This document shows positions 1 through 64,000 of a stretch of DNA of 64,000 bases, piece after piece. The notes below the pieces were generated by a model. The model did no database searches. It saw only the letters and a program-made list of their open reading frames with translations, and was not told where the DNA came from. This DNA is from Pycnococcus provasolii (taxonomy: Eukaryota > Chlorophyta > Pseudoscourfieldiophyceae > Pseudoscourfieldiales > Pycnococcaceae): the NCBI GenBank assembly GCA_938743325.2, contig OW568889.1:372001-436000 (forward strand). The letters run 5' to 3'. Positions within the stretch are counted from its first letter, which is position 1. Every line of letters starts with the position of its first letter. The position numbers and the translations under genes are program-made.

Positions 1-45
1 CGACTTCACTGCAGCTCAGCTCCCAGTTCTTGAAGGGTAGTAGCC

Positions 46-1722
46 ATGGCCGACGACGCACCTGAAGCAGCACCTGAAGCAGCACCTGAAGCAGCACCTG
101 AGGAGGCCGCTCCAGATACCGAAGCACCACCTGAACCAGAGGCCGTTGTTGTTGAACCAGAGACGGAGTCTAAGGGCACAGAGACTCTTCAAGAGGCAGA
201 GCAGCCTGAGCACGTCTCAGAGGCTTCGGCGTCGACGCAGGAAACGTCCGCGCAGGCGACGCAGGCGGACGAACCACCTGCACCGCCTATGCCTCCTGCA
301 GAAGATGACGCACGACCGGCGTCGTCGGACGACGCCAAAGTCGTCTTTCGCGTCGAGCCAGAGGGATTCACACACCCACGCTCGCTTCCCGTGAACACAA
401 CCGTCGAGCAGGCGCGCGCAATCGTCAGCGGGGACCTCGGCATTGCGCTCCCAGCCATCGGACTGCGAACGTCAGGCTCGACCGTGGAGGCTCCGGACAA
501 CGTCACGCTCGCAAGCCTAGGCGCCGTGGCGGGGCAGGCGTTCGAAGTGTCGCTCAACGTGCGCTCTTCTCAGGCGATGGCGAAAGAGCACGCGGCGCTG
601 CCAGCCATTGATGTTGAGGTGGTCGTGGACGGGCAGCCTCGCCTCGTGCAGGTGAGCATAGACCGCTCGAAAATCGTCCGCAAGCCGTTCATGGGCGGAT
701 ACAGGCACAAAAAGACGGAGGTGGTGTACAACCACGCCTCAACGCAGACGGAACGCAAACCTCGCTACACCGAGGCGGACCGCAAGCTCAGCCGCGAGAC
801 ACAAACGCACAAGCACGTGCAGCGCAGCCAGCAGAGCACGCGAGAGTTCGGCACGCAGATGGCAAGGCCCGACCTTCTACTCGCGGACGCGTTTGATCGA
901 GAGGTCATTCCAGGCCCGTACTTGACAGCCGAGGCACTCGACCGTCTGCGCGAGCAAAAGGCGATCATCATCCAGTGCCACGTGCGAGGCTGGTTCGCGC
1001 GCAGGCTGCGCGCCGACCTGCGAAAGGCGTACACCGAGCGCCTCGCTTACCTCGCGGAGCAGGAGGCGCGCATGGTGGAGCAGGCGGATGATCGGCGGCG
1101 CAGAGAGATTGACCGTCGCATGCGGCCTCGGAAGGCTGAAGACTTTGAAATTCTCTACAACGAGCTCGAGGCTTGGCGGTTGCAGGAGGCGAAGACCATC
1201 AAGGAAGCGCACCTGCCGAAAGAGGACGAGGATGCCGCACTTCGGCAACTGCTGTTCAAGGAGACGAAGCTCCTTCAGACGATCGACAGGCTGAAGCAGG
1301 TGGCGGCGAAGGAAAACAGCGAGGCGCGCGTCCAGAAGAGCTTGTCATCCATGTCGGAGCCGAAGAAATGGGAGCTTGCAAATGGCACAACCGTTCACGT
1401 TCACACGCCATTCACCACCCGCGCTAAGGAGCTCATGCAACTGTACAACGGCCTGAAGTTGCCGCTGCTGACAACCGACGAGCGCTTGGATGTTCTGCTG
1501 CACGTGAAGTGGACGGTAAAGGAGTTCGACTGCAACCTCACGCGCGAAGTTGTGGAGCTCGTCGATCGCGAGGCGGACCTGCTGAACCGTGGCCGCAGCG
1601 TGGCAAGCCTCGAGGGGTTGCGAAAACGCCTGGCCAACCTTTTCTTGCAATTCGTGGAGACGCCGGAGTTCAACCCCGAAGCGACGCGTCAGATGATGGT
1701 ACCAGGAGAGGCGAGTGTCTGA
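46..1722 (+). CDS. IQUB: IQUB: IQ motif and ubiquitin-like domain axonemal protein
   Basis: The 558-aa protein matches the IQUB family over most of its length. IQUB is a ciliary/flagellar protein of the radial spoke. In order it has an acidic Ala/Pro/Glu-rich tail with APEA repeats (1-95), a ubiquitin-like domain (about 96-172), the EFGTQM family block (about 270), one IQ calmodulin-binding motif (about 306-325, IIIQCHVRGWFARR) and a conserved helical C-terminal half. That half includes EDFEILYNELEAW, TVKEFDCNLT, ELVDREADLL and a final EFNPEA motif, all near-diagnostic of IQUB. The ATG lies in a GCCATGG context. The gene looks complete and has no intron. It converges with the minus-strand gene ending at 1959. 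Assignment is from family knowledge; a role in this cell's flagellum is inferred. Confidence 0.93.
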   Translation: MADDAPEAAPEAAPEAAPEEAAPDTEAPPEPEAVVVEPETESKGTETLQEAEQPEHVSEASASTQETSAQATQADEPPAPPMPPAEDDARPASSDDAKVVFRVEPEGFTHPRSLPVNTTVEQARAIVSGDLGIALPAIGLRTSGSTVEAPDNVTLASLGAVAGQAFEVSLNVRSSQAMAKEHAALPAIDVEVVVDGQPRLVQVSIDRSKIVRKPFMGGYRHKKTEVVYNHASTQTERKPRYTEADRKLSRETQTHKHVQRSQQSTREFGTQMARPDLLLADAFDREVIPGPYLTAEALDRLREQKAIIIQCHVRGWFARRLRADLRKAYTERLAYLAEQEARMVEQADDRRRREIDRRMRPRKAEDFEILYNELEAWRLQEAKTIKEAHLPKEDEDAALRQLLFKETKLLQTIDRLKQVAAKENSEARVQKSLSSMSEPKKWELANGTTVHVHTPFTTRAKELMQLYNGLKLPLLTTDERLDVLLHVKWTVKEFDCNLTREVVELVDREADLLNRGRSVASLEGLRKRLANLFLQFVETPEFNPEATRQMMVPGEASV

Positions 1723-1894
1723 TGTTACGAATTCAGGTTGAAATGAAAATGAATATTCACAAAAACCTCAACTCCAAGACAGCTCCTTTTCCCACAAATT
1801 GGACTCCTTTAGATACTCTCTAGGTAGAGTAGTAAGTTGGTGGCAATGGCGACGACAACAGCGACAACAAGCGCAAGTGGAGCTCTCACGCCGG

Positions 1895-1958
1895 GTGTGA
1901 ATGGTGACGACCGTTGGACAAAAAAAGTAAAGTGCACTCCATTACTGAATGAGCGATC
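1895..1958 (-). repeat. 3'-end dispersed element, copy A
   Basis: On the minus strand this copy begins 4 nt after the TGA stop of the 1959-3902 gene. It reads GCTCATTCAGTAATGG, then a CACTTTACT-TTGTCC core, then CGGTCGTC and CCATTCACAC. It fills the gap between two convergent genes and is one of the two most complete of the six copies in the window. Function is unknown; a 3'-UTR processing or termination role is inferred from position only. Confidence 0.75.
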
Positions 1959-3902
1959 TCATCCTTTATGTTTTTTCTTCTTGTCCTTGTCCTTAGTGAC
2001 CATGGAAGGATTGTAGAGGCGAATGCCGTGCCTGTGCATGGAAAGCTCGTGCTGTTCGTCAAGCTTCTTTAGTGCGCCCTTGTAGGCGGTATTCACAGCC
2101 TCCTCGCGCTCCCTTCGCTCGCGATGCAGCTGAACGCGCCGGTTGAGGTGTGAGTCAAGCTCAGCAGTGCGATGCATGAGCTCAGACTGAAGCATACCCG
2201 CCTCCTGCGAGCGTTGGTTCATCTGCGCACGCAGCGTGTTCAGGCGATTCTGCTGCTTACTCAGCTTCCCCTTCTTCATGCCCTTCAAAGCTGCCTGATT
2301 TTCGGCATATGTCTTGGCACGTGCCGCATTTTCGTGCTGAATCGACTTGACCTGCTCATGTAGGCGCGCAATGTCACCCTTCGCTTGCTTGACATTCTCC
2401 TGGTGATATCTCATTTGACCCGCAGCCCTCGACCCTCCATTGTAGGCCATGTTGGAGTGTGCACGCGCGCGCATGTCGTCAAGATGCTGCCGCTTGTTCT
2501 GGTACTCGAGCTCGCCATACCCTGCACGGCGCACGAACGACTCCCAGTCCTTCGACGAGTACCCTGGCGCCGGCCCGCCCTTCGCCATAAACATGCGATT
2601 CTCCTTATCCTTCTGCTTAATGCGCTCCTCCTTTTCCAACTTTCCGAGGTAGCCACTCGGCGTCTCGTGCTCAGTGATGGCTGGCTTGGTTTCCGTGTAC
2701 AGACCTAGCGCGTCGTACTTCATCGTCAGAGGCGTGTCACCTGTGCTTCGTTGATTGGCGTCTTCAGGCGCCTCCGACGCCTTCCCCCCGCCAACGTGCT
2801 GCAGGTTGAACCACTCGCCAGACGATCCTGGCCCGTTCTTCCATTCTGGGCCCAGGCTTTCGAGCGACATGTTGAAGGAGCGCCACACCTCGCGGTCGGG
2901 ACGCAGGCCGACATCCTCAAACACCTGCGTCCACCACTGGCGTGTCTGCATCGACTTCGGGATGTTGGGCGAATCCACCTCGGGCGAGTATGTGATCTGC
3001 GCGTCGCTCTGTCCCTCATATGCGGAGATGCCCACGACGAGCCGTCCTGCGGATACGCGAATGAGCTCGCGAAGAACCTTCGACACCATCTGCACAGGCA
3101 AGCGCTCGAGCACGTACGCGACCACCACCAGGCTGTACGTGCGGTCGCTCGCCGACACTCCACGCGCGAGAGGTGCCGCGGTCACCGCTTGTTGCGTTTC
3201 CATGATGTCCAGGCAGTGTGCGCTTAACCTCATTCTGTCAAAGTCAAACGGCTCGAGTCCTCGGATGGGTGTGTGAGGAAAGTCGTGCATGGCCATGCCA
3301 ACGAACTCGCACGCGTGCATGCCCACATACAGGATGGGCCTCGTTCCTCGCCTTGTGCCTCTTTTCGCCTTGACGGGGTTCTTTTTCCTCTTGAGCAGTA
3401 CCTTGAACTCCTCCTCAGCCTCCTTCTCGGACATGGTTGCGAACGCCTTGTTGTACACCTCCATGATTGGCACGAGAACGCGGCACGCTGTGGTGAAGCA
3501 CCTCGGCGGTGCAGGCGGCGGTGCAGGCGGCGGCGGCGCGGACGCGACTGGCGGCGGCGATGGCGGCGGCGGCGATGGCGGCGGCGGGAACGTCTCCGGC
3601 GTCTTCATGTTTCCCATCTTTTTGCTCATGCGTTCCTCCGCCATATCTTTGGTTTCTCCCACCTTGCTGAGTGCCTTCTTGAGGTCCTTTCTCTTTTCAT
3701 ATGTTTTCGACTCAAGTTCCGCGCGTTTATTTGCGTTTTGCGCGAATGCGCGTTCCGAGCGCGCGACAGCCTTGTTGACCAGGTTCACGCCGACGCTGTG
3801 CGGCAAGGTGGGCTGGGCCACGACGACTGCTGGTAAGGAAAATAGACAACATACACACCAGCACCAGCACCAAACGCTGAGGGGTAATAATCCTGACCGC
3901 AT
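1959..3902 (-). CDS. Membrane-anchored methyltransferase-like protein, CGR2/CGR3-like
   Basis: The chosen start, the ATG at 3900-3902, gives 647 aa beginning with a hydrophobic Trp/Cys-rich segment (about 8-30). That looks like a signal anchor or signal peptide of a Golgi protein. A proline-rich rod (about 101-136) follows. Then comes a Rossmann-like region (about 188-364) with VGMHACEFVG, GLEPFDF, SLVVVAYVLERLP, SAGRLVVGI and TRQWWTQVF. This order resembles plant CGR2/CGR3 homogalacturonan methyltransferases, but the glycine-rich SAM motif is weak. The C-terminus (about 490-625) is a basic coiled coil ending in a Lys-rich tail, which plant CGR proteins lack. An upstream in-frame extension to 4097 has only a TTG start. 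The gene is surely real; the enzymatic assignment is moderate and the substrate is not inferable. Confidence 0.6.
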   Translation of the reverse strand: MRSGLLPLSVWCWCWCVCCLFSLPAVVVAQPTLPHSVGVNLVNKAVARSERAFAQNANKRAELESKTYEKRKDLKKALSKVGETKDMAEERMSKKMGNMKTPETFPPPPSPPPPSPPPVASAPPPPAPPPAPPRCFTTACRVLVPIMEVYNKAFATMSEKEAEEEFKVLLKRKKNPVKAKRGTRRGTRPILYVGMHACEFVGMAMHDFPHTPIRGLEPFDFDRMRLSAHCLDIMETQQAVTAAPLARGVSASDRTYSLVVVAYVLERLPVQMVSKVLRELIRVSAGRLVVGISAYEGQSDAQITYSPEVDSPNIPKSMQTRQWWTQVFEDVGLRPDREVWRSFNMSLESLGPEWKNGPGSSGEWFNLQHVGGGKASEAPEDANQRSTGDTPLTMKYDALGLYTETKPAITEHETPSGYLGKLEKEERIKQKDKENRMFMAKGGPAPGYSSKDWESFVRRAGYGELEYQNKRQHLDDMRARAHSNMAYNGGSRAAGQMRYHQENVKQAKGDIARLHEQVKSIQHENAARAKTYAENQAALKGMKKGKLSKQQNRLNTLRAQMNQRSQEAGMLQSELMHRTAELDSHLNRRVQLHRERREREEAVNTAYKGALKKLDEQHELSMHRHGIRLYNPSMVTKDKDKKKKHKG

Positions 3903-4177
3903 CCCCTTAAAGCATAACGGCTGAGCATAACGGCGGTATGATCTTGAAGTACTATGAGCACTACTACAACTAGGCAAGGAGACAGGAAACATCAACAAGG
4001 ACAATGCCATGGCCATACGTGCACACACCCTTAAGGCGTTTCCGTTTCCTCGCAAGCACAACAAGCAGCGAGTGCGATCTTTCCGAACCAACAACAAGCG
4101 CGATCGGATGCGGGGGCGGGATGGCCGAACACCAATGAAACTTTACGCGTCCCCCTCCCGCCTCCTTTCGGCTTCAT

Positions 4178-4650
4178 CTGCGCCTTAAACTCCCGTTATG
4201 GCAGTGCAGTTTGCCTCCTTTCGCGGTTTTAATCTGCGCCTTAAACTCCCGTTATGGCAGTGCAGTTTGCCTCCTTTCGCGGTTTTAATCTGCGACTTAA
4301 ACTCCCGTTATGGCAGTGCAGTTTGCCTCCTTTCGCGGTTCCAATCTGCGACTTAAACTCCCGTTATGGCAGTGCAGTTTGCCTCCTTTCGCGGTTCCAA
4401 TCTGCGACTTAAACTCCCGTTATGGCAGTGCAGTTTGCCTCCTTTCGCGGTTTTAATCTGCGACTTAAACTCCCGTTATGGCAGTGCAGTTTGCCTCCTT
4501 TCGCGGTTCCAATCTGCGACTTAAACTCCCGTTATGGCAGTGCAGTTTGCCTCCTTTCGCGGTTTTAATCTGCGACTTAAACTCCCGTTATGGCAGTGCA
4601 GTTTGCCTCCTTTCGCGGTTCCAATCTGCGACTTAAACTCCCGTTATTTC
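4178..4650. repeat. 56-bp tandem repeat array, 8 full units plus a partial one
   Basis: Units start at 4178, 4234, 4290, 4346, 4402, 4458, 4514 and 4570, with a partial unit at 4626. Copies are almost identical, differing mainly at GCGC/GCGA and TTTT/TTCC positions. Each full unit contains CTTAAACTCCCGTTATGG and CCTCCTTTCGCGGTT. The TTTCGCGG core fits the plant E2F consensus WTTSSCSS. A regulatory role is inferred. The array has no spacers, so it is not CRISPR-like. Confidence 0.93.
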
Positions 4651-4951
4651 TCAGTATCCCCTATGTAGCCGGCCAATCAGCGTTTTCGGAGCTTGCATTC
4701 GTCCGTGGGCGGGTCCCACACTCCCACGAGGTGTCGTGGGCGAGCCGGCGAGGGGGGAAAGCGTCTGTCTGTCATGGAGACCTGTCGTGGAATGTGGATG
4801 CTTAAGCTGCTCAAAGAAACAGGCCATTATTGCCAGGAAGGTAAACAAGCAATCAATCGGCGCAGCAAGTAGGTTGGCGAGGTAGGTTGTCCATCGCCGT
4901 ACACCTGAACATAACCCCGAATTGAATTGAATTGAGTCCTTGAGTCATTGA

Positions 4952-5042
4952 GTTAGTTCGGGGTTCCATGATCAGGTTAGTTCGGGGTTCCATGATCAGG
5001 TTAGTTCGGGGTTCTATGATCAGGTTAGTTCGGGGTTCCATG
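4952..5042. repeat. 24-bp tandem repeat, nearly four units
   Basis: Units begin at 4952, 4976, 5000 and 5024. Each reads GTTAGTTCGGGGTTCCATG followed by ATCAG, with one C/T change in the third unit and the last unit cut short. The array ends about 80 bp before the UTP25 start codon. The in-frame ATGs it carries belong to a different frame from UTP25. Confidence 0.9.
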
Positions 5043-5121
5043 TCTGGTCAGGGGTCGGGGCGTGGTTGGGTTCGTGGCGGCGCCTTTCCACCTAAAAATA
5101 ATCCTCATCCGAAGAATAAGT

Positions 5122-7695
5122 ATGGCGTCTCCACATCCGTCCCAGCCTTCTATGTCGCAGTCCATGGTGCAGTCTCCGTTCCGCTTGAAGTTTCATTATG
5201 CTGCTTCTGCTCCTGGTGCTTCTGGTGCTTCTGGTGGAGGAGGAGGAGGAGTTTTGGAGGAGGAGAAGAAGATGAAGAATTCGGCGCATGTTCCTGATGG
5301 TGCTGATGGTGCTGATGGTGCTGACTTGAGCTTACCTCAAAGAAGAAGGACGCTCGCTCCTCCTGGTGATGATTATGATGATGATGTCCCTGCTCCTTCT
5401 TCATCTTCCCACCCTTCTTTGAATCGCACGATTCAAAAGGCATCCACGCCTCAGTCTCAGCACTCTCATCAGACGCATTTGGGGGGGAAGAAGAAAAATC
5501 AGGATGCGTTCGAGTGGGTCACAGCCGCGTCGTCCCAAAATAATAATCAACATGCGACGAAGAAGGTACCGGACATACCTGCGTCGTCACACGCGGCGGG
5601 TGTGCCGCCCGCTATCGTGCGTGCCATCAAAATGGCGGCGGCAACGACAAACGCTTCCAAAGAAACAACAACGAGCAACGGGGCTGTCGTCGACGCGTCA
5701 GCACTTGGGGGTGAACTCGCACTCGAGCTTTTTCTACGCATGCAAAGCTATCGCGATGTCACCTTCGCAACCGGACAGATGGCGAAGGACATGGCACAAA
5801 AGGCAGAGTTTGTTGCGGCGGCGCATGTCGTCACGCACGTATTCAGACAGTGCGCAGTCGTCGCCGCGAACAACAAGGCACTCAAGGCGGCTCAGCTGCG
5901 TCGGCGAAACGTCATCACAGAGCGTCGGGCGGCGGCGGCTGCAGCCAAGTCCGCCGCGGAGGCGGAGGCGGAGGCGAAAGCGAACGCCACACAGGGGGCG
6001 GCTGAGGGCCGGCGCACGCTTCTTGCAACATACGACGACAACGACGACGAGAACAACGCAAATCGCGATGCACGGCGAGAGGAGAACGAAAAGCACCTCT
6101 CGGAGGAGCAGGAGCAGGAGCTTTTGGAGGTACCTGTCGCCCCTCGCGATCAAGGCTTCCACAGGGCGAAGGTGCTCATCCTGTGCCCAACGCGAGCGCA
6201 CGCCTACCGCCTGCTTCGTACTATCGTCATGCTCACGCCTAGCGCGCATGCAGCTGATTTCCAGAAACACGTGGGTGCAATCGTCGCAGGCGACGGATGG
6301 CAACGCTTCGAGCAGGAGTACGGCGGAGATGCCGACGACGACGGCGGCGGCGGCGGCGGCGAAGATGGTGGTGGCAATAAGAGGCAGGGCGTCGGCAGGC
6401 GGCGGAATGCGCTCAGCGGAGCATTCGCAGGCTGCTCTACGCAGGACGAATATGCCGCGCAATTTCTTGACGGAAGCCCAAACACCGACGACCACTTTCG
6501 CATCGGACTTGCCATGCAACGCAGCCGCTGGCGCTTTTTTTCCGACTTCTCCGCGGCGGACGTGATTGTCGCGTCGCCACTCGGGCTCGTGACACTTCAC
6601 ACGGACGAGGTGAGTCGCACCATGGAAGGTGGTTCGCGAAAGCGCCGGCGGCGTGGTGATGCGGCTAATGGCGCGACCAAGTCGGCAAGCGACGAGCTGC
6701 CGCCGCCGACCCTCACGGACGTGCTCAGCAGCATCGAGGTGCTGCTGGTGCATGCGCACGACGCCATGGTGATGCAGAACCACGCGCACGTTGACACTGT
6801 CGGGTCGCTGCTCAACATGCTCCCTGGGGAGGGAGAGGCGTGCCTGAAGGTGTCGGGCGCGCATTCCGGTATTGACTTCTCGCGCGTACGCGAATACTTT
6901 CTGTCCTCTGGCGGCGGCAAGTCGCGGAGACAGACGGTGGTCATCACGAAGCACGACTCGGAGTTGCTGCGTCGATGGGCGCGAACTCACTGCTCGAATG
7001 AATGGGGCACCGTTTCGCTGCAGGTGAAAATTGCGACAAATGGGTCGGCTGCGCTCGCACGACTTCCCGCGGATCATCCAAAGTCACCGACGCACCGCTT
7101 TCGGCGATTCGATGCATCTTCGCCAAGCGATGCACCTGCGGCGCGCCTTGCAGCGTTCGAGTCGCTCGTCGCACCCTTTCTTTCCATGGGCAGGCTTGGC
7201 AGGAAGGCTCGTGACGAGGCTGGATTTGCCGCAGCTGCGCCGCGGACGCAACGCCTTTCCGCTGGCGGAGTCGTGGTGTTCGTTCCCGACTACCTCGACT
7301 ACTGCGATTTCCGCGCGTTTATGAGGAAGCTGAGCGAGGCTGAGGAGAGCGCGGTTGCCTACATGAGCGAGTATAGCTCTAAGGCACAGAGCCTTGCGGC
7401 GAGAAGGGCGTTCGAGGATGGCACCGCCAAAGTCCTGCTGTGCACTGAGCGTGCGCACTACTTTCGTCGCGCCATTCTCCACGGCGCACGCCACATAGTT
7501 TTCTGCCAGCTGCCACTTGATGCTACTTTCTACGCGGAACTCAGCGCCTACACGAGCCTATCGAGCGAGGGTGGAGATCGTGGGACGGTTGAAACACTCT
7601 TCTGCTCTTGGGATCGCATGAGACTTGAGCGAGTGGTGGGATGGGCGAAAGCGCGCAAGATGATGTGCGGAGACAAAACGGACTTCACAATGTAA
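5122..7695 (+). CDS. UTP25: UTP25 (DIEXF), U3 snoRNP-associated rRNA-processing factor
   Basis: The 857-aa protein is the nucleolar SSU-processome component UTP25/DIEXF, a pseudo-helicase needed for 18S rRNA maturation. Family blocks appear in order: VLILCPTRAHAYRLL (about 351), the acidic ERFEQEYG region, RFFSDFSAADVIVASPLGL (about 475), a HAHDAMVMQNHAHV block, VVVFVPDYLDYCDFRAFM (about 718), YMSEYSSKAQSLAARRAF (about 748) and HIVFCQLPLDATFYAEL near the end. The family has a degenerate P-loop and DEAD box, and none is seen here. The N-terminal 190 residues are low-complexity and acidic. The ATG at 5122 has A at -3 and G at +4; the upstream extension to 5062 begins with GTG and was not used. 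It ends convergently with the gene at 7737. Confidence 0.93.
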   Translation: MASPHPSQPSMSQSMVQSPFRLKFHYAASAPGASGASGGGGGGVLEEEKKMKNSAHVPDGADGADGADLSLPQRRRTLAPPGDDYDDDVPAPSSSSHPSLNRTIQKASTPQSQHSHQTHLGGKKKNQDAFEWVTAASSQNNNQHATKKVPDIPASSHAAGVPPAIVRAIKMAAATTNASKETTTSNGAVVDASALGGELALELFLRMQSYRDVTFATGQMAKDMAQKAEFVAAAHVVTHVFRQCAVVAANNKALKAAQLRRRNVITERRAAAAAAKSAAEAEAEAKANATQGAAEGRRTLLATYDDNDDENNANRDARREENEKHLSEEQEQELLEVPVAPRDQGFHRAKVLILCPTRAHAYRLLRTIVMLTPSAHAADFQKHVGAIVAGDGWQRFEQEYGGDADDDGGGGGGEDGGGNKRQGVGRRRNALSGAFAGCSTQDEYAAQFLDGSPNTDDHFRIGLAMQRSRWRFFSDFSAADVIVASPLGLVTLHTDEVSRTMEGGSRKRRRRGDAANGATKSASDELPPPTLTDVLSSIEVLLVHAHDAMVMQNHAHVDTVGSLLNMLPGEGEACLKVSGAHSGIDFSRVREYFLSSGGGKSRRQTVVITKHDSELLRRWARTHCSNEWGTVSLQVKIATNGSAALARLPADHPKSPTHRFRRFDASSPSDAPAARLAAFESLVAPFLSMGRLGRKARDEAGFAAAAPRTQRLSAGGVVVFVPDYLDYCDFRAFMRKLSEAEESAVAYMSEYSSKAQSLAARRAFEDGTAKVLLCTERAHYFRRAILHGARHIVFCQLPLDATFYAELSAYTSLSSEGGDRGTVETLFCSWDRMRLERVVGWAKARKMMCGDKTDFTM

Positions 7696-7699
7696 CAAT

Positions 7700-7739
7700 T
7701 TGTACACGCAATTCCATTACTGAATGATGAGCCATCTTA
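7700..7739 (-). repeat. 3'-end dispersed element, copy B (truncated)
   Basis: On the minus strand the TAA stop of the 7737-8213 gene is itself part of the element, reading TAAGATGGCTCATCATTCAG then TAATGGAATTGC. The distal GGTCGTCCATTCAC half is missing, and the sequence runs into the UTP25 stop codon. Confidence 0.65.
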
Positions 7740-8213
7740 GCTTTTATTGTTTGGTGGTGATGATTCGCTCTTGTTGTTGTTGGCTTGTTTCGGCTGTAGC
7801 GACGGCGGCGGCGTGTGTGCTGCGGCATGTGTTCGTGTCGCCGCCAAATCTGCATTCTTGACGTGTGGCCATGACGGTGTAAATTTGAAAGCGTGCTCCT
7901 CCTCCTGAGGCTTGGCTGCTGGTGGTCTCGGTCCTTCGTTTGACGTCCCCGAAGAAAGCAGCCTCCACACGCGCCACTTCGGATCCTTGTGTTTTCTTTC
8001 GTATTTGCCAGAAGCGTTGTGCTCTATTCCGCCGACGTGGTCATCAGTATTATTATTGTCTTCTTCTTCCTGGTCGCCATCATCATCATCATCATCATCA
8101 TCATCAGAATTTGTGTTTGGTGCGAGACAGCACATTGGCGACGATTTCGCGCGAGGGAAGGAACTGCTGCTGCTGCTGCGACCACCACCACCAGTCGTTT
8201 TGCGCGACGACAT
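7737..8213 (-). CDS. Hypothetical low-complexity protein, 158 aa
   Basis: I do not recognise this protein. It starts with an ATG at 8211-8213; an in-frame extension to 8228 starts with GTG. It has a Ser-rich N-terminus, a run of nine Asp encoded by (ATC)n on the plus strand (8082-8105), an acidic Glu/Asn stretch, a short conserved-looking basic block (KYERKHKDPKWRVWRLL, about residues 75-91) and a Gln/Asn/Pro-rich tail. It lies downstream of CFAP47 on the same strand, 137 bp apart, and its stop codon lies inside repeat element B. It could be a real small gene or a conserved 3'-flanking transcript. Confidence 0.5.
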   Translation of the reverse strand: MSSRKTTGGGGRSSSSSSFPRAKSSPMCCLAPNTNSDDDDDDDDDGDQEEEDNNNTDDHVGGIEHNASGKYERKHKDPKWRVWRLLSSGTSNEGPRPPAAKPQEEEHAFKFTPSWPHVKNADLAATRTHAAAHTPPPSLQPKQANNNKSESSPPNNKS

Positions 8214-8349
8214 TGATGATATGCGCACGTGAAGTGAATTTGTCTGGGGGGAATCTGGGTCGACCGGACTCCTCCCCCCTCGTCTTCGAAAAGGGGTTAG
8301 AAAAAAAAGTAATCATAACAACAAATTGTCTGTCTTTTGAAACAATCAA

Positions 8350-11300
8350 TCAAGTAAGCGATCGTTGGTCAGAGCCCGTTCCTAGATGGTAAAAGCTGAT
8401 CGCCGAGCTCGCCGCATCCTTGCCCGTGATATCGGTGGTGTGCCTTTTCACATCTTTCAAAGAAAGATTTTGCTTCACGAATGGAACGTGCGTTCCGTGC
8501 TTGATTGCGGTGGACAAGGCTGTTTTCGACTTTTCGCCTAGATTCGTCGAAACCTTCGGTCCCACCGCCGGCGGCACGTACGCCGGCAGCGTTCCCCTGA
8601 GCATGTACGTCCACTCCTGCTGATCGGACGTCACCACGAGCAATCCACTCGACTCCTTTCCGTACTCCACAGGTGCATAGCCGATGTTCAAGATGAGAGG
8701 ACCGTCCGTCGGCATTGTGCCTGACGTCGGTGAGACTGTCAGCTCGTCAATGCTGCTGACATTTCCAAGATCCAGGATTTTCGCCTCGAACTTGACTGGC
8801 GTGCCACCCTCCTGGCGAATGGCCAGTGCCGTCGAACCAATTTCGTGCACGGCAGCCGTTACGACCACGCGTCCATCAGGCTCGGGGCCAGACACGTCGA
8901 GTTGCAGCACGAAGCGCCAACGACCTCCGGATGCCTTGGTCACAACGAAGGCGACTTGTGCCTGCATCGTCTTGAGTGGCGTGAACGTAAGGCGGAATCG
9001 CAGCGGGGCGTTCAAGTCGATCTTGTCGCTCAGCGGCGTGACAAAGAGCGACTTTGCCAGTGCCGCGGCGTGCTCTGCGTCCGCGAGCACCTTGCATGTG
9101 AACTCCTCGCCGTGATTCTCTTCCGTCAGGCCACTCAGTGTCACCTCGAAGGTTTCGTCCAATCGACGGCGCGCCTTTCCTTCGAAGCGCAGAACGGCAC
9201 CGACGCCCGCCGCCTCCGCCACACCCACGATGGGGTAGGTCCACCGCACGGCACCGCCGGCGACGGCGGTGGAAAGGGTGTCGGTGGATGCCTCGCTTGG
9301 AGGGATGTCGTCATCAACAGACGACTCGATCGCGGCATCTGCAGGGGTTCTCGGCACAGCGTCGATCACCACAGATCCACGACTCTCGCGCATCTCATCG
9401 GGGCTATAGACGAGAGGTATTGTGAGCTGGCCGAACGGCGCCACCGTGTACCCTCTGGCCGACTTGCGAGTCGGAATAAGCAGCTTGAATGGCTCTGACT
9501 TCTCGCCGCTCTGCTCCAACCTCACATCACAGACCAACGAGTACGAGAAGGGGTTGCGGAATGCAAGGTGTGCCGTGGCACTCTGCGACACCACGCACGA
9601 AATGTTCGTCTCTTCCATCGTCGTTGGCGGTGTTCCCGTCCCGCTTATTTCGTACTCCCACGTTCCAGCGTTGCGATGGCTGAGTGAAACAACCCCGCGC
9701 TCGACTGTGCCGAGCGACGAAGGCGCATACTCGATGTGCACCTCGCCCGTGCCAAACGGAGGCAGCACTAGGCCAGCCGCGGGATTAGGGACGAAGTTGC
9801 GAGGGTTGTCGCTTGACAGCGACAGCACTATCTCCTCACCCGTGGGATTCGTGACGGAAACCGTCGTTTCGGTGCGAAGCCCAACCTCGCTTGTCATAGG
9901 CGCGAGCGCGATCGGAGCGGCCGGCTCCGCTTCGGCGTCTATGCGATACCAGAATTCTCCCTCAATATCCGAGGAGAAAAAGAGAAGACCATTTGTGATG
10001 TGACCAGGAACGAGTGGAGAGAAGATGACGTCGAATGTCGAGGACGACTTCGACGCGATCTCGAACGTCGGCTCCACGATCACGCCAGGGCAGTCGACGG
10101 TTGAGACTGCGAATGTCACGTCGTAGTCCAGAGGATTGCTCACGGAAACCGACGCTACAACCGCCTCACGCACGGGACACTTCAGCCTAACGATGTCCTC
10201 GGCGGGTGGTCGCGACACCCTCACGTCGAGAACGAACCAGCAGTACTGCCCAGACATGGTGTCGAGGAAAGTCACACATCCCGTGTACAGACCAGAGCGA
10301 GGTGGCAGTGCTCGCAGCTTGTACTCGGTCGTGGGCGGCGGTTTCGGCTCACCATCGTTATGAGCACCAGACGAATGGCCACCACCAGTGCCCGGCGCCG
10401 GTGCGGCGGGAACCACCAGTTCGGCACCACCGCTCACGAACGAAATGTCCGTGAAAACAGAGTAGCGAACCTCGCGCCCGCCAACCACGTTTGGCACGCG
10501 CAGCGTGATCGAAGATTCTGTTCGTGCATGGCAGTCAAACTCGATGCGCGATTCTGCCAGTGGCGCTTGGCATAGGCCACGCAGCTCGTACTTGCTCTGC
10601 TCATTCGGATTCACGCGGTCCGAGGAGGAAGTCCCGACCGACAGCTGAAGATTTCCAAGGTACTCGCCTGCTGTGCGCCCGTAGAATTTGAGCGGATATT
10701 CTCCAGAGCTTGATGCGGGCACAGTCACCTCACGTGGGCCCGAGAAAGAGTCAGCGCCGGTCAGATTCGCACGCACGGTGAGCGGCCGCTCACCGGCGTT
10801 GACGAGCGGTATCATCTGGAGCATTTGTGATCTGCACGGGCCCTCGAAGTCAAGCTTCGCGACCATCTGCGGGGCGGGCACGGTAATGTCGATGTCGACT
10901 ACGCGAATATCATACAGTCCCTGCAGCACGATTTTGCAAGGATACGAGCCAGCCTTGCGAGGTGCAAAGCGAAGCTGCAGCACGTTTGTGTGTTGCGCAG
11001 TCGAACGATTTGTCGACGCACCGCCAGCAGGGCTGATCATCATTCCCTGCGACTGCTCACCTTCAGCCGCCGCACCATCAGTGCCCGCATTTGTCGCTCC
11101 CGAATCTTCTGCGCCAGCCGCCGAGCCAGCGCCATCACCAGCAGCACCATCCCCCGAACCGTCCCCACTGCCCGATCCCTCACCCGCCGGCCCAACCTTA
11201 TTCTGGGCCGCGTTGCTTCCAGCGCGAATGATGTCCTTGCTGAAAATGGTGAGAACCTTGGGCCCGTTGACGAAAGGATTCTCCCGGCGCACCAAGTACA

Positions 11301-14300
11301 TCAGCTCATGCGGGGTGTCCTGCACGGCATTTCGGCACATCTCCGCCATTTCCTTGTTCTTGGCTAGTGGATGCCTCTCAAGGAAAATGCGACGCGCGCT
11401 ATCGCACAGCGAGTTGTTGAACGGAATCGGAATCGAAATGTCGTGTACTGCTTCCTCGTCGAGCTCGAACGAGAGCTTTTGTGTGACCGTCGGATTTGGC
11501 GTCTGCGCCGTACCCACAATCATATAGCTGAAAGCTCCGTAGTCCTTCTCCTCGAAGCGAATTTTGACTGCTTCTTGGCCTTCGTCCCACGGAAGGTACG
11601 AAACGACGAGCTTGCCAGTCTCACCCTGCTTCAGACGTAGCGTCTTTCGGTCAACAGCAAACGGCAACGGGCGGCCAGGGCCTTTCTGCGGCTCATCGGG
11701 ATTCGGTTGGAGCAGCTCACTCAGAGGAACCTCCACCTTAGCTGGCTTGCCCTTGCGCGCGCGCTCCATGGCAGCCTTCTTCTCCTTGCGCTCAAGCTCT
11801 TTCTTCTCCTGCTCGGTGAGCTCAGGTTCCGGAGGCTTGGGAACGGGGCATGGGTTGTACGTGATCGCAAGCTCGACGTCGTACGGGAAGGGGTTCTGTA
11901 CCATCAACTCGCGTGTACGCATTTCGTACGCCTTCGCCGCCATCTGCAGCGTCTCGAGAGGATCAGATTCGTCCGCTTGGTTGCGCAACTCAAAGCACAG
12001 CACCGATGCAAGTGCCCCACCTTCATCAATGCCAGTCGGCGTGAGGATGAGGCGAGCGTTCGTCTGCCTCGTCGTGGACGGAGTGCACTTAATCTCAAAA
12101 AAGGCCTTCTCCTTGGGCTCCACGTTCACGAATGTCGTCGCCACGGTGAAGTCCTCGTGGCCAACGATGCGGGCGACGTAGTGGATCGGCCGCGACGATG
12201 GATTGCTAAGCTCGATGTTATTCACCATTTCGCGCGCAACATTAGCAGTGAACTGCACGACTGCGCACGGGACGTACATGGGCAGCATTTGACTCAGATA
12301 AAGAACGAAAATCAGCATGTCGCGCTCGTCTGGGTTGAACAGCTCCTCGGCCGTCAGCTTGTAGACAAGCCCAAGATCTTCGCACATCTTGGCCACATTC
12401 GCACAATTTGCATGCCTGTCAGCGTCTGTTACGACATCCTTCTTGATCGAACCGGCAAGAGCCTCAAATGCAGGCCAGTGCCTCACAAGAAGGGCATAAA
12501 TTACCAGACCATCGTTGAAATCGTACGAGAAATTCGTGACGCGCCTAGCAACAGCGGGCAAAGCTGCCTGGAAGTGCGCCGTGCACCAACCGAGAAGCAA
12601 GAGCTCGGAGGAGGAGTACAGATTCGACGCAAGAGCGGGATTCTCCGGCTTTGCTTCCTCCTCAGCGTTTCCACCCTCGGCGGCACGCTTCTCTGCCAAC
12701 CGAGCATTTGGAGACGACTGGTCACCCGCACCGCTGTTTGCGACATGGAATCCTGCCGCGGCCAGTAGCAGATTCGGATCTCCAATGCCTGGGAAGGTAC
12801 GAATGGTCTTATTGTTTATCTTTTGTGCGACGAACACCTTCACAATCTGGCTGTACACGTAATGCCACGCAACGGCATTAACGTGATCGCGCTGGTTCTC
12901 AAGCGACCGCCAAGATTCTAGGATGGCTCCCGACGGCGCTTTGACCACTCCATGCTCGTCAGCAGCAACGACGTCTGCATCGTCTCGACTTCCCGCAGGC
13001 TCAAGCACAGTCTCGCGATACTCCACAGCGCGCTTCAGATCATCTCCATCCAGCAGCATCTCTGCCTTCACGATGTTGAGAAGACAGCCATGTGATTTGA
13101 GGAACGAGAGCATCGCGTCGTATGACTTCAATAGATTCTCCGTCTGCTCAAATTTGCGAAGGTTGGCATTTGCCGAACCACCGCCAATAGAGGGCGTCTC
13201 CATGGCCTTGACGCCACCAATCTGAGCCGCAGCTACACCTGCACCACCTCCCGGATTGCCGCCACGGACTCCTTGAATTTGTTTGCCGCTGATTCGTTGA
13301 ATCAACTCAATCATAAGCCGGCCTCGAGAGGATGAGCAATCGTGAGCAAGCTCGTCGATCTTTCGGCCCGTGGTTGCCGCAAAGTAGCGAGCAAGAGCAC
13401 TCGATACAACGCGCGGGCGAAGAAGACTGTCAGTTTTCATGCACGCGCGAGGATTGAACGGGTTGAGCATGTGAAATGGTTCCGTAATAGCAGCCTTTCC
13501 ATGACCGGGCTCCAGCTGCACAGGTTCAGGGATGCGAAGCCGCACGGGTGACTGCTCACTCGCAGCTGCCGTCTCGAGGATTGCGGCATTTGCACGCACG
13601 AATGAATAGGTGGTGAAAATTGAATTGTCCGCCGTCCCTGTCACGGCGAGAGGGTACCGATTTCCGTCCTCGTCGAGGACCTCGATTTCCGCCGTAAACG
13701 ACATCGGCTTGTCACTCGTGAAGCGCACGTCAACGGGCAGGCGGTTCTTGGCAAGGCCAATCATGCGACCCTCAGGGAAATGCAGAGAAATGGGAATGCG
13801 GTTGGAGTCTTGCGGCATTTTGCACTGCAGCTCGAGATTGGTGTACCCGTCGTTTAGGACGTGGAAACGCTGCACGGTGCGCACACCTAGCGGAGTTGGT
13901 GCAAGCACCACCTCGGTGACGTCGAAGAGCAGGCGTGGAAGCCGGCCTTGGCCGCGCAGCTCAAGGTCGAGGTAGCTTTTCTTCTCCTCACCGTCGAGAT
14001 AGAGTGGCACCACAGCCTCGTGCGACAACGGCTCCTTTGGAAGGAAGTGAAGTCGGATATTTGCCGACTCCTTCACGCCAAGCTCGCCGCGGCGTGGCTC
14101 TATCGAAAATGTATGCGCACCCAACGGCGGCGTCGCGAACGGGTCGTCTGCCGAAGTCCAGTCTGCGTTGATAGCATCATTGCCATCAACGCTCACCATT
14201 GGCGACCCGAAGTGCCATTTCAGCGGCACGCGGTCGTTGTTTTTAATGCTCATCTCCAGTGTGTACGGCATCTTCCTTTGGCGATCCATCAAAATGATCC

Positions 14301-17300
14301 TCTGCGAAAAGTCTACGATCGAGTCGCTCACAATGAGGCGAGGGCGAAGTCCATTGTATTGGATGTCAATCACCGGATACGTCGATTCGTCCGCGCCAAG
14401 CACCATGCAAGTCAGCTCAAGGTCTTTCCGACCCACCTCACGAGGCCGATAAACCAGATTCAATCTTAGGTTGTTTCCGGGGAGAACGACAAGTCGGTAC
14501 ACGTGCCCTTCCGGTATAGGTCGATCTTCAAGGCTCGGATCGTCTATTGTCATGGTGGAACCCTGGCTCGGCGACACACCGCCACCTTCCGTTCTAACTT
14601 TCGACAGCGGCGGATAATTCTTGTAATCTTCCATATTCCATCCGCCACCGTCGCGCGGAAGCTCCAGACGGAACTGGCCTGCATTCTTCATATCTATGTG
14701 GAATACTGTCTCAACAGGGCCTGTATTTCGGAAATGCAAAGGCCTGCGGCACGACCCGCCGATGTTCACATCTCCCATATCGAGTCTGGGAGACTCAACG
14801 ATGAGATCGGGAATCACAGCCTTCGCCTTCATCGCGACCTTGACAGGCTTTCCACCGCGCACGTAGAACACTACCTTCTCGTCAATTTCCTCCGCCTCGT
14901 TCAAGTGCAGCGTTAATTCAAACTCGACACTCTGACCTGCACCAATGCGCGCCTTTTTCTTTGAGATCTCTAGCTTGTCACCAAGTGCGAAGAGAATAGA
15001 CTCGTCCAGAACAATGCTCGCGTCATTCGCGCCTCGATTTCTCAATACGATGGAATGCGTGCTCGAAGTGCCCGTGGCAAAAACGCCAAAATCAATCTCC
15101 TTTTCTTTTGATACCACCCTAGAATCTGGAAGCGTTCCTGTAAGCTTCACCGCGCGCTCCTGCCCACCGACGACTTTCAGCAACATCGTCGTTTCGTCCG
15201 ACACTGCACCAGTCTTGGAAGGTGGCACACGCCATGTAATTGTCACGTCAAGCGTTTCCTTTGGATTTACCACACCAGATGTCGGACGGAATGAAAACCT
15301 TCCATTTGCCGACCTGATCTTCTCCACGAGCGCCGCATTCGCACCGCCACCAACCTCGGGGTTGATGAGCTCGAGCGAGAACTCAGCCCTCATCGAGTTC
15401 GGATTGCTAAGCGTAAGCATCTCCTTCACCTCGTATCCATAATTATCGGGGCTGAATCGGAATGGCAGAAGCTCGCTGCTGACATTGAGTGTGACTGGCA
15501 CCACCTCGATCAGCAATGTCACGCTATGGAAGTGGTAATCGTTGATCACGTACCCAAGTTTCAGCGCATGTTTGCCAGCATTTTTCGCCATGAAAACAAT
15601 TGGTAGACCTCGCGTATCACCAGGCTTCACGACGAGCGTCGTCGGCTTCGATTCGCGCAGCTCCTCGAACAGATGAGAGTCCACGGAGATCTTGATTGGT
15701 TTCTTGAAGCCGTTGGTAACGGCAAGGCAGCGCGTCGTCGTACTCAGGGTAGCAATCTTGCCGAAATCGATCACGCGCGGCCCGACAGCGATGGACGTGA
15801 TTTCGCTCGTCTTCAGGCGCGTGGAGCACACCTTTGCCATATCGCCCTGCGGGAACTCTGACTCCGCGGGTGCCGCGGCAAGCAGAACAGCTTCCTCCTC
15901 GATGAGAAGCGCGCGATTGTGCGGCTTGACGAAGCTTCCGTCAGTGTACTTTGTGTCGATGAAAAGCGGATCCTTCTCGGTTGGTAGCGATGGCATAGGA
16001 GCCATCAAGCCGGAGTACATGTCAATGCCAAGATCAAGACCCGGATCCAGCACATCTGCAGTCATCGGTGCACTCTTCTTTTTCAGCGACGGCATCGGCT
16101 TGATCGTCTCCGCTGCGGCCTTGCGGTATTTTGCAGACCTACGCATGTACTCGGTGTATTCGTTCTCGTGCGCTTTCTTTGTCACGATTTCGCGATCGGT
16201 GAGAGAGAATTCGGTCATGTCACGCTCAGAGCCACCTCGGGGCAGAGGTGAAGTTTCGCGAACGCGCCTTCGCGCACGTCCATCGGCTGCCGATCCTTTC
16301 CCGGAGGGAGCCCAACCATCCTCCTCTACAAATGACCGAACGGGTTCAAAGTCCTCCGGAAGCGCGTCGGGAGCGCGTGATGCTCGCAGCGATGCCTTGG
16401 TAACACCATGCGCCTGGCCATGACATTCGAGCGTTCGATTCAGCACACCTGGCGAGGAGCCGGAAGCTCCTTCGGAAAATACGTCCACTTGAATTGCCGC
16501 ACTGTGCTTTCCCATTGCCTTAGGCTGATACCAGCAAAGCAAGCTTGAGCTGTGCCCAGGTGGAATGAGCAATTGACGAGGCTCAACATGGAAATACGAC
16601 GGCGGATTGAGTTTCACCATGCAAGCGAGGTCGTTCGAATCGTTCGTCACCGTAACGGGAATGTCAAGGCGCTCGCCGACCGTCGCGTCACCGAAGCGCA
16701 GCACGGGCGGATCGATCGTCACGCTAGGAACGATGCCCTGTCCACCCAAGTCCACCTTGATGTTCTTCTTGATGCCAAGGAACCCCACCACGGTGGCGAA
16801 CGAGTACGCGGTCGAGCTCCCGTCGTCCTCAGACGGCTGAGATGTGAACCCCTTCGCGGTGTCTCCCTTGCGATCGGGACGGAACTTGAGCGTGATTTCG
16901 CGCACTTCGTAAGGCTCCAGCACACCGTCGAGCGGCGAAATGGTGAAGGTTTGGTTCCTCGCAGCCTGCTTCCACCTCCTGAGCTTGGATACGATCGACA
17001 CGCCGGCCACAGCCGCATCCTGGATTTCCTCGTCGTCCACCGTGGTGGCGTCAATGTCCGCCTTCGGTCCGATGCGCACGTAATATTTCGCCACCGACGG
17101 GCCGTTGTTGACGACTTTCAGCTTCCTTCTGATCTCGCTGCCATAGAAGCACGGGCCAACGTCGAGACTCTTCAGCGGATTGCCTTTCTCGTCGAGCATT
17201 TCAAACGACTGAGATACGACCGTCGCTTGAAAGGGAATTGCCGTGGGCAGCTTCGAGTCGGTGCCTCCCTGTCCAAGGTAAAAGTCGACACGCCCTGAAT

Positions 17301-17952
17301 ACGAACCAAGCTCCGCAGCGGTGTACTGCACCTTCACTTGCCTCGACTCTCCAGGCGGCACCCCGCCTTTGGGCGGGTCAAGCACAATAGGCACCACTCC
17401 ATCGAACTCAGCGCGCCACGTCGCCTTCTGCTTGCCCGTGTTGGTGATAGTGATGCGCTTTTCGGTCGACGCTTCGTGTATGATAGCACCAAAGTCGAGG
17501 TCGCCGCTCAGCGAAAGCCGCCCCTTCGGCCCAAGTGCGTGCAGCGGCACCTCGAAGTCGAGGTCGGCGGTGCAGACGTGCACGCCGTCGAAGTAGTCGT
17601 CTTCGCTGTCCGCGACAAAGGTAACCTCGAAGGCGAACTCCATTCCCGGCGCTAGCCTAACTGTGAGGCTCGGAATACCCCTAATCTGAAAGAAAGACGT
17701 CGCCGGCCGCTTGACGCGCAGCGTCTGGATCGTCGGCGAGACATTCTTCACGGTAACAAGTCGGCTGACTGGTACGTCCTTGACGTTCTCGACGACAACC
17801 TCCGCGGGGTATATTCGCAGCACGGACGACTGCACAGGCTTGCGCGGTTGCCGCTCGCGCGGCTCCGCGGTTGGTGATTCAGGCGGCGAGTTTGCCACCG
17901 CGGGCGGCGCGGCGACTGCCAAGCTAGGCGCCTTGGAAGCTTGCCTCTGCAT
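8350..17952 (-). CDS. CFAP47: CFAP47 homologue, cilia- and flagella-associated protein 47
   Basis: A single uninterrupted ORF encodes 3,200 aa. CFAP47 belongs to the axonemal central apparatus and is built of many ASH/MSP-type Ig-like domains. Those repeats are visible throughout (for example IDFGKIATLSTTTRCLAVTN, SFRFSP-like and WTYMLRGTLP segments). A calponin-homology domain lies at about 1780-1895, containing SSSELLLLGWC, YDFNDGLVIYALLVRHW and DERDMLIFVLYLSQMLP. It is preceded by a helical LLKSYDAMLSFLKSHGCLL region typical of CFAP47. A Gly/Ser/Ala-rich linker (about 2250-2300) interrupts the Ig array. The ATG at 17950-17952 opens the ORF. The absence of introns over 9.6 kb is notable. 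Domain order and length match CFAP47 rather than HYDIN or CFAP65. Confidence 0.93.
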   Translation of the reverse strand: MQRQASKAPSLAVAAPPAVANSPPESPTAEPRERQPRKPVQSSVLRIYPAEVVVENVKDVPVSRLVTVKNVSPTIQTLRVKRPATSFFQIRGIPSLTVRLAPGMEFAFEVTFVADSEDDYFDGVHVCTADLDFEVPLHALGPKGRLSLSGDLDFGAIIHEASTEKRITITNTGKQKATWRAEFDGVVPIVLDPPKGGVPPGESRQVKVQYTAAELGSYSGRVDFYLGQGGTDSKLPTAIPFQATVVSQSFEMLDEKGNPLKSLDVGPCFYGSEIRRKLKVVNNGPSVAKYYVRIGPKADIDATTVDDEEIQDAAVAGVSIVSKLRRWKQAARNQTFTISPLDGVLEPYEVREITLKFRPDRKGDTAKGFTSQPSEDDGSSTAYSFATVVGFLGIKKNIKVDLGGQGIVPSVTIDPPVLRFGDATVGERLDIPVTVTNDSNDLACMVKLNPPSYFHVEPRQLLIPPGHSSSLLCWYQPKAMGKHSAAIQVDVFSEGASGSSPGVLNRTLECHGQAHGVTKASLRASRAPDALPEDFEPVRSFVEEDGWAPSGKGSAADGRARRRVRETSPLPRGGSERDMTEFSLTDREIVTKKAHENEYTEYMRRSAKYRKAAAETIKPMPSLKKKSAPMTADVLDPGLDLGIDMYSGLMAPMPSLPTEKDPLFIDTKYTDGSFVKPHNRALLIEEEAVLLAAAPAESEFPQGDMAKVCSTRLKTSEITSIAVGPRVIDFGKIATLSTTTRCLAVTNGFKKPIKISVDSHLFEELRESKPTTLVVKPGDTRGLPIVFMAKNAGKHALKLGYVINDYHFHSVTLLIEVVPVTLNVSSELLPFRFSPDNYGYEVKEMLTLSNPNSMRAEFSLELINPEVGGGANAALVEKIRSANGRFSFRPTSGVVNPKETLDVTITWRVPPSKTGAVSDETTMLLKVVGGQERAVKLTGTLPDSRVVSKEKEIDFGVFATGTSSTHSIVLRNRGANDASIVLDESILFALGDKLEISKKKARIGAGQSVEFELTLHLNEAEEIDEKVVFYVRGGKPVKVAMKAKAVIPDLIVESPRLDMGDVNIGGSCRRPLHFRNTGPVETVFHIDMKNAGQFRLELPRDGGGWNMEDYKNYPPLSKVRTEGGGVSPSQGSTMTIDDPSLEDRPIPEGHVYRLVVLPGNNLRLNLVYRPREVGRKDLELTCMVLGADESTYPVIDIQYNGLRPRLIVSDSIVDFSQRIILMDRQRKMPYTLEMSIKNNDRVPLKWHFGSPMVSVDGNDAINADWTSADDPFATPPLGAHTFSIEPRRGELGVKESANIRLHFLPKEPLSHEAVVPLYLDGEEKKSYLDLELRGQGRLPRLLFDVTEVVLAPTPLGVRTVQRFHVLNDGYTNLELQCKMPQDSNRIPISLHFPEGRMIGLAKNRLPVDVRFTSDKPMSFTAEIEVLDEDGNRYPLAVTGTADNSIFTTYSFVRANAAILETAAASEQSPVRLRIPEPVQLEPGHGKAAITEPFHMLNPFNPRACMKTDSLLRPRVVSSALARYFAATTGRKIDELAHDCSSSRGRLMIELIQRISGKQIQGVRGGNPGGGAGVAAAQIGGVKAMETPSIGGGSANANLRKFEQTENLLKSYDAMLSFLKSHGCLLNIVKAEMLLDGDDLKRAVEYRETVLEPAGSRDDADVVAADEHGVVKAPSGAILESWRSLENQRDHVNAVAWHYVYSQIVKVFVAQKINNKTIRTFPGIGDPNLLLAAAGFHVANSGAGDQSSPNARLAEKRAAEGGNAEEEAKPENPALASNLYSSSELLLLGWCTAHFQAALPAVARRVTNFSYDFNDGLVIYALLVRHWPAFEALAGSIKKDVVTDADRHANCANVAKMCEDLGLVYKLTAEELFNPDERDMLIFVLYLSQMLPMYVPCAVVQFTANVAREMVNNIELSNPSSRPIHYVARIVGHEDFTVATTFVNVEPKEKAFFEIKCTPSTTRQTNARLILTPTGIDEGGALASVLCFELRNQADESDPLETLQMAAKAYEMRTRELMVQNPFPYDVELAITYNPCPVPKPPEPELTEQEKKELERKEKKAAMERARKGKPAKVEVPLSELLQPNPDEPQKGPGRPLPFAVDRKTLRLKQGETGKLVVSYLPWDEGQEAVKIRFEEKDYGAFSYMIVGTAQTPNPTVTQKLSFELDEEAVHDISIPIPFNNSLCDSARRIFLERHPLAKNKEMAEMCRNAVQDTPHELMYLVRRENPFVNGPKVLTIFSKDIIRAGSNAAQNKVGPAGEGSGSGDGSGDGAAGDGAGSAAGAEDSGATNAGTDGAAAEGEQSQGMMISPAGGASTNRSTAQHTNVLQLRFAPRKAGSYPCKIVLQGLYDIRVVDIDITVPAPQMVAKLDFEGPCRSQMLQMIPLVNAGERPLTVRANLTGADSFSGPREVTVPASSSGEYPLKFYGRTAGEYLGNLQLSVGTSSSDRVNPNEQSKYELRGLCQAPLAESRIEFDCHARTESSITLRVPNVVGGREVRYSVFTDISFVSGGAELVVPAAPAPGTGGGHSSGAHNDGEPKPPPTTEYKLRALPPRSGLYTGCVTFLDTMSGQYCWFVLDVRVSRPPAEDIVRLKCPVREAVVASVSVSNPLDYDVTFAVSTVDCPGVIVEPTFEIASKSSSTFDVIFSPLVPGHITNGLLFFSSDIEGEFWYRIDAEAEPAAPIALAPMTSEVGLRTETTVSVTNPTGEEIVLSLSSDNPRNFVPNPAAGLVLPPFGTGEVHIEYAPSSLGTVERGVVSLSHRNAGTWEYEISGTGTPPTTMEETNISCVVSQSATAHLAFRNPFSYSLVCDVRLEQSGEKSEPFKLLIPTRKSARGYTVAPFGQLTIPLVYSPDEMRESRGSVVIDAVPRTPADAAIESSVDDDIPPSEASTDTLSTAVAGGAVRWTYPIVGVAEAAGVGAVLRFEGKARRRLDETFEVTLSGLTEENHGEEFTCKVLADAEHAAALAKSLFVTPLSDKIDLNAPLRFRLTFTPLKTMQAQVAFVVTKASGGRWRFVLQLDVSGPEPDGRVVVTAAVHEIGSTALAIRQEGGTPVKFEAKILDLGNVSSIDELTVSPTSGTMPTDGPLILNIGYAPVEYGKESSGLLVVTSDQQEWTYMLRGTLPAYVPPAVGPKVSTNLGEKSKTALSTAIKHGTHVPFVKQNLSLKDVKRHTTDITGKDAASSAISFYHLGTGSDQRSLT

Positions 17953-19687
17953 GTTGCGGGTGCCCCGTTCGCGTCGTTCCGCCTACCTCAGTTCGTATGT
18001 GTCCGCCGCGAGCGTGGGACGTCTCTGACGACGCACCGGCCGTTGCGCACGTACGTTTGCGTTGCCGTAGTCGCGCCCGCCTAGTTGCGTAGCTTCTCAG
18101 CGTTGGTGTGGCCTGAGCCGAGGCGGTGAATCCGTGAATTGCGCAGTTGGTCCCAGGATACCCGCGGGTCCCGGAGAGGGAGGGAGGCGAGAACTGGGGA
18201 GAGGAGGAGAGAGGGCCTTTCCTCGCTCGAGAGAAGAACCAGCAGAGCACCTGGTCCAAGAAACACTGCCGTGAAGCCGTGAAGCCGTGAAGCCGTGAAG
18301 TGGAGTGGAGTCGTTGGGAAAGCTTTGAGCCTCCTACACTCGCTCCAAAGGGCCTACCCGGTAGTAGAACCATGCTACTGTGTATGCTCGTTCTCCCTTG
18401 TTGCCAATACAATAATAGTCTAAGGTCGGCTGCGTTTGTGTTTGCTTTTCTGGAAAAGAAAAGCATTGCAAAGAAGATGGCAAGCAGAGAGCCTCAGCAA
18501 TTCCCCTTGTTGTTCCCCTCAGGTTGTTGTACCACGAGGAACCTGGTAAGTACTGTACCACTACCACGGGCCACGGCAACACACAAGTGGTTGCAACTTG
18601 CAAGAGTGGAGTGGTTTCACTTTCGGAGACCGGTTTCCCTCGTCGTCGTCTTATTAGACCTTTAGACGAATAATAAGGGGTCGTGGTTACATAATACAAT
18701 ACTACGATAATCCTCCTTCTTCGACCTTAGACTACGGTGTTATCTAACGGTTCCTTGTGGTCTTCCTGCTCCTTGTGTTTCTTCGGTTGCTCGCTTCCGC
18801 CTCTCCGCCTGGCTGCCTAGGTGGGGTTTTCTCGCCTCGCCGTCGCCGAGCCTTGCTTGACCTGCCTCTGATCTTCTGATGGGAGGTCGGCCTGCCATCA
18901 CCTCCCCGTCCCTCCAGTCCCTGATAGAGGAGATGAGGCACCTCCCTCATCAGGGCTCAGGCATCCTTTGGGCCTTTCGGGAAAAGCACATACTGGAGGC
19001 CTTGCGTGAATTTGTTGGGGATTCGCCTTTGCATTGCATGCGCATCGTTGCTTCGTCTAAGCTATGAGTACCCGGGTAGTGTGTCGATCGGCTGGCATCG
19101 AGTCAACTCGTCTTGGTTTAAGGTTAGGACTTTAGGTGAACAATCCCCGATCAGGCGATCAGGCGTCGGGACTCGGTCGGGGTTCGTCGTCCCGTGTTGT
19201 GTCGTTCAGCGATGCAAGTAACCCTTACTTCGGCTTGCATAGACTAAGTTGCATCGAAGCGCGGTCGGTGGTGTAGTACTACCCTACTGGTGTCGCCTCG
19301 GAAAACGCGGCCGAACGACGCTGGGCCTTGACGTTTGGAGGTGGCAGGCTGTGTGCGCCCCCGGGCTCGCCTTCGAGCTCACCCCGACCACGAACACGAA
19401 TCCTGGACTGGACTGGAAAGGAAAGGGGCAAGACGAACCGACGACGACCGACTCTGTTGGCCCATAGTACAGGTACCACAACCAATACGCCATCACGAGA
19501 CGAGACGAGACCAACTAGCCGACGGAGTCGCAGTCGCAGTCGCACGTGTCAAGTAATAACGGGTGGTACGAAAGGGACTACGCAAGTCGGCCTCTCGCTC
19601 GTAGATACTGCTCTGCTCTCGACGAGACACTACGGGAAGAAACAAGCTGAATCGCGCGTGTCTTTGTGAAAACTGCTTAGGAGAACG
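17953..19687. other. 1.7-kb divergent intergenic region, no convincing gene
   Basis: This gap lies between the starts of CFAP47 (-) and the 19688 gene (+). It is purine-rich on the plus strand at 18178-18220, which means pyrimidine-rich in the CFAP47 leader. It carries four 8-bp CCGTGAAG repeats (18269-18300) and a small inverted repeat (18444-18464, 8-bp stem). A donor-like GGTAAGT at about 18545 and an acceptor-like CTGCTTAG ending at 19680, seven bases before the next ATG, could mark a 5'-UTR intron of the 19688 gene. Short ORFs here look random. Confidence 0.5.
18269..18300. repeat. 8-bp tandem repeat (CCGTGAAG)x4
   Basis: Four exact head-to-tail copies of CCGTGAAG lie about 320 bp upstream of the CFAP47 start codon. 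No function is apparent. Confidence 0.9.
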
Positions 19688-20479
19688 ATGGGCAAGAAAG
19701 GTGCGCGAGGCGGAAAAGGTGGCAACAAGTTTGCGTCCAGCTTTGTGTACAAACCACCGAAGCTTAGCGAAATTGGACGCGAAGGTGAAAACGACGTCGT
19801 CAACCTGTGCGTGAGTATGCTCGAGTGCCCCGCGATTCGAATTTACTCGGACCTCGTTCCAATTGCGCGAACCAACATTGGCGACGTGAAGCGCCTTATT
19901 CTTAAACGACACGGCTATGCGATTCAGCGCGAAAACATCGAAATGTACTTGCTGAAAGCCGACTCACACCTTGTCCCGAAGGAGTACATCGAAGGCACAA
20001 TATACGAGTTGCCGAAGCATATTCTGCAAGGCTCGCACGACGACGACGAGTGGCGCACGTGTCTTAACGTTCGGGACATTGGTCCAGGTGGTCCTACGCT
20101 GCTTGACCTTGGGATCAAAGGGGCTGCCGCCCCTGTTGGTGGGTTCGTTCCTGTTGCAGAGCCAGCGAAGGCAAGCGCCGAGAGCGACGACGGCAAGGAA
20201 GCCGGCGCTCCGTTTTGGCACGTCGCCATACCAACCGTGAACATACTCTACACAGCCATCCCCGTTCGACTGAACCCACCGTGCTTGCTGCTTGAGAGCG
20301 AGCCTTGGCAAGTCGACCCTCTCGCGGGAATCAGCACGTATGATCCTGATGACGCAGCGCAGCGCGCCATTTTTTTGAAATCCGCTTATGCCGCGAGTCC
20401 CGGCCAGATCAAGTTGCCCGCGCGCGGCACGGGTGTGCGCGCGGTGCTGGACATCGGCCACATCCCGTACGCGCGCTGA
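19688..20479 (+). CDS. Unknown protein with possible ubiquitin-like fold
   Basis: The 263-aa protein is not recognised. It opens with a basic Gly/Lys-rich tail (MGKKGARGGKGG) starting from a clear ATG. Residues about 51-110 have the alternating pattern of a ubiquitin-like fold: IRIYSDLVPIA as a strand, then IGDVKRLILKRHG as a helix, then ENIEMYLL. The second half (about 175-263) is Pro-rich, with DPLAGISTYDPDDAAQRAIF and a final DIGHIPYAR. The even amino-acid composition and the lack of low complexity outside the first 15 residues argue that it is a real gene. No catalytic motif is visible. The ubiquitin-like reading is an inference from pattern only. Confidence 0.8.
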   Translation: MGKKGARGGKGGNKFASSFVYKPPKLSEIGREGENDVVNLCVSMLECPAIRIYSDLVPIARTNIGDVKRLILKRHGYAIQRENIEMYLLKADSHLVPKEYIEGTIYELPKHILQGSHDDDEWRTCLNVRDIGPGGPTLLDLGIKGAAAPVGGFVPVAEPAKASAESDDGKEAGAPFWHVAIPTVNILYTAIPVRLNPPCLLLESEPWQVDPLAGISTYDPDDAAQRAIFLKSAYAASPGQIKLPARGTGVRAVLDIGHIPYAR

Positions 20480-20921
20480 CGTCTGAGATGTGTTTGACAC
20501 TGCTTGGCGTCACCACGTGCTGTTCACGTGTTTTTTTTTGTATCTGTCACATATATCTATCTATCGTAATCGCACTCGTAGTGCTCTTCGCATTCGTCGG
20601 GACGGGGAGGAGCTCGTTCGGGGTATCGGCGGAGTCTCGCACGCCACCTTGATCTTGATAAGGGCTTGAGAAGCGGGCGCCCACCATAATAAGCGTGGTG
20701 CGCCGCGTGTTTTTCGCCATGGCTCTGGTGATGCATACCTGTATGTAGAGGTGCCGAGGAGTTGAGACCGGGATGCCCAACCCCCAATCCAACCCCCAAT
20801 CCAACCCCGAATAATCCACTCTCGCCTCCCCTCCCCATCCAGAACTCCATCCTTCTTCTTCTTCTACGTGTCATTGCGGCGGCGGCGGTTTCCAAGGCGC
20901 GCTTCCCACCACCCCTTGTAT
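20480..20921. other. Intergenic region with short repeats and a possible antisense ORF
   Basis: The stretch contains a TATC microsatellite (about 20552-20566), a run of CCCCAATCCAAC-type repeats (about 20774-20808) and a pyrimidine-rich leader (20815-20870) ahead of the next gene. A minus-strand ORF ends at 20557 with an acidic, Cys-containing tail (PRPDECEEHYECDYDR). It is tentative and is not called as a gene. Confidence 0.4.
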
Positions 20922-22307
20922 ATGTCGCTGCCGCACCCGCTCGCTCAGAACCACTCGCGCAAACCAACCGCCTACAACTGCAAGCCAACACGCAAGCACT
21001 GCGCACTGCCGGTAAGCGGCTCGCAACTCGCATACCTCAGACCCGACAAAGCTAAACGCATGGTCATCCCAAACGACTCCGATGCAGAGAAACTTGGGTC
21101 GCAAGCTGCCGTTGCGTCCACTTCAGACGCGCTCATGCTACCACACGAACCGCTCATGGGACAGGATAAGTGGCTCGGAGGCGCGCTCGGAAGAGACGGG
21201 TGCATCTACGGCGTTCCAGGACATGCGAAGCACGTCGTCCGCCTGAATCCGAAGAACGGCGAAGTGACTCTCGTTGGGCCGCACTTTGACGGCAAGTATA
21301 AGTGGCTGCGTGGCGACTCCGCACCGACCGGCACCATCTACGGGATACCGTGCCATGCAGACCGCGTGCTCGCCATCACGCCTTCGGATGGCAAGTCGGA
21401 GACGCTGGTGGAGACGATTGGCGACGCATTGCCAGGCAAGTGGAAGTGGCACGGTGGCGTGTATAGTCCGCACGATAAGTGCGTGTATGCCATCCCGCAG
21501 GCGAGCGACACCGTGCTGAAAATCGACACGGTGACGAACGAGGTGTCAACCATCGGCGGTCCGTTCGAGGGCGTGTCTCCAACGGGCAGGCACAAGTGGT
21601 ATGGCGGACTTCTGGCTGGCGACGGATCGATCATAGGCGTGCCCACGTGTGCAAATAGCGTGCTTCGCATAGACCCAGTGTCACAGGAGGTGTCTACGTT
21701 CGGGGAGCTCGACTGTGGCGGCTGGAAGTGGCATGGCGGTGTGGTTGGACCGGACGGGTGCGTGTATGGTATTCCGTTCAACAGCGACGCGGTACTGAAG
21801 ATTGACGCGCGCGAGAGGGTCGTGGACTACATCCCAATCGCGTCGTACACGTGCAACCATCGGGAGGATGGCAAGTACAAATATCTCGGTGGCGTGGTAG
21901 GTCCCGACGATCGGATTTACGCCATCCCGTGCGATGCAGAGCGCGTGCTTCGAATTGATCCATCTAAGAACGAGGCTGTGGAAATCGGGCCGGCGATCCG
22001 TGGCGCGCAGAACCCAGCGTCGGTTTCCGACAACGGACTCGTCACGCTCAATCCAGGACCTCTGGACTGCAACAAGTGGCAAAACGGGTTTGTGGGCAAA
22101 GACGGAAACCTGTACTTCATCCCGCTGAAAGCTGAGAGCGTTCTGCGCGTGAATCCATGGACGGAGGAGATGGACCTCATCGGCGGGCCATTTCCCGGCT
22201 TCGAGAAGTGGGAAGGTGGTGTGATGGACCGCGACGGCAACATGTTCTGCATCCCTCTGAACGCGAAGCGCTTTCTGCGCATCACGCCGACAACGGCTAC
22301 GTCGTAA
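20922..22307 (+). CDS. KWxGG-repeat beta-propeller protein
   Basis: The protein has 461 aa from the ATG at 20922; a GTG-initiated extension to 20868 was rejected, and ATG 21060 is an alternative start. After a basic Ser/Pro-rich leader that could be a targeting peptide, eight repeats of about 40-50 aa follow. The pattern is KWxGGxxGxDGxIYGIPxxAxxVLxIDP. Examples are KWLGGALGRDGCIYGVP, KWHGGVVGPDGCVYGIP and KWEGGVMDRDGNMFCIP. Each repeat looks like one beta-propeller blade, so an eight-bladed ring is expected. Repeats of this kind occur in protist proteins of unknown function. No catalytic residue can be assigned. Conservation across blades is high, especially the Trp-x-Gly-Gly turn. Confidence 0.85.
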   Translation: MSLPHPLAQNHSRKPTAYNCKPTRKHCALPVSGSQLAYLRPDKAKRMVIPNDSDAEKLGSQAAVASTSDALMLPHEPLMGQDKWLGGALGRDGCIYGVPGHAKHVVRLNPKNGEVTLVGPHFDGKYKWLRGDSAPTGTIYGIPCHADRVLAITPSDGKSETLVETIGDALPGKWKWHGGVYSPHDKCVYAIPQASDTVLKIDTVTNEVSTIGGPFEGVSPTGRHKWYGGLLAGDGSIIGVPTCANSVLRIDPVSQEVSTFGELDCGGWKWHGGVVGPDGCVYGIPFNSDAVLKIDARERVVDYIPIASYTCNHREDGKYKYLGGVVGPDDRIYAIPCDAERVLRIDPSKNEAVEIGPAIRGAQNPASVSDNGLVTLNPGPLDCNKWQNGFVGKDGNLYFIPLKAESVLRVNPWTEEMDLIGGPFPGFEKWEGGVMDRDGNMFCIPLNAKRFLRITPTTATS

Positions 22308-22692
22308 CACGCTACCATAGCTAGACGACGCATTTGTAGTACTAGACGATGTAAGATGACTATTGATTTTCATTTGTTTGCGCAAAGTTACTATCGTAAC
22401 TTTGTTGATCAGAGTTGCTGAGCTGGCTGGCGGGGAAGCTGAAATCGCCGCCCTTGGGAAGTTGGCAAGTCCCGTGCAAGCCTGCGAGCCCGTTGCGTAG
22501 GAGGTACGATAGGACAGCGCAACTGGCACCGATACAGAACACCGCTGATGAAGGTGGTCAAGACTCGGATGCCCAGGTGGTCAAGAACACCATGTCACGA
22601 CGGCGTTTCTCTGTCCGGTCCCCCTCCCTCTCCTCTCCCCCCTCGTCCCCCTCTGCCGGTCGCCAACGCCGCGAAAACGAAACGGCAGCCGC
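22308..22692. other. Intergenic region with hairpin and pyrimidine-rich leader
   Basis: It holds a perfect 9-bp inverted repeat at 22383-22404, a direct repeat of GGTGGTCAAGA (about 22553 and 22574) and a pyrimidine tract (22615-22655) just before the coiled-coil gene. No ORF is supported. Confidence 0.6.
22383..22404 (+). other. Perfect stem-loop in the 3' UTR of the propeller gene
   Basis: CAAAGTTAC (22383-22391) and GTAACTTTG (22396-22404) form a perfect 9-bp stem with a TATC loop. It begins 76 nt after the stop codon of the beta-propeller gene. It could be a transcript-end or stability element. It does not match the histone stem-loop. Confidence 0.7.
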
Positions 22693-25600
22693 ATGATGCA
22701 CACGCCCACGGCGCACTTCTTCACGCCCATGGCCGCCGCAGAGGACGGGGAGACGCCGAGACCGACGACAAACGGAAAGGCGCACGCCTCGTTTGCGGAG
22801 GCGTGGGACGCATACGTTGACACGCAGGAAAAGCTGAGACAAAGCACACGCAAAGAAGCTACGCGCCCGGCGCTGGCAAGGAGACTCTACGACGACGACG
22901 ACGACGACGACCACAACGACGACGACGACGCCGTCGCCGTTGGCAAGATTATTGTGCCACCACGTAGATCGCAGCGCTACAGCTTTCTCGACTCGGATAT
23001 TGCACCGCTCCTGAGACGGATGCTGAGGAAGTTTCGCGCGAAGGCGAGTGCTAGGAGGGCAACGCGCTTGCTCGTGGCCAGGACGCAGATGCGTGGGCGC
23101 GCGCTGAGACGTGCAAGAGACTGTCTCCGCTCGTGGCGGCGTCGCACAGTGGCAGCGACAAGGTCCTTGCAGAGGTACAGCTACCGAAACTTTCTTGCGC
23201 CAGCGGCGACAGCGTTTCTTGTGTGGTCGGTGCGCGTCCAAGCGACCAACTACCTACGCTCGCGGGAGATCGACACGAAGCGCGGCAAGTACCTTGTCAG
23301 CCGGGTCGCACGCCTTGGCGTTCAAGCGCGTCTTCGCTTGCGTGTGTTTTCGGCTTGGCGCATGGCCCTTGCAGCCAAACCCTCCGCACGCGCCGCCTTG
23401 GCCCGAGAAGAGGTTTCCGAGGCGCGCCGTGAGGCGGCGGGCACCGATTCAGAGCTTGCCCGAGTGCAGGCGCAGCTTAAGGCTACTTTGTCAGAGCTCG
23501 AGGCGACAAATCACCGCGCCGAGGAAGCATCCGCGAGACGTGAGGCTGAAATTGCGGGGCTGCGTGAGAGAATGCGTGAGGAGGTTGCACGCTTTGAGTC
23601 GGAGGTTGCCGCGGCGAGGGAGAGTGCCCACGTCGAGATATCTCGACTCGAGACGGAAGCGGCCGCCGCGCGCGCTGAGGCGATGGAAAAGCACCAGGAG
23701 AACGCGCGGCTCGAGGCCAAGCTGGCACGAGCAGAGCGCAACGTGGAGAACACGGGCGACGAAGCCTCTCGCCTCGCGCTGACGGCTCGACAGGAGATGA
23801 CAAGCCAGGTTGTGGACCTGCAGGAGACGATCGAGGCGCTCGAGCATCGCCTCGCGGAGGCGGAAGAGCAGGCTTCACTTTCTCGTTCCCTGCAGGAACA
23901 GCTCGATGCGCACAGCTCTGATCGACTGCGTGCCGAGGCGCTGGCCGACTTTCTCTCGTCCGAGCTAGAGCAGAAAGCGGCCGAAGCTGCGCTTCTCGGC
24001 AGCGACGTGCGAGACATGCGCGACGAGCACGCGCGTGCCGTGGGCGCGAGCACGGGCATGGCGCGCGAGGCATCTGAGGCTTTCCGAGAGGCTGAAAACT
24101 TGCGCAGCAAGTGCGCTATGCTGGAGTCTGATTCTAGGCGCATGTCAGAGGAGCTGGAGGATTGCCGGACCGCGCTGCGCGAAAGCGAGCAAGTTGTCGG
24201 AGATCTGCGGAGGCAGCTCGTGGAGACGCATCACGACGTCGTCGCCGCTCGAAGCCTCGAGGAGCGCGCCAAGGCGGAGCATGCTGTTATGCAGAAGCTG
24301 CTTCGTCAAAGCGAGCAGATCGATGAGCGTCGCCAAGCCATGGAACTTAAGCACGAACATGCACTCGATAGGGCAGAGCTCGACAACCGCCAGCTTTCCC
24401 ATCGCGTGCCACAGCTTGAGGCGCAGCTGGCTGATGTTCGCGGCCGCCTGGCCGCGGCGCAAGCGGAGGCTATGAAGCACGCTGATGAGCGAAGTCGCGC
24501 GGAGATGGAGTTGAAGGCGGTGCAATCTGCAGCCGAGGCGGAACGTGATACGATGGATAGCACGATAGCGGAGATTCGGCGTGACTGCGACGCGAAGCTC
24601 GACGAGCTTGCGAATGTCGCAGGAGAGGCAAGAAACGAGGCTCGGCTTTTGTCCGAGCGCCTGGAGACGGAGCGTCTTCGCCCAGACGCACTTGCGGCAG
24701 AGCTTTCCGCGGCGGAGACGGAGAACGACATGAGGAGTCGCGAGAGTGCGGGCCTGCGTGCGATGATGGAATCCCTGGAAGAGGAGCTGCACGTTGCGCG
24801 CATGCACATTACGATGCTCGAGGCTGGCGAAAAGTTTCAGAAGAGAGGCACACCCATTTCGGCGGCAGCCCTTGCCGCGGCGTCATCGCCGGGACCGTCT
24901 CCTGGCGGCGTGGAGACGGCGGCGGTGCTTTCGCCTGGTGAAACGGCAACCACTGCATTGCAGCGCGAGCTTGCGCGAGCGCGCACCCGCCTGAATCACT
25001 ACGAGTCGCGCGAGATGGAAATGAAGTTGCGCGAGGAGGAGCTGCTCGAGCTTCGTACCAAGGCTAGCACCGGGGAAACAACCACGGATCACCTGCGCCG
25101 CGAGCTTGGGGATGCGGAGCGCTCCCTTCGCTTGCGCACCGAGGAGTTGGACGAGGTGAAGGCGCGCTTGGCGGAGCAGAGTGTACCCGCAGCTTCCACT
25201 GCCGTGGATGATTCTCACCAAAAGGCGACTATGAAGATTGCTGACCTGGAGCAGAGGATGCCAGATCTCGTGTCTTCACGCGACGCTCTGAAGACGCGGC
25301 ACGAGGAGTCGGAGCGTAAGCTTGAGCTCGCGGCGAAGCGCGCCGACCATCTGACAGCAGAGGCGACACGCCTCGAGGCAGTTCGCGCGGATGTGAGTGC
25401 AGAGCGGGATGCCCTGCAGGCTGCGCTCGATGAGGCGCGCGCGTTGGAGAGTCGCAAGGATGCACGCATCGCCGAGCTCGAGCGCGAGCTGGAGCAGCGG
25501 GGAGTGGTGACACCGCCGCCGATGAGCACGGATGCGGCGGAGGCGGAGGCGGAGGCGCTGCGCTCGACGATCGATGGCATGCGCGCATCGATGGGCCAGA

Positions 25601-26277
25601 AAGACGCACGTCTTGCTGAGCAGGCTCGCGAGCTCTCTCGTGCGCACGAGCAAATCGACATGCTGCAGTCAGCTCTGGATGCTGCCTCGAGCGGTGGCGG
25701 TGATGTTGGCGGCGGCACGAATGTGCCAGAAGAGGTGGAGGAGGAGCTTAGCGAGCTACGAGGTGCCGCTGAGATGCAAAGATTTCAAAATGTCGCACTG
25801 CGAGAGGAAACGGAGGAGTTGCGGGAGATGTTGAAGTCCAAGGACCACGAGCTCGTGCAAGCGTTGGACGAGCTATCGCGCAAGGAGGCAAATTTCGAGG
25901 CACTGCTGACTGCTGCACGAGAGGAAGTTTCGTCGCTTCAAGAGAAGCTAAGGCAACAACAGGCACGAGAGACGAAGATGGCGGTTCCTCCAACGCCTCC
26001 TCCGTTTGCATCCACATCGTCGTCGTCATCATCATCGCAGCAGCAACATTCTATTCCTCCTCCGTCACGCCGCGCAAGCACAAAACGGACGCCCGAAGTG
26101 GATGAGGATCGAAACATATTCACGAGTGCCGCATTGGCCCGTCGACGAGCGTCCACAACAAGTTCTCCTCCCACATCCTCCACCTCCACCCCCACGTCGT
26201 CTGGTCGAGGTGGAGGTGGAGGTGGCCCGCCTCCTCCACCACCACCGCGTTCGAGAAGGGGCTCGGCTTGGAAATGA
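22693..26277 (+). CDS. Long coiled-coil protein with SFI1-like N-terminal region
   Basis: The 1,194-aa protein starts at the tandem ATGATG. The N-terminus has a poly-Asp run. Residues about 100-235 are Arg-rich with regularly spaced Trp and helix patterns (CLRSWRRR, FLVWSVRV, FSAWRMAL) resembling SFI1/centrin-binding repeats. From about 235 to 1095 it is an almost continuous Ala/Glu/Arg heptad coiled coil with one short Pro/Gly break (about 720-750). The last 95 residues are Ser/Pro-rich and basic, including a proline run. This suggests a basal-body, centrosome or axoneme-linker scaffold, but composition alone does not identify a family. A pyrimidine tract precedes the start. It converges with ribosomal P1. 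Confidence 0.82.
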   Translation: MMHTPTAHFFTPMAAAEDGETPRPTTNGKAHASFAEAWDAYVDTQEKLRQSTRKEATRPALARRLYDDDDDDDHNDDDDAVAVGKIIVPPRRSQRYSFLDSDIAPLLRRMLRKFRAKASARRATRLLVARTQMRGRALRRARDCLRSWRRRTVAATRSLQRYSYRNFLAPAATAFLVWSVRVQATNYLRSREIDTKRGKYLVSRVARLGVQARLRLRVFSAWRMALAAKPSARAALAREEVSEARREAAGTDSELARVQAQLKATLSELEATNHRAEEASARREAEIAGLRERMREEVARFESEVAAARESAHVEISRLETEAAAARAEAMEKHQENARLEAKLARAERNVENTGDEASRLALTARQEMTSQVVDLQETIEALEHRLAEAEEQASLSRSLQEQLDAHSSDRLRAEALADFLSSELEQKAAEAALLGSDVRDMRDEHARAVGASTGMAREASEAFREAENLRSKCAMLESDSRRMSEELEDCRTALRESEQVVGDLRRQLVETHHDVVAARSLEERAKAEHAVMQKLLRQSEQIDERRQAMELKHEHALDRAELDNRQLSHRVPQLEAQLADVRGRLAAAQAEAMKHADERSRAEMELKAVQSAAEAERDTMDSTIAEIRRDCDAKLDELANVAGEARNEARLLSERLETERLRPDALAAELSAAETENDMRSRESAGLRAMMESLEEELHVARMHITMLEAGEKFQKRGTPISAAALAAASSPGPSPGGVETAAVLSPGETATTALQRELARARTRLNHYESREMEMKLREEELLELRTKASTGETTTDHLRRELGDAERSLRLRTEELDEVKARLAEQSVPAASTAVDDSHQKATMKIADLEQRMPDLVSSRDALKTRHEESERKLELAAKRADHLTAEATRLEAVRADVSAERDALQAALDEARALESRKDARIAELERELEQRGVVTPPPMSTDAAEAEAEALRSTIDGMRASMGQKDARLAEQARELSRAHEQIDMLQSALDAASSGGGDVGGGTNVPEEVEEELSELRGAAEMQRFQNVALREETEELREMLKSKDHELVQALDELSRKEANFEALLTAAREEVSSLQEKLRQQQARETKMAVPPTPPPFASTSSSSSSSQQQHSIPPPSRRASTKRTPEVDEDRNIFTSAALARRRASTTSSPPTSSTSTPTSSGRGGGGGGPPPPPPPRSRRGSAWK

Positions 26278-26642
26278 CGACTCGAGTGGTTACACACAAC
26301 GTAAATTATTATTCTCGTTTCTTTCAGATTCAAAATCATCTATCCTCTCGCCGCCATTGAATTTCGGCACCACCATTAGCGATGGTTCTACGACGGATCC
26401 CCCTGATAAGGTTGTTGAGACTGTGACTTTTCTCCATGGTGTTGCAACTACTGGCGATTCCGTTGTGGGCGAGAACACGAGGATGTTTTCATTTGAATCC
26501 TCTCAAAGACAAGGACGTAGAAAACGCTGGGCGCGGTCCTTCTCCGTGAGCGTGAGCTCGTAAAACATCGTCTTCATGTTAAAAAAAAAGAACAACGGAA
26601 TACGTTTTCCACTTGTTTTTTCATCACCAGCACTTGTGAAGT
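26278..26642. other. Convergent 3' intergenic region, no feature
   Basis: The two genes on either side both end here. No copy of the 3'-end element is present, and nothing else stands out apart from a short A run (26580-26589). Confidence 0.6.
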
Positions 26643-26969
26643 TTAATCGAACAGGTCGAACTCAGCCTCCTCCTCTTCTTCCTCCTCCGGCTCCGGCTCC
26701 GGCGCGGCAGCCGCGCCAGCGTCGCCGCCGCCGCCGCCACCGCCGCCTCCGCCACCGCCACCGCCGCCTCCGCCGCCCTGGCCGACGTTCGTGATGAGAT
26801 CCTCAATCTTCTTCGTCTCAAACAGCTTAGCGAAAAGCGCGGGCCAGTACGCCTCGACGTTGACACCAGCCGCCTTGACGACGTCGTTGATCTTATCAGC
26901 GGTGATTTCCTGCTCGTCGTCGTGCAGGATCAGCGAGGCGTAGACGCAGGCGAGTTCTCCGGCAGACAT
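26643..26969 (-). CDS. RPLP1: 60S acidic ribosomal protein P1
   Basis: The 108-aa protein has the P1 N-terminal helical domain ([37 protein letters not shown] and LFAKLF, residues 2-55). An 18-residue Gly hinge follows, then an Ala/Pro/Glu-rich linker and an acidic tail. P1 forms the ribosomal stalk that recruits elongation factors. The N-terminal motif order is P1, not P2. The C-terminus is odd: the near-universal S-D-(D/E)-D-M-G-F-G-L-F-D tail is replaced by poly-Glu followed by AEFDLFD, which keeps only the last residues. The ATG at 26967-26969 gives full family length. No intron is present. Confidence 0.95.
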
Positions 26970-27528
26970 TTTTGTGTGTGAAACGAGTTTGGCCTAACAA
27001 CAATCAAAGAGAGGTGAAAGGAAGGATGTGCTCCTATTTAACCTGCGTGAACGTGGAGTGGAGTGTGGTGTAAGTGTTAGTGTATTGCCTATCGTCGGAG
27101 CGGAGAGAAGGGAAGCGAAGGGAAGGGGCGGAGAGGCGGGGCGCCATGGCGTACCTTTGCGAAATGGACCGTCGGAGAGGAGGAGAGAAAAGAAGGACGG
27201 CGGCGCTTCAACAGAATACCGGTATCCCCTGCAAATCTACGGGGACAAACAGGAAACCCCGAACTAAAATCCAAGGCCATCATTGCCAACCCCGAAATTG
27301 GAAATCTGCGCCAAGATTTGCGTAAAAGCGTTTCGTGGATAGGAGAGGGGGAAACGGGACCTATTTCTAGGCTGGATTTCTGTGCCCTTTTTGTTCTTCT
27401 CCCTTCCCTCCATCCAAACATCCAACCCCACCGAGACATCCTACTCCTTGGGAAGGAAGGATCGTATGGCCTGGCGCAGTTAGGCGAACGCACGCACGCA
27501 CGCACACCTTCTACCTTCTGCTGCTCGC
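26970..27528. promoter_or_regulatory. Divergent promoter region of RPLP1 and CARNMT1
   Basis: This 560-bp gap lies between two divergent starts. The plus strand is purine-rich near 27095-27195 (pyrimidine-rich in the P1 sense) and pyrimidine-rich at 27395-27430 (CARNMT1 sense). A CACG/CGCA microsatellite lies at 27489-27506. No ORF is supported. Confidence 0.5.
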
Positions 27529-29040
27529 ATGGAGGCGCCCACGCCTCTTCCGCGGGCGCCTCAGAAACAAACCACCAAAACGGTGGTGCGGGGCGACCGT
27601 GACGCCGCGAACAACGCGGCATCCTCGGAGCCGGAGGACAGCAGCGACGACGACGGAAACAACAACGCAACGCCATCGCAGACGTCTTCCGAGGAACGCA
27701 ACCAGAGACAGCGCGACCTCGACTACGAAGATGAGCGTAACGCGCTCGGGAAGATTGTCGCGAACATACGCGCGTACAGAGGCTTCGGCATGGACGACGT
27801 GCGACGCGTCGAGTACCACTACGGCCGGCTCTCCGAGGCGCACAAGGCTCTCATCCCGCACGAGCGCGAGAAGCACGCGGCGATGCGAAGTGCCGTCGAC
27901 GCGAACGCGCGCTTCTTCGACGAGCTGGTGAACACGTTCCGCGACATGAACGAGGGCTCGCCGGAGTCGCATGGGAGGCCTAGCCATCTCGTGGGTGGTG
28001 AGGAGGAGGCTCGCAAGCTCGAGCACTCGGGGTACCAGATCAGAGGCGTGGATGAGGACAAGGTGAAATACGTTCTGAAGAACCTCGTTCGCGACTGGTC
28101 AGAGGAGGGGAAAAATGAGCGTGAGCGCAGCTACAGATATGTCATCGACGCGCTGCGCAGGAGCTGTCCTGCACAAGGGCGGGGGACGCCACCGCCAGAT
28201 GACAAACCAACAACATCGTCGGCGAAGGCAACTACTTCGGCGGAAGCCTCCAGCGAGTTGGTGGCGGCTGCGTCTGCGGCTGCTGCCTCTGGCGGCAATG
28301 CTGCAACGAACAATGCCGGGCCAGCCACGTCAACGCCACCGTCAGCGCCAATGGACCACCATCTGGAACATCGCGCGGAGCCTCCGCGCTGTGTCGTCGC
28401 GGGCGCAGGGCTGGGGCGCTTGTGCTGTGAGCTCGCGGCTCTTGGGTATGATGCTCAGGGCAACGAGCACTCTTATTACATGCTGCTGACGTCGTCGTTT
28501 GTGCTCAATCACACGCAGCGGCGGCATCAGTGGCGGATCCACCCGTGGGCGCATCAATCTTGCAACGTTGCGCGCGACTCCGACCAGCTGCGGTGTGTCA
28601 CCATCCCAGACGTTACGCCTGGTGAGCTCGCGTGCCGAGTCTCGCCTGGCCTGCTCTCGATGTGCGCCGGAGACTTCGTGGAGGTGTACGGCGTGCCGGA
28701 GCAGGCGGGAGCTTACGATGCAGTCATCACATGCTTTTTCATGGATACGGCGCACAACGTGCTTGAGTATCTCGAGGTGATCCGCCACATGCTCAAGGTG
28801 GGTGGCATTTGGATTAATCACGGACCTCTTCTGTACCACTGGGCAGATGCATTCCAGTATCTGTCAACGGATGAGCTTTCGATTGAAATCAGTCTGGAGA
28901 CGATGCACGCGGCTGCGGAGAAGTTAGGATTCGAGTGCCTTCACCAGGAGATGGCTGTGTCGCCGTATACGAGCAATGTCCACTCGATGATGCAGACAAT
29001 ATACAACTGCTCGTCGTCCACGATGGTGAAGAGGAGGTGA
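27529..29040 (+). CDS. CARNMT1: Carnosine/protein-histidine N-methyltransferase
   Basis: The 503-aa protein belongs to the N2227/CARNMT1 family, which uses SAM to methylate the histidine imidazole of carnosine or of protein histidines. It has the family N-terminal helices (YHYGRLSEAHKALIPHE, about 100-116), a linker helix DKVKYVLKNLVRDWSEEG (about 176), the SAM-binding VVAGAGLGRLCCELA (about 289), HPWAHQSCN (about 338), the catalytic-site block YDAVITCFFMDTAHN (about 397), WINHGPLLYHW (about 428) and SPYTSNVHSMMQT near the end. A low-complexity Ala/Ser insertion (about 215-270) separates the helical part from the Rossmann domain. The ATG at 27529 gives a complete protein. Element E follows 72 nt after the stop. 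Confidence 0.95.
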   Translation: MEAPTPLPRAPQKQTTKTVVRGDRDAANNAASSEPEDSSDDDGNNNATPSQTSSEERNQRQRDLDYEDERNALGKIVANIRAYRGFGMDDVRRVEYHYGRLSEAHKALIPHEREKHAAMRSAVDANARFFDELVNTFRDMNEGSPESHGRPSHLVGGEEEARKLEHSGYQIRGVDEDKVKYVLKNLVRDWSEEGKNERERSYRYVIDALRRSCPAQGRGTPPPDDKPTTSSAKATTSAEASSELVAAASAAAASGGNAATNNAGPATSTPPSAPMDHHLEHRAEPPRCVVAGAGLGRLCCELAALGYDAQGNEHSYYMLLTSSFVLNHTQRRHQWRIHPWAHQSCNVARDSDQLRCVTIPDVTPGELACRVSPGLLSMCAGDFVEVYGVPEQAGAYDAVITCFFMDTAHNVLEYLEVIRHMLKVGGIWINHGPLLYHWADAFQYLSTDELSIEISLETMHAAAEKLGFECLHQEMAVSPYTSNVHSMMQTIYNCSSSTMVKRR

Positions 29041-29112
29041 ACAGATTGAAGTGCAGTTTTATTGTTTTTTAATGATTAATTTTTTCCTATTGTTTCTTCC
29101 TACATACATAAT

Positions 29113-29173
29113 ATCGCTCTTTCAGTTATGGATTGTACTTCACTTTGTCCTTTAACGGTCGTCCATTCATTCG
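29113..29173 (+). repeat. 3'-end dispersed element, copy E
   Basis: It reads GCTCTTTCAGTTATGG, a TGTACTTCACTTTGTCC core, then ACGGTCGTCCATTCATT, in sense with CARNMT1 and 72 nt after its stop. It is the copy farthest from its stop codon. Confidence 0.72.
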
Positions 29174-29840
29174 TTGAGCAGGCGCGTTTGCTGATGACAC
29201 CTGTGCATTCGAAACTACAGTAATATCATACTTTTCGCGAAAGGCGTCCGGCAAATCGAGCTCGATTTGCGCTCGTTGTCACGTTTCACCAACCTTGGGT
29301 ACAGTAAGAATACTGGGGATACTGTGATGTCACTCGCTAAGACTTCGTTCGCACTCATCACCAGTGCTCCACCTTCCAAATAGTCCCAGAGAGCAGAGAC
29401 CTGAGCAGAGACCTGGCCCAGAAGGTCGTTTTGAGGCCGCGACCATTCGCGTAAACGTTTGGGGCTTGGTTGCTGATCGATCGATGAAGCAACCTGCCCG
29501 ACGCAATCGTCGCTGTGTGAAGTTAAGGTAGGATCCAACTACGCAGCCGGCCGATGGCACTGAGGAGAGAGCGCGGCAGGGCAGGAGCTAACGGTGCCGT
29601 GCGCAGAGTAGAATAATTAGAGTACGCGCCCTGCCCTGCCCATGCCGTTGCGTGCATCGGTCGAGTCATTAAAGCCGTCTGCACTGCAGGTTGTCGTCGT
29701 CGTTGGAGGATTGTTCTATTTGTCCCTCGGTCAACCCCTCGTGCAGTGCTTGCAAGTTGCAGGAAGAGGGACCAGAAGAGGGGGCCAGTTAAGGGGAAGG
29801 GGTCTCCTCTTCCTCCCCCCCTCCTCCCCTCTCCCTCCGC

Positions 29841-29846
29841 CCACAC

Positions 29847-29902
<56 letters not shown>
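29841..29902 (+). repeat. (CT)n microsatellite immediately before a start codon
   Basis: About 30 CT dinucleotides, with one break, end 8 nt before the ATG at 29911. It is the extreme case of the pyrimidine-rich leaders seen upstream of several genes here. Confidence 0.92.
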
Positions 29903-29906
<4 letters not shown>

Positions 29907-29910
29907 GCCC

Positions 29911-32643
29911 ATGAACGAAGACGCCATGGCCGACGAAAACGCCAACACGCAGCCGGCACAAGATGCCGCAGAGCCTGAGGTGCCGAAGAAGAGGACGGTG
30001 CGGGTCAAGGTGGTGCCCAGCAGCAAGGTGGTTCCCGCGCAACCGACACCCAACCCTGCGCCAGAGGTGGCGGAAGAAGAGGTGCAAGAAGCACTGCCAC
30101 CACCACCACCACCACCGTCGGCTTTCGCGCAAACCGCAACCACATCAGCGGACACGCCGTTCTACCACGTTCTCGGAGACCCGACTATGTTCGCGCAAAC
30201 GGTGAACGCCGAGGAGCTTGAGCGTAACCCGCCACCTCCGCCGCCGCAGCTCACCCTGCAGGACCTGCCTCCCGACGTGAGAGAGGTGGCCAGGCTCACG
30301 GCAGACGGAGGTGCGTCGATACTTCAGGCGTACGAAAGGTTCACCGGCACGCGAAACTCGCTGGCAGATAGCACCGCGCGGCTAGATGCGCGGGCAGACC
30401 CTATGCCCGAGTTCCTCACCACGTACTTGCCCATGGCAAGCGGCGAGCCTGTTCCCGCGGAGGTTTCGCTCAACAGCAGGCACCTTAAGGCTCTCGAGCG
30501 GTGGGGGCAGCAGGAAATGCTGTGGGAGAGGCAACGCGACACGCTTCTCGCGCAAACGTACAAAGATGTGCCTGAGCTCGTCATGGACCGTGCGCAGGAG
30601 TACCGCAGGAAGATGGAGGCGCTGCAAGAGCTGCAAGCTGCGATTCCAGTGGAAGAGCGCTTCGGCGCGGAGCAGTGGATCATGTCGCTGCGAAACAACT
30701 GGACGCGCTACGTGCCTGTGGGCAACCTCTTCTCGGGACTATTTTGCTCGAACGAGGAAGCGCACTTCGACGTCAACGAGCTCGAGCGGATCACTGCGCA
30801 CGGCAACCAGGTGAACGTCCTGCAGAAGTCGCGGAGAGGGGTTATGGGACGCGGTTGGGAAAGCTCGCGCTTCCTCTCGCATCGTCGGAGGCAGTATCGC
30901 AAGCGCATCGAGGACGTCATACCGCCGAGGCCTGATTTTGGCGCTGGCGAGGATGACGGCCTCTTTGTGCGAGGTGTCGCGGTGTCATCCGTGGTGGGCA
31001 GGGAAGATGGAGGCGGCGACATGACGATGCAGGATCTCGAGGACTTCCTCGCATCAGACGAAAGGTTCCGTGGGACGCTGGAGGAAATCTATCTCATCCG
31101 CCGTGCTAAGGAGGAGGAGAAGCGCAGGCAGGCTGAGGCTGAGGCGGCGCGCCTGCAAGAGCTTGAGCGACTGCAGAAACTCCTTGAGCCGATGAAGGGG
31201 CCTTGCATGTATGTTCACAAGCAGCGCCTCGCGCTCGACTGCGAGAGCCAGGGGTCGGCGCGTGGGTCGGTGAAGATGACGAACCGTGGCACCGTCACAC
31301 TGCGGTACACGTGGACGGGAGAGCCGCGTGCGCTACCAGACCATGCGCGTGGGCTGAAGGAGCCAAACCGCGCTTTCTACGCCTCCAAGGCATCCGGCGT
31401 GCTCCTTCCCGGAGAGTCTGCCGAGATTTACTTCACATTCCGCCCACAATACCCAGGGATCTACACGGAGAATTGGAGCATTTCGTGCATACCTTCGCTT
31501 CCCGAGCAAGCTACGCCAATCACGCTGCGCGGCATTGCGGTGGCTGAAGACTCGGCGCGACTGCAGCGCCGTCAGCTCGAGACCGATCTGCGGGCGAAGG
31601 AAACAAAAAGGCACGGCGCCTACGCCGTGGAATGCGTACTGCGTAAGGTGGTGGATGGTCCCACGCCAACGCGAGCGCCGCACAAGCCTGACACCGAAGC
31701 TGGTTTCAGAGAGTCGGCGTTCCTGCTCTCGAATCGCGGCGACCCTGAAGGTCGTTGCTTTTACTTCTCCGACGAACTCGCGGATGCGCTCGAGAAGCTG
31801 GCGGCATCTCTCGCTGATGTGCCACGAGCCGCGGATGACGCGGCGGCGAAGGATCCAAAAGCAAAGAAGGGGGAGCCCGAGGTGGAAGTGAAGCGGGGAC
31901 CCGAAGACGCGCTGGCCTTCACAAGCTTTGATGCATTCCTTACCGAGCTGGAGGCTGAGGTGGACACCTTGGTCTCTGAGGCGGAGGCTGCAGTCGCCGC
32001 CGAGGCTGAAGGTTCGGCTAACCTCGAGGCATTGCAGGCGACTTGCGATGGAATGGTGGCGCGTCGCGACGCAATCAAGGGAATGCGCCAACGCCTGGAT
32101 GAACTCGTGTACATTGGACAAGTGCCCATCGATGAGACGGCGATGAAGGCACGATGCCTAAGCAAACTTTGGGGAGATGCCGCGGAGCCGAGCCCCGATC
32201 TCGCGGAGGCAGCTGTTGCATTCGCCGAGGAGAGGCTTGTTGAGGCCAAGGCCAAGGCCAAGGCGGATCGTGAGAAGGCGCATGCCGCCGCGGTGGCCAA
32301 GGCGGAGGAGGAGGGAACGGAACCGCCTGAGCCTGAGCCTGAGCCGGAAGAGGATCCCGAAGCTCCAACGTACGATCGCGACGTTTACCTTGCCAATTTC
32401 CACGAACGCTTACGCGGAAGTGTGCTCAATACCGTTGGTGACTTTGAGCGCGCATATGCCAAGGAGCGGGCTGGTGTGCGCGACCTGCTGAATGCGCGCA
32501 TTATCGAGGCTGACACGATCGGCGGCGTACCGCAGCTGTGGACTGCGTTCGAGTTGCAGCGCCTTAAGCGTCGCCTTCACCTTGACGTCGTCGACAAAGC
32601 AGAAGCGCTCGTCGCGGGCGAGGAGGACTTTGTCGTCGTTTGA
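29911..32643 (+). CDS. MYCBPAP: MYCBPAP/FAP147-like central-apparatus protein
   Basis: The 910-aa protein fits the MYCBP-associated protein family, which is FAP147 in Chlamydomonas and part of a C2 central-pair subcomplex. After an acidic Pro-rich tail, the conserved N-terminal block (about 119-280) contains DLPPDVREVARLT, LKALERWGQQEMLWERQRDTL and GAEQWIMSLRNNWTRYVPVGNLFSGLFC. An ASH-like Ig domain (about 440-547) has SVKMTNRGTVTLRYTW, GVLLPGESAEIYFTFRP and PGIYTENW. The last 350 residues are Ala/Glu-rich and helical. The first ATG of the frame is 29911; ATG 29926 has a better GCCATGG context and could be used. Upstream in-frame sequence is the CT repeat and is not coding. Confidence 0.87.
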   Translation: MNEDAMADENANTQPAQDAAEPEVPKKRTVRVKVVPSSKVVPAQPTPNPAPEVAEEEVQEALPPPPPPPSAFAQTATTSADTPFYHVLGDPTMFAQTVNAEELERNPPPPPPQLTLQDLPPDVREVARLTADGGASILQAYERFTGTRNSLADSTARLDARADPMPEFLTTYLPMASGEPVPAEVSLNSRHLKALERWGQQEMLWERQRDTLLAQTYKDVPELVMDRAQEYRRKMEALQELQAAIPVEERFGAEQWIMSLRNNWTRYVPVGNLFSGLFCSNEEAHFDVNELERITAHGNQVNVLQKSRRGVMGRGWESSRFLSHRRRQYRKRIEDVIPPRPDFGAGEDDGLFVRGVAVSSVVGREDGGGDMTMQDLEDFLASDERFRGTLEEIYLIRRAKEEEKRRQAEAEAARLQELERLQKLLEPMKGPCMYVHKQRLALDCESQGSARGSVKMTNRGTVTLRYTWTGEPRALPDHARGLKEPNRAFYASKASGVLLPGESAEIYFTFRPQYPGIYTENWSISCIPSLPEQATPITLRGIAVAEDSARLQRRQLETDLRAKETKRHGAYAVECVLRKVVDGPTPTRAPHKPDTEAGFRESAFLLSNRGDPEGRCFYFSDELADALEKLAASLADVPRAADDAAAKDPKAKKGEPEVEVKRGPEDALAFTSFDAFLTELEAEVDTLVSEAEAAVAAEAEGSANLEALQATCDGMVARRDAIKGMRQRLDELVYIGQVPIDETAMKARCLSKLWGDAAEPSPDLAEAAVAFAEERLVEAKAKAKADREKAHAAAVAKAEEEGTEPPEPEPEPEEDPEAPTYDRDVYLANFHERLRGSVLNTVGDFERAYAKERAGVRDLLNARIIEADTIGGVPQLWTAFELQRLKRRLHLDVVDKAEALVAGEEDFVVV

Positions 32644-32882
32644 CGTTTGAACCAACCATGTAACTGACCTGTCGAGAGTTCACCCCTGACTGCCTGAGGC
32701 TGAGGGCTGAGGCTGAGGGGATCCCCCCTTGGATGGAAATCCGGGTTTGTCCTCCTCTCCTCCGGTCCCGAATTCTCGCCTTCTTCCTCCCCTCCCCCCG
32801 TCCGGTTGCCCTTTCCGTCCCGCCTCGCCCTTTTTACCTTTTACCAACTTGACCAACTTTACGCGCGACGTCCTCACGCGCC

Positions 32883-35800
32883 ATGAGCATGAACGCGCGC
32901 ATGCTGGGTCCCATACGCAACAACGCGCACGTGTATCGGCTGTATGCGGCGCGCCCGATGTCCTCGTCTTCAGCAGTGCCGAGGGACCCGAGGGACCTGC
33001 GGCACGCACTCGAACACTATGCAACGAAACTTCCCGAATCCGCGAAGGAAGAACAGAGACACGCGAAACTCCTCGCGGCGCAACTCAAACTCTTCGAGAG
33101 CCTATCCGGCGCGGCGAGACAAGCGCTCGTCAACCAAGCGGGCGATATACTCAACGGAAAAAGACCACCACCTCGTCCACATTCACTGTCACCGCCACAC
33201 ATGCCACCCCCACCACCAACGCCACCACCAACGCCACCACCAACGCCACGTCCTGCACCACTCGCCTCACCTTCGCCGCCACGTTCCAATGCACCACTTC
33301 AACCACCACCAACGCCAACGCCACGTCCTGCACCACTCGCCTCACCTTCGCCGCCACGTTCCAAAGTACAACAGTCACCACCATCCCAATTACCACCACC
33401 ACCACCATCCCAACCACCACCACCACCAAAACAAACTTCCAAAGCAGTATCACCAACGGCTTCGCACATCATAACATTCGACCTCGAAACCACGGGCATG
33501 AAGACGGTGTGGGGTCCGGACTTCAGCGAAGTCATCGAAATCGCTGGCGTGCACGCAGAAGACCGCACGAAAACGTTCAGTATGGTCGTCCGACCGAACG
33601 AAAGAAACCTTCCACTTCAGAGCAACATCGTCGCGCTAACGGGCATCACGACGGACGACGTCAGGTCAGCCAAAAGTTTCGACGAAGTTTGGGACGATTT
33701 CAAGCAGTGGGTGAACAGCTTTGGTCCAAATCCAATCTTGGTGGCGCACAACGGGCGAACGTTCGACGTTCCCGTGCTCTGCAACGAGCTGCGCCGTGTG
33801 CACTACAACAAGCATAGAAAAAGCCGCACGGGCACCACGATGTCGTATGCCGAGTTCAACCCATTCGCGGAGGAGGTGCCATCCTGGATGTTCGCAGACT
33901 CACTCGCGCTCGCCCGAGCGACGGCAAAGTATGGCGAAAGGAGCAGGCTCAAGGATGTGTGCGATCGATATGGCGTCGAAGGGCCGTCGACAGCTCACCG
34001 AGCGATGCCTGATGCGGAGGCACTTGCTCGTCTCGTTGGACCACTCGCAGGAGAGCATCGTGGCGGCGACATTGTCGACAGGGATCGCGTCCTTCAATTC
34101 TGGACCAGCCACACTCTGCCGGCGATCGACGGCGTGGGCAACGGCGGTAAAGATATGCTTAGAAGAACAGCCGTCGAAAAGCCGGTATCGCGGCCTTTGC
34201 CACCACCACCGCCGCCGCCACCACCATCATCGGAGTCGGACTTTTTACTGAAGCCACTGTATAATAATCAAAATATCACCGAAGATCGAATCGAATCGCT
34301 TCGCGCGATGCCTCGTCAGGTGATTCTCAGCGTGATCGACACAGGCTTTCGAGCGGACGGTAGCATCGGCAGCGATGACACCACCAGCTGGCTGACGCCC
34401 GCCGTTGCAGGGAAGCTGGACGAGATTGCCGAGGCACCACCGTCGCAATCCACCAATCCCAGGTCCATCTGGACCGTAGACCTTGGCATTGCCTCACTAT
34501 CAGAGCGTCTTTTGGACAATTTCAAGAAGAAGGGGTATGACCACGTGTCCGACGTCGTCGAGCGATGGCCGAGACGCCACGACGTCTACCGCCCCTGGGT
34601 GTCAGGCGATGTTCGCGAGCTGCAGGCGGATGATTGTATAATTTTCCGAGCATATGGTAGTGATTCGCAGATTATCAAAGTGAACAAGAAAAGCGGCGTT
34701 GAAATGATTCAGTTCACGCTCACGGTGCTGCCACTTGAGCAGCGCAATGCAGAGGTGACTGTCCGTGCCAAGACAGCACATTTTTTTTATAGGTCGCACA
34801 AGGGAAGGTATGCCGCGACCAGTTTTAAGAGAACTTATCTCGACCCGATCGTCAAAGCGGGAGTGGATGAGACATGCCTGTGGCGCGCTCGTGTCAAGCG
34901 GATTACAAGAGCGAGCAAGCAAAGAGCAGACCAGGATGTGGAGCTTGAAAACGTCGAGCGCCTGACCAACGATTCGATTACAATGAAAATTGTGGATGGC
35001 ATTTGGGCAGATGTCGCAAAATCCACCCTTCCTCTCGGCGAAAGGCTTCCCGCATACTGCCGTCCATTCTATGGAGACGACGCGCCTCTCAAGGACAAGG
35101 ACTTCTACGGACACCCTCTCATGAAGAAAGTGCCCACTGGCATGAGCGTGCCTTATCATCTGCTTAAGTTTTTCGAGATTTCCGGTGGATCGGGTGTTAC
35201 ACGAGACTACCTTAGCGAGCAGGATCGAGAGCGCATCGCGCTCGAACTTGCCGACTCTCACAAGGCACTACATGGCGCGCCGCTGCCATCCTGGCGAGAG
35301 GCAGCCATGGACATGCACGAGCCGCGCAGTCTCCTTCACCTGCACCGCGCGAAGATGCGCATCGCCTTTGACGAGATGACGTTACTGCAGATATACGCGC
35401 TCGAGACGGGGAGAAAGGACCGGGAGGCGAGTATTAAGCAGGGCGAAGAGCGTTTTGTGCTCGACGACGACACGTCACTCGTCGCGGGGATTGTGCGAAG
35501 TCTGCCCTACAACGTCACGACTGGCGCGGGAAGCCAGCTGCACGCGCTGAAGCGTTGTCTGATGACGATGGGGTGTGAGAGTGCAGTCAATCTGGATATG
35601 GACCTTGGCCTTACTGACAATGTAGAATCGCCCGACGTAAATGACGACGACCCCAACATCAATGACGATGCTGCAAGTCTTCCGATGAGACGGCTGCTGC
35701 ACGGCGACGTCGGATGCGGCAAGACGTTGGTGGAGCAGCTCTGTCTGCTTCACGCCGCCCAATCCGGTGTGCAGGGTGCCCTTCTGTGTGCAACGGAGGC

Positions 35801-37076
35801 GCTCGCGCAGCAGCACTACGAGACATTCTTGGAACTCCTGAATGGCGTTAAAAATGCAGAGCGCATTCCAAAGGTTGAGCTCATGACTGGATCGATGACG
35901 GCGAAGAAGCGCGAGGAGTTGAATAGCCGCTTGTTGAACCACGAAGTTGACATTCTAGTGGGGACGACCGCGATGGTTCCGTCGGATGAAAATAAGCAGG
36001 TATTCAGCAAGCTTGGCATGGTAGTATTCGACGAGTGCCAAAAGTACGGCGTGCGGCAGATGTCGCGTCTTGCGGATGCTGGTCATGCGTCTCATCCTAA
36101 GCCTCATCAGCTTCACGTGTCTGCTACTCCTATCCCCCGCACGATGGCTATGGCGACGCGCGTCATCTTCCCCGAGGAGGGCGTGCGCGATACCGTCAGC
36201 ATTCGGAAGTATCCGCCCAACCGCGTGCCGGTGGAAAGCCGCGTGCTGAGCATGAGCGAGGTGAACGAGGCTTACCGTGAGGTGAGGAATGCCATTGAAC
36301 GCGGGCGGGTGGCACTCGTCGTCTGTCCTCGCATCGAGGCGCAGGACAGGAAGAAAAAGGGGGCAAAAGATGAAGGATTCATCCCGCTGATGATGGAGGA
36401 GGAGGAGGGGGAGGGTGACGACAAGCTGGACTACCCGAGTGCGGAGGACGTGCATGCGTACCTTTCCGGCCCCGAGTCTCCGCTCGGCGACGGTGTGAAT
36501 GTTGGTATAGTGACAGGGCAAGCATCGACGAAGAAGGCTTTGAAGGAGCGTACCGAAACGCTGGAATCGTTCCGAAACGGCGAGATACCTGTCGTCGTGT
36601 GCACGACCGTGCTGGAGGTTGGCATAGATGTCCCGGATGCTGACGTCGTTGTGGTGTTAGGTGCCGACTGCTTCGGCCTTGCAACACTGCATCAGCTTCG
36701 AGGTCGCATTGGTCGACGATATCATGTCGACAACAAAGGGGATGCTGCGCCCACATGCTTCTTCGTTAGGCGTGAGAGCAGCTCGGACAACGCGCGAAGT
36801 CGCCTTGACAACCTCGCGGAGGTTTTGGATGGGTTCCAGGTTGCCGAGATGGACCTTTCTCTACGCGGTCCTGGATCATTTGTTAGTTTGTCGCAGAATG
36901 GTCCTATGAAGTTGCTTGATGTTGCGAGCTGGAGCGACGAGCCATTAGTGTTGGCGGCTGCTCGTGAGGCGAGGAGGTTGCACAAGGATGTGATCTCCGT
37001 CGCTGGAGGAGAGAGTGAAGTTTTGAAGCATCGCCTAGATGCCTTCGAGAGAAAGGTGATGAATTTGTCAAAATAG
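32883..37076 (+). CDS. DEDDh 3'-5' exonuclease-RecG helicase fusion, probably organellar
   Basis: The 1,397-aa protein starts with an Arg-rich, acid-poor leader suited to mitochondrial or plastid import. A Pro-rich linker (about 97-190) holds a duplicated PRPAPLASPSPPRS unit. Residues about 195-390 form an EXOIII/DnaQ-type exonuclease with all sites intact: FDLET, HNGRTFD (H289, D295) and HRAMPDA (H372, D377). After a second Pro run come an OB-like region (about 575-660) and a RecG helicase: HGDVGCGKT (K947), VFDECQKYGV (about 1048), SATPIPRT (about 1080), TTVLEVGIDVPDA (about 1241) and HQLRGRIGR (about 1270). RecG remodels stalled forks and R-loops. Plant RECG1 has no exonuclease domain. Both parts share one frame without a splice signal. 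Element F follows the stop. Confidence 0.9.
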   Translation: MSMNARMLGPIRNNAHVYRLYAARPMSSSSAVPRDPRDLRHALEHYATKLPESAKEEQRHAKLLAAQLKLFESLSGAARQALVNQAGDILNGKRPPPRPHSLSPPHMPPPPPTPPPTPPPTPRPAPLASPSPPRSNAPLQPPPTPTPRPAPLASPSPPRSKVQQSPPSQLPPPPPSQPPPPPKQTSKAVSPTASHIITFDLETTGMKTVWGPDFSEVIEIAGVHAEDRTKTFSMVVRPNERNLPLQSNIVALTGITTDDVRSAKSFDEVWDDFKQWVNSFGPNPILVAHNGRTFDVPVLCNELRRVHYNKHRKSRTGTTMSYAEFNPFAEEVPSWMFADSLALARATAKYGERSRLKDVCDRYGVEGPSTAHRAMPDAEALARLVGPLAGEHRGGDIVDRDRVLQFWTSHTLPAIDGVGNGGKDMLRRTAVEKPVSRPLPPPPPPPPPSSESDFLLKPLYNNQNITEDRIESLRAMPRQVILSVIDTGFRADGSIGSDDTTSWLTPAVAGKLDEIAEAPPSQSTNPRSIWTVDLGIASLSERLLDNFKKKGYDHVSDVVERWPRRHDVYRPWVSGDVRELQADDCIIFRAYGSDSQIIKVNKKSGVEMIQFTLTVLPLEQRNAEVTVRAKTAHFFYRSHKGRYAATSFKRTYLDPIVKAGVDETCLWRARVKRITRASKQRADQDVELENVERLTNDSITMKIVDGIWADVAKSTLPLGERLPAYCRPFYGDDAPLKDKDFYGHPLMKKVPTGMSVPYHLLKFFEISGGSGVTRDYLSEQDRERIALELADSHKALHGAPLPSWREAAMDMHEPRSLLHLHRAKMRIAFDEMTLLQIYALETGRKDREASIKQGEERFVLDDDTSLVAGIVRSLPYNVTTGAGSQLHALKRCLMTMGCESAVNLDMDLGLTDNVESPDVNDDDPNINDDAASLPMRRLLHGDVGCGKTLVEQLCLLHAAQSGVQGALLCATEALAQQHYETFLELLNGVKNAERIPKVELMTGSMTAKKREELNSRLLNHEVDILVGTTAMVPSDENKQVFSKLGMVVFDECQKYGVRQMSRLADAGHASHPKPHQLHVSATPIPRTMAMATRVIFPEEGVRDTVSIRKYPPNRVPVESRVLSMSEVNEAYREVRNAIERGRVALVVCPRIEAQDRKKKGAKDEGFIPLMMEEEEGEGDDKLDYPSAEDVHAYLSGPESPLGDGVNVGIVTGQASTKKALKERTETLESFRNGEIPVVVCTTVLEVGIDVPDADVVVVLGADCFGLATLHQLRGRIGRRYHVDNKGDAAPTCFFVRRESSSDNARSRLDNLAEVLDGFQVAEMDLSLRGPGSFVSLSQNGPMKLLDVASWSDEPLVLAAAREARRLHKDVISVAGGESEVLKHRLDAFERKVMNLSK
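33236..33364 (+). repeat. Internal duplication in the Pro-rich linker
   Basis: A segment of about 60 bp encoding PTPRPAPLASPSPPRS occurs twice with near-identical DNA, separated by a short Pro-rich spacer. It indicates recent slippage or duplication in the linker before the exonuclease domain. Confidence 0.8.
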
Positions 37077-37093
37077 ATAGATAGATAATAACT

Positions 37094-37148
37094 AAGACAG
37101 CTCATTCAGCAATGTAATAGAGTGAGTTTACGGTCGTCCATTCACACA
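37094..37148 (+). repeat. 3'-end dispersed element, copy F
   Basis: It reads AAGACAGCTCATTCAGCAATG, a diverged middle, then ACGGTCGTCCATTCACAC, in sense with the RecG fusion gene and 17 nt after its stop. It directly abuts the MutS fragment. A short (GATA)n lies between the stop and the element. Confidence 0.75.
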
Positions 37149-37355
37149 ATGAAGATTGACGCCGAGGGGCGCCTTCTCGTCGTGACTGGCGCAAACATGG
37201 GAGGAAAGTCCACGCAGCTTCGAAGCGTCCGGTGCCTGCGTGAGATCGTGAAAAATTTCGCGATGGCGAGCAAGTGCTGCCTGGAGGACTTCGAGGGACG
37301 AGGGCTGGACACCAGTTTTTGGTGTCCGGACACCACCTGTGAGGTGAACCCCTAA
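37149..37355 (+). pseudogene. MutS-family ATPase fragment
   Basis: From an ATG at 37149 the frame reads GRLLVVTGANMGGKSTQLRS, the Walker A region of MutS/MSH proteins (TGxNMGGKST). After about 30 further residues the similarity stops, and the frame ends at 37355. Nothing of the mismatch-binding, clamp or remaining ATPase motifs is present nearby. It is best read as a relic or duplicated fragment of an MSH gene elsewhere in the genome. It begins exactly where element F ends. A hairpin GGACACC/GGTGTCC (37307-37327) lies near its end. Confidence 0.7.
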
Positions 37356-37525
37356 ACGGGAAGCTGGACTGACGGACTCGGTGTCAATCAGGTACACGTT
37401 AATCCTTGTCCTGGAGGGGGGCAATCGTGAAAATTGATTGATCATCATTTGCTGTTGTGGTGCACGCGCGCGGTGTCGCTCAAACAAACGACGAAGGACT
37501 CATCATTCATCAACAAATCGCAGTG

Positions 37526-39499
37526 ATGATGAGCGGCGCGCGCACCGCGAACGTGCCGTCCCTCCCTGCCGAGATCTGGAAAATCGTACTCGAGCAGATC
37601 CCACGTGACAGAGAGGGAGTGCGCACACACGCCGCGTTCGCACTAGCAAGCAAGTTCTTCCTCAAGGTGGCAGGAGGGCGTGTGGGTATGGCGCTTCGCG
37701 CACTCGAAAGTCATGAGGAGGACGGAGATATGATAATAACTTTTGCCCTAAGGACGCTCAGTGCTTTGCGCGCGCACGCGGCGCCGCACGCGCCGGCTAT
37801 CGCCGAGCGACTCGAGCACGAGGAAGAAAGAGTGAGGCGTGCCGCTGTGAGGGCACTCGGCGTTTTGGGCGAGCATGCGGCGCCGCACGTGGCGGCTATC
37901 GTCCGGCGTCTCGAAGATGAGGATAAAGAAGTGAGGCGTGCAGCTGTGGAGGCGATCGGCGCTTTGCGCGAGCACGCGGCGCCACACGCGGCAGCTATCG
38001 CCGAGCGACTCGAGCACGAGGATGTAGACGTGAGGTGTGCAGCTTTGCGGGCGCTCGGTGATTTGGGGGAGCACGCGGCGCCGCACGCGGCGGCTATCGT
38101 CGAGCGACTCGAGGACGACGAGGAATTCGCAGAGAGGTGTGCAGCTTTGTTTGCGATCGGCGCTTTGCGCGAGCACGCGGCGCCGCACGCGGCTGCTATC
38201 GTCGAGCGACTCGAGCACGAGGAAGAAAGAGTGAGGTGTGGAGCTTTGCTGGCGCTCAGCGCTTTGCGCGAGCACGCGGTGCCGCACGCGGCGGCTATCG
38301 TCGAGCGATTTGAGGACGAGGGCGCACAAGTGAGGTGTGCAGCTGTGATTGCGATCGGCGCTTTGCGCGAGCACGCGGCGCCACACGCGGCGGCTATCGT
38401 CGAGCGACTCGATGACGAGGAAGAAAGAGTGAGGTGTGCAGCTCTATGCGCTCTCGGTGATTTGGGCAAGCACGCAGCGCCGCACGCGGCAGCTATCGTC
38501 GAGCGACTCGATGACGAGGAAGGAGGAGTGAGGTGTGCAGCTGTGGAGGCGCTCGGTGCTTTGCGCGCGCACGCGGTGCCGCACGCGGCGGCTATCGTCG
38601 AGCGACTCGATGACGAGGAAGAAAGAGTGAGGTGTGCAGCTTTGCGGGCGCTCGGTGCTTTGGGCGAGCATGCGGCGCCGCACGCGGCGGCTATCATCGA
38701 GCGACTCGATGACGAGGAAGATGATGTGAGGCGTGCAGCTGTGGAGGCGATTGGCGCTTTGCGCGAGCACGCGGCGCCACACGCGGCGGCTATCGTCGAG
38801 CGACTCGAGCACGAGGACGCACAAGTGAGGTGTGCAGCTTTGCGGGCGCTCGGTGCTTTGGGCGAGCATGCGGCGCCGCACGCGGCGGCTATCGTCGAGC
38901 GACTCGATGACGAGGAAGGAGGAGTGAGGCGTGCAGCTGTGGAGGCGATCGGCGCTTTGCGCGAGCACGCGGCGCCGCACGCGGCGGCTATCGCCGGGCG
39001 ACTCGAGGACCAGGACGCACAAGTGAGGTGCGCAGCTATGTGGGAGCTCTTTGCTATGGGCGAGCACGCGGTGCCGCACGCGGCGGCTATCGCCGGGCGA
39101 CTCGAGGACGAGAAGAATGGAGCGGTGAGGGAGCTAGCTTTGGAGGCGCTCCGTGCTATGGGCGAGCACGCGGCGCCGCACGCGGCAGCTATCGCCAATC
39201 GACTCGAGGATGGGAATAGTTTGGTGAGGCGTGCAGCTATGGAGGCGCTCCGTGCTATGGGCGAGCACGCGGCGCCGCACGCGGCGGCTATCGCCAGGCG
39301 ACTCGATGACGAGGAAGATGATGTGAGGTGTGCAGCTTTGTGGGCGCTCCGTGCTTTGGGCGATCACGCGGTGCCGCACGCGGCGGCTATCGTCGAGCGA
39401 CTCAAGGACTCGCGAACAAGTGTGAGGCGAGCAGCTGTGGAGGCGCTCGTTGCTTTTTTTCCGAAGGACGTGCAAGAGAGATTACGGCGATTCCCGTGA
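37526..39499 (+). CDS. F-box-like protein with about 17 near-identical HEAT repeats
   Basis: The protein has 657 aa from the tandem ATGATG at 37526; the GTG-initiated extension was rejected. The N-terminus (SLPAEIWKIVLEQIP, about 10-24) resembles an F-box. About 17 HEAT repeats of 33 aa follow, with the pattern VRCAALRALGALGEHAAPHAAAIVERLDDEE. Units are mostly exactly 99 bp apart, and the DNA of neighbouring copies is almost identical. The array therefore expanded recently or is being homogenised. HEAT arrays form curved protein-binding solenoids, and with an F-box this could be a substrate adaptor, but the target is unknown. The tail ends PKDVQERLRRFP. A degenerate single repeat lies downstream near 39945-40000. 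Confidence 0.85.
   Translation: MMSGARTANVPSLPAEIWKIVLEQIPRDREGVRTHAAFALASKFFLKVAGGRVGMALRALESHEEDGDMIITFALRTLSALRAHAAPHAPAIAERLEHEEERVRRAAVRALGVLGEHAAPHVAAIVRRLEDEDKEVRRAAVEAIGALREHAAPHAAAIAERLEHEDVDVRCAALRALGDLGEHAAPHAAAIVERLEDDEEFAERCAALFAIGALREHAAPHAAAIVERLEHEEERVRCGALLALSALREHAVPHAAAIVERFEDEGAQVRCAAVIAIGALREHAAPHAAAIVERLDDEEERVRCAALCALGDLGKHAAPHAAAIVERLDDEEGGVRCAAVEALGALRAHAVPHAAAIVERLDDEEERVRCAALRALGALGEHAAPHAAAIIERLDDEEDDVRRAAVEAIGALREHAAPHAAAIVERLEHEDAQVRCAALRALGALGEHAAPHAAAIVERLDDEEGGVRRAAVEAIGALREHAAPHAAAIAGRLEDQDAQVRCAAMWELFAMGEHAVPHAAAIAGRLEDEKNGAVRELALEALRAMGEHAAPHAAAIANRLEDGNSLVRRAAMEALRAMGEHAAPHAAAIARRLDDEEDDVRCAALWALRALGDHAVPHAAAIVERLKDSRTSVRRAAVEALVAFFPKDVQERLRRFP
37825..39440 (+). 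repeat. 99-bp coding minisatellite (HEAT units)
   Basis: Roughly 17 in-frame 99-bp units start with GTGAGG(C/T)GTGCAGCT and contain CACGCGGCGGCTATCG. A few are 102 bp. Neighbouring units differ at only a handful of bases. Confidence 0.9.
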
Positions 39500-40161
39500 G
39501 TCGCGTGGAGGAGGTGCTCGAGAATGCGCTGGAAGGAGGGTTGTTGGGAAAGATGGGAGGAGGGAATCTGTAAAGGTGTGTGTGTATACCTACCTATCTA
39601 CGTAGTAGTGTTTGAAAGAGTGAGTTCCCACGATTCACGAATGTCAACCAGTGCTCTCCAGGAGTCCTCGACATAATTCACACGCCCGGGAAAGTTGGTT
39701 ACTGATCTTCAAGAAATTTGCTCAACAAGGAAAAGCACTACCAGTAGTGCGTTGTCAACGACTATGGTATATTGTTCCGGGGCTGCCCCTCATAAAGACA
39801 CGTAGCAGCGGAGCGTACTATCGCGCGATTGCATCGATGAACACCCGACCTGACACTGAAGATTATCTAAGTAGTACTTACTACAAAGTCTACAATCGAG
39901 GTCCCATACATGCTGTGAAGAAGCACTTGTCTAAAGTGTTGAGTGGGGGAGGACTGTTGGGCGAGCGTGCGTCGTATGCTATCGCCCAGCGACTTTAGGA
40001 CACGGACAGATTTACACTCTCAAAATCCTGTACCCTAACGAGCAATACTGTCAGTTCCAAAACTTCCAACAATACACAAGTACACGTATATTTTGTTCAC
40101 ATTTAATACTTTACACGCATAACTTTATAGTTCATACATTTATACTGTAGGATATGAGTTT
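39500..40161. other. Intergenic region with HEAT-repeat relic
   Basis: The stretch has no supported intact gene. A broken HEAT-like unit is at 39935-40003. Toward 40161 the sequence becomes AT-rich, as expected for the 3' UTR of the minus-strand gene. Confidence 0.5.
39935..40003 (+). pseudogene. Degenerate HEAT unit related to the upstream gene
   Basis: GTTGGGCGAGCGTGCGTC followed by TATGCTATCGCCCAGCGACT aligns with the HEAT unit of the upstream gene (TTGGGCGAGCATGCGGC, then GCGGCTATCGCCGAGCGACT). A TAG follows. The surrounding 115-codon ORF (39651-39998) otherwise resembles nothing I recognise. It is probably the remnant of a second HEAT gene or of a longer C-terminus. Confidence 0.55.
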
Positions 40162-43100
40162 TTATGAGTTATTGTTGACCCAAGCTGCGGGAAGTCGGCC
40201 ACCAGGATTTGGCCGGTAACGCTGACCGGCCCCTTCCGCGCCTCCGTACCATCGTGTCAACATAGACTTATTCTTATCCTCCTTAAGCTTTCTCCGCTCG
40301 TCAAGCTGACCCCTCCACTTTGACGTTTGTTGGCGCTTGCTGGACGTGGTGCTGCTCTTCGCAGTAGTTGCTTTACTGGGCTCGACGTGGGACTGCTTAT
40401 TCTTCATGGCATGGACACTGCGAAGAGCGGCAGCATTCTTGCTTTGAAACACGCCTTCCATCCAATCGAGTGATGGCCCAACACGTGCGACTGTGCCGTA
40501 CTTATCTCCAATACGAGCAGGAACGCTAGGACCAGGTCCAATTTTTCCCTGCGCAATTCCCGAGTTGCCGCGCATGTCACGTCGCCAGTCACGCGCGGGT
40601 GCAAATCTTGCCTCAAGATCTTCGATCTCCGGGTGTACTTGGTTTGCTCGAACATCGCGCCTGCGAGTCGACTCGAAGTATCTCAACCGCATCAGGCGCT
40701 GCTCTTCCTGCATGCGAATCTTGGAGCGGTGCCGACTTTGCGCTTCATCAAGCAATCCGTGAAGGCGCTCTTTGATCTCCGCCGTCTTTTCTTGAGGCAC
40801 ACCCTTCACAATTAGTTCAGGTTCAGGTCTTTTGCGTGGCTTCTCGCCATCAACAAGGATTGCAAGTTTCGCCTCCGCCGCGTCGTCAACGGCCATTGAA
40901 TCGGAAATGTCAAAAGTTTGCACCGACGACATGTGATCCTTAGTAAGTCTCGCGAACGACTCGCGCAAGAGAAACGTCCCCGCGTCATGATCGCGACCAG
41001 CGTTACATACAAGCCGCATCATCTGTTCCGCCGCCACTTCCAATCTCATGGATGCTTCAACGTCATCGGAATGCTTTGCTTTATCTTGGCCAAGCGACTC
41101 GCTCGACACCTCCGAGCGTCTTATTCCAAGCTCGAGCGCCACCGACGCTTCGTCGACTGCCGAACGAACAATCTGGTCTGATGCCCTGTCAAGATTTTGT
41201 TTCAGGACCTGTAGGAGCATTTGTGAATCAGTTCCGCGCAAGCACGCGCTCTGTTCGTTGCTCCAGAACGGAAGATCCAATACTGCCGAACCACTCGCTC
41301 GATGTCGCCCACGAGCGTGAGCGAGTGCCGCCCCGTCGTAGGCGATAGGATCTGCGTCGCCCATCGACTCTAAACTTGATGAAATATAATCCAACTCTGT
41401 GCTATCGCTGGCATAAATACGTACTTCACTTTGCGAACTGTTCTCATCAACGCTCACCGCCAAGGCTCCGATCACCGAGCCTGAAGCTGCGGATACGGTG
41501 GCAGTATAACCGCCAGGGAGGAATGGGCTGCCCATTGACGCCACAGCTGTCAGCGCAAGCCCTGCGGCAGTTGCAATGTCCGAGGCCATTCCCGGTGGTG
41601 CTGCGAGGCTGTGCGTCCAAGCATGCCGCGCGTTATGGTCAGCCTCGACAGCCGCATTTGCATGGGCCACTCGTCCACGCATCAAATTGCGAAAGATGCG
41701 AGCACAGGTTGCAAGAATCTGGTTATCGCCCGCTTCTGTCTTAACGAGCTCGACGAGGTCTGTGATAACTTCGGCGCACGCCTTGGCTCCACCCCCGTCG
41801 CTCCATATGCGAGGTGCGCCCTCCGAAGCACACGTGAGGGCAAGCTCGAGACATATATTCACAATTGCGCCCGAATTGTCCGTGATGTCATCGTCTGTGA
41901 GATTTGATGAGTTTGTTGACGTCGAGTGCGCTAGCTGTACATTCTGCGCAAAGGCCGATATTCTGCGAGCCGTCCGAACGCACTCTCTGAGCATGTGTGG
42001 TGCAACACCACGCTCTCTTGACATTCGAAGTAACATTGTTTCCACGACGCTCCTCATTCTCGTGCTCACCCTCCCAGCACGGCATATCATCTCAATAGCA
42101 CGAAGCGATGGATGAAAGAGGCTGCAAATGCTTGAGGCGTGAAACGTGTGTGCGGAAATTACCTCTTTCCACTTGCTGGCTGCACCTACCGGAACTTGTG
42201 GCATGGTTGTCATTTTATCAAGCGCGAGAATTACGGATTCGAGAAGCGCAACGTCGTCCCGCAAAATAGCCGAACTTTGATCAAGGCTATTCTTTACTTC
42301 GACGCTTTGTTCCCCGACGATGCCAACGAGAATTTTCAGCATAGAAGAATAGAAGCGTCGTGCGAGATGATGGCCGCGGACAAGGTCATGGCGCATCTCA
42401 AAGTGGGATAGAAAAATTGAGCGTCCGCTAAGGCTATACGCTAAAGACCGGTATTGCACATGGTACCACCTATCACGATAGTCTGCTCCATTGTGATGCC
42501 AAACGCTATCGAAGTAGAGAAAAGCATCACGCAAGCGTATCCAACCCAATCCCATGCCACCGTTGTCACGCCAGGCCAAATCTTTATTCTTCGGTGAAGA
42601 ATGGCGACTATTCAAACGCCGCTGTACCCTAGATCCGGCAGTTGAGAGACGGACAGGAACGCCGTAGGAATCGCGGCGGATTGGAGCGTAAAATCTTATG
42701 AGCAAATGCGGAATCGTCAAAGAAGCTCTCACTGCACGAACAGCGCCTGCGCGTAATGGGGCATTATGGCCGCAATCAAGATAGCAAACCAGGCGCGACA
42801 CGAATGCCTTTTCCCATGTACTGTGAGCTTCCTCAAGGTATTCGACCCAAGCCAAGAGGTGCGGTGCATTATTTGACTGTGTTTCTTCCATGACATCAAG
42901 CATAAGACGATGCAACTCCTCGAGATTCTGTAAGAATGCATTGAAGACGCAGTCGTATCGACGGACAAGAGCTGCACGAACAGCACGAGGCGAAACACGC
43001 GAGACTTCCAAGGCTATGTAGCATGCGCGCAATCGCGTCGTCAGCCTAGCAGTGTACTTGTCCAGTTGCAGCTTTCGTGTGTGGTCAGGACTTAAATCTC

Positions 43101-46100
43101 CTTGACCGGTGCTGCCTCCGCCTCTCAGCGCGAAGCCCGCGGGATCGCGCGTCCAGAATCCGACAATAGCATCGCGGTTGGGATGAGATGGTCCGAAAGT
43201 GTCAGCATCGTCTGCACGCGAATCAAGAACCTTCGTCGAGAGTGACGAGATCCATGACGGCAATCTGCCACGAAGGTGGATTGTCGCCGTGATTATTGCT
43301 GATAAACATCCAAAGGCAAAATTAATTGCATTTGCACTGTCAAGGCCCTCGGAAAGTACCAGCGACGAGAGTGCGACGCCAAGCACGAAACCGAGTGTTC
43401 CTGCACGAAAGGTATTCGCAACACGAGCAAAACCACGGTCAGCGTCGAATGTAAAGTGCCACATAATAAGTGCCAGAAGGGCGATTAGGTTCACATTTGT
43501 GTGAGCGTTTAGCGCGATGTCGTATAGATTTGCATGGTTTGATGCGTTAATTCCATCCGAAATGACGTGAAGATGCTCCGCTACGCCGCACGAAGATAAA
43601 GATATGGAGAAGAGAACCAAAAAACGAAGCATCGCATAGCTCATAGATGGCCGGAACATGACCACCTCGACCTCAAGGAAACTTGTCCGCCAAGCAGCGA
43701 GAGCCAAAAGCGCAACGAGGATGAGCTGTGATAATCGAATTCGGCTCGCATGCCCATCTCCGATCCAACATGGAATAGATGGCTCGTCGACCATATACAC
43801 AAAAGGCCTAGTGTAGTTGGTATGCACGCACGAGAACTGGAGCATGCATCCATTTATTACGCCAGGTAATAAAGGGCCTAGCAGAAATATGCACGAACCA
43901 CGTTGAGCTGTAAGTGCATAATCCATAACTCTCTTCCATCGGATTCCACGCTCCTCGCACAACTCCTTTCTCGCAAGGGACTTAATCAAGTCGTCTACAA
44001 GCTCGGCCTTTTCTGGCTGCGAAAAGTTCAGGACAATGGTAAAAGCCTCTGCTTCTTCCTCGTCAGCCTCTTCCCGCTCCTTCATTTTCTGAAGCGCCTG
44101 CTCCTCGGTTGTCCCAGGTGATCTCTTAGCCTGTTCATGAAGGGCAATCGCCTTGCTCCGAATTTCCTCGGTCGCTGCATCAATATCCTAGAAGATTGTT
44201 TTGGTTTAGGTCAGGGTCCGTCCACGACATTGTTTCGTTCACCATGCAATCAAAACTCGTGGGCAATTGGGATTCGGGGTGAGCTTGAAACATACCTCTT
44301 GACATTCGCTTTGAATGCTGACATTCCGTCCAATGAGATAGCGACATAGAGCTATGGTTGTGGGGCATACGCACAATATCATCACCAGCAGCAGTAAGCC
44401 AAATACCATAGCATTGTATCCAACGCCTGTGGTGCATGCAAAACCTCCTCCAAATATATATCCGGGAAGAAAAACATCCAGCGCACCCGAGGCTCCTGGT
44501 GATGTGCAGATTGGATTTGCACCGGAAGTCGAGTGCTGGACGCGGATTGTGTAAAGAGTGGAGCGCAGCAGAGCGAACATATCACACACAGTCAAGGCGG
44601 TGGCTAGTGCTGCTCGCTTGCACATATCGTAGTAGCGCCGATTGTGTAGAAAAAATCGCCATGCCTCGTACTGCAGATAACTGTGTAAAGGCAGAAAGTC
44701 TCGTGGTTTGCGCAGAACCTCTCGAGGATTCAAAATTAATTTAATCCATCTTGACCGTGATGTTGTGCCCGCGGAATCAAGTAACCATTGTTGCTTGATT
44801 TCAACAAGCGAAAGGGCACATGACCTGCGCAACTCCCCGTAAAGACGAGCCGCCTCGAGATCCAAACCAACCTGTCGTATCCCGCTACTCAGGAGGTTCC
44901 TTCGAGCAAGAACTACCATCACAAGAATCCAGAGCGAAACGACAATTAGCGAAGCAGTCTGCAAACTCTCATCACGATTCATTCCATGAGATGTGACACA
45001 GCGTGAGTCGTAAAGGATGCTTCTCTCAGATATTGCCATAAGAGGTCTGCTAGCAGACTCAGTAAGAGCATTCCCCTTGCATCCATCAGTGACGTACAAC
45101 GTCGTCCTGTAATCGCCCTCGGCAGTCGCAAGTACCTGAGTCGAGCTGTACGTTCCGTCGTCTGCCAGACTTGGCACTTTCACTGCCCCAGGTATCGGGC
45201 CAGTCGGACGGCGAGTCAGTGCCCACTGAAAGTAAATTTTGTCTCCATCGGCATCCTGGGTACTCGAGATGAAGCGGATCGCGGGTAGGCACCAAGCTGC
45301 CTTCTGTGACTGATCCTGGGACTCAGAGTTTTCATCCGATCCAGAAAGAGTGTTTCTAGATTTAACATCGAAATCCAGCATTTGCTTGGCATCATCAATA
45401 TCAAGCCACACGATTTCGTTTTGAATGCTTGCGGTGGGCCGAGCGTTGCAATTCACCGTGACGTTGACAATCGAAACTTGCTTTTGGTGTGCGCATGGGC
45501 CAGTTACCTCGAGCTTATATGCGTATTGTCCAGGGCGGTCAGGTCGCATAGATGCCGTCGGTAGATCTCGCGTGACAACACCCAGCCCCGCCTGATCGCT
45601 CGACAGGATATCCTGAGTAAAGGCGTATGCGAGTGGGTTCACGTTGTCCAGCGGCATTGTGGCTACGTCAGCTGCACTGTTTGGAATACTGCCAGTTGTT
45701 AGTGCGCCGCTATCTTGCGGAGCACGCACCAGGCTCCAATCATACGAGACGAAGGGATTTGGGCATCCTTGTGGCGTCGTCCTAGAAAGGCCCTCGATGG
45801 CAAAAGTCTCAGCGTATCCGCGCACCTGCCAGAATTGCGGCAGTCCGGATACGTACGAAGGCTGTATGTTGCCCTCGTACACCCCAAAGAATGACTGGTA
45901 CGTAGGCGGCGGAATGTCACGGTCGAAGAGCTTGCTGAAGTCGTGGCGCACGAATCCGATCATCCGAAGAAATTCTTGAGGGATGAGAACCTCGGTGGTC
46001 GTGGTGAAAAGTTTCGGCTCGATTCGAGGCGGCTTCAAACCCTGCCGATCTGTCCTGACGTACGTCCTGACGTAGAGAGAATCAAAGCATGTCGTAGCTG

Positions 46101-47634
46101 CAAGTTCGGAGTACGACTTTGGCTGCAGCAAGCCAAATTCTGGAGGTGGAGGAGGCGATGGCGGAGGTGGCGAAGCGACGGCGACGTCTGGCTTCGGTGT
46201 GCGTGCCACATCACGGCGAAGATCTTGTTTTTGGCTCAATTCGACAGTCGCTAAGGTCGCAGAGGGTATACCAACTATGCCGCCTGCAACTACACCGCCC
46301 AGTGACGCACTTCCAGGTACGATAGTCGTGTTGACCAGAGCAAAGAATTGCGTCGCGGGTGGCCCATGCAGGATACCATCGTTGGCACCACCGACGTCGT
46401 ATCGTACCGACACGTGCGCTAGGGTAAGAAGTTCGTAGAAGTACGTGTCGTCCCGACCGCGCGGTGTGCCTTCTGCCTCCCGCATCTCTTCTGCCTTATG
46501 CACTTCGCTCTCGATGAACTTAAAGCTCGTGAGATTGATGGCTTGCGTGAAATTAACCTCAACGCGCACACGCATCCAGCGCCCGGGATCATACACGGCT
46601 ATGTCGTGAGCGCGCGTCACATTGTCATCGCCATATTCGTAAAAATTAGTGTCGCAGTCGGCATACAGTGGACTAGTCGCGAGCAGTTCATCCTGTTCTT
46701 CCGGTGATAATCTCGTGAATTCTAGCTGCGTCATTTCATGATCATCTGGATACAGATTCTGTGCACCGGGTGCCGCTGGCGGCGGAGGAGGCGGGGCAGT
46801 GCGAGCGACAAACACATCGCAACGCCGATGTGCGATTCCCTTTAGTTGTCCACGCTTCCACTCGAGCGACACGATTTTGCGCTTGCCGTCGTCGACAAGC
46901 GACATGTATGATGTATGCTCACGCCAGAACATCTCGGATTCGGTAACGTTTTCGGGCACGGGTGGGATTGGCGGACTTTCCGTCTCATTGCGCTCGTTGA
47001 GAACCTCGAAGGGCAGACTGTCCTTGTCCGCGCCGAAGAAGGCATACGCGGTGAACCTGCGCAAGTCCTCCACCCGCGCGTACTCACCCGTGGGCTTGTT
47101 TAGCACGTAAGCATCGAGCGGCGGGAGCACAGCCGCGTCAACCCTAACGCTACTTCCAGTCGAACGGAGCGACAGCGGTGGTACAATATCCTCTTCCCGA
47201 GTGTAGTCTGCTGCTAGGCCACTGCTTATGCACATCGCCTTGCCACGCGGGCAACCACGCGGAGCAACTCCCGAGTCACTTGAACCAGTCGTGCCCGTGC
47301 CGCCAAGTCGAACCGTTGGGAATGCATTTTGACTGTAGACACTTAAGGTCGTATCTGGGCCATCTGCCGATGCCTCGGCGCGCAAGTTTTGAACACACGT
47401 CCCACCCCCGTGCAGAGGTGGTGGCGGCGGCGGCGGCGGTGGAGCTGGTGGCAGATGCGGCGGCGGAGGTGCGTATGGCGGAGGAACGGGTGGTGGTTGA
47501 GCAGGAACAAGAGGAGGCGGGGGAGGCGGCTGAGCAAGTACGATTTCACCGCTTACGAGCAGCATCCACCATAGCAGAGACCACACGCTTGCGGTCGCTC
47601 TCATTTGGCCAGCCCTCGCTTGTGCTCGACGCAT
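40162..47634 (-). CDS. Large multi-pass membrane protein with extracellular Pro-rich and Ig/PKD-like region (two exons)
   Basis: Two exons join in frame: 47634-44296 and 44187-40162. The 108-bp intron (44295-44188) has GTATGT and TTCTAG ends and is phase 0. The predicted protein is about 2,454 aa. A signal peptide (WSLLWWMLLVSGEIVLAQ, about 20-37) precedes Pro-rich runs and a long ectodomain with PKD/REJ-like segments (VNCNARPTASIQN, DADGDKIYFQWALT). A first membrane helix (about 890-915, LIVVSLWILVMVVLARR) is followed by several more, including YNAMVFGLLLLVMILCVCPTT and, in exon 2, LILVALLALAAW, NLIALLALIMW and FVLGVALSSLVL. The C-terminal ~950 residues look cytosolic and helical with a basic tail. 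The fold suggests a surface sensor or adhesion protein, but I do not recognise a family. ATG 47634 is the first in frame; upstream there is only GTG. Confidence 0.75.
44188..44295 (-). other. Spliceosomal intron, 108 bp
   Basis: On the minus strand the exon ends AAGAG and the intron opens GTATGTTTC and closes AATCTTCTAG before GATATTGATG. Removing it joins two long ORFs in phase 0 and adds 34 codons of open frame before the first Met of the downstream ORF. The intron itself contains stop codons in the exon frame. It is the only convincing intron found in the window. Confidence 0.85.
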
Positions 47635-47973
47635 TGCAAGGCCGACACGTCTGTTTAGCAAGGTAACGGCACTCACCGTTGCGTTGCAGGTTCACCAAGC
47701 CATCCTACTTTGTGTGTTCACCATCAGGCTCTGGCATGAAGGCGTTGCCTGGGCATCACGAGTTTGTACTTATTATTGAGTCGGACCGCGGACGTTCAAA
47801 CTTGACTTCACCCCCAAACCAGACCGTCTAGCCATGTATGTACGGGGGATGCATTGTTGGTCGACTCCCGAAAACGGGCAGGGCTCTCCCAAAACTCCCA
47901 TCAGAAACTCCCATCAGACTCCCACCGCACCTCGCGAAGAACCTCAGCATATTCACACCGCGATCCAAACTCC
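47635..47973. promoter_or_regulatory. Divergent promoter region of two surface/Golgi genes
   Basis: This ~340-bp gap between divergent starts contains a short direct repeat (AACTCCCATCAGA, near 47894-47920). No other signal was recognised. Confidence 0.4.
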
Positions 47974-50900
47974 ATGAGGCGTGTCGGCGTCGCTGCGCGG
48001 GACGTCGAGCAAGGCCAGACGAGGTCGCCTTCGCTGTCGAGAAGCGGCTCAGGAGGCAAGCCGCCCCTTGCGCCGATCCAACGAGATGTTGGCCAGCGAG
48101 CTACGTACGGGCACCAGAGTGTAGAGAATAACGATCACTCGCACGCGTCGAGGCGTTGGGTATGGATTGTCGTAGTTGTGGTGCTGATTATCGCCGGCGC
48201 GATCGGAGTGGTGTTGTTCGGCGAACACCGCTCGGAAACTTCACCGCATACGCGTGAAACATTCAAGTTGAGCGCTTCGACGCCAAGCACCTTGGATCGG
48301 ACGTCAGCGTCCACGGGGTATGTTTCGCAGGCCGAGTCCGAGCAAATGGCCGATGAGCACGGCGACGCTGCTGACGAGCACACAGCGGAGTCGCCGACGG
48401 AGTCTCACGCGGACGTCGAGGCGGTTGCCGAGGAGCCCGAGCAGATGGCTGACGAGCACGCAGCGGAGTCACCGACGGAGTCTCACGCGGACGTCGAGAC
48501 GGCCGCCGAGGAGCCCGAGCAGATGACTGACTCGCATGAGGAGGTCGAGACGGCCGCCGAGGAGCCTGAGCAGATGGCTGACGAGCACGGCGACGCTGCT
48601 GGCGAGCACACAGCGGAGTCGCCGACGGAGTCTCACGCAGACGTCGAGGCGGCCGCCGAGGAGCCCGAGCAGATGGCTGACAAGCATGAGGAGGTCGAGG
48701 CGGCCGCCGAGGAGCCCGAGCAGATGGCTGACGAGCACGGCGACGCTGCTGACGAGCACGCAGCGGAGTCACCGACGGAGTCTCACGCGGACGTCGAGGC
48801 GGCCGCCGAGGAGCCCGAGCAGATGGCTGACGAGCATGAGGAGGTCGAGACGGCCGCCGAGGAGCCTGAGCAGATGGCTGACTCGCATGAGGAGGTCGAG
48901 ACGGCCGCCGAGGAGCCTGAGCAGATGGCTGACGAGCACGGCGACGCTGCTGACGAGCACACAGCGGAGTCACCGACGGAATCTCACGCGGACGTCGAGG
49001 CGGCCGCCGAGGAGCCTGAGCAGATACCTGACTCGCATGAGGAGGTCGAGACGGCCGCCGAGGAGCCTGAGCAGATGGCTGACGAGCACGGCGACGCTGC
49101 TGGCGAGCACACAGCGGAGTCACCGACGGAATCTCACGTGGACGTCGAGGCGACCGCCGAGGAGCCTGAGCAGGACCTGGCTGACTCATTTCCACCCCCA
49201 GACACACCATTGTCGCCGTTCATGCCGCCACCGCATCCTCCTCCGCTTGCACCTCCACCTGTACCGCCTCCACCGCCTCCTCCACCATTTATCCGCTCTG
49301 CGGTTCAACTTGCCGAACTCAAATCAAATATTGCATTTCCCATAACGCCTAAATTTCATCCGCAAATCACAGAATACTTCATGACTATTCCACGGGGCCT
49401 CCCCAACGTCGTATTAATGGCACGCATGAAAGAGTCCGACGCCGTCCTGAAATTCGACGAGTACTTAATAGGAGCCGATACTCTCGTGCATGGTAGCGGC
49501 GTGATATCAGTTCCTGTGGGTGGATTCACCACCGCAACTTTTACAGTCGAATCCAGGACTAGGATGATAAGTGATTTGACGTCGACATACACAGTCACCA
49601 TTTATCGTCGCTCGGATGATCTCGAAGTACAGGCAACAGATGCACGGTTGACTGCTCTTGTCGTTCAGGCAAACCTTGCGCAGAGACAGACGAAGATACA
49701 GCCCAAATTCAACGCTAAGAGATTGGGCGGGTCTTACACTGTGAAAATTCCACACGAATGGGAGAACTTTCGCTTGCTCGGCATGTCTTTCCCAGGAGCA
49801 GGCAGCGTGATCACAGGAAATCAAGTGCAAAAATTGGAGCTCACCGCAGCCACGGCGGCTTCGGCAGGCTCAACATACACACTGGTTTGCACATTTGCCG
49901 CGGTTGACCCAGGTGCACACATTTTTGTTGATGGGACTGACTGTGGAGTCGATATGGATCACACTCGAGGGCGTGATATAATACGAAAGCTGAAGGTGGG
50001 GCAAAATGACTTCAACATCACTGTGATCAGCGCCAATGGCATGTTCTCTGCCTCGTACTACCTGAATGTATATCGTGAAGCTGACAAGAGCGCTGAATTG
50101 CTCGAAAAAGCAACAAAATCACGAGGAGCTGAAATGCTAAAAACTTTGAATGCAAATCCAGGCAATCAGGCAGTGGCGAGGGCAGCCCACGATAATGACG
50201 CCATCTTCGACTTTCTCAAGGAGAGAATTGAGCGATGCATGGGTGCACCAAATCCATGGACGCCTTTGCTACCCCGGGATATGGACCGGAAACGAAAGCA
50301 CTCGCGTGTGGAGATATCAGACGAGGACGAAACAGGAAAAATCGATTCGATTGTCGATCTTGCGATGAAGACGAGCTTGCGACTTCGCCCACCCGCGAAG
50401 GCGCGCTCACCTCCATCGCCCCGTGAAAAAGACGAGGTTGCAGAGCTTATCGAGCAGCTGGGGATGGGAAGGGTGAATGCTTCAGAGTTTGAGGATTGTG
50501 ATGCAAAGGAATCCTCGGAGGAAAAGGCTATCTGTGAATGCAAGCAGTACAACATATGCAGTAAAAGCACAATGATTGCGATGGATAGAGCTGCGGCACG
50601 CGAGAGGCGAGCACGCACTGCGTCAAATGCGGCGGAGGCTGAACCAGCGGTTGCCAGTGAGAACGAGGACGGGGAAGATGGTCCATCAAGTGGAGCCCGT
50701 AGATTGCTCGGTGGTGCCGCTGCGCGCGAAGTTGCGAGACAGTTTGCTCGATTGAAGGATTCAAATGATCGTGCTAAGCCATCTGATGCTCCGAAGCCGG
50801 CGTTCCAACTCATGCAGCAGCGTGTACACGACAATACAGGCCAGTTCTTTCCTGACGGAACATCACGTGAAATCAATGCTATCGAGCGCAAGGTTGCTGG

Positions 50901-51921
50901 GTGCCTGCGCGATTTTTCGAGTTGCCCGTTGAGCGCTGATGAGATGACAAAAACGCTCATGATGCTCAAATCTATGTCTCGATTTTCAAAAGCTCGTTTG
51001 CGCTGCGCAACACTGGGCGGAGCGGACTGCTCCTCGTCTTCAACAACAAATCCTGAGACGGGCTCGGGTGCATCGGCATTGAAGCGTATCCGTGCTGCTG
51101 GCATCTTTTCACCCTTACCAACACGACGGCTCCGCACATGTGCGGTTGTTGGAAATGCGCCCGGAGTTGCGCTCTCGACACTCAACGGTGGTGCCATCAA
51201 CCGACATGACGCCGTTTTTCGAGTTAACCTTGCACCAACGCTTGGTTATGAGCGCCACGTCGGCAATCGTACGTTCGTGCGCGTAATGGACGCGCGCACG
51301 CTCCGTAAGTTCACGGATACCGCGCGCGGCAACATGCCGCAGCCGTCGCTCCTTCATCACGATCTGCATCTTGATTCCCTTGACTCGACGTACCACCACT
51401 TCGGCATTGCCTCACCCAACGATGGCATAGGTGGCTGGGCCTTGTGGCACTACGGTATGTTTAGCGACCATTCGCGGGATTCACAAATCCTTTCCATGAC
51501 AAAACGTGTTGCACAGGCTGGCCAGGCATTACACGTGGTGCATCCTGACATGATATCGTGGCAGGCTGACGCGGCATTTTCGTTAATGCGAGATACGATT
51601 CGCCTTGGCATGGCCCCGAAGCGTGGTCCAGGCTCCGGTTGGGGCTATCCCACCTTTGCATCGCTTAGCTCTGGCATGCACGCGCTGTTGATGGCGACGC
51701 AGATGTGCGATCGCGTCAACGTGTTTGGGTTCTCGCTGGCAGCAACGAGTGCGGCTGTGCCTGGTGCCGTAGCGGCAACGGCTGACGGTGTGCCTCGGCG
51801 ATACTACGGAGCAGTTGCTGACTCAGAAAAGCCAGGATTGTGGCGAAATCATGCGTGGCAATTCGAGGCAAACGCGTTGAAGCTCCTCGCTCTTAGCGGC
51901 GCGGTCAATGTTTGCTCATGA
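47974..51921 (+). CDS. GT29 sialyltransferase-like protein with acidic repeats and cadherin-like beta-sandwich domains
   Basis: The 1,315-aa type II membrane protein starts at ATG 47974; the TTG-initiated extension was rejected. A single anchor (about 65-84, VVVVVLIIAGAIGVVLF) follows a short cytosolic tail. Acidic tandem repeats (about 123-406) built on EEPEQMADEHGDAADEH and EEPEQMADSHEEVE form a stalk, followed by a Pro run. Two cadherin-like beta-sandwich domains (about 446-546 and 556-702) carry the YTVTIYR-type ending. The C-terminal GT29 domain (about 1050-1315) shows the L motif (CAVVGNAPGV, then NRHDAVFRVN), the S motif (GWGYPTFASLSSG, then CDRVNVFGF) and the terminal HAWQFE (H-x4-E). 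GT29 enzymes transfer sialic acid or related acids in the Golgi; the donor here is unknown. It converges with the AAA gene, 35 bp away. Confidence 0.9.
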   Translation: MRRVGVAARDVEQGQTRSPSLSRSGSGGKPPLAPIQRDVGQRATYGHQSVENNDHSHASRRWVWIVVVVVLIIAGAIGVVLFGEHRSETSPHTRETFKLSASTPSTLDRTSASTGYVSQAESEQMADEHGDAADEHTAESPTESHADVEAVAEEPEQMADEHAAESPTESHADVETAAEEPEQMTDSHEEVETAAEEPEQMADEHGDAAGEHTAESPTESHADVEAAAEEPEQMADKHEEVEAAAEEPEQMADEHGDAADEHAAESPTESHADVEAAAEEPEQMADEHEEVETAAEEPEQMADSHEEVETAAEEPEQMADEHGDAADEHTAESPTESHADVEAAAEEPEQIPDSHEEVETAAEEPEQMADEHGDAAGEHTAESPTESHVDVEATAEEPEQDLADSFPPPDTPLSPFMPPPHPPPLAPPPVPPPPPPPPFIRSAVQLAELKSNIAFPITPKFHPQITEYFMTIPRGLPNVVLMARMKESDAVLKFDEYLIGADTLVHGSGVISVPVGGFTTATFTVESRTRMISDLTSTYTVTIYRRSDDLEVQATDARLTALVVQANLAQRQTKIQPKFNAKRLGGSYTVKIPHEWENFRLLGMSFPGAGSVITGNQVQKLELTAATAASAGSTYTLVCTFAAVDPGAHIFVDGTDCGVDMDHTRGRDIIRKLKVGQNDFNITVISANGMFSASYYLNVYREADKSAELLEKATKSRGAEMLKTLNANPGNQAVARAAHDNDAIFDFLKERIERCMGAPNPWTPLLPRDMDRKRKHSRVEISDEDETGKIDSIVDLAMKTSLRLRPPAKARSPPSPREKDEVAELIEQLGMGRVNASEFEDCDAKESSEEKAICECKQYNICSKSTMIAMDRAAARERRARTASNAAEAEPAVASENEDGEDGPSSGARRLLGGAAAREVARQFARLKDSNDRAKPSDAPKPAFQLMQQRVHDNTGQFFPDGTSREINAIERKVAGCLRDFSSCPLSADEMTKTLMMLKSMSRFSKARLRCATLGGADCSSSSTTNPETGSGASALKRIRAAGIFSPLPTRRLRTCAVVGNAPGVALSTLNGGAINRHDAVFRVNLAPTLGYERHVGNRTFVRVMDARTLRKFTDTARGNMPQPSLLHHDLHLDSLDSTYHHFGIASPNDGIGGWALWHYGMFSDHSRDSQILSMTKRVAQAGQALHVVHPDMISWQADAAFSLMRDTIRLGMAPKRGPGSGWGYPTFASLSSGMHALLMATQMCDRVNVFGFSLAATSAAVPGAVAATADGVPRRYYGAVADSEKPGLWRNHAWQFEANALKLLALSGAVNVCS
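48340..49190 (+). repeat. Coding tandem repeats of the acidic stalk
   Basis: Two interleaved unit types encode a long block (EQMADEHGDAADEH, then AESPTESHADVE) and a short block (EQMADSHEEVETAAEE). Copies are near-identical at DNA level over about 850 bp, which indicates recent length change. Confidence 0.88.
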
Positions 51922-51956
51922 CAATTTTCCTTTCTTATGCTACAAATTATTTTTTC

Positions 51957-53840
51957 TCACCATGTTGTACAAATGTGCTCACCCCGTCGTGCAGCTTCAA
52001 CAGCTGAAGCTGAACAGTGTCGATAGCGCATTAACAGACTCTGTAGCTCCGCCACGGAAAATTTGTCTGGTTCAATGCAAGCGCTGAAAGCTCGCGATCT
52101 TGTATCTAGCTGGTCGTCAATACGATGGTTGAGGCGCACGTCAGATGCGATCACTTCTTTCGTCACCTCGCTCTCTTCCTCCTTTTCCTCCTCGGGCGCG
52201 GCAATGTCACCGTCCTTCGCATAGAAACTCAAGAAGAGTCGTCGTGCCATGTCAATCGAAGCAAGAGGCAAGCGAAAACGAAGATCCACTCGACCAGGTC
52301 GAACGAGAGAAGGTACAAGCACATCGGGAAAGTTAGTGGTCATTATGATGATTCGCGACTCGTTGGAGAGCGCGGCACCATCCAGCACTTCTAGTATGCC
52401 GGCAAGTGTAATGCCATGCCGACCCACCAACTCGGTACGAGAGGGCCCTTCCCCATTGGTTGTCAGCTCGTGAGGCAGAGCAGCGTCCACGTCCTCCATC
52501 AAAATGATGGATCGCGGCGCAGTCGTCCTAATCAGGTGAAAAAGCGCATCATCACTCGCTAGTGATCCAAGGCGCAGGGTGTATAGAGAGCACCTAAGCT
52601 CTCCTGCCAAAGCAAAAGCAAGGCTCGTCTTCCCACAGCCTGGCGGACCATAAAAAAGGTAGCCTCGGCGCCATGGAATGCCTCGCTCGGCGTACCACCG
52701 TTCGCCCTTGAGGAACATATGAGCGTCGCGAAGGACTCGATTTCCTTCTCCACTGGGAAGAACGACGCTTCGCAGCGGCCGGCTTGGTCTCTTTCCCGCG
52801 TCTCTCCACTCGGGAAGTGGCTCAGACCAACTCATACCTCCGGACGCATTTCTTGGGCCGGAATTGGCGGTGAATGGCGCGTACACTTGGGTGTGACGCA
52901 AAGCGTCCACCCTCCCGAGCGCTAGAAGCGACTCAATTGTGGCATCAGCCACAGACGGCCGCGCAAACACAGAAAAGACGAGCGGACTCGATCCTCCGAC
53001 GCCACTATCCATGGAATGCATCACAGATGAGCTGCCGTGTGGACCGCTAGGAGCGCCAACGTTTGCTAGAGGATGAGTCATAGGACCCAGCCTGAGCACT
53101 TGCTGAGCACCGTCCGCTCCACCGGAGTCGAGCCAGTTCAGCACACCCAGAATTTGGCTTGTCCACGATATCTTTTTGACAGTCTTCTCCGTGGCAGCGT
53201 GGTTTTCCGCCGCGACGTCTGCATCTCCGCCTGCAAGCATATCGTCCATAGCTAAGTCCGCGAGGTTGCCTCCTTGTAGCCTGTACGCGAACATCGCTAC
53301 CCCGTTGTGCGACGTGAGCACGCCACGCCTTAGAGCTGGGGCGGCTATGTAAGGACGCCGAGGCGTGGTGCCGACTTCTCCTATTCGTGCCGCGAGCACC
53401 GTGCGTTCGGTATGCGACCGACTCTCAGGCTGCGAACGCACGAACCGAACCGCCGCAAAGTACGCGGGAGAACCGAAAGGAATAAGATACGTAGTCGACA
53501 ACGCCCGCCTAGCAGCATCAAGAAGCGAGCGTGAAAATCTGTATCCAGTCGACGCTAAGAATCCTGCTATTGCAAGCGACAGACTTCCCCCCACGAAGTC
53601 GTTTTGTGTTAATGCACGCCACAGCGAGTCCCACCAGCTCCACCTTGTCGTGGTGGTGATCAGAGGCGCCTGTACGTGCTGCGTTTGATGCCTCCCCCAT
53701 CGCCACGGTGGTGCTGGCACCACCACCACGGCGGTCGCCACTAAGGCGAGCACAACACTCGTCGCCACAAACCACCGTTTCATCTCCGCCCTACAATGAT
53801 CCCAGAAGATTGTGGAAGGGGTTTTTGGCTTGCATGCCAT
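51957..53840 (-). CDS. BCS1: BCS1-like AAA ATPase
   Basis: The 627-aa protein has a C-terminal AAA module of BCS1 type. It shows GYLFYGPPGCGKTS (K404), the Walker B segment SIILMEDVDAA (about 450), MTTNFPDVLVPSLVRPGRVDLRF with sensor and Arg residues, and a helical lid. BCS1 translocates the folded Rieske protein across the mitochondrial inner membrane. Plant relatives also occur elsewhere in the cell. Two N-terminal hydrophobic stretches (about 22-45 and 85-105) could anchor it. The BCS1 middle domain is recognisable only in part (MSWSEPLPEWRDAGKRPSRPLRSVVLP leading to WYAERGIPWRRG). The ATG at 53838-53840 starts the frame. Its 3' end nearly touches the sialyltransferase gene. Confidence 0.88.
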   Translation of the reverse strand: MACKPKTPSTIFWDHCRAEMKRWFVATSVVLALVATAVVVVPAPPWRWGRHQTQHVQAPLITTTTRWSWWDSLWRALTQNDFVGGSLSLAIAGFLASTGYRFSRSLLDAARRALSTTYLIPFGSPAYFAAVRFVRSQPESRSHTERTVLAARIGEVGTTPRRPYIAAPALRRGVLTSHNGVAMFAYRLQGGNLADLAMDDMLAGGDADVAAENHAATEKTVKKISWTSQILGVLNWLDSGGADGAQQVLRLGPMTHPLANVGAPSGPHGSSSVMHSMDSGVGGSSPLVFSVFARPSVADATIESLLALGRVDALRHTQVYAPFTANSGPRNASGGMSWSEPLPEWRDAGKRPSRPLRSVVLPSGEGNRVLRDAHMFLKGERWYAERGIPWRRGYLFYGPPGCGKTSLAFALAGELRCSLYTLRLGSLASDDALFHLIRTTAPRSIILMEDVDAALPHELTTNGEGPSRTELVGRHGITLAGILEVLDGAALSNESRIIIMTTNFPDVLVPSLVRPGRVDLRFRLPLASIDMARRLFLSFYAKDGDIAAPEEEKEEESEVTKEVIASDVRLNHRIDDQLDTRSRAFSACIEPDKFSVAELQSLLMRYRHCSASAVEAARRGEHICTTW

Positions 53841-53994
53841 TTAGGGTTTAAGATGACCGTTGCCTTTTTTGCATGCAACGTCCACTCGATTCGTCCCCTT
53901 GATTGCCAGGTGCGTGGTTTGACCGAGTCCAGGAGTGGGGACGGGGCATGCCCTTTTATGTGAAACAACACCCCACTTCCATTTCCACTTCAAC

Positions 53995-56900
53995 ATGCTC
54001 ATCGAACACTCCATCTCCTCGCGCGCTACGTGCAGAGGATGCGGATCCAAGATACTCGTGCAAGCTGTGCGCGTCGGGGAGACTTCCTTCCACCCCGTGT
54101 ACGGAGAAACGACGGCGTGGAAGCACTTCTGCTGCTCCAAGCTACAGAACGCGAACGCTGACAAGTGCAGGCGCACGCCGGGATTCGCGATGCTCAGGCC
54201 AGATGCGCAGCAAGCCATCGTCAGCAAAAGTGTCTCCGCCAAAACTCAAACGTTCGGATGCGGCGAAGCGGAAGTCCAGGCTTCCGGCATGGCGACGGGT
54301 GCTGCCGTTCAGGTCGTCGCGGAGACGAGCGCCATCGCGCCGTCGCAGGTCCGCTCCCCAGCTCGTCCAGGGGCGTCGCAGCCTTCGCAATCGTCACAGC
54401 CTTCGCAATCACAGCAGCAGCCTACTGACGACGACATTTTTCACGGACTCTTCTCTTGCGATATAGTAGGCTGCCGTTACTACAGCGGCGTCGCACACCG
54501 TGGCGAGTACGTCACGCTCGAAAGGGAGCCGCACAACCCGTACGACCGCAACGCTGTCAAAGTGCTCAACATGAACGGCATGCAGGTGGGGCACATTCCG
54601 CGCACCGTAGCCACCGGCTTGGCCAAAGTGATGGACGTCGCGAGCTTGACGCCCCCTCGCGTGGAGGGCACCATTCCCCGCGACGCGTCCAACGTCTTCA
54701 CGATTCCCGTCGTGATTCGCATCTACGGCAGCGCGGCTGATCGCGCTTGGGTGGTAACTACGATGAAGAAGGCGGGCATCGTGCTGCGCGAGGACGAAGC
54801 ACCCTCGGGAGCAAGTGGTGGTGCAGGTGGTGGATATGGCGGTGGTGGTGGTGGCCCGGCGCGAGGCACGTCTTATGTCGCTGATCCTGCCAAGAGCCAA
54901 CGCGAGCTTGATGCGCTATTCGACGAACTCTCGAAACAAGTCGACATCAGCAATCTGCCATACGACCCGCAACGTGACACGCCCGCGCTCACGGCTAATC
55001 TTCGCAAGCACCAACGTGATGGAGTCGCCTGGATGCTGAGCAGGGAACGTCAGGCGGCGAACACGCTTCCGCCGTTCTTCGAAGAGCGCGTCGAGAGGGG
55101 CACGACTGTGTACTACAACAGCATCACGTGCAGCACGCAACCGAGCCGCCCACCGCCTGTGTTGGGCGGTCTGCTTGCAGACGACATGGGAAATGGCAAG
55201 ACGGTGCAGACGCTTGCGACTCTGCTCGCCAATCCGCCGCCTGGCGTCATCTACGAAGGCGACAACAACACTGACGAAGGCGACGGCGATGGCGACTGGA
55301 ATCTTGCAGAAACAGCCGCGTCTGTGGTTAGCGGGGCAAAGCGTCGCTTGGCGGAGGCTTTCGGGTCCGGCGGCAGCGCCAGCGCACAACCACCACCACC
55401 ACCGACGACGACAACGACTACTGCGCTTCCAGCAAGCCTCGTGGATGCTCTGGCAGGCGCGTCATCAGAGGCTGAGCTCGCGAAACGCACAGGTGCTGAT
55501 CTCAAGGCAATGTGCAAGATGGCGGAGGTTTCGCCGAATGGCACGAAGGCGAAAATGGCGTCGCGCATCTGGAAATTCATTCAGGAGAATGGTGGGCTGC
55601 CATCCTCCTCCTCCGGTGCTCCTCCAGCTCCCGCCGCTGCCGCCGCCGCCGCCGCACCGCCGCCGCCAGCGCGGGCTGCGCCTGCGCAGAAAAAGCGCAA
55701 AACGACAACGCCCGCCGCTTCAGATCGTCGCGGCACACTGATCGTCGCTCCCATGGGAGTCATTGACAATTGGGAAAGGCAGATTGAGGAGCACGTGAAG
55801 CCGAATACGCTCCGCGTCGTCATCTGGCACGGCGCTGACAGGCACGCGCGCGCCGCGGAGCTCAGCACCGCCGACGTTGTGATCACGTCGTACGCTACGC
55901 TCCTGGGAGAGCTCGACGCTGTCATGGCTGCACGCGAAGGTGGTCGCCCGCCACCACAGGGACATGTGCTTTCGATCAAGTGGCATCGTGCTGTGCTGGA
56001 TGAAGCTCACGTCTGTCGCAACCGACGCACGAAAAGCTTTCAATCTATTTGCCAAATTGATGCGACGCACAGGTGGTGCCTCACTGGAACGCCTTTGCAG
56101 AACAAGGCTGACGACGTCTTTGGAATTCTCGCCTTCCTTCGCTGCGCACCGCTCGGAGATTGGGCGATTTTCAATCGAGCTGTCAGTCGACCCATCCGCG
56201 ACGGTCACGACGAAGGTCTCGCGCGTCTGCGCGTGCAGCTCAAAACGCTATCTCTGCGACGAGGCAAGCATGTGCTTGGCGATGAGCTGCCGCCGAAGAC
56301 GATCAAAGTGCAGAAGGTCAATCTGCACGGCACGACGCGCGATGCGTATGATACGCTTTACAGCTCGGCACGCTCGGTGGTGGCAGCTGCGTTCGAAAGC
56401 GGCGTCGCTCAGAAAGAGTACATGACAATTCTCGAGCTTATCACGCGCCTTCGCCAGTCGTGCTGCGCTCGCTCGCTCGTTCCTCGCGAGAGGCTCGAGC
56501 AGGCGGAGAAGGTGCTGAAGAGCCTCGGTGATTCGGGCAAGGGCAAGGCGAAAGCTTTGACTGCCGATGAGGTGTCGAGCCTGTTCGCCAAGCTCAAGGA
56601 TGTGCTTGGCGATGGCGACGATCCTAACAGCCAAATGGCAAACGAGTGTGCGGTCTGCCTAATGCCACAGACGAACGAAGAGGCTCGCATTCTACGCGCC
56701 TGCTCGCACGCGTTCTGCTCCGCATGCCTCGACACGATATTGGCCACGGATCCACTGGCTCGCAGTCAGGGAAAGGCGAAGTGTCCGCTGTGCCGGAGCC
56801 TCTTTGCAAAGGGCGACATCGTCTCTGCCAAGGAGCTGTCAAAAAGTTGTGCCGCCCCCCTTCCCAAAGAAGACGTTCTCGATCAGGCAATGATGACTTC

Positions 56901-57432
56901 GAGTTCACAGGATTCTCCCCCTCCGAAGGTGGCGACGATTCTTGACTTGCTCGGCGAGATGCCCAGCGACGAGTGTGCAGTCATCTTCAGCGGCTTCACG
57001 AAGTTTCTCGATGTCATCGAGACTCACCTAAAATCGAAGTGGAGCTATGCTCGCATCGACGGCTCGAAGAGCGCCAAGGACCGCGCGACTGCTCAAGAAG
57101 CTTTGCGCAACGGTTCCGCGCGCGTCCTACTCGTCAGCACACGCGCGGGTGGCGTGGGTCTCAACCTCACACGTGCGAACCATGTGATCATGGCCGATCT
57201 GTGGTGGAACGCCGCGGTTGATGAGCAAGCTTGGGACAGGTGCCATCGTCTTGGTCAGAAGCGTCCAGTAATGGTGCACCGACTCATCGCCGATGACACG
57301 CTTGAGGAGAGGCTTCTGAAGTTGCAGGAGGCGAAGGCGGCGCTCGGTGCAGGAGCTATGCGCAAGCTCAGTCCCCAGGAGGCTGCCAAGGCGCGTCTGG
57401 AGGACCTCAGGAAGATTTTTGAGGTGGAGTGA
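53995..57432 (+). CDS. RAD5: Rad5/HLTF-like SNF2 helicase and RING ubiquitin ligase
   Basis: The 1,145-aa protein has the HIRAN-SNF2-RING layout of Rad5/HLTF, which polyubiquitinates PCNA and remodels stalled forks. An N-terminal PARP-type zinc-finger-like segment (SSRATCRGCGSKI, then WKHFCC, about 8-45) is followed by HIRAN (about 148-236, VGCRYYSGVAHRGEYVTL and EPHNPYDRNAVKV). SNF2 motifs are DDMGNGKT (K402), VLDEAHVCRN (about 668) and LTGTPLQNK. The RING (about 885-939) has CAVC, CSHAFCSACL and CPLC. The C-terminal helicase half has RAGGVGLNLTRA and QAWDRCHRLGQ. A SAP-like segment (about 490-535) sits between motifs I and Ia among low-complexity sequence. ATG 53995 is the first in frame; upstream there is only GTG. 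Confidence 0.95.
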   Translation: MLIEHSISSRATCRGCGSKILVQAVRVGETSFHPVYGETTAWKHFCCSKLQNANADKCRRTPGFAMLRPDAQQAIVSKSVSAKTQTFGCGEAEVQASGMATGAAVQVVAETSAIAPSQVRSPARPGASQPSQSSQPSQSQQQPTDDDIFHGLFSCDIVGCRYYSGVAHRGEYVTLEREPHNPYDRNAVKVLNMNGMQVGHIPRTVATGLAKVMDVASLTPPRVEGTIPRDASNVFTIPVVIRIYGSAADRAWVVTTMKKAGIVLREDEAPSGASGGAGGGYGGGGGGPARGTSYVADPAKSQRELDALFDELSKQVDISNLPYDPQRDTPALTANLRKHQRDGVAWMLSRERQAANTLPPFFEERVERGTTVYYNSITCSTQPSRPPPVLGGLLADDMGNGKTVQTLATLLANPPPGVIYEGDNNTDEGDGDGDWNLAETAASVVSGAKRRLAEAFGSGGSASAQPPPPPTTTTTTALPASLVDALAGASSEAELAKRTGADLKAMCKMAEVSPNGTKAKMASRIWKFIQENGGLPSSSSGAPPAPAAAAAAAAPPPPARAAPAQKKRKTTTPAASDRRGTLIVAPMGVIDNWERQIEEHVKPNTLRVVIWHGADRHARAAELSTADVVITSYATLLGELDAVMAAREGGRPPPQGHVLSIKWHRAVLDEAHVCRNRRTKSFQSICQIDATHRWCLTGTPLQNKADDVFGILAFLRCAPLGDWAIFNRAVSRPIRDGHDEGLARLRVQLKTLSLRRGKHVLGDELPPKTIKVQKVNLHGTTRDAYDTLYSSARSVVAAAFESGVAQKEYMTILELITRLRQSCCARSLVPRERLEQAEKVLKSLGDSGKGKAKALTADEVSSLFAKLKDVLGDGDDPNSQMANECAVCLMPQTNEEARILRACSHAFCSACLDTILATDPLARSQGKAKCPLCRSLFAKGDIVSAKELSKSCAAPLPKEDVLDQAMMTSSSQDSPPPKVATILDLLGEMPSDECAVIFSGFTKFLDVIETHLKSKWSYARIDGSKSAKDRATAQEALRNGSARVLLVSTRAGGVGLNLTRANHVIMADLWWNAAVDEQAWDRCHRLGQKRPVMVHRLIADDTLEERLLKLQEAKAALGAGAMRKLSPQEAAKARLEDLRKIFEVE

Positions 57433-57496
57433 GAGATCGTCCACGCTAGATTTGTTGAAAGAAAGAACTTGTTGCGATTTGTTGTTGTTTCAAAAA

Positions 57497-57543
57497 GATT
57501 GGGCAAAGTAAAGCAAACTCAATTACTGAATAAGCCATCTTAC
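57497..57543 (-). repeat. 3'-end dispersed element, copy C (truncated)
   Basis: On the minus strand it reads TAAGATGGCTTATTCAGTAA then a GCTTTACTTTGCCCAA core, beginning 12 nt after the tafazzin stop. The distal GGTCGTCCATTCAC part is absent. It lies between two convergent genes. Confidence 0.7.
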
Positions 57544-57555
57544 AAGAAAATAGTC

Positions 57556-58575
57556 TTACACGGCATTGCGACCTGACAATTCGTCGTGCCTCTTCCTTGC
57601 GACGTTATGGAGCTGGAGCAGCGCATCGGAGATGCGTTGCGTCGCTCGTTGCTGCGCCTCCTCGTTCGTGCAATTCTTCGTGCAGCAGCTCATGTCAATC
57701 GGATCGCCAACGACGACGACGACGACGTTGCCACCGCGGGGAAGCACGTTGCCGATGCCAATCACACCTTCCATTCCGACGTGAGCGAATGGCACAACCA
57801 GCGGAAGCGTACCATCTTCGCTTCGCGCCAGCGCCAGCTTAGCCGCGCCTCGTCGCGCCGGGGCGATCGAGCCGTCGCGCGACCTCGTACCCTCGGGGAA
57901 GACGTGCACCCAGTCACCACGCTGTAGTGCAGTCTCTGCAGCGACCATGCCGGGCTGTGACAGTCCAAGTCCACGCTCAACGGGAAGCACCTTGACGAGC
58001 CTGAAGAACTCCGAAAGCGTGGCACCTTTGGAGAAACACCGATCCGTCGCGCACATCGTGTAGCGCAGCCCGCGCGCGTCGAAGACGTATCGAAGAGGCA
58101 TCGACGCTGCTACGACGAGCGGATCGTCGAGCGAAGCGACGTGGTTGCATACCGTGACGATACCGCGACCTGTGTCTGCGTGCTCGGCGAGAGCGTCGTG
58201 GAGCCCTTTCCAGTTGTGCACCTCCGTGGTGTTGAACGCGTACATGAACGTCCTGCTGATCGCCGCTAGGCTTCCTAGCAGAACACGTCGAGCGAGCGCG
58301 CGTGCGGGATCGAGGTCGTCTCCAAGGATGTGCGTGGCATCCGCCGTCGCGTCTTTTTCCAAGGACGAAATCTTTCCTCTCTCTGTGTCTGGCATGTATG
58401 GTATCTGTGGTCTTTTCCTTTGTTCGACGGTGGAAGTCGTCGGCCATCGCGCCAATACGAGCGCGTTGGCGAGTCTTCTGACGACGGAGTTGTCCTCGAA
58501 TATCCTCACGGTTGCGGTCCCGACGGCGGCGCTGGACGTCGGCGTCGGCGTCGGCGGATCCGAACGGCTGCCCAT
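57556..58575 (-). CDS. TAZ: Tafazzin, phospholipid-lysophospholipid transacylase
   Basis: The 339-aa protein matches tafazzin, which remodels cardiolipin acyl chains at mitochondrial membranes. The acyltransferase motif NHVASLDDP (H145, D150) is intact. It is followed by the family blocks ATDRCFSK, FRLVKVLPVERG, GDWVHVFPEGT and PLVVPFAHVGM. The ATG at 58573-58575 is the first in frame. An extension to 58725 would start at GTG and translate telomere-like repeats, so it was rejected. No intron is present. It converges with the Rad5/HLTF gene, with element C between them. Confidence 0.93.
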   Translation of the reverse strand: MGSRSDPPTPTPTSSAAVGTATVRIFEDNSVVRRLANALVLARWPTTSTVEQRKRPQIPYMPDTERGKISSLEKDATADATHILGDDLDPARALARRVLLGSLAAISRTFMYAFNTTEVHNWKGLHDALAEHADTGRGIVTVCNHVASLDDPLVVAASMPLRYVFDARGLRYTMCATDRCFSKGATLSEFFRLVKVLPVERGLGLSQPGMVAAETALQRGDWVHVFPEGTRSRDGSIAPARRGAAKLALARSEDGTLPLVVPFAHVGMEGVIGIGNVLPRGGNVVVVVVGDPIDMSCCTKNCTNEEAQQRATQRISDALLQLHNVARKRHDELSGRNAV

Positions 58576-59368
58576 CACAGCTGCTGCTTGGGCAGGGACG
58601 ACTCGCCGAAACGGCGACGTGGCTAACCCTATCCCTAACCCTAGCCCTAACCACCCCTCCCCAACAACCCTAATCGCCCCGTCCCCGGGCTTGAATTCTT
58701 GAATTGTCTTGAAAATTGAAGGCACGGGTATCCGTTGGTGAATCCGTTGGAGGCGCGGAACTCAAATTTCGGAGGGCGGGAGAGGAGAGGGACCCCATTG
58801 TTAAGCTCCCTTCCCGAGCACTTCCCGAGGGCGGATTGGATGGCTCGACCAATGGTGAGCTATCGTTTGACTGCCTGCCATGCCTTCAAGTGTTGTCCCG
58901 TTGTTGCCTTCTGTTGTTGTCTCGAGAACAACGTGTTGTTTGAAGAGGAAGATGCCACCCATAAGAATACGCTCCTTCCTTCCCTCTCTCTTCCTTGTCT
59001 TATTCGTTCCACAATCCCACTTCCCTCCCTTTCCCTTCCCTTCCCTTCCCTTTCCCGCGACCCTTCCTTTCAAGCCTCTCCTCTCTCACTGCGCACTTGC
59101 AAGGCACTGTCATTTGCAGCCTCACAACACACTCACTACCACGAGTCATTCGCAGCAACGCAACTCCACCTGCAACACCACGCGCAACACGCGCAAGCAC
59201 AAACACACTCGTAGCTACCTGCGCACAGTAATTGTGCACAACAAGTTGCACAACAACACGTAGCTGCCTCACACCCAGTTCACTCAGTTTCGGCAGTCAA
59301 CGCAAGGTCCAACTGCGAAGAGCAAGAGAAAGCGGCCGCGGAGCTACCAACCAACTTAACAACCAACC
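58576..59368. promoter_or_regulatory. Divergent intergenic region between tafazzin and the Hyp-rich protein gene
   Basis: It holds a telomere-like stretch (58621-58677) next to the tafazzin start and a long pyrimidine tract with CCTTCC repeats (about 58970-59090) on the side of the plus-strand gene. Short ORFs here are low-complexity and not supported. Confidence 0.5.
58621..58677. repeat. Interstitial telomere-like repeats
   Basis: CTAACCCTATCCCTAACC, then CTAGCCCTAACC and, after a gap, ACCCTAAT make about five degenerate CCCTAA units (TTAGGG on the minus strand). They lie 46 bp upstream of the tafazzin ATG. They may act as telo-box promoter elements, known from plants, or be a relic of telomere repair. 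Confidence 0.75.
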
Positions 59369-62341
59369 ATGGGGACGAAGAGACAACGACTCAAGAGAAA
59401 CAACTGCAAGCAAGTGCTCGCGGCGGCAGCGTGCGCGGCGATCGCGTGCGGCACGTCCTTGCCGGAAACGACTGCGGCGACACCCAACTCACAGGATAAC
59501 CAGCAACTTCTCAAGGTTTCCACACTCACGCCATCCATAGTCAACACGGATGGCCAGACGAACATCACACTGCACGTGCGCACCACGCAAGGGCCAGAGC
59601 AGTGGCCGTCGTCGTCTTGCAGAAGCCAGTGCTTGTTTGAAGACCCGGAAAGCAACGCTGTGCACCAGACGCAGGCGGACCTTCTCGCGGGCCAGCACGA
59701 AAAAGAGTACCAGGTGGTTTGCCGGGCACCGTCTTGGGAACACGCAACGACTGTCGACGTGAGAGCGCAATTGACTTGTGCAGATTACGAATACACGACG
59801 TCGACCCCGGCAAAGCTCGAATACGTCACGTGGACTGGCCGCGACTTATCGGTTGACTTGGAGCCTGGCCCGCTCACGACCATTCTCGCGTCCGGACACC
59901 TGCCGATAGCGCACGGTGTGAGAACAACCGGTCTGGCGGGAGCTCAGGTGCTCTCGCCTGCAGCGACGGAAACCAAATTCAAGCTCTCCGCAAGTCAACG
60001 GCACCTCCTGACCTATCGCGAGCATGACACATTTTCGCACTTCTACGGTATCGAGGCAAGACGTATGTCACTAGATGGCATGGACTTCTACGGCTTAACG
60101 GGAGCGGGAGAACTTATTGGAGACATGGCAGGTGCAAGCGCATTGGCCACAATTCCTAGCCTGCCTCCATCACCTCCGCCGCCGCCGCCGCCGCCACCGC
60201 CTCCACCACCACCTCCTCCTCCTCCTCCTCCACCACCACCACCACCTCCACCTCCTCCGCCGCCTGGTGCCACCACCACCACCACCACGGCCACCACCAC
60301 CACCACCACCAATGCTCTTCCACCGCCAGTGCCAACATGGATTGAAGTGGCAGGCTTCTATGGCATCTCCATGGAGCTTTTGCATCCCGATGTCGCACCT
60401 GTGGTACTGCAGTCATCACCGCCTCCTCCTCCACCACCACCGTCTTCGCCTCCTCCTCCTCCTCCGCCACCTGCATCCCCGCCGCCGCCGCCGCCGCCTA
60501 GCCCGCCTCCAGATGCTTGCATTGAGCGTGGTGACTGCTCGCCGCCACCTCCCCCTCCCCCTCCACCACCACCGTCCTCGCCCCCTCCTCCTCCACCACC
60601 GTCGCCTCCTCCTCCGCCACCATCGCCTCCCCCTCCTCCCCCAAGCCCACCACCGCCTCCTCCTCCTCCCCCAAGCCCACCTCCTCCTCCTCCTCCTCCA
60701 CCACCACCATCACCACCTCCGCCGCCGCCACCAAGTCCTCCACCGCCACCGAGTCCTCCACCGCCTCCTCCTCCACCACCACCGCCGAGTCCACCACCAC
60801 CTCCGCCGCCGCCGAGCCCGCCGCCTCCACCAGCCTTTACAGGACTTGCGTTTGCGACCGGCTATCTCAGCAATTGTACCGTGTACGCCGACCTCGATGG
60901 AGACTCGAAGATCGATCCCGCTGAGTCTGCACTTGCAACAGCCACCGCGATCGTTGGAGGCACATTCACTTTGCCATTCCAGCCGTCGCGCGTAACCATA
61001 TCGCCGAGCAGCACTTGCACGGATGAAATCACGCAGCTTGTGCTCAGTTCCAGCATACGCGCGGCTGTTAACAATGCGGCTGCTGGCGCACGGCTCGTGC
61101 TTTCCGCGATATCCACAACGGCATCGACATCAAAGTCTACGTCGCCAACACCCGAGGTTGCCACTCAGCAGGCTTTGCGCCTGCCCCCCGGCGCATCCGC
61201 CGTGACATTCGACGCGCTCGGTGCTGCGGCAGCGGGTCTGGCACAGGGGATGGATGCATACGTTGCATTAGTTAAAGTGACGTGCGCGGTGAGCGTTTTC
61301 TCCGAGGGAATGCATCTGGCCACGCCGAGCAAGTCTCTCGACTCTGCTGCCACTTCCGTGTACGAAGGCATCATCGCCCTGTCATCAGGAAGGCGAACGG
61401 CTCAGTTCGAGCCAACGATTTTCTTCAACGTGACCACGGACATGCAAGAGGTGGCAAGGCAGGCGAAGTCTATCCTGGATGCAATGCCTACCACCACGGC
61501 ATCAACGCCGGCAACGAACACCTCCTCGCCCCTCGCCATTCGTCGGCAGCTCTCGCATCGCGATCCTCCTCGTCGACGAATTCTCCAGGCGAACTCGGCG
61601 GCGCTGACTGACGTGTCTGTGACTATTGTCACCGATCTCGCGAAGTTTGCGGACACGGCCCGTGCATCGGGCATGACAGGCGAACAGCTTTTGACGGAGA
61701 TGGCGAAGATCTCGCGTGTTGCTCAACTGGATGCTTTGGAAGCGCTGCGTTCCCTCTCCAATGGAACGAAGACTGCATCCGAAGTCACCTCGCAGTACAC
61801 AGGAACTGCATTGCGCCGCCTTGTTGACGCGGCTCCCGTCCCTGGTCAGGCTGCCATCCAACGGACGGTCAAGGACGCATCCAGCAAGCCGCTCAGCGAC
61901 TTTGGATTTGACAGTGGTGCGGTACCTCCACCCCCTCCACCCCCCGGCAAGCCAGACGAATGGGCATGGGGTACAGACAATGCATGGATTGTCTTTGGAT
62001 GCGCGCTTGGGCTGATTGCTATGGTAGCTATAGGTGGCGGTTATGCATACATCCGGCAGAAAAAACAGATCATTATCCCGCACGATCCTTTGCGAGCGCG
62101 CGAGCTGGAAATGCAACCGACTGCCGGGACAGGGGGGCGGTACGTCCCAGGTGCTGGTTACGGAGTACAGATGGCCCAGGGTGGGCCGACGACGGCACCG
62201 CTTTCGGACGTTGCCCTTACCGCGGAGGCGAAGGCTCAGAAAGCGGCCCAAGAGCGCGCGGAATTTGAAGAGATTCTTCGTCGACAGCAGGATTACATCG
62301 CCAAGCGTCTTGGAAGAGGCGTCGCGAGTCCGTCTCTGTGA
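59369..62341 (+). CDS. Transmembrane hydroxyproline-rich (extensin/pherophorin-type) protein
   Basis: The 990-aa protein has an N-terminal basic plus hydrophobic segment (about 5-32) that could be a signal peptide, then a Cys-containing domain (about 40-230). Long SPPPP runs (about 266-300, 350-382 and 391-489) are of the kind hydroxylated and glycosylated in algal walls. A domain with a calcium-loop-like DLDGDSKIDPAES (about 507-519) follows, resembling SD-repeat or dockerin-like modules, and then a helical region. A C-terminal membrane helix (about 871-894, IVFGCALGLIAMVAIGGGYAYI) and a ~95-aa cytosolic tail complete it. This looks like a wall-linked surface receptor or adhesion protein. 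No exact family is recognised; rod length may vary by slippage. ATG 59369 follows ACCAACC. Confidence 0.85.
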   Translation: MGTKRQRLKRNNCKQVLAAAACAAIACGTSLPETTAATPNSQDNQQLLKVSTLTPSIVNTDGQTNITLHVRTTQGPEQWPSSSCRSQCLFEDPESNAVHQTQADLLAGQHEKEYQVVCRAPSWEHATTVDVRAQLTCADYEYTTSTPAKLEYVTWTGRDLSVDLEPGPLTTILASGHLPIAHGVRTTGLAGAQVLSPAATETKFKLSASQRHLLTYREHDTFSHFYGIEARRMSLDGMDFYGLTGAGELIGDMAGASALATIPSLPPSPPPPPPPPPPPPPPPPPPPPPPPPPPPPPPPGATTTTTTATTTTTTNALPPPVPTWIEVAGFYGISMELLHPDVAPVVLQSSPPPPPPPPSSPPPPPPPPASPPPPPPPSPPPDACIERGDCSPPPPPPPPPPPSSPPPPPPPSPPPPPPSPPPPPPSPPPPPPPPPSPPPPPPPPPPPSPPPPPPPSPPPPPSPPPPPPPPPPPSPPPPPPPPSPPPPPAFTGLAFATGYLSNCTVYADLDGDSKIDPAESALATATAIVGGTFTLPFQPSRVTISPSSTCTDEITQLVLSSSIRAAVNNAAAGARLVLSAISTTASTSKSTSPTPEVATQQALRLPPGASAVTFDALGAAAAGLAQGMDAYVALVKVTCAVSVFSEGMHLATPSKSLDSAATSVYEGIIALSSGRRTAQFEPTIFFNVTTDMQEVARQAKSILDAMPTTTASTPATNTSSPLAIRRQLSHRDPPRRRILQANSAALTDVSVTIVTDLAKFADTARASGMTGEQLLTEMAKISRVAQLDALEALRSLSNGTKTASEVTSQYTGTALRRLVDAAPVPGQAAIQRTVKDASSKPLSDFGFDSGAVPPPPPPPGKPDEWAWGTDNAWIVFGCALGLIAMVAIGGGYAYIRQKKQIIIPHDPLRARELEMQPTAGTGGRYVPGAGYGVQMAQGGPTTAPLSDVALTAEAKAQKAAQERAEFEEILRRQQDYIAKRLGRGVASPSL

Positions 62342-62527
62342 ATCCCGCTCAATTCATTTTCAAAGAATGTAAAACGCAATGAGGTTATTATTGAACAGGG
62401 AACAGATATCAAATATACGTCGCGATCAAAACGGCGCCGTCTTGCGAAGGTAGAAGGCAGTCTACTGTAGTCTATGCTATGTAGCAAGAAGGTGTGCACG
62501 TGCGCGCTGAACGGCGCAGCTTGCGTT

Positions 62528-62589
62528 GTGTGAATGGACGACGGCTGGACAGAGTAAACTGTATAACGTTACTGAATGACTGATGTTAG
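62528..62589 (-). repeat. 3'-end dispersed element, copy D
   Basis: On the minus strand it follows the Tubby TAG stop directly: CTAACATCAGTCATTCAGTA, a CAGTTTACTCTGTCC core, then CGTCGTCCATTCACAC. It lies between convergent genes. Confidence 0.75.
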
Positions 62590-63555
62590 CTATGTGTATA
62601 AGCCCCACGCCTCGAACGAGGTGATGGCTGCGGCGAACGCTTCGACGGGTGCCAGTGGTGCGATGCAGTCTAAGCTGTACCTGTGCTTGCGACTTTTTCC
62701 AAACTGCAGGAGAACCTCCTCGCCGCTTTTCGCCGGTAGCACGAGCTGGAAGTTACGCACACTCGCCTGCTTGACTCGGTCGGTGAAGCTGCCCTCGTAT
62801 CGGCCTTGGACGGGGTTCCAGCGCGGCGCCTTGGTGGCAAACGTGTTCAAGCCTTGCCATCTGCCCGCACGCAGAGCTTCCAGAAGACCCGATGCGTCGC
62901 TTGAGCTCGTCGGCGTTGGTGTGTGTACTCTCCTACCCTTCTCGTCGAAGCCACGCGTGACGACAGTCAGTTTGCGCGGGCAGTCGCCGCGCAGGTTGCG
63001 CTCGTACGTGATTGCCGCGAGCTCCACCGGAGGTACGCCGTTCGAATAGCCGTTCCAAGCAGCCTTTCCCTTCGCGCCTTTCTCGTGCGCCTTTTCTGCG
63101 CCGCGAGGAAGGCCAAGAAGTCGAAACTCCGTTCGTGTGACGTTTGATCTGAGTACGGCAAAGTGGTTTGCGTTTCGCGGGTTATCCGCGAAGGTGGAGA
63201 TGAGGTAGTCGGCTCCCCTTCGTTTTGCGGACAACACGAGTTCGTCTGTTCCCGCTCGGTACAGCTTCATGCCGAGCTGCTCCGTTAGCCACGGCCCTGT
63301 GCCGAATCCGCCCCAGATTCGCTCGATGTCGAACGACACCATGCCAAACTCGCTCGGCACGGGGCAGAGCATGGCGTCTGAGGCGTCGGGTATGTCAACG
63401 ACGCACTCTTCGTTCGTCCTTCGCGGCGAGAGCCTGCTTGCTGTCGTCCCGTGCGACGAGGACACGAGCAGTTCATCCCTTCGCACACCCGACGCCGCGG
63501 TCTGCATCATGTCCACGGAAGTGCCTGGCCGCTGTGCCAGGGAGGTCACCGGCAT
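62590..63555 (-). CDS. Tubby-like protein
   Basis: The C-terminal Tubby domain is clear: FAVLRSNVTRTEFRLLG, ELAAITYERNLRG, PRKLTVV, KAPRWNPVQGRYEGSF, RVKQASVRNFQLV, VLLQFGKSRKHRYSLDC and PLAPVEAFAAAITSFEAW. Tubby domains bind phosphoinositides and in ciliated cells carry membrane cargo with IFT-A. ATG 63555 (A at -3) gives 321 aa. An in-frame ATG at 63801 would add 82 residues of Pro-rich sequence plus a hydrophobic stretch. That DNA is a pyrimidine-rich tract like other leaders here, so I prefer 63555, but the longer form (403 aa) is possible. The domain is near full length, and the family's final CE residues are replaced by GLYT. Confidence 0.93.
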   Translation of the reverse strand: MPVTSLAQRPGTSVDMMQTAASGVRRDELLVSSSHGTTASRLSPRRTNEECVVDIPDASDAMLCPVPSEFGMVSFDIERIWGGFGTGPWLTEQLGMKLYRAGTDELVLSAKRRGADYLISTFADNPRNANHFAVLRSNVTRTEFRLLGLPRGAEKAHEKGAKGKAAWNGYSNGVPPVELAAITYERNLRGDCPRKLTVVTRGFDEKGRRVHTPTPTSSSDASGLLEALRAGRWQGLNTFATKAPRWNPVQGRYEGSFTDRVKQASVRNFQLVLPAKSGEEVLLQFGKSRKHRYSLDCIAPLAPVEAFAAAITSFEAWGLYT

Positions 63556-64000
63556 ACTGTTTCCCACAGCACAGCACAGCCACAGCACGAGAGACACACC
63601 GGCCGAGACACACCAATAAAGGCTTAAGTGTGGTGGCCTAAGCGATCCCAAGGCAAGCAACTTTCGACGAGGACGAGGACGAGGACGAGGGAGGGGGAGG
63701 GAGGGAGGGAGGCCGGAGCGAGAGGGGGAGAAGGGGGGAGGGGGAGCGAGAACAGGGTACTTCCGTACTAGTACTAGGCATGCTTGCTTGCTTGAGCTCA
63801 TTCAATTCATTCTTTCATTCCTTCTTTCGAAGAAGAAGAAGAAGGGAAGGGGCCTCGAAGAAGGTTGCTTAGACTAGACTAAGTTCGTTCAAGGCCTCGG
63901 TGCCGGCCGGCGTCCTCATGGTTATGTATTACGGGACTACTACGGTGCTCTGTCGTTTTCGACTGTACTGTACCCCTAGGACCTTGGCGAGTGAGTTCTA
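63556..64000. promoter_or_regulatory. Upstream region of the Tubby gene with polypurine tract
   Basis: GACGAG repeats and G-rich runs (63668-63750, plus strand) make a pyrimidine-rich leader in the Tubby sense and could form G-quadruplexes. Beyond 63801 there are GAAGAA and simple repeats, and no ORF is supported. Confidence 0.5.

Follow-up and report, generated by a model that had tools for sequence, protein, structure and literature searches.

A family of six short interspersed repeats lying in sense at or near stop codons, with two blocks that may form a linear cis-element of the 3′ UTR

The stretch of DNA analysed here, called the window, is 64 kb long. Its long uninterrupted open reading frames (ORFs) and its G+C content of 57.7% suggest an intron-poor, perhaps prasinophyte-like genome. 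Twenty genes were modelled as mechanical ORFs; the segment 40162-47676 was counted as one gene despite its two ORFs 153 nt apart, ORF 7737-8228 was counted although without a Pfam match, and ORFs 17924-18466 and 26006-26563 were left out as doubtful. The noncoding DNA amounted to 8344 bases, divided among divergent gaps (4172), tandem gaps (2218), convergent gaps (1710) and the window edges (244). The Pfam families found in the window mark it as eukaryotic: UTP25, carnosine N-methyltransferase, MYCBPAP, SNF2-HIRAN-RING (HLTF-like), Tubby and acidic ribosomal protein. Against solved structures in the PDB, which cover few species, three flagellar proteins had as their best matches FAP47 (1286 bits, compared to 411 for the next chain, a CFAP47), FAP253 (448 bits, next 266) and FAP147 (96 bits, next 63), chain names that we take to be those of Chlamydomonas. 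The PDB chain nearest to the ribosomal protein was 4v7e_Cu, presumably from wheat, and the only matches of a HEAT-repeat protein were artificial repeat proteins. As the axonemal proteins are closest to FAP chains, we infer a green-algal genome.

Other features were visible along the window. Tandem arrays with periods of 56 bp (4064-4735) and 24 bp (4928-5042) lie in or beside the divergent gap upstream of UTP25. The acidic ribosomal protein P1 (26643-26969, minus strand) has a C-terminus that departs from the usual GFGLFD-type ending. ORF 47854-51921 (plus strand) encodes a GT29 sialyltransferase-like protein with a cadherin-like domain, and contains repeats at 48334-49284 with a spacing of mostly 150 bp.

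A unit of about 60 bp recurs downstream of six of the 20 modelled genes. It is built of blocks in collinear order that are common to unrelated genes: M1 (TCATTCAGTAATGG), M2 (CTTTACTTTGTCC) and M3 (CGGTCGTCCATTCACAC). Direct reading and a module scan of the window located the six copies at the sites given by the first-pass annotation. They are listed below with the E-value obtained with a profile of all six copies (nhmmer) and that obtained when the copy itself was left out of the profile.

Copy A: 1896-1962, minus strand; follows ORF 1959-4097 (minus); M1, M2 and M3; E 1.6e-12, left-out E 3.7e-10
Copy B: 7692-7740, minus strand; follows ORF 7737-8228 (minus); M1 and degenerate M2; E 5.4e-8, left-out E 6.4e-5
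Copy C: 29108-29173, plus strand; 68 nt past the CARNMT1-like gene 27529-29040 (plus); M1, M2 and M3; E 5.1e-11, left-out E 2.1e-4
Copy D: 37092-37146, plus strand; follows the RNase_T-RecG fusion gene 32883-37076 (plus); M1 and M3; E 3.7e-8, left-out E 5.7e-4
Copy E: 57491-57543, minus strand; follows the acyltransferase gene 57556-58725 (minus); M1 and M2; E 7.8e-10, left-out E 4.7e-5
Copy F: 62526-62590, minus strand; follows the Tubby-like gene 62590-63801 (minus); M1, M2 and M3; E 2.3e-10, left-out E 0.0048

All six copies are genuine members of a single family. Run over the whole window, the profile retrieved only those six (E 1.6e-12 to 5.4e-8), the next match having an E-value of 14. 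Profiles made from five copies each retrieved every held-out copy (E 3.7e-10 to 0.0048), and the best match to anything else across the six runs over the window was at E 5.2. With up to two mismatches, the 14-nt core of M1 matched the window at the six sites only, and the 17-nt M3, ungapped, in copies C, D and F only. A motif-free comparison of 22 noncoding intervals with one another gave matches up to E 0.011 that were all between element-bearing intervals, except for one pair whose limits had been drawn so that they overlapped; copy B appeared in this comparison only at E 0.075. Pairwise identity among the copies is 54-80%.

Read in sense, the unit is (G)CTAAGAT-N-GCTCATTCAGTAATGGA, a spacer, CTTTACTTTGTCC, then AACGGTCGTCCATTCACAC. 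This structure, as proposed earlier, is complete in A, C and F, which carry M1, M2 and M3, and incomplete in B, D and E. M2 is found in C, E, F and, enlarged by TTT, in A; it is degenerate in B and missing in D. M3 is found in A, where a CA insertion splits it, and in C, D and F, and is absent from B and E. Insertions of 3 nt occur in copies A and B, that of copy B inside M1. Two copies have in addition a fourth block, M4.

M4 of copy A: 1863-1885, minus strand; 10 nt past M3; 20 of 23 positions identical to the block of copy C
M4 of copy C: 29258-29280, plus strand; 84 nt past M3; counterpart of the block of copy A

The identity of 20 out of 23 exceeds the highest value in 2000 shuffles (18). 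Because M4 is common to A and C, at least these two copies descend from a longer unit. By eye, a perfect 18-bp palindrome, CAAATCGAGCTCGATTTG, was seen at 29252-29269, where it overlaps the M4 of copy C; copy A retains part of it. The presence of a collinear unit in unrelated genes is best explained by copying and not by repeated new evolution.

As described earlier, the hosts are unrelated genes; no common function of the six was visible. The name methyltransferase-like, given to host A, found no support in Pfam, where this host had only a sub-threshold match to Fez1. Host E, called tafazzin, is an acyltransferase according to Pfam, which gave nothing narrower. The host of copy D (32883-37076, plus strand) encodes an RNase_T exonuclease domain fused to a RecG-type helicase. 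Immediately past copy D lies a 68-codon frame that starts with ATG (37149-37355, plus strand). It is similar to the Walker A part of MutS domain V, at profile positions 1-19 of 188 (Pfam E 0.0022; score 18.5 bits, below the cut-off of 30.2), and looks like a piece of a mutS-type gene.

The strongest result concerns the position of the copies. Measured to the last base of the stop codon of the gene read in sense, the 5′ edge of the element is at -3 nt in A and B, 0 in F, 13 in E, 16 in D and 68 in C. The proximity to stop codons announced by the first-pass annotation therefore holds, with its distances of 0-17 and 72 nt corrected to -3 to 16 and 68 nt. In copy B the stop TAA does belong to the element, of which it is the first triplet (TAAGAT); in copy A the stop TGA occupies the same place. 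Copy B fills the 41-nt gap to the convergent UTP25 gene and contacts both stops. With random placement the probability of falling within 16 nt of a stop was 0.022, corresponding to approximately 3e-8 for at least five of six copies, in a simulation from which the two gaps of less than 44 nt, including that of copy B, were missing. When these two gaps were restored the values became 0.023 and approximately 4e-8, and 1.4e-6 for four of five copies without copy B. The stop-anchored placement is thus strongly non-random.

The evidence from orientation is weaker because in a convergent gap either orientation follows some gene. On the 20 gene models, four copies do lie between convergent genes, as had been counted before; copies were found in four of seven convergent gaps, two of six tandem gaps and none of six divergent gaps. 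The argument that random insertion would give neither one position nor one orientation consequently stands for position and was overstated, as regards orientation, for the four convergent cases. That all six copies are in sense to the preceding gene is partly automatic, and reduces to the five informative copies (A, C, D, E and F), all of which are in sense (one-sided p = 1/32). In these five, the M1 end faces the stop.

The first-pass annotation had seen in the element either a shared 3′-UTR or termination module, or a mobile element targeting stop codons. The placement ties the unit to gene 3′ ends, as the first proposal said, but a general termination or polyadenylation module does not agree with the 14 of 20 genes that have no copy. 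Weak versions of M1 and M3, searched with weight matrices in the first 100 nt past the stop of these 14 genes, scored at the level of shuffled sequence (combined p 0.71 for M1 and 0.46 for M3), and of the 28 single p-values the smallest was 0.015, for M3 in the MYCBPAP gene. Presence is all-or-none among the 20 modelled genes, and a general 3′-end signal was rejected on the copy-free genes and the chance-level matrix scores.

Passages of PMC1868727 describe UGUAA as the 3′-UTR poly(A) signal in many green algae. That signal is a 5-mer near the cleavage site of many genes, whereas the unit described here measures 60 bp and follows six of 20 modelled genes. TGTAA was present in seven of the 20 flanks of 120 nt for 2.8 expected, a count reached in 2 of 300 shuffles. 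It ranked ninth among 5-mers, without correction for the number of words, several G+C-rich and element-derived words ranking higher. AATAA showed no enrichment in these flanks. TGTAA lies within the element in copy D and overlaps its 5′ edge in copy E, and it was not found within 200 nt in the other four element-bearing genes (A, B, C and F). This distribution neither shows nor excludes a role in 3′-end formation.

The blocks differ in their degree of conservation. In the M1 core, TCATTCAGTAA, 4 of 66 cells are off consensus, and in the M3 core, GTCGTCCATTCA, 0 of 48, compared to 16 of 36 in the spacer. In these column counts the small insertions were taken out by hand and the blocks were delimited after the data had been seen; column permutation gave p values of 0.003-0.02, depending on window size. 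Neutral evolution was simulated as a star decay of four copies, with B and E left out, followed by re-alignment with MAFFT, and the sets were scored by whether they equalled the runs of invariant columns seen in the data (12; two longest 17). In a first simulation these runs were reached in 0.5% and 0.25% of 400 sets, which were too rich in mismatches (mean 84 vs 66 in the data). When the sets were matched on total mismatches including the flanks, they were reached in 11% and 21% of 636. When they were matched on pairwise identity within the element, and M2 was deleted from one copy as in D, the values were 0.6% and 0.3% in 351 sets and, when the matching was relaxed, 1.2% and 1.5% in 664. We regard this last design as the fairest of the three. 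Conservation thus seems higher in M1 and M3 than in the spacer, with a significance that depends on the calibration (p 0.003 to 0.2), and we consider constraint on these two blocks likely.

In none of the six copies did the RNA fold better than shuffled sequences (z -0.57 to 0.62), and the alignment of the copies contained no consensus base pairs. Rfam gave no match at threshold over the whole window; with the limit relaxed to E 10, copies A (E 4.6) and C (E 0.92) each had a single match, at chance level, and copy F had none. A structured RNA, a riboswitch or a tRNA-like element was dropped on these grounds. The tRNA match in Rfam that the head of a tRNA-derived SINE would give was absent at the relaxed limit from A, C and F, and at the gathering threshold from B, D and E. 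Target-site duplications and terminal inverted repeats did not exceed the 95th percentile of shuffled flanks (6 nt) in any of the six copies, in which decay could hide them, and M1 to M3 contain no palindrome. A coding sequence was also rejected: one consensus frame is open, but mismatches are spread evenly over the codon positions (13/86, 18/84 and 17/80). The likeness of M1 to a universal stretch of 18S rRNA, to Pol III A and B boxes and to the oomycete initiator, compared via Rfam alone, was not retained. Neither was an intron of the opposite strand, for which a suitably placed AG was seen by eye only in B, D and F, while the models place no gene antisense to C and D.

Searches outside the window gave little. 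Five DNA patterns compared with viral contigs selected two loci, and two patterns compared with bacterial and archaeal genomes selected one. The profile scores of these three loci were weak (E 0.016, 0.11 and 0.2, in sequence preselected for the pattern), and the patterns, which allow no mismatch, would miss most of the six copies. No relatives of two proteins of the window, one of which comes from an element-bearing gene, were found in viral contigs. These viral, bacterial and archaeal collections are not meant for eukaryotic genomes, and absence from them says little. In the literature, searched through titles and abstract openings with most subscription papers outside the scope, no description of the element was found among the records listed. 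Six motif 13-mers, looked for in literature text, led to two papers on bitter-taste receptors, with a single occurrence in each.

Three known systems can be compared with the element. SIDER elements are several hundred nucleotides long. Passages of PMC2689281 place 57-69% of the copies of Leishmania in sense in 3′ UTRs, compared to 3.6-8.3% antisense in 3′ UTRs, and report post-transcriptional roles. As described there, SIDER elements are degenerate, short, interspersed, mostly in 3′ UTRs and mostly in sense, which makes them the nearest functional parallel. The five informative copies of the window are all in sense and stop-proximal, with a predicted location in 3′ UTRs. SIDER hosts are trypanosomatids, whereas the present unit is about 60 bp long, starts at or near the stop and belongs to a green-algal-looking genome. 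The axonemal proteins nearest to FAP chains, and the genes that often switch strand, indirectly argue against a trypanosomatid host.

The nearest positional parallel is REP, short dispersed repeats found 3′ of genes. Passages of PMC12306157 count only 446 of the 4,072 REP of E. coli at a distance of up to 15 nt from a stop; these are believed to reduce translation or to make ribosomes stall. The proximity to the stop is shared by five of the six copies (-3 to 16 nt). REP are palindromic and bacterial, whereas no palindrome in M1 to M3 and no conserved fold was found here. In lineage and modular build, the nearest parallel is the introners of Micromonas, which passages of PMC4815162 describe as groups of motifs with variable spacing, mostly in gene sense, and passages of PMC4815162 and PMC9860276 as mostly intronic. 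Both are copied modular units, of green algae in the one case and of a probable green alga in the other. Introners are introns mostly inside genes, whereas all six copies are 3′ of stops and none splits an ORF. Passages of PMC4951065 on the length and structure of 3′ UTRs in Micromonas do not mention such an element.

The family is probably a small copied element that now resides in mRNA tails, with a putative function. Copying and placement are strongly indicated. Going further, our best reading, held tentatively and at somewhat less than even confidence, is a family of short interspersed repeats of the nuclear genome, kept in sense in 3′ UTRs and perhaps co-opted for regulation, in which M1 and M3 constitute a putative linear cis-element. 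It is based on six copies in 64 kb of one genome, with the orientation taken from the five informative copies. In this model, copying placed a small element at the 3′ ends of many genes, the candidate routes being retroposition, DNA transposition and introner-like insertion. Transcription in sense would make each copy the beginning of the 3′ UTR of its host mRNA, and M1 and M3 would be retained as a linear, unstructured two-block element. Most likely, a putative protein bound to M1/M3 would affect the stability, translation or 3′-end choice of a subset of genes. Any function would operate by linear sequence, since neither a folding signal nor consensus pairs were detected. Against this functional reading, B and E are without M3, D is without M2 and the hosts have no visible common function.

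The strongest competing reading, only a little less favoured, is that the copies are neutral mobile-element relics. A decayed, non-functional SINE- or MITE-like element that inserted near stops, or survived there as the least harmful place in a dense genome, is a serious though less probable possibility. It would account for the copy-like collinearity, the truncated B and E, the pairwise identity of 54-80%, the longer ancestor of A and C and the lack of any trace in other genes, and block conservation was non-significant in the simulation matched on total mismatches. Conservation looked, however, block-wise in the column permutation and in the other two simulations, no copy has a target-site duplication or inverted ends, and neutral survival in gaps alone leaves the clustering within 16 nt of stops unexplained. 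A mobile element that targets stop codons, the alternative of the first-pass annotation, is possible, but the copies showed neither target-site duplications nor terminal inverted repeats, and the searches outside the window yielded no additional copy.

A site acting at the DNA level, a transcription terminator or roadblock between close genes, putatively bound by a protein and mainly serving convergent pairs, would fit the distribution of the copies over convergent, tandem and divergent gaps. We consider it improbable, as two copies lie in tandem gaps, three convergent gaps are empty, including the 35-nt gap 51922-51956, and a DNA block needs no fixed side toward one stop. More doubtful still is an introner of the 3′ UTR, a short repeated intron with a GT or GC donor in the M1 core (CA/GTAATG) and a candidate acceptor past M3: GT or GC was seen by eye at the donor place in all six copies and the motif groups, variable spacing and mostly intronic, sense location of Micromonas introners (passages of PMC4815162) are in its favour, but no profile match interrupts an ORF, conservation continues for approximately 18 nt on the 5′ side of the presumed donor, and M3 is absent from two copies (B and E).

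The functional reading has a broader form, which we hold to be rather unlikely: a short eukaryotic element that copies itself specifically to stops, in sense, and by installing a two-block 3′-UTR module brings its hosts into one post-transcriptional regulon. If six of 20 genes per 64 kb were typical, an extrapolation, the genome would contain hundreds to thousands of copies. The lineage may be the algal one known for the introner, another sense-biased repeat. If genome-wide, the family would show in compact form how a dispersed repeat can provide genes with 3′-UTR elements that are firmly tied to the stop codon.
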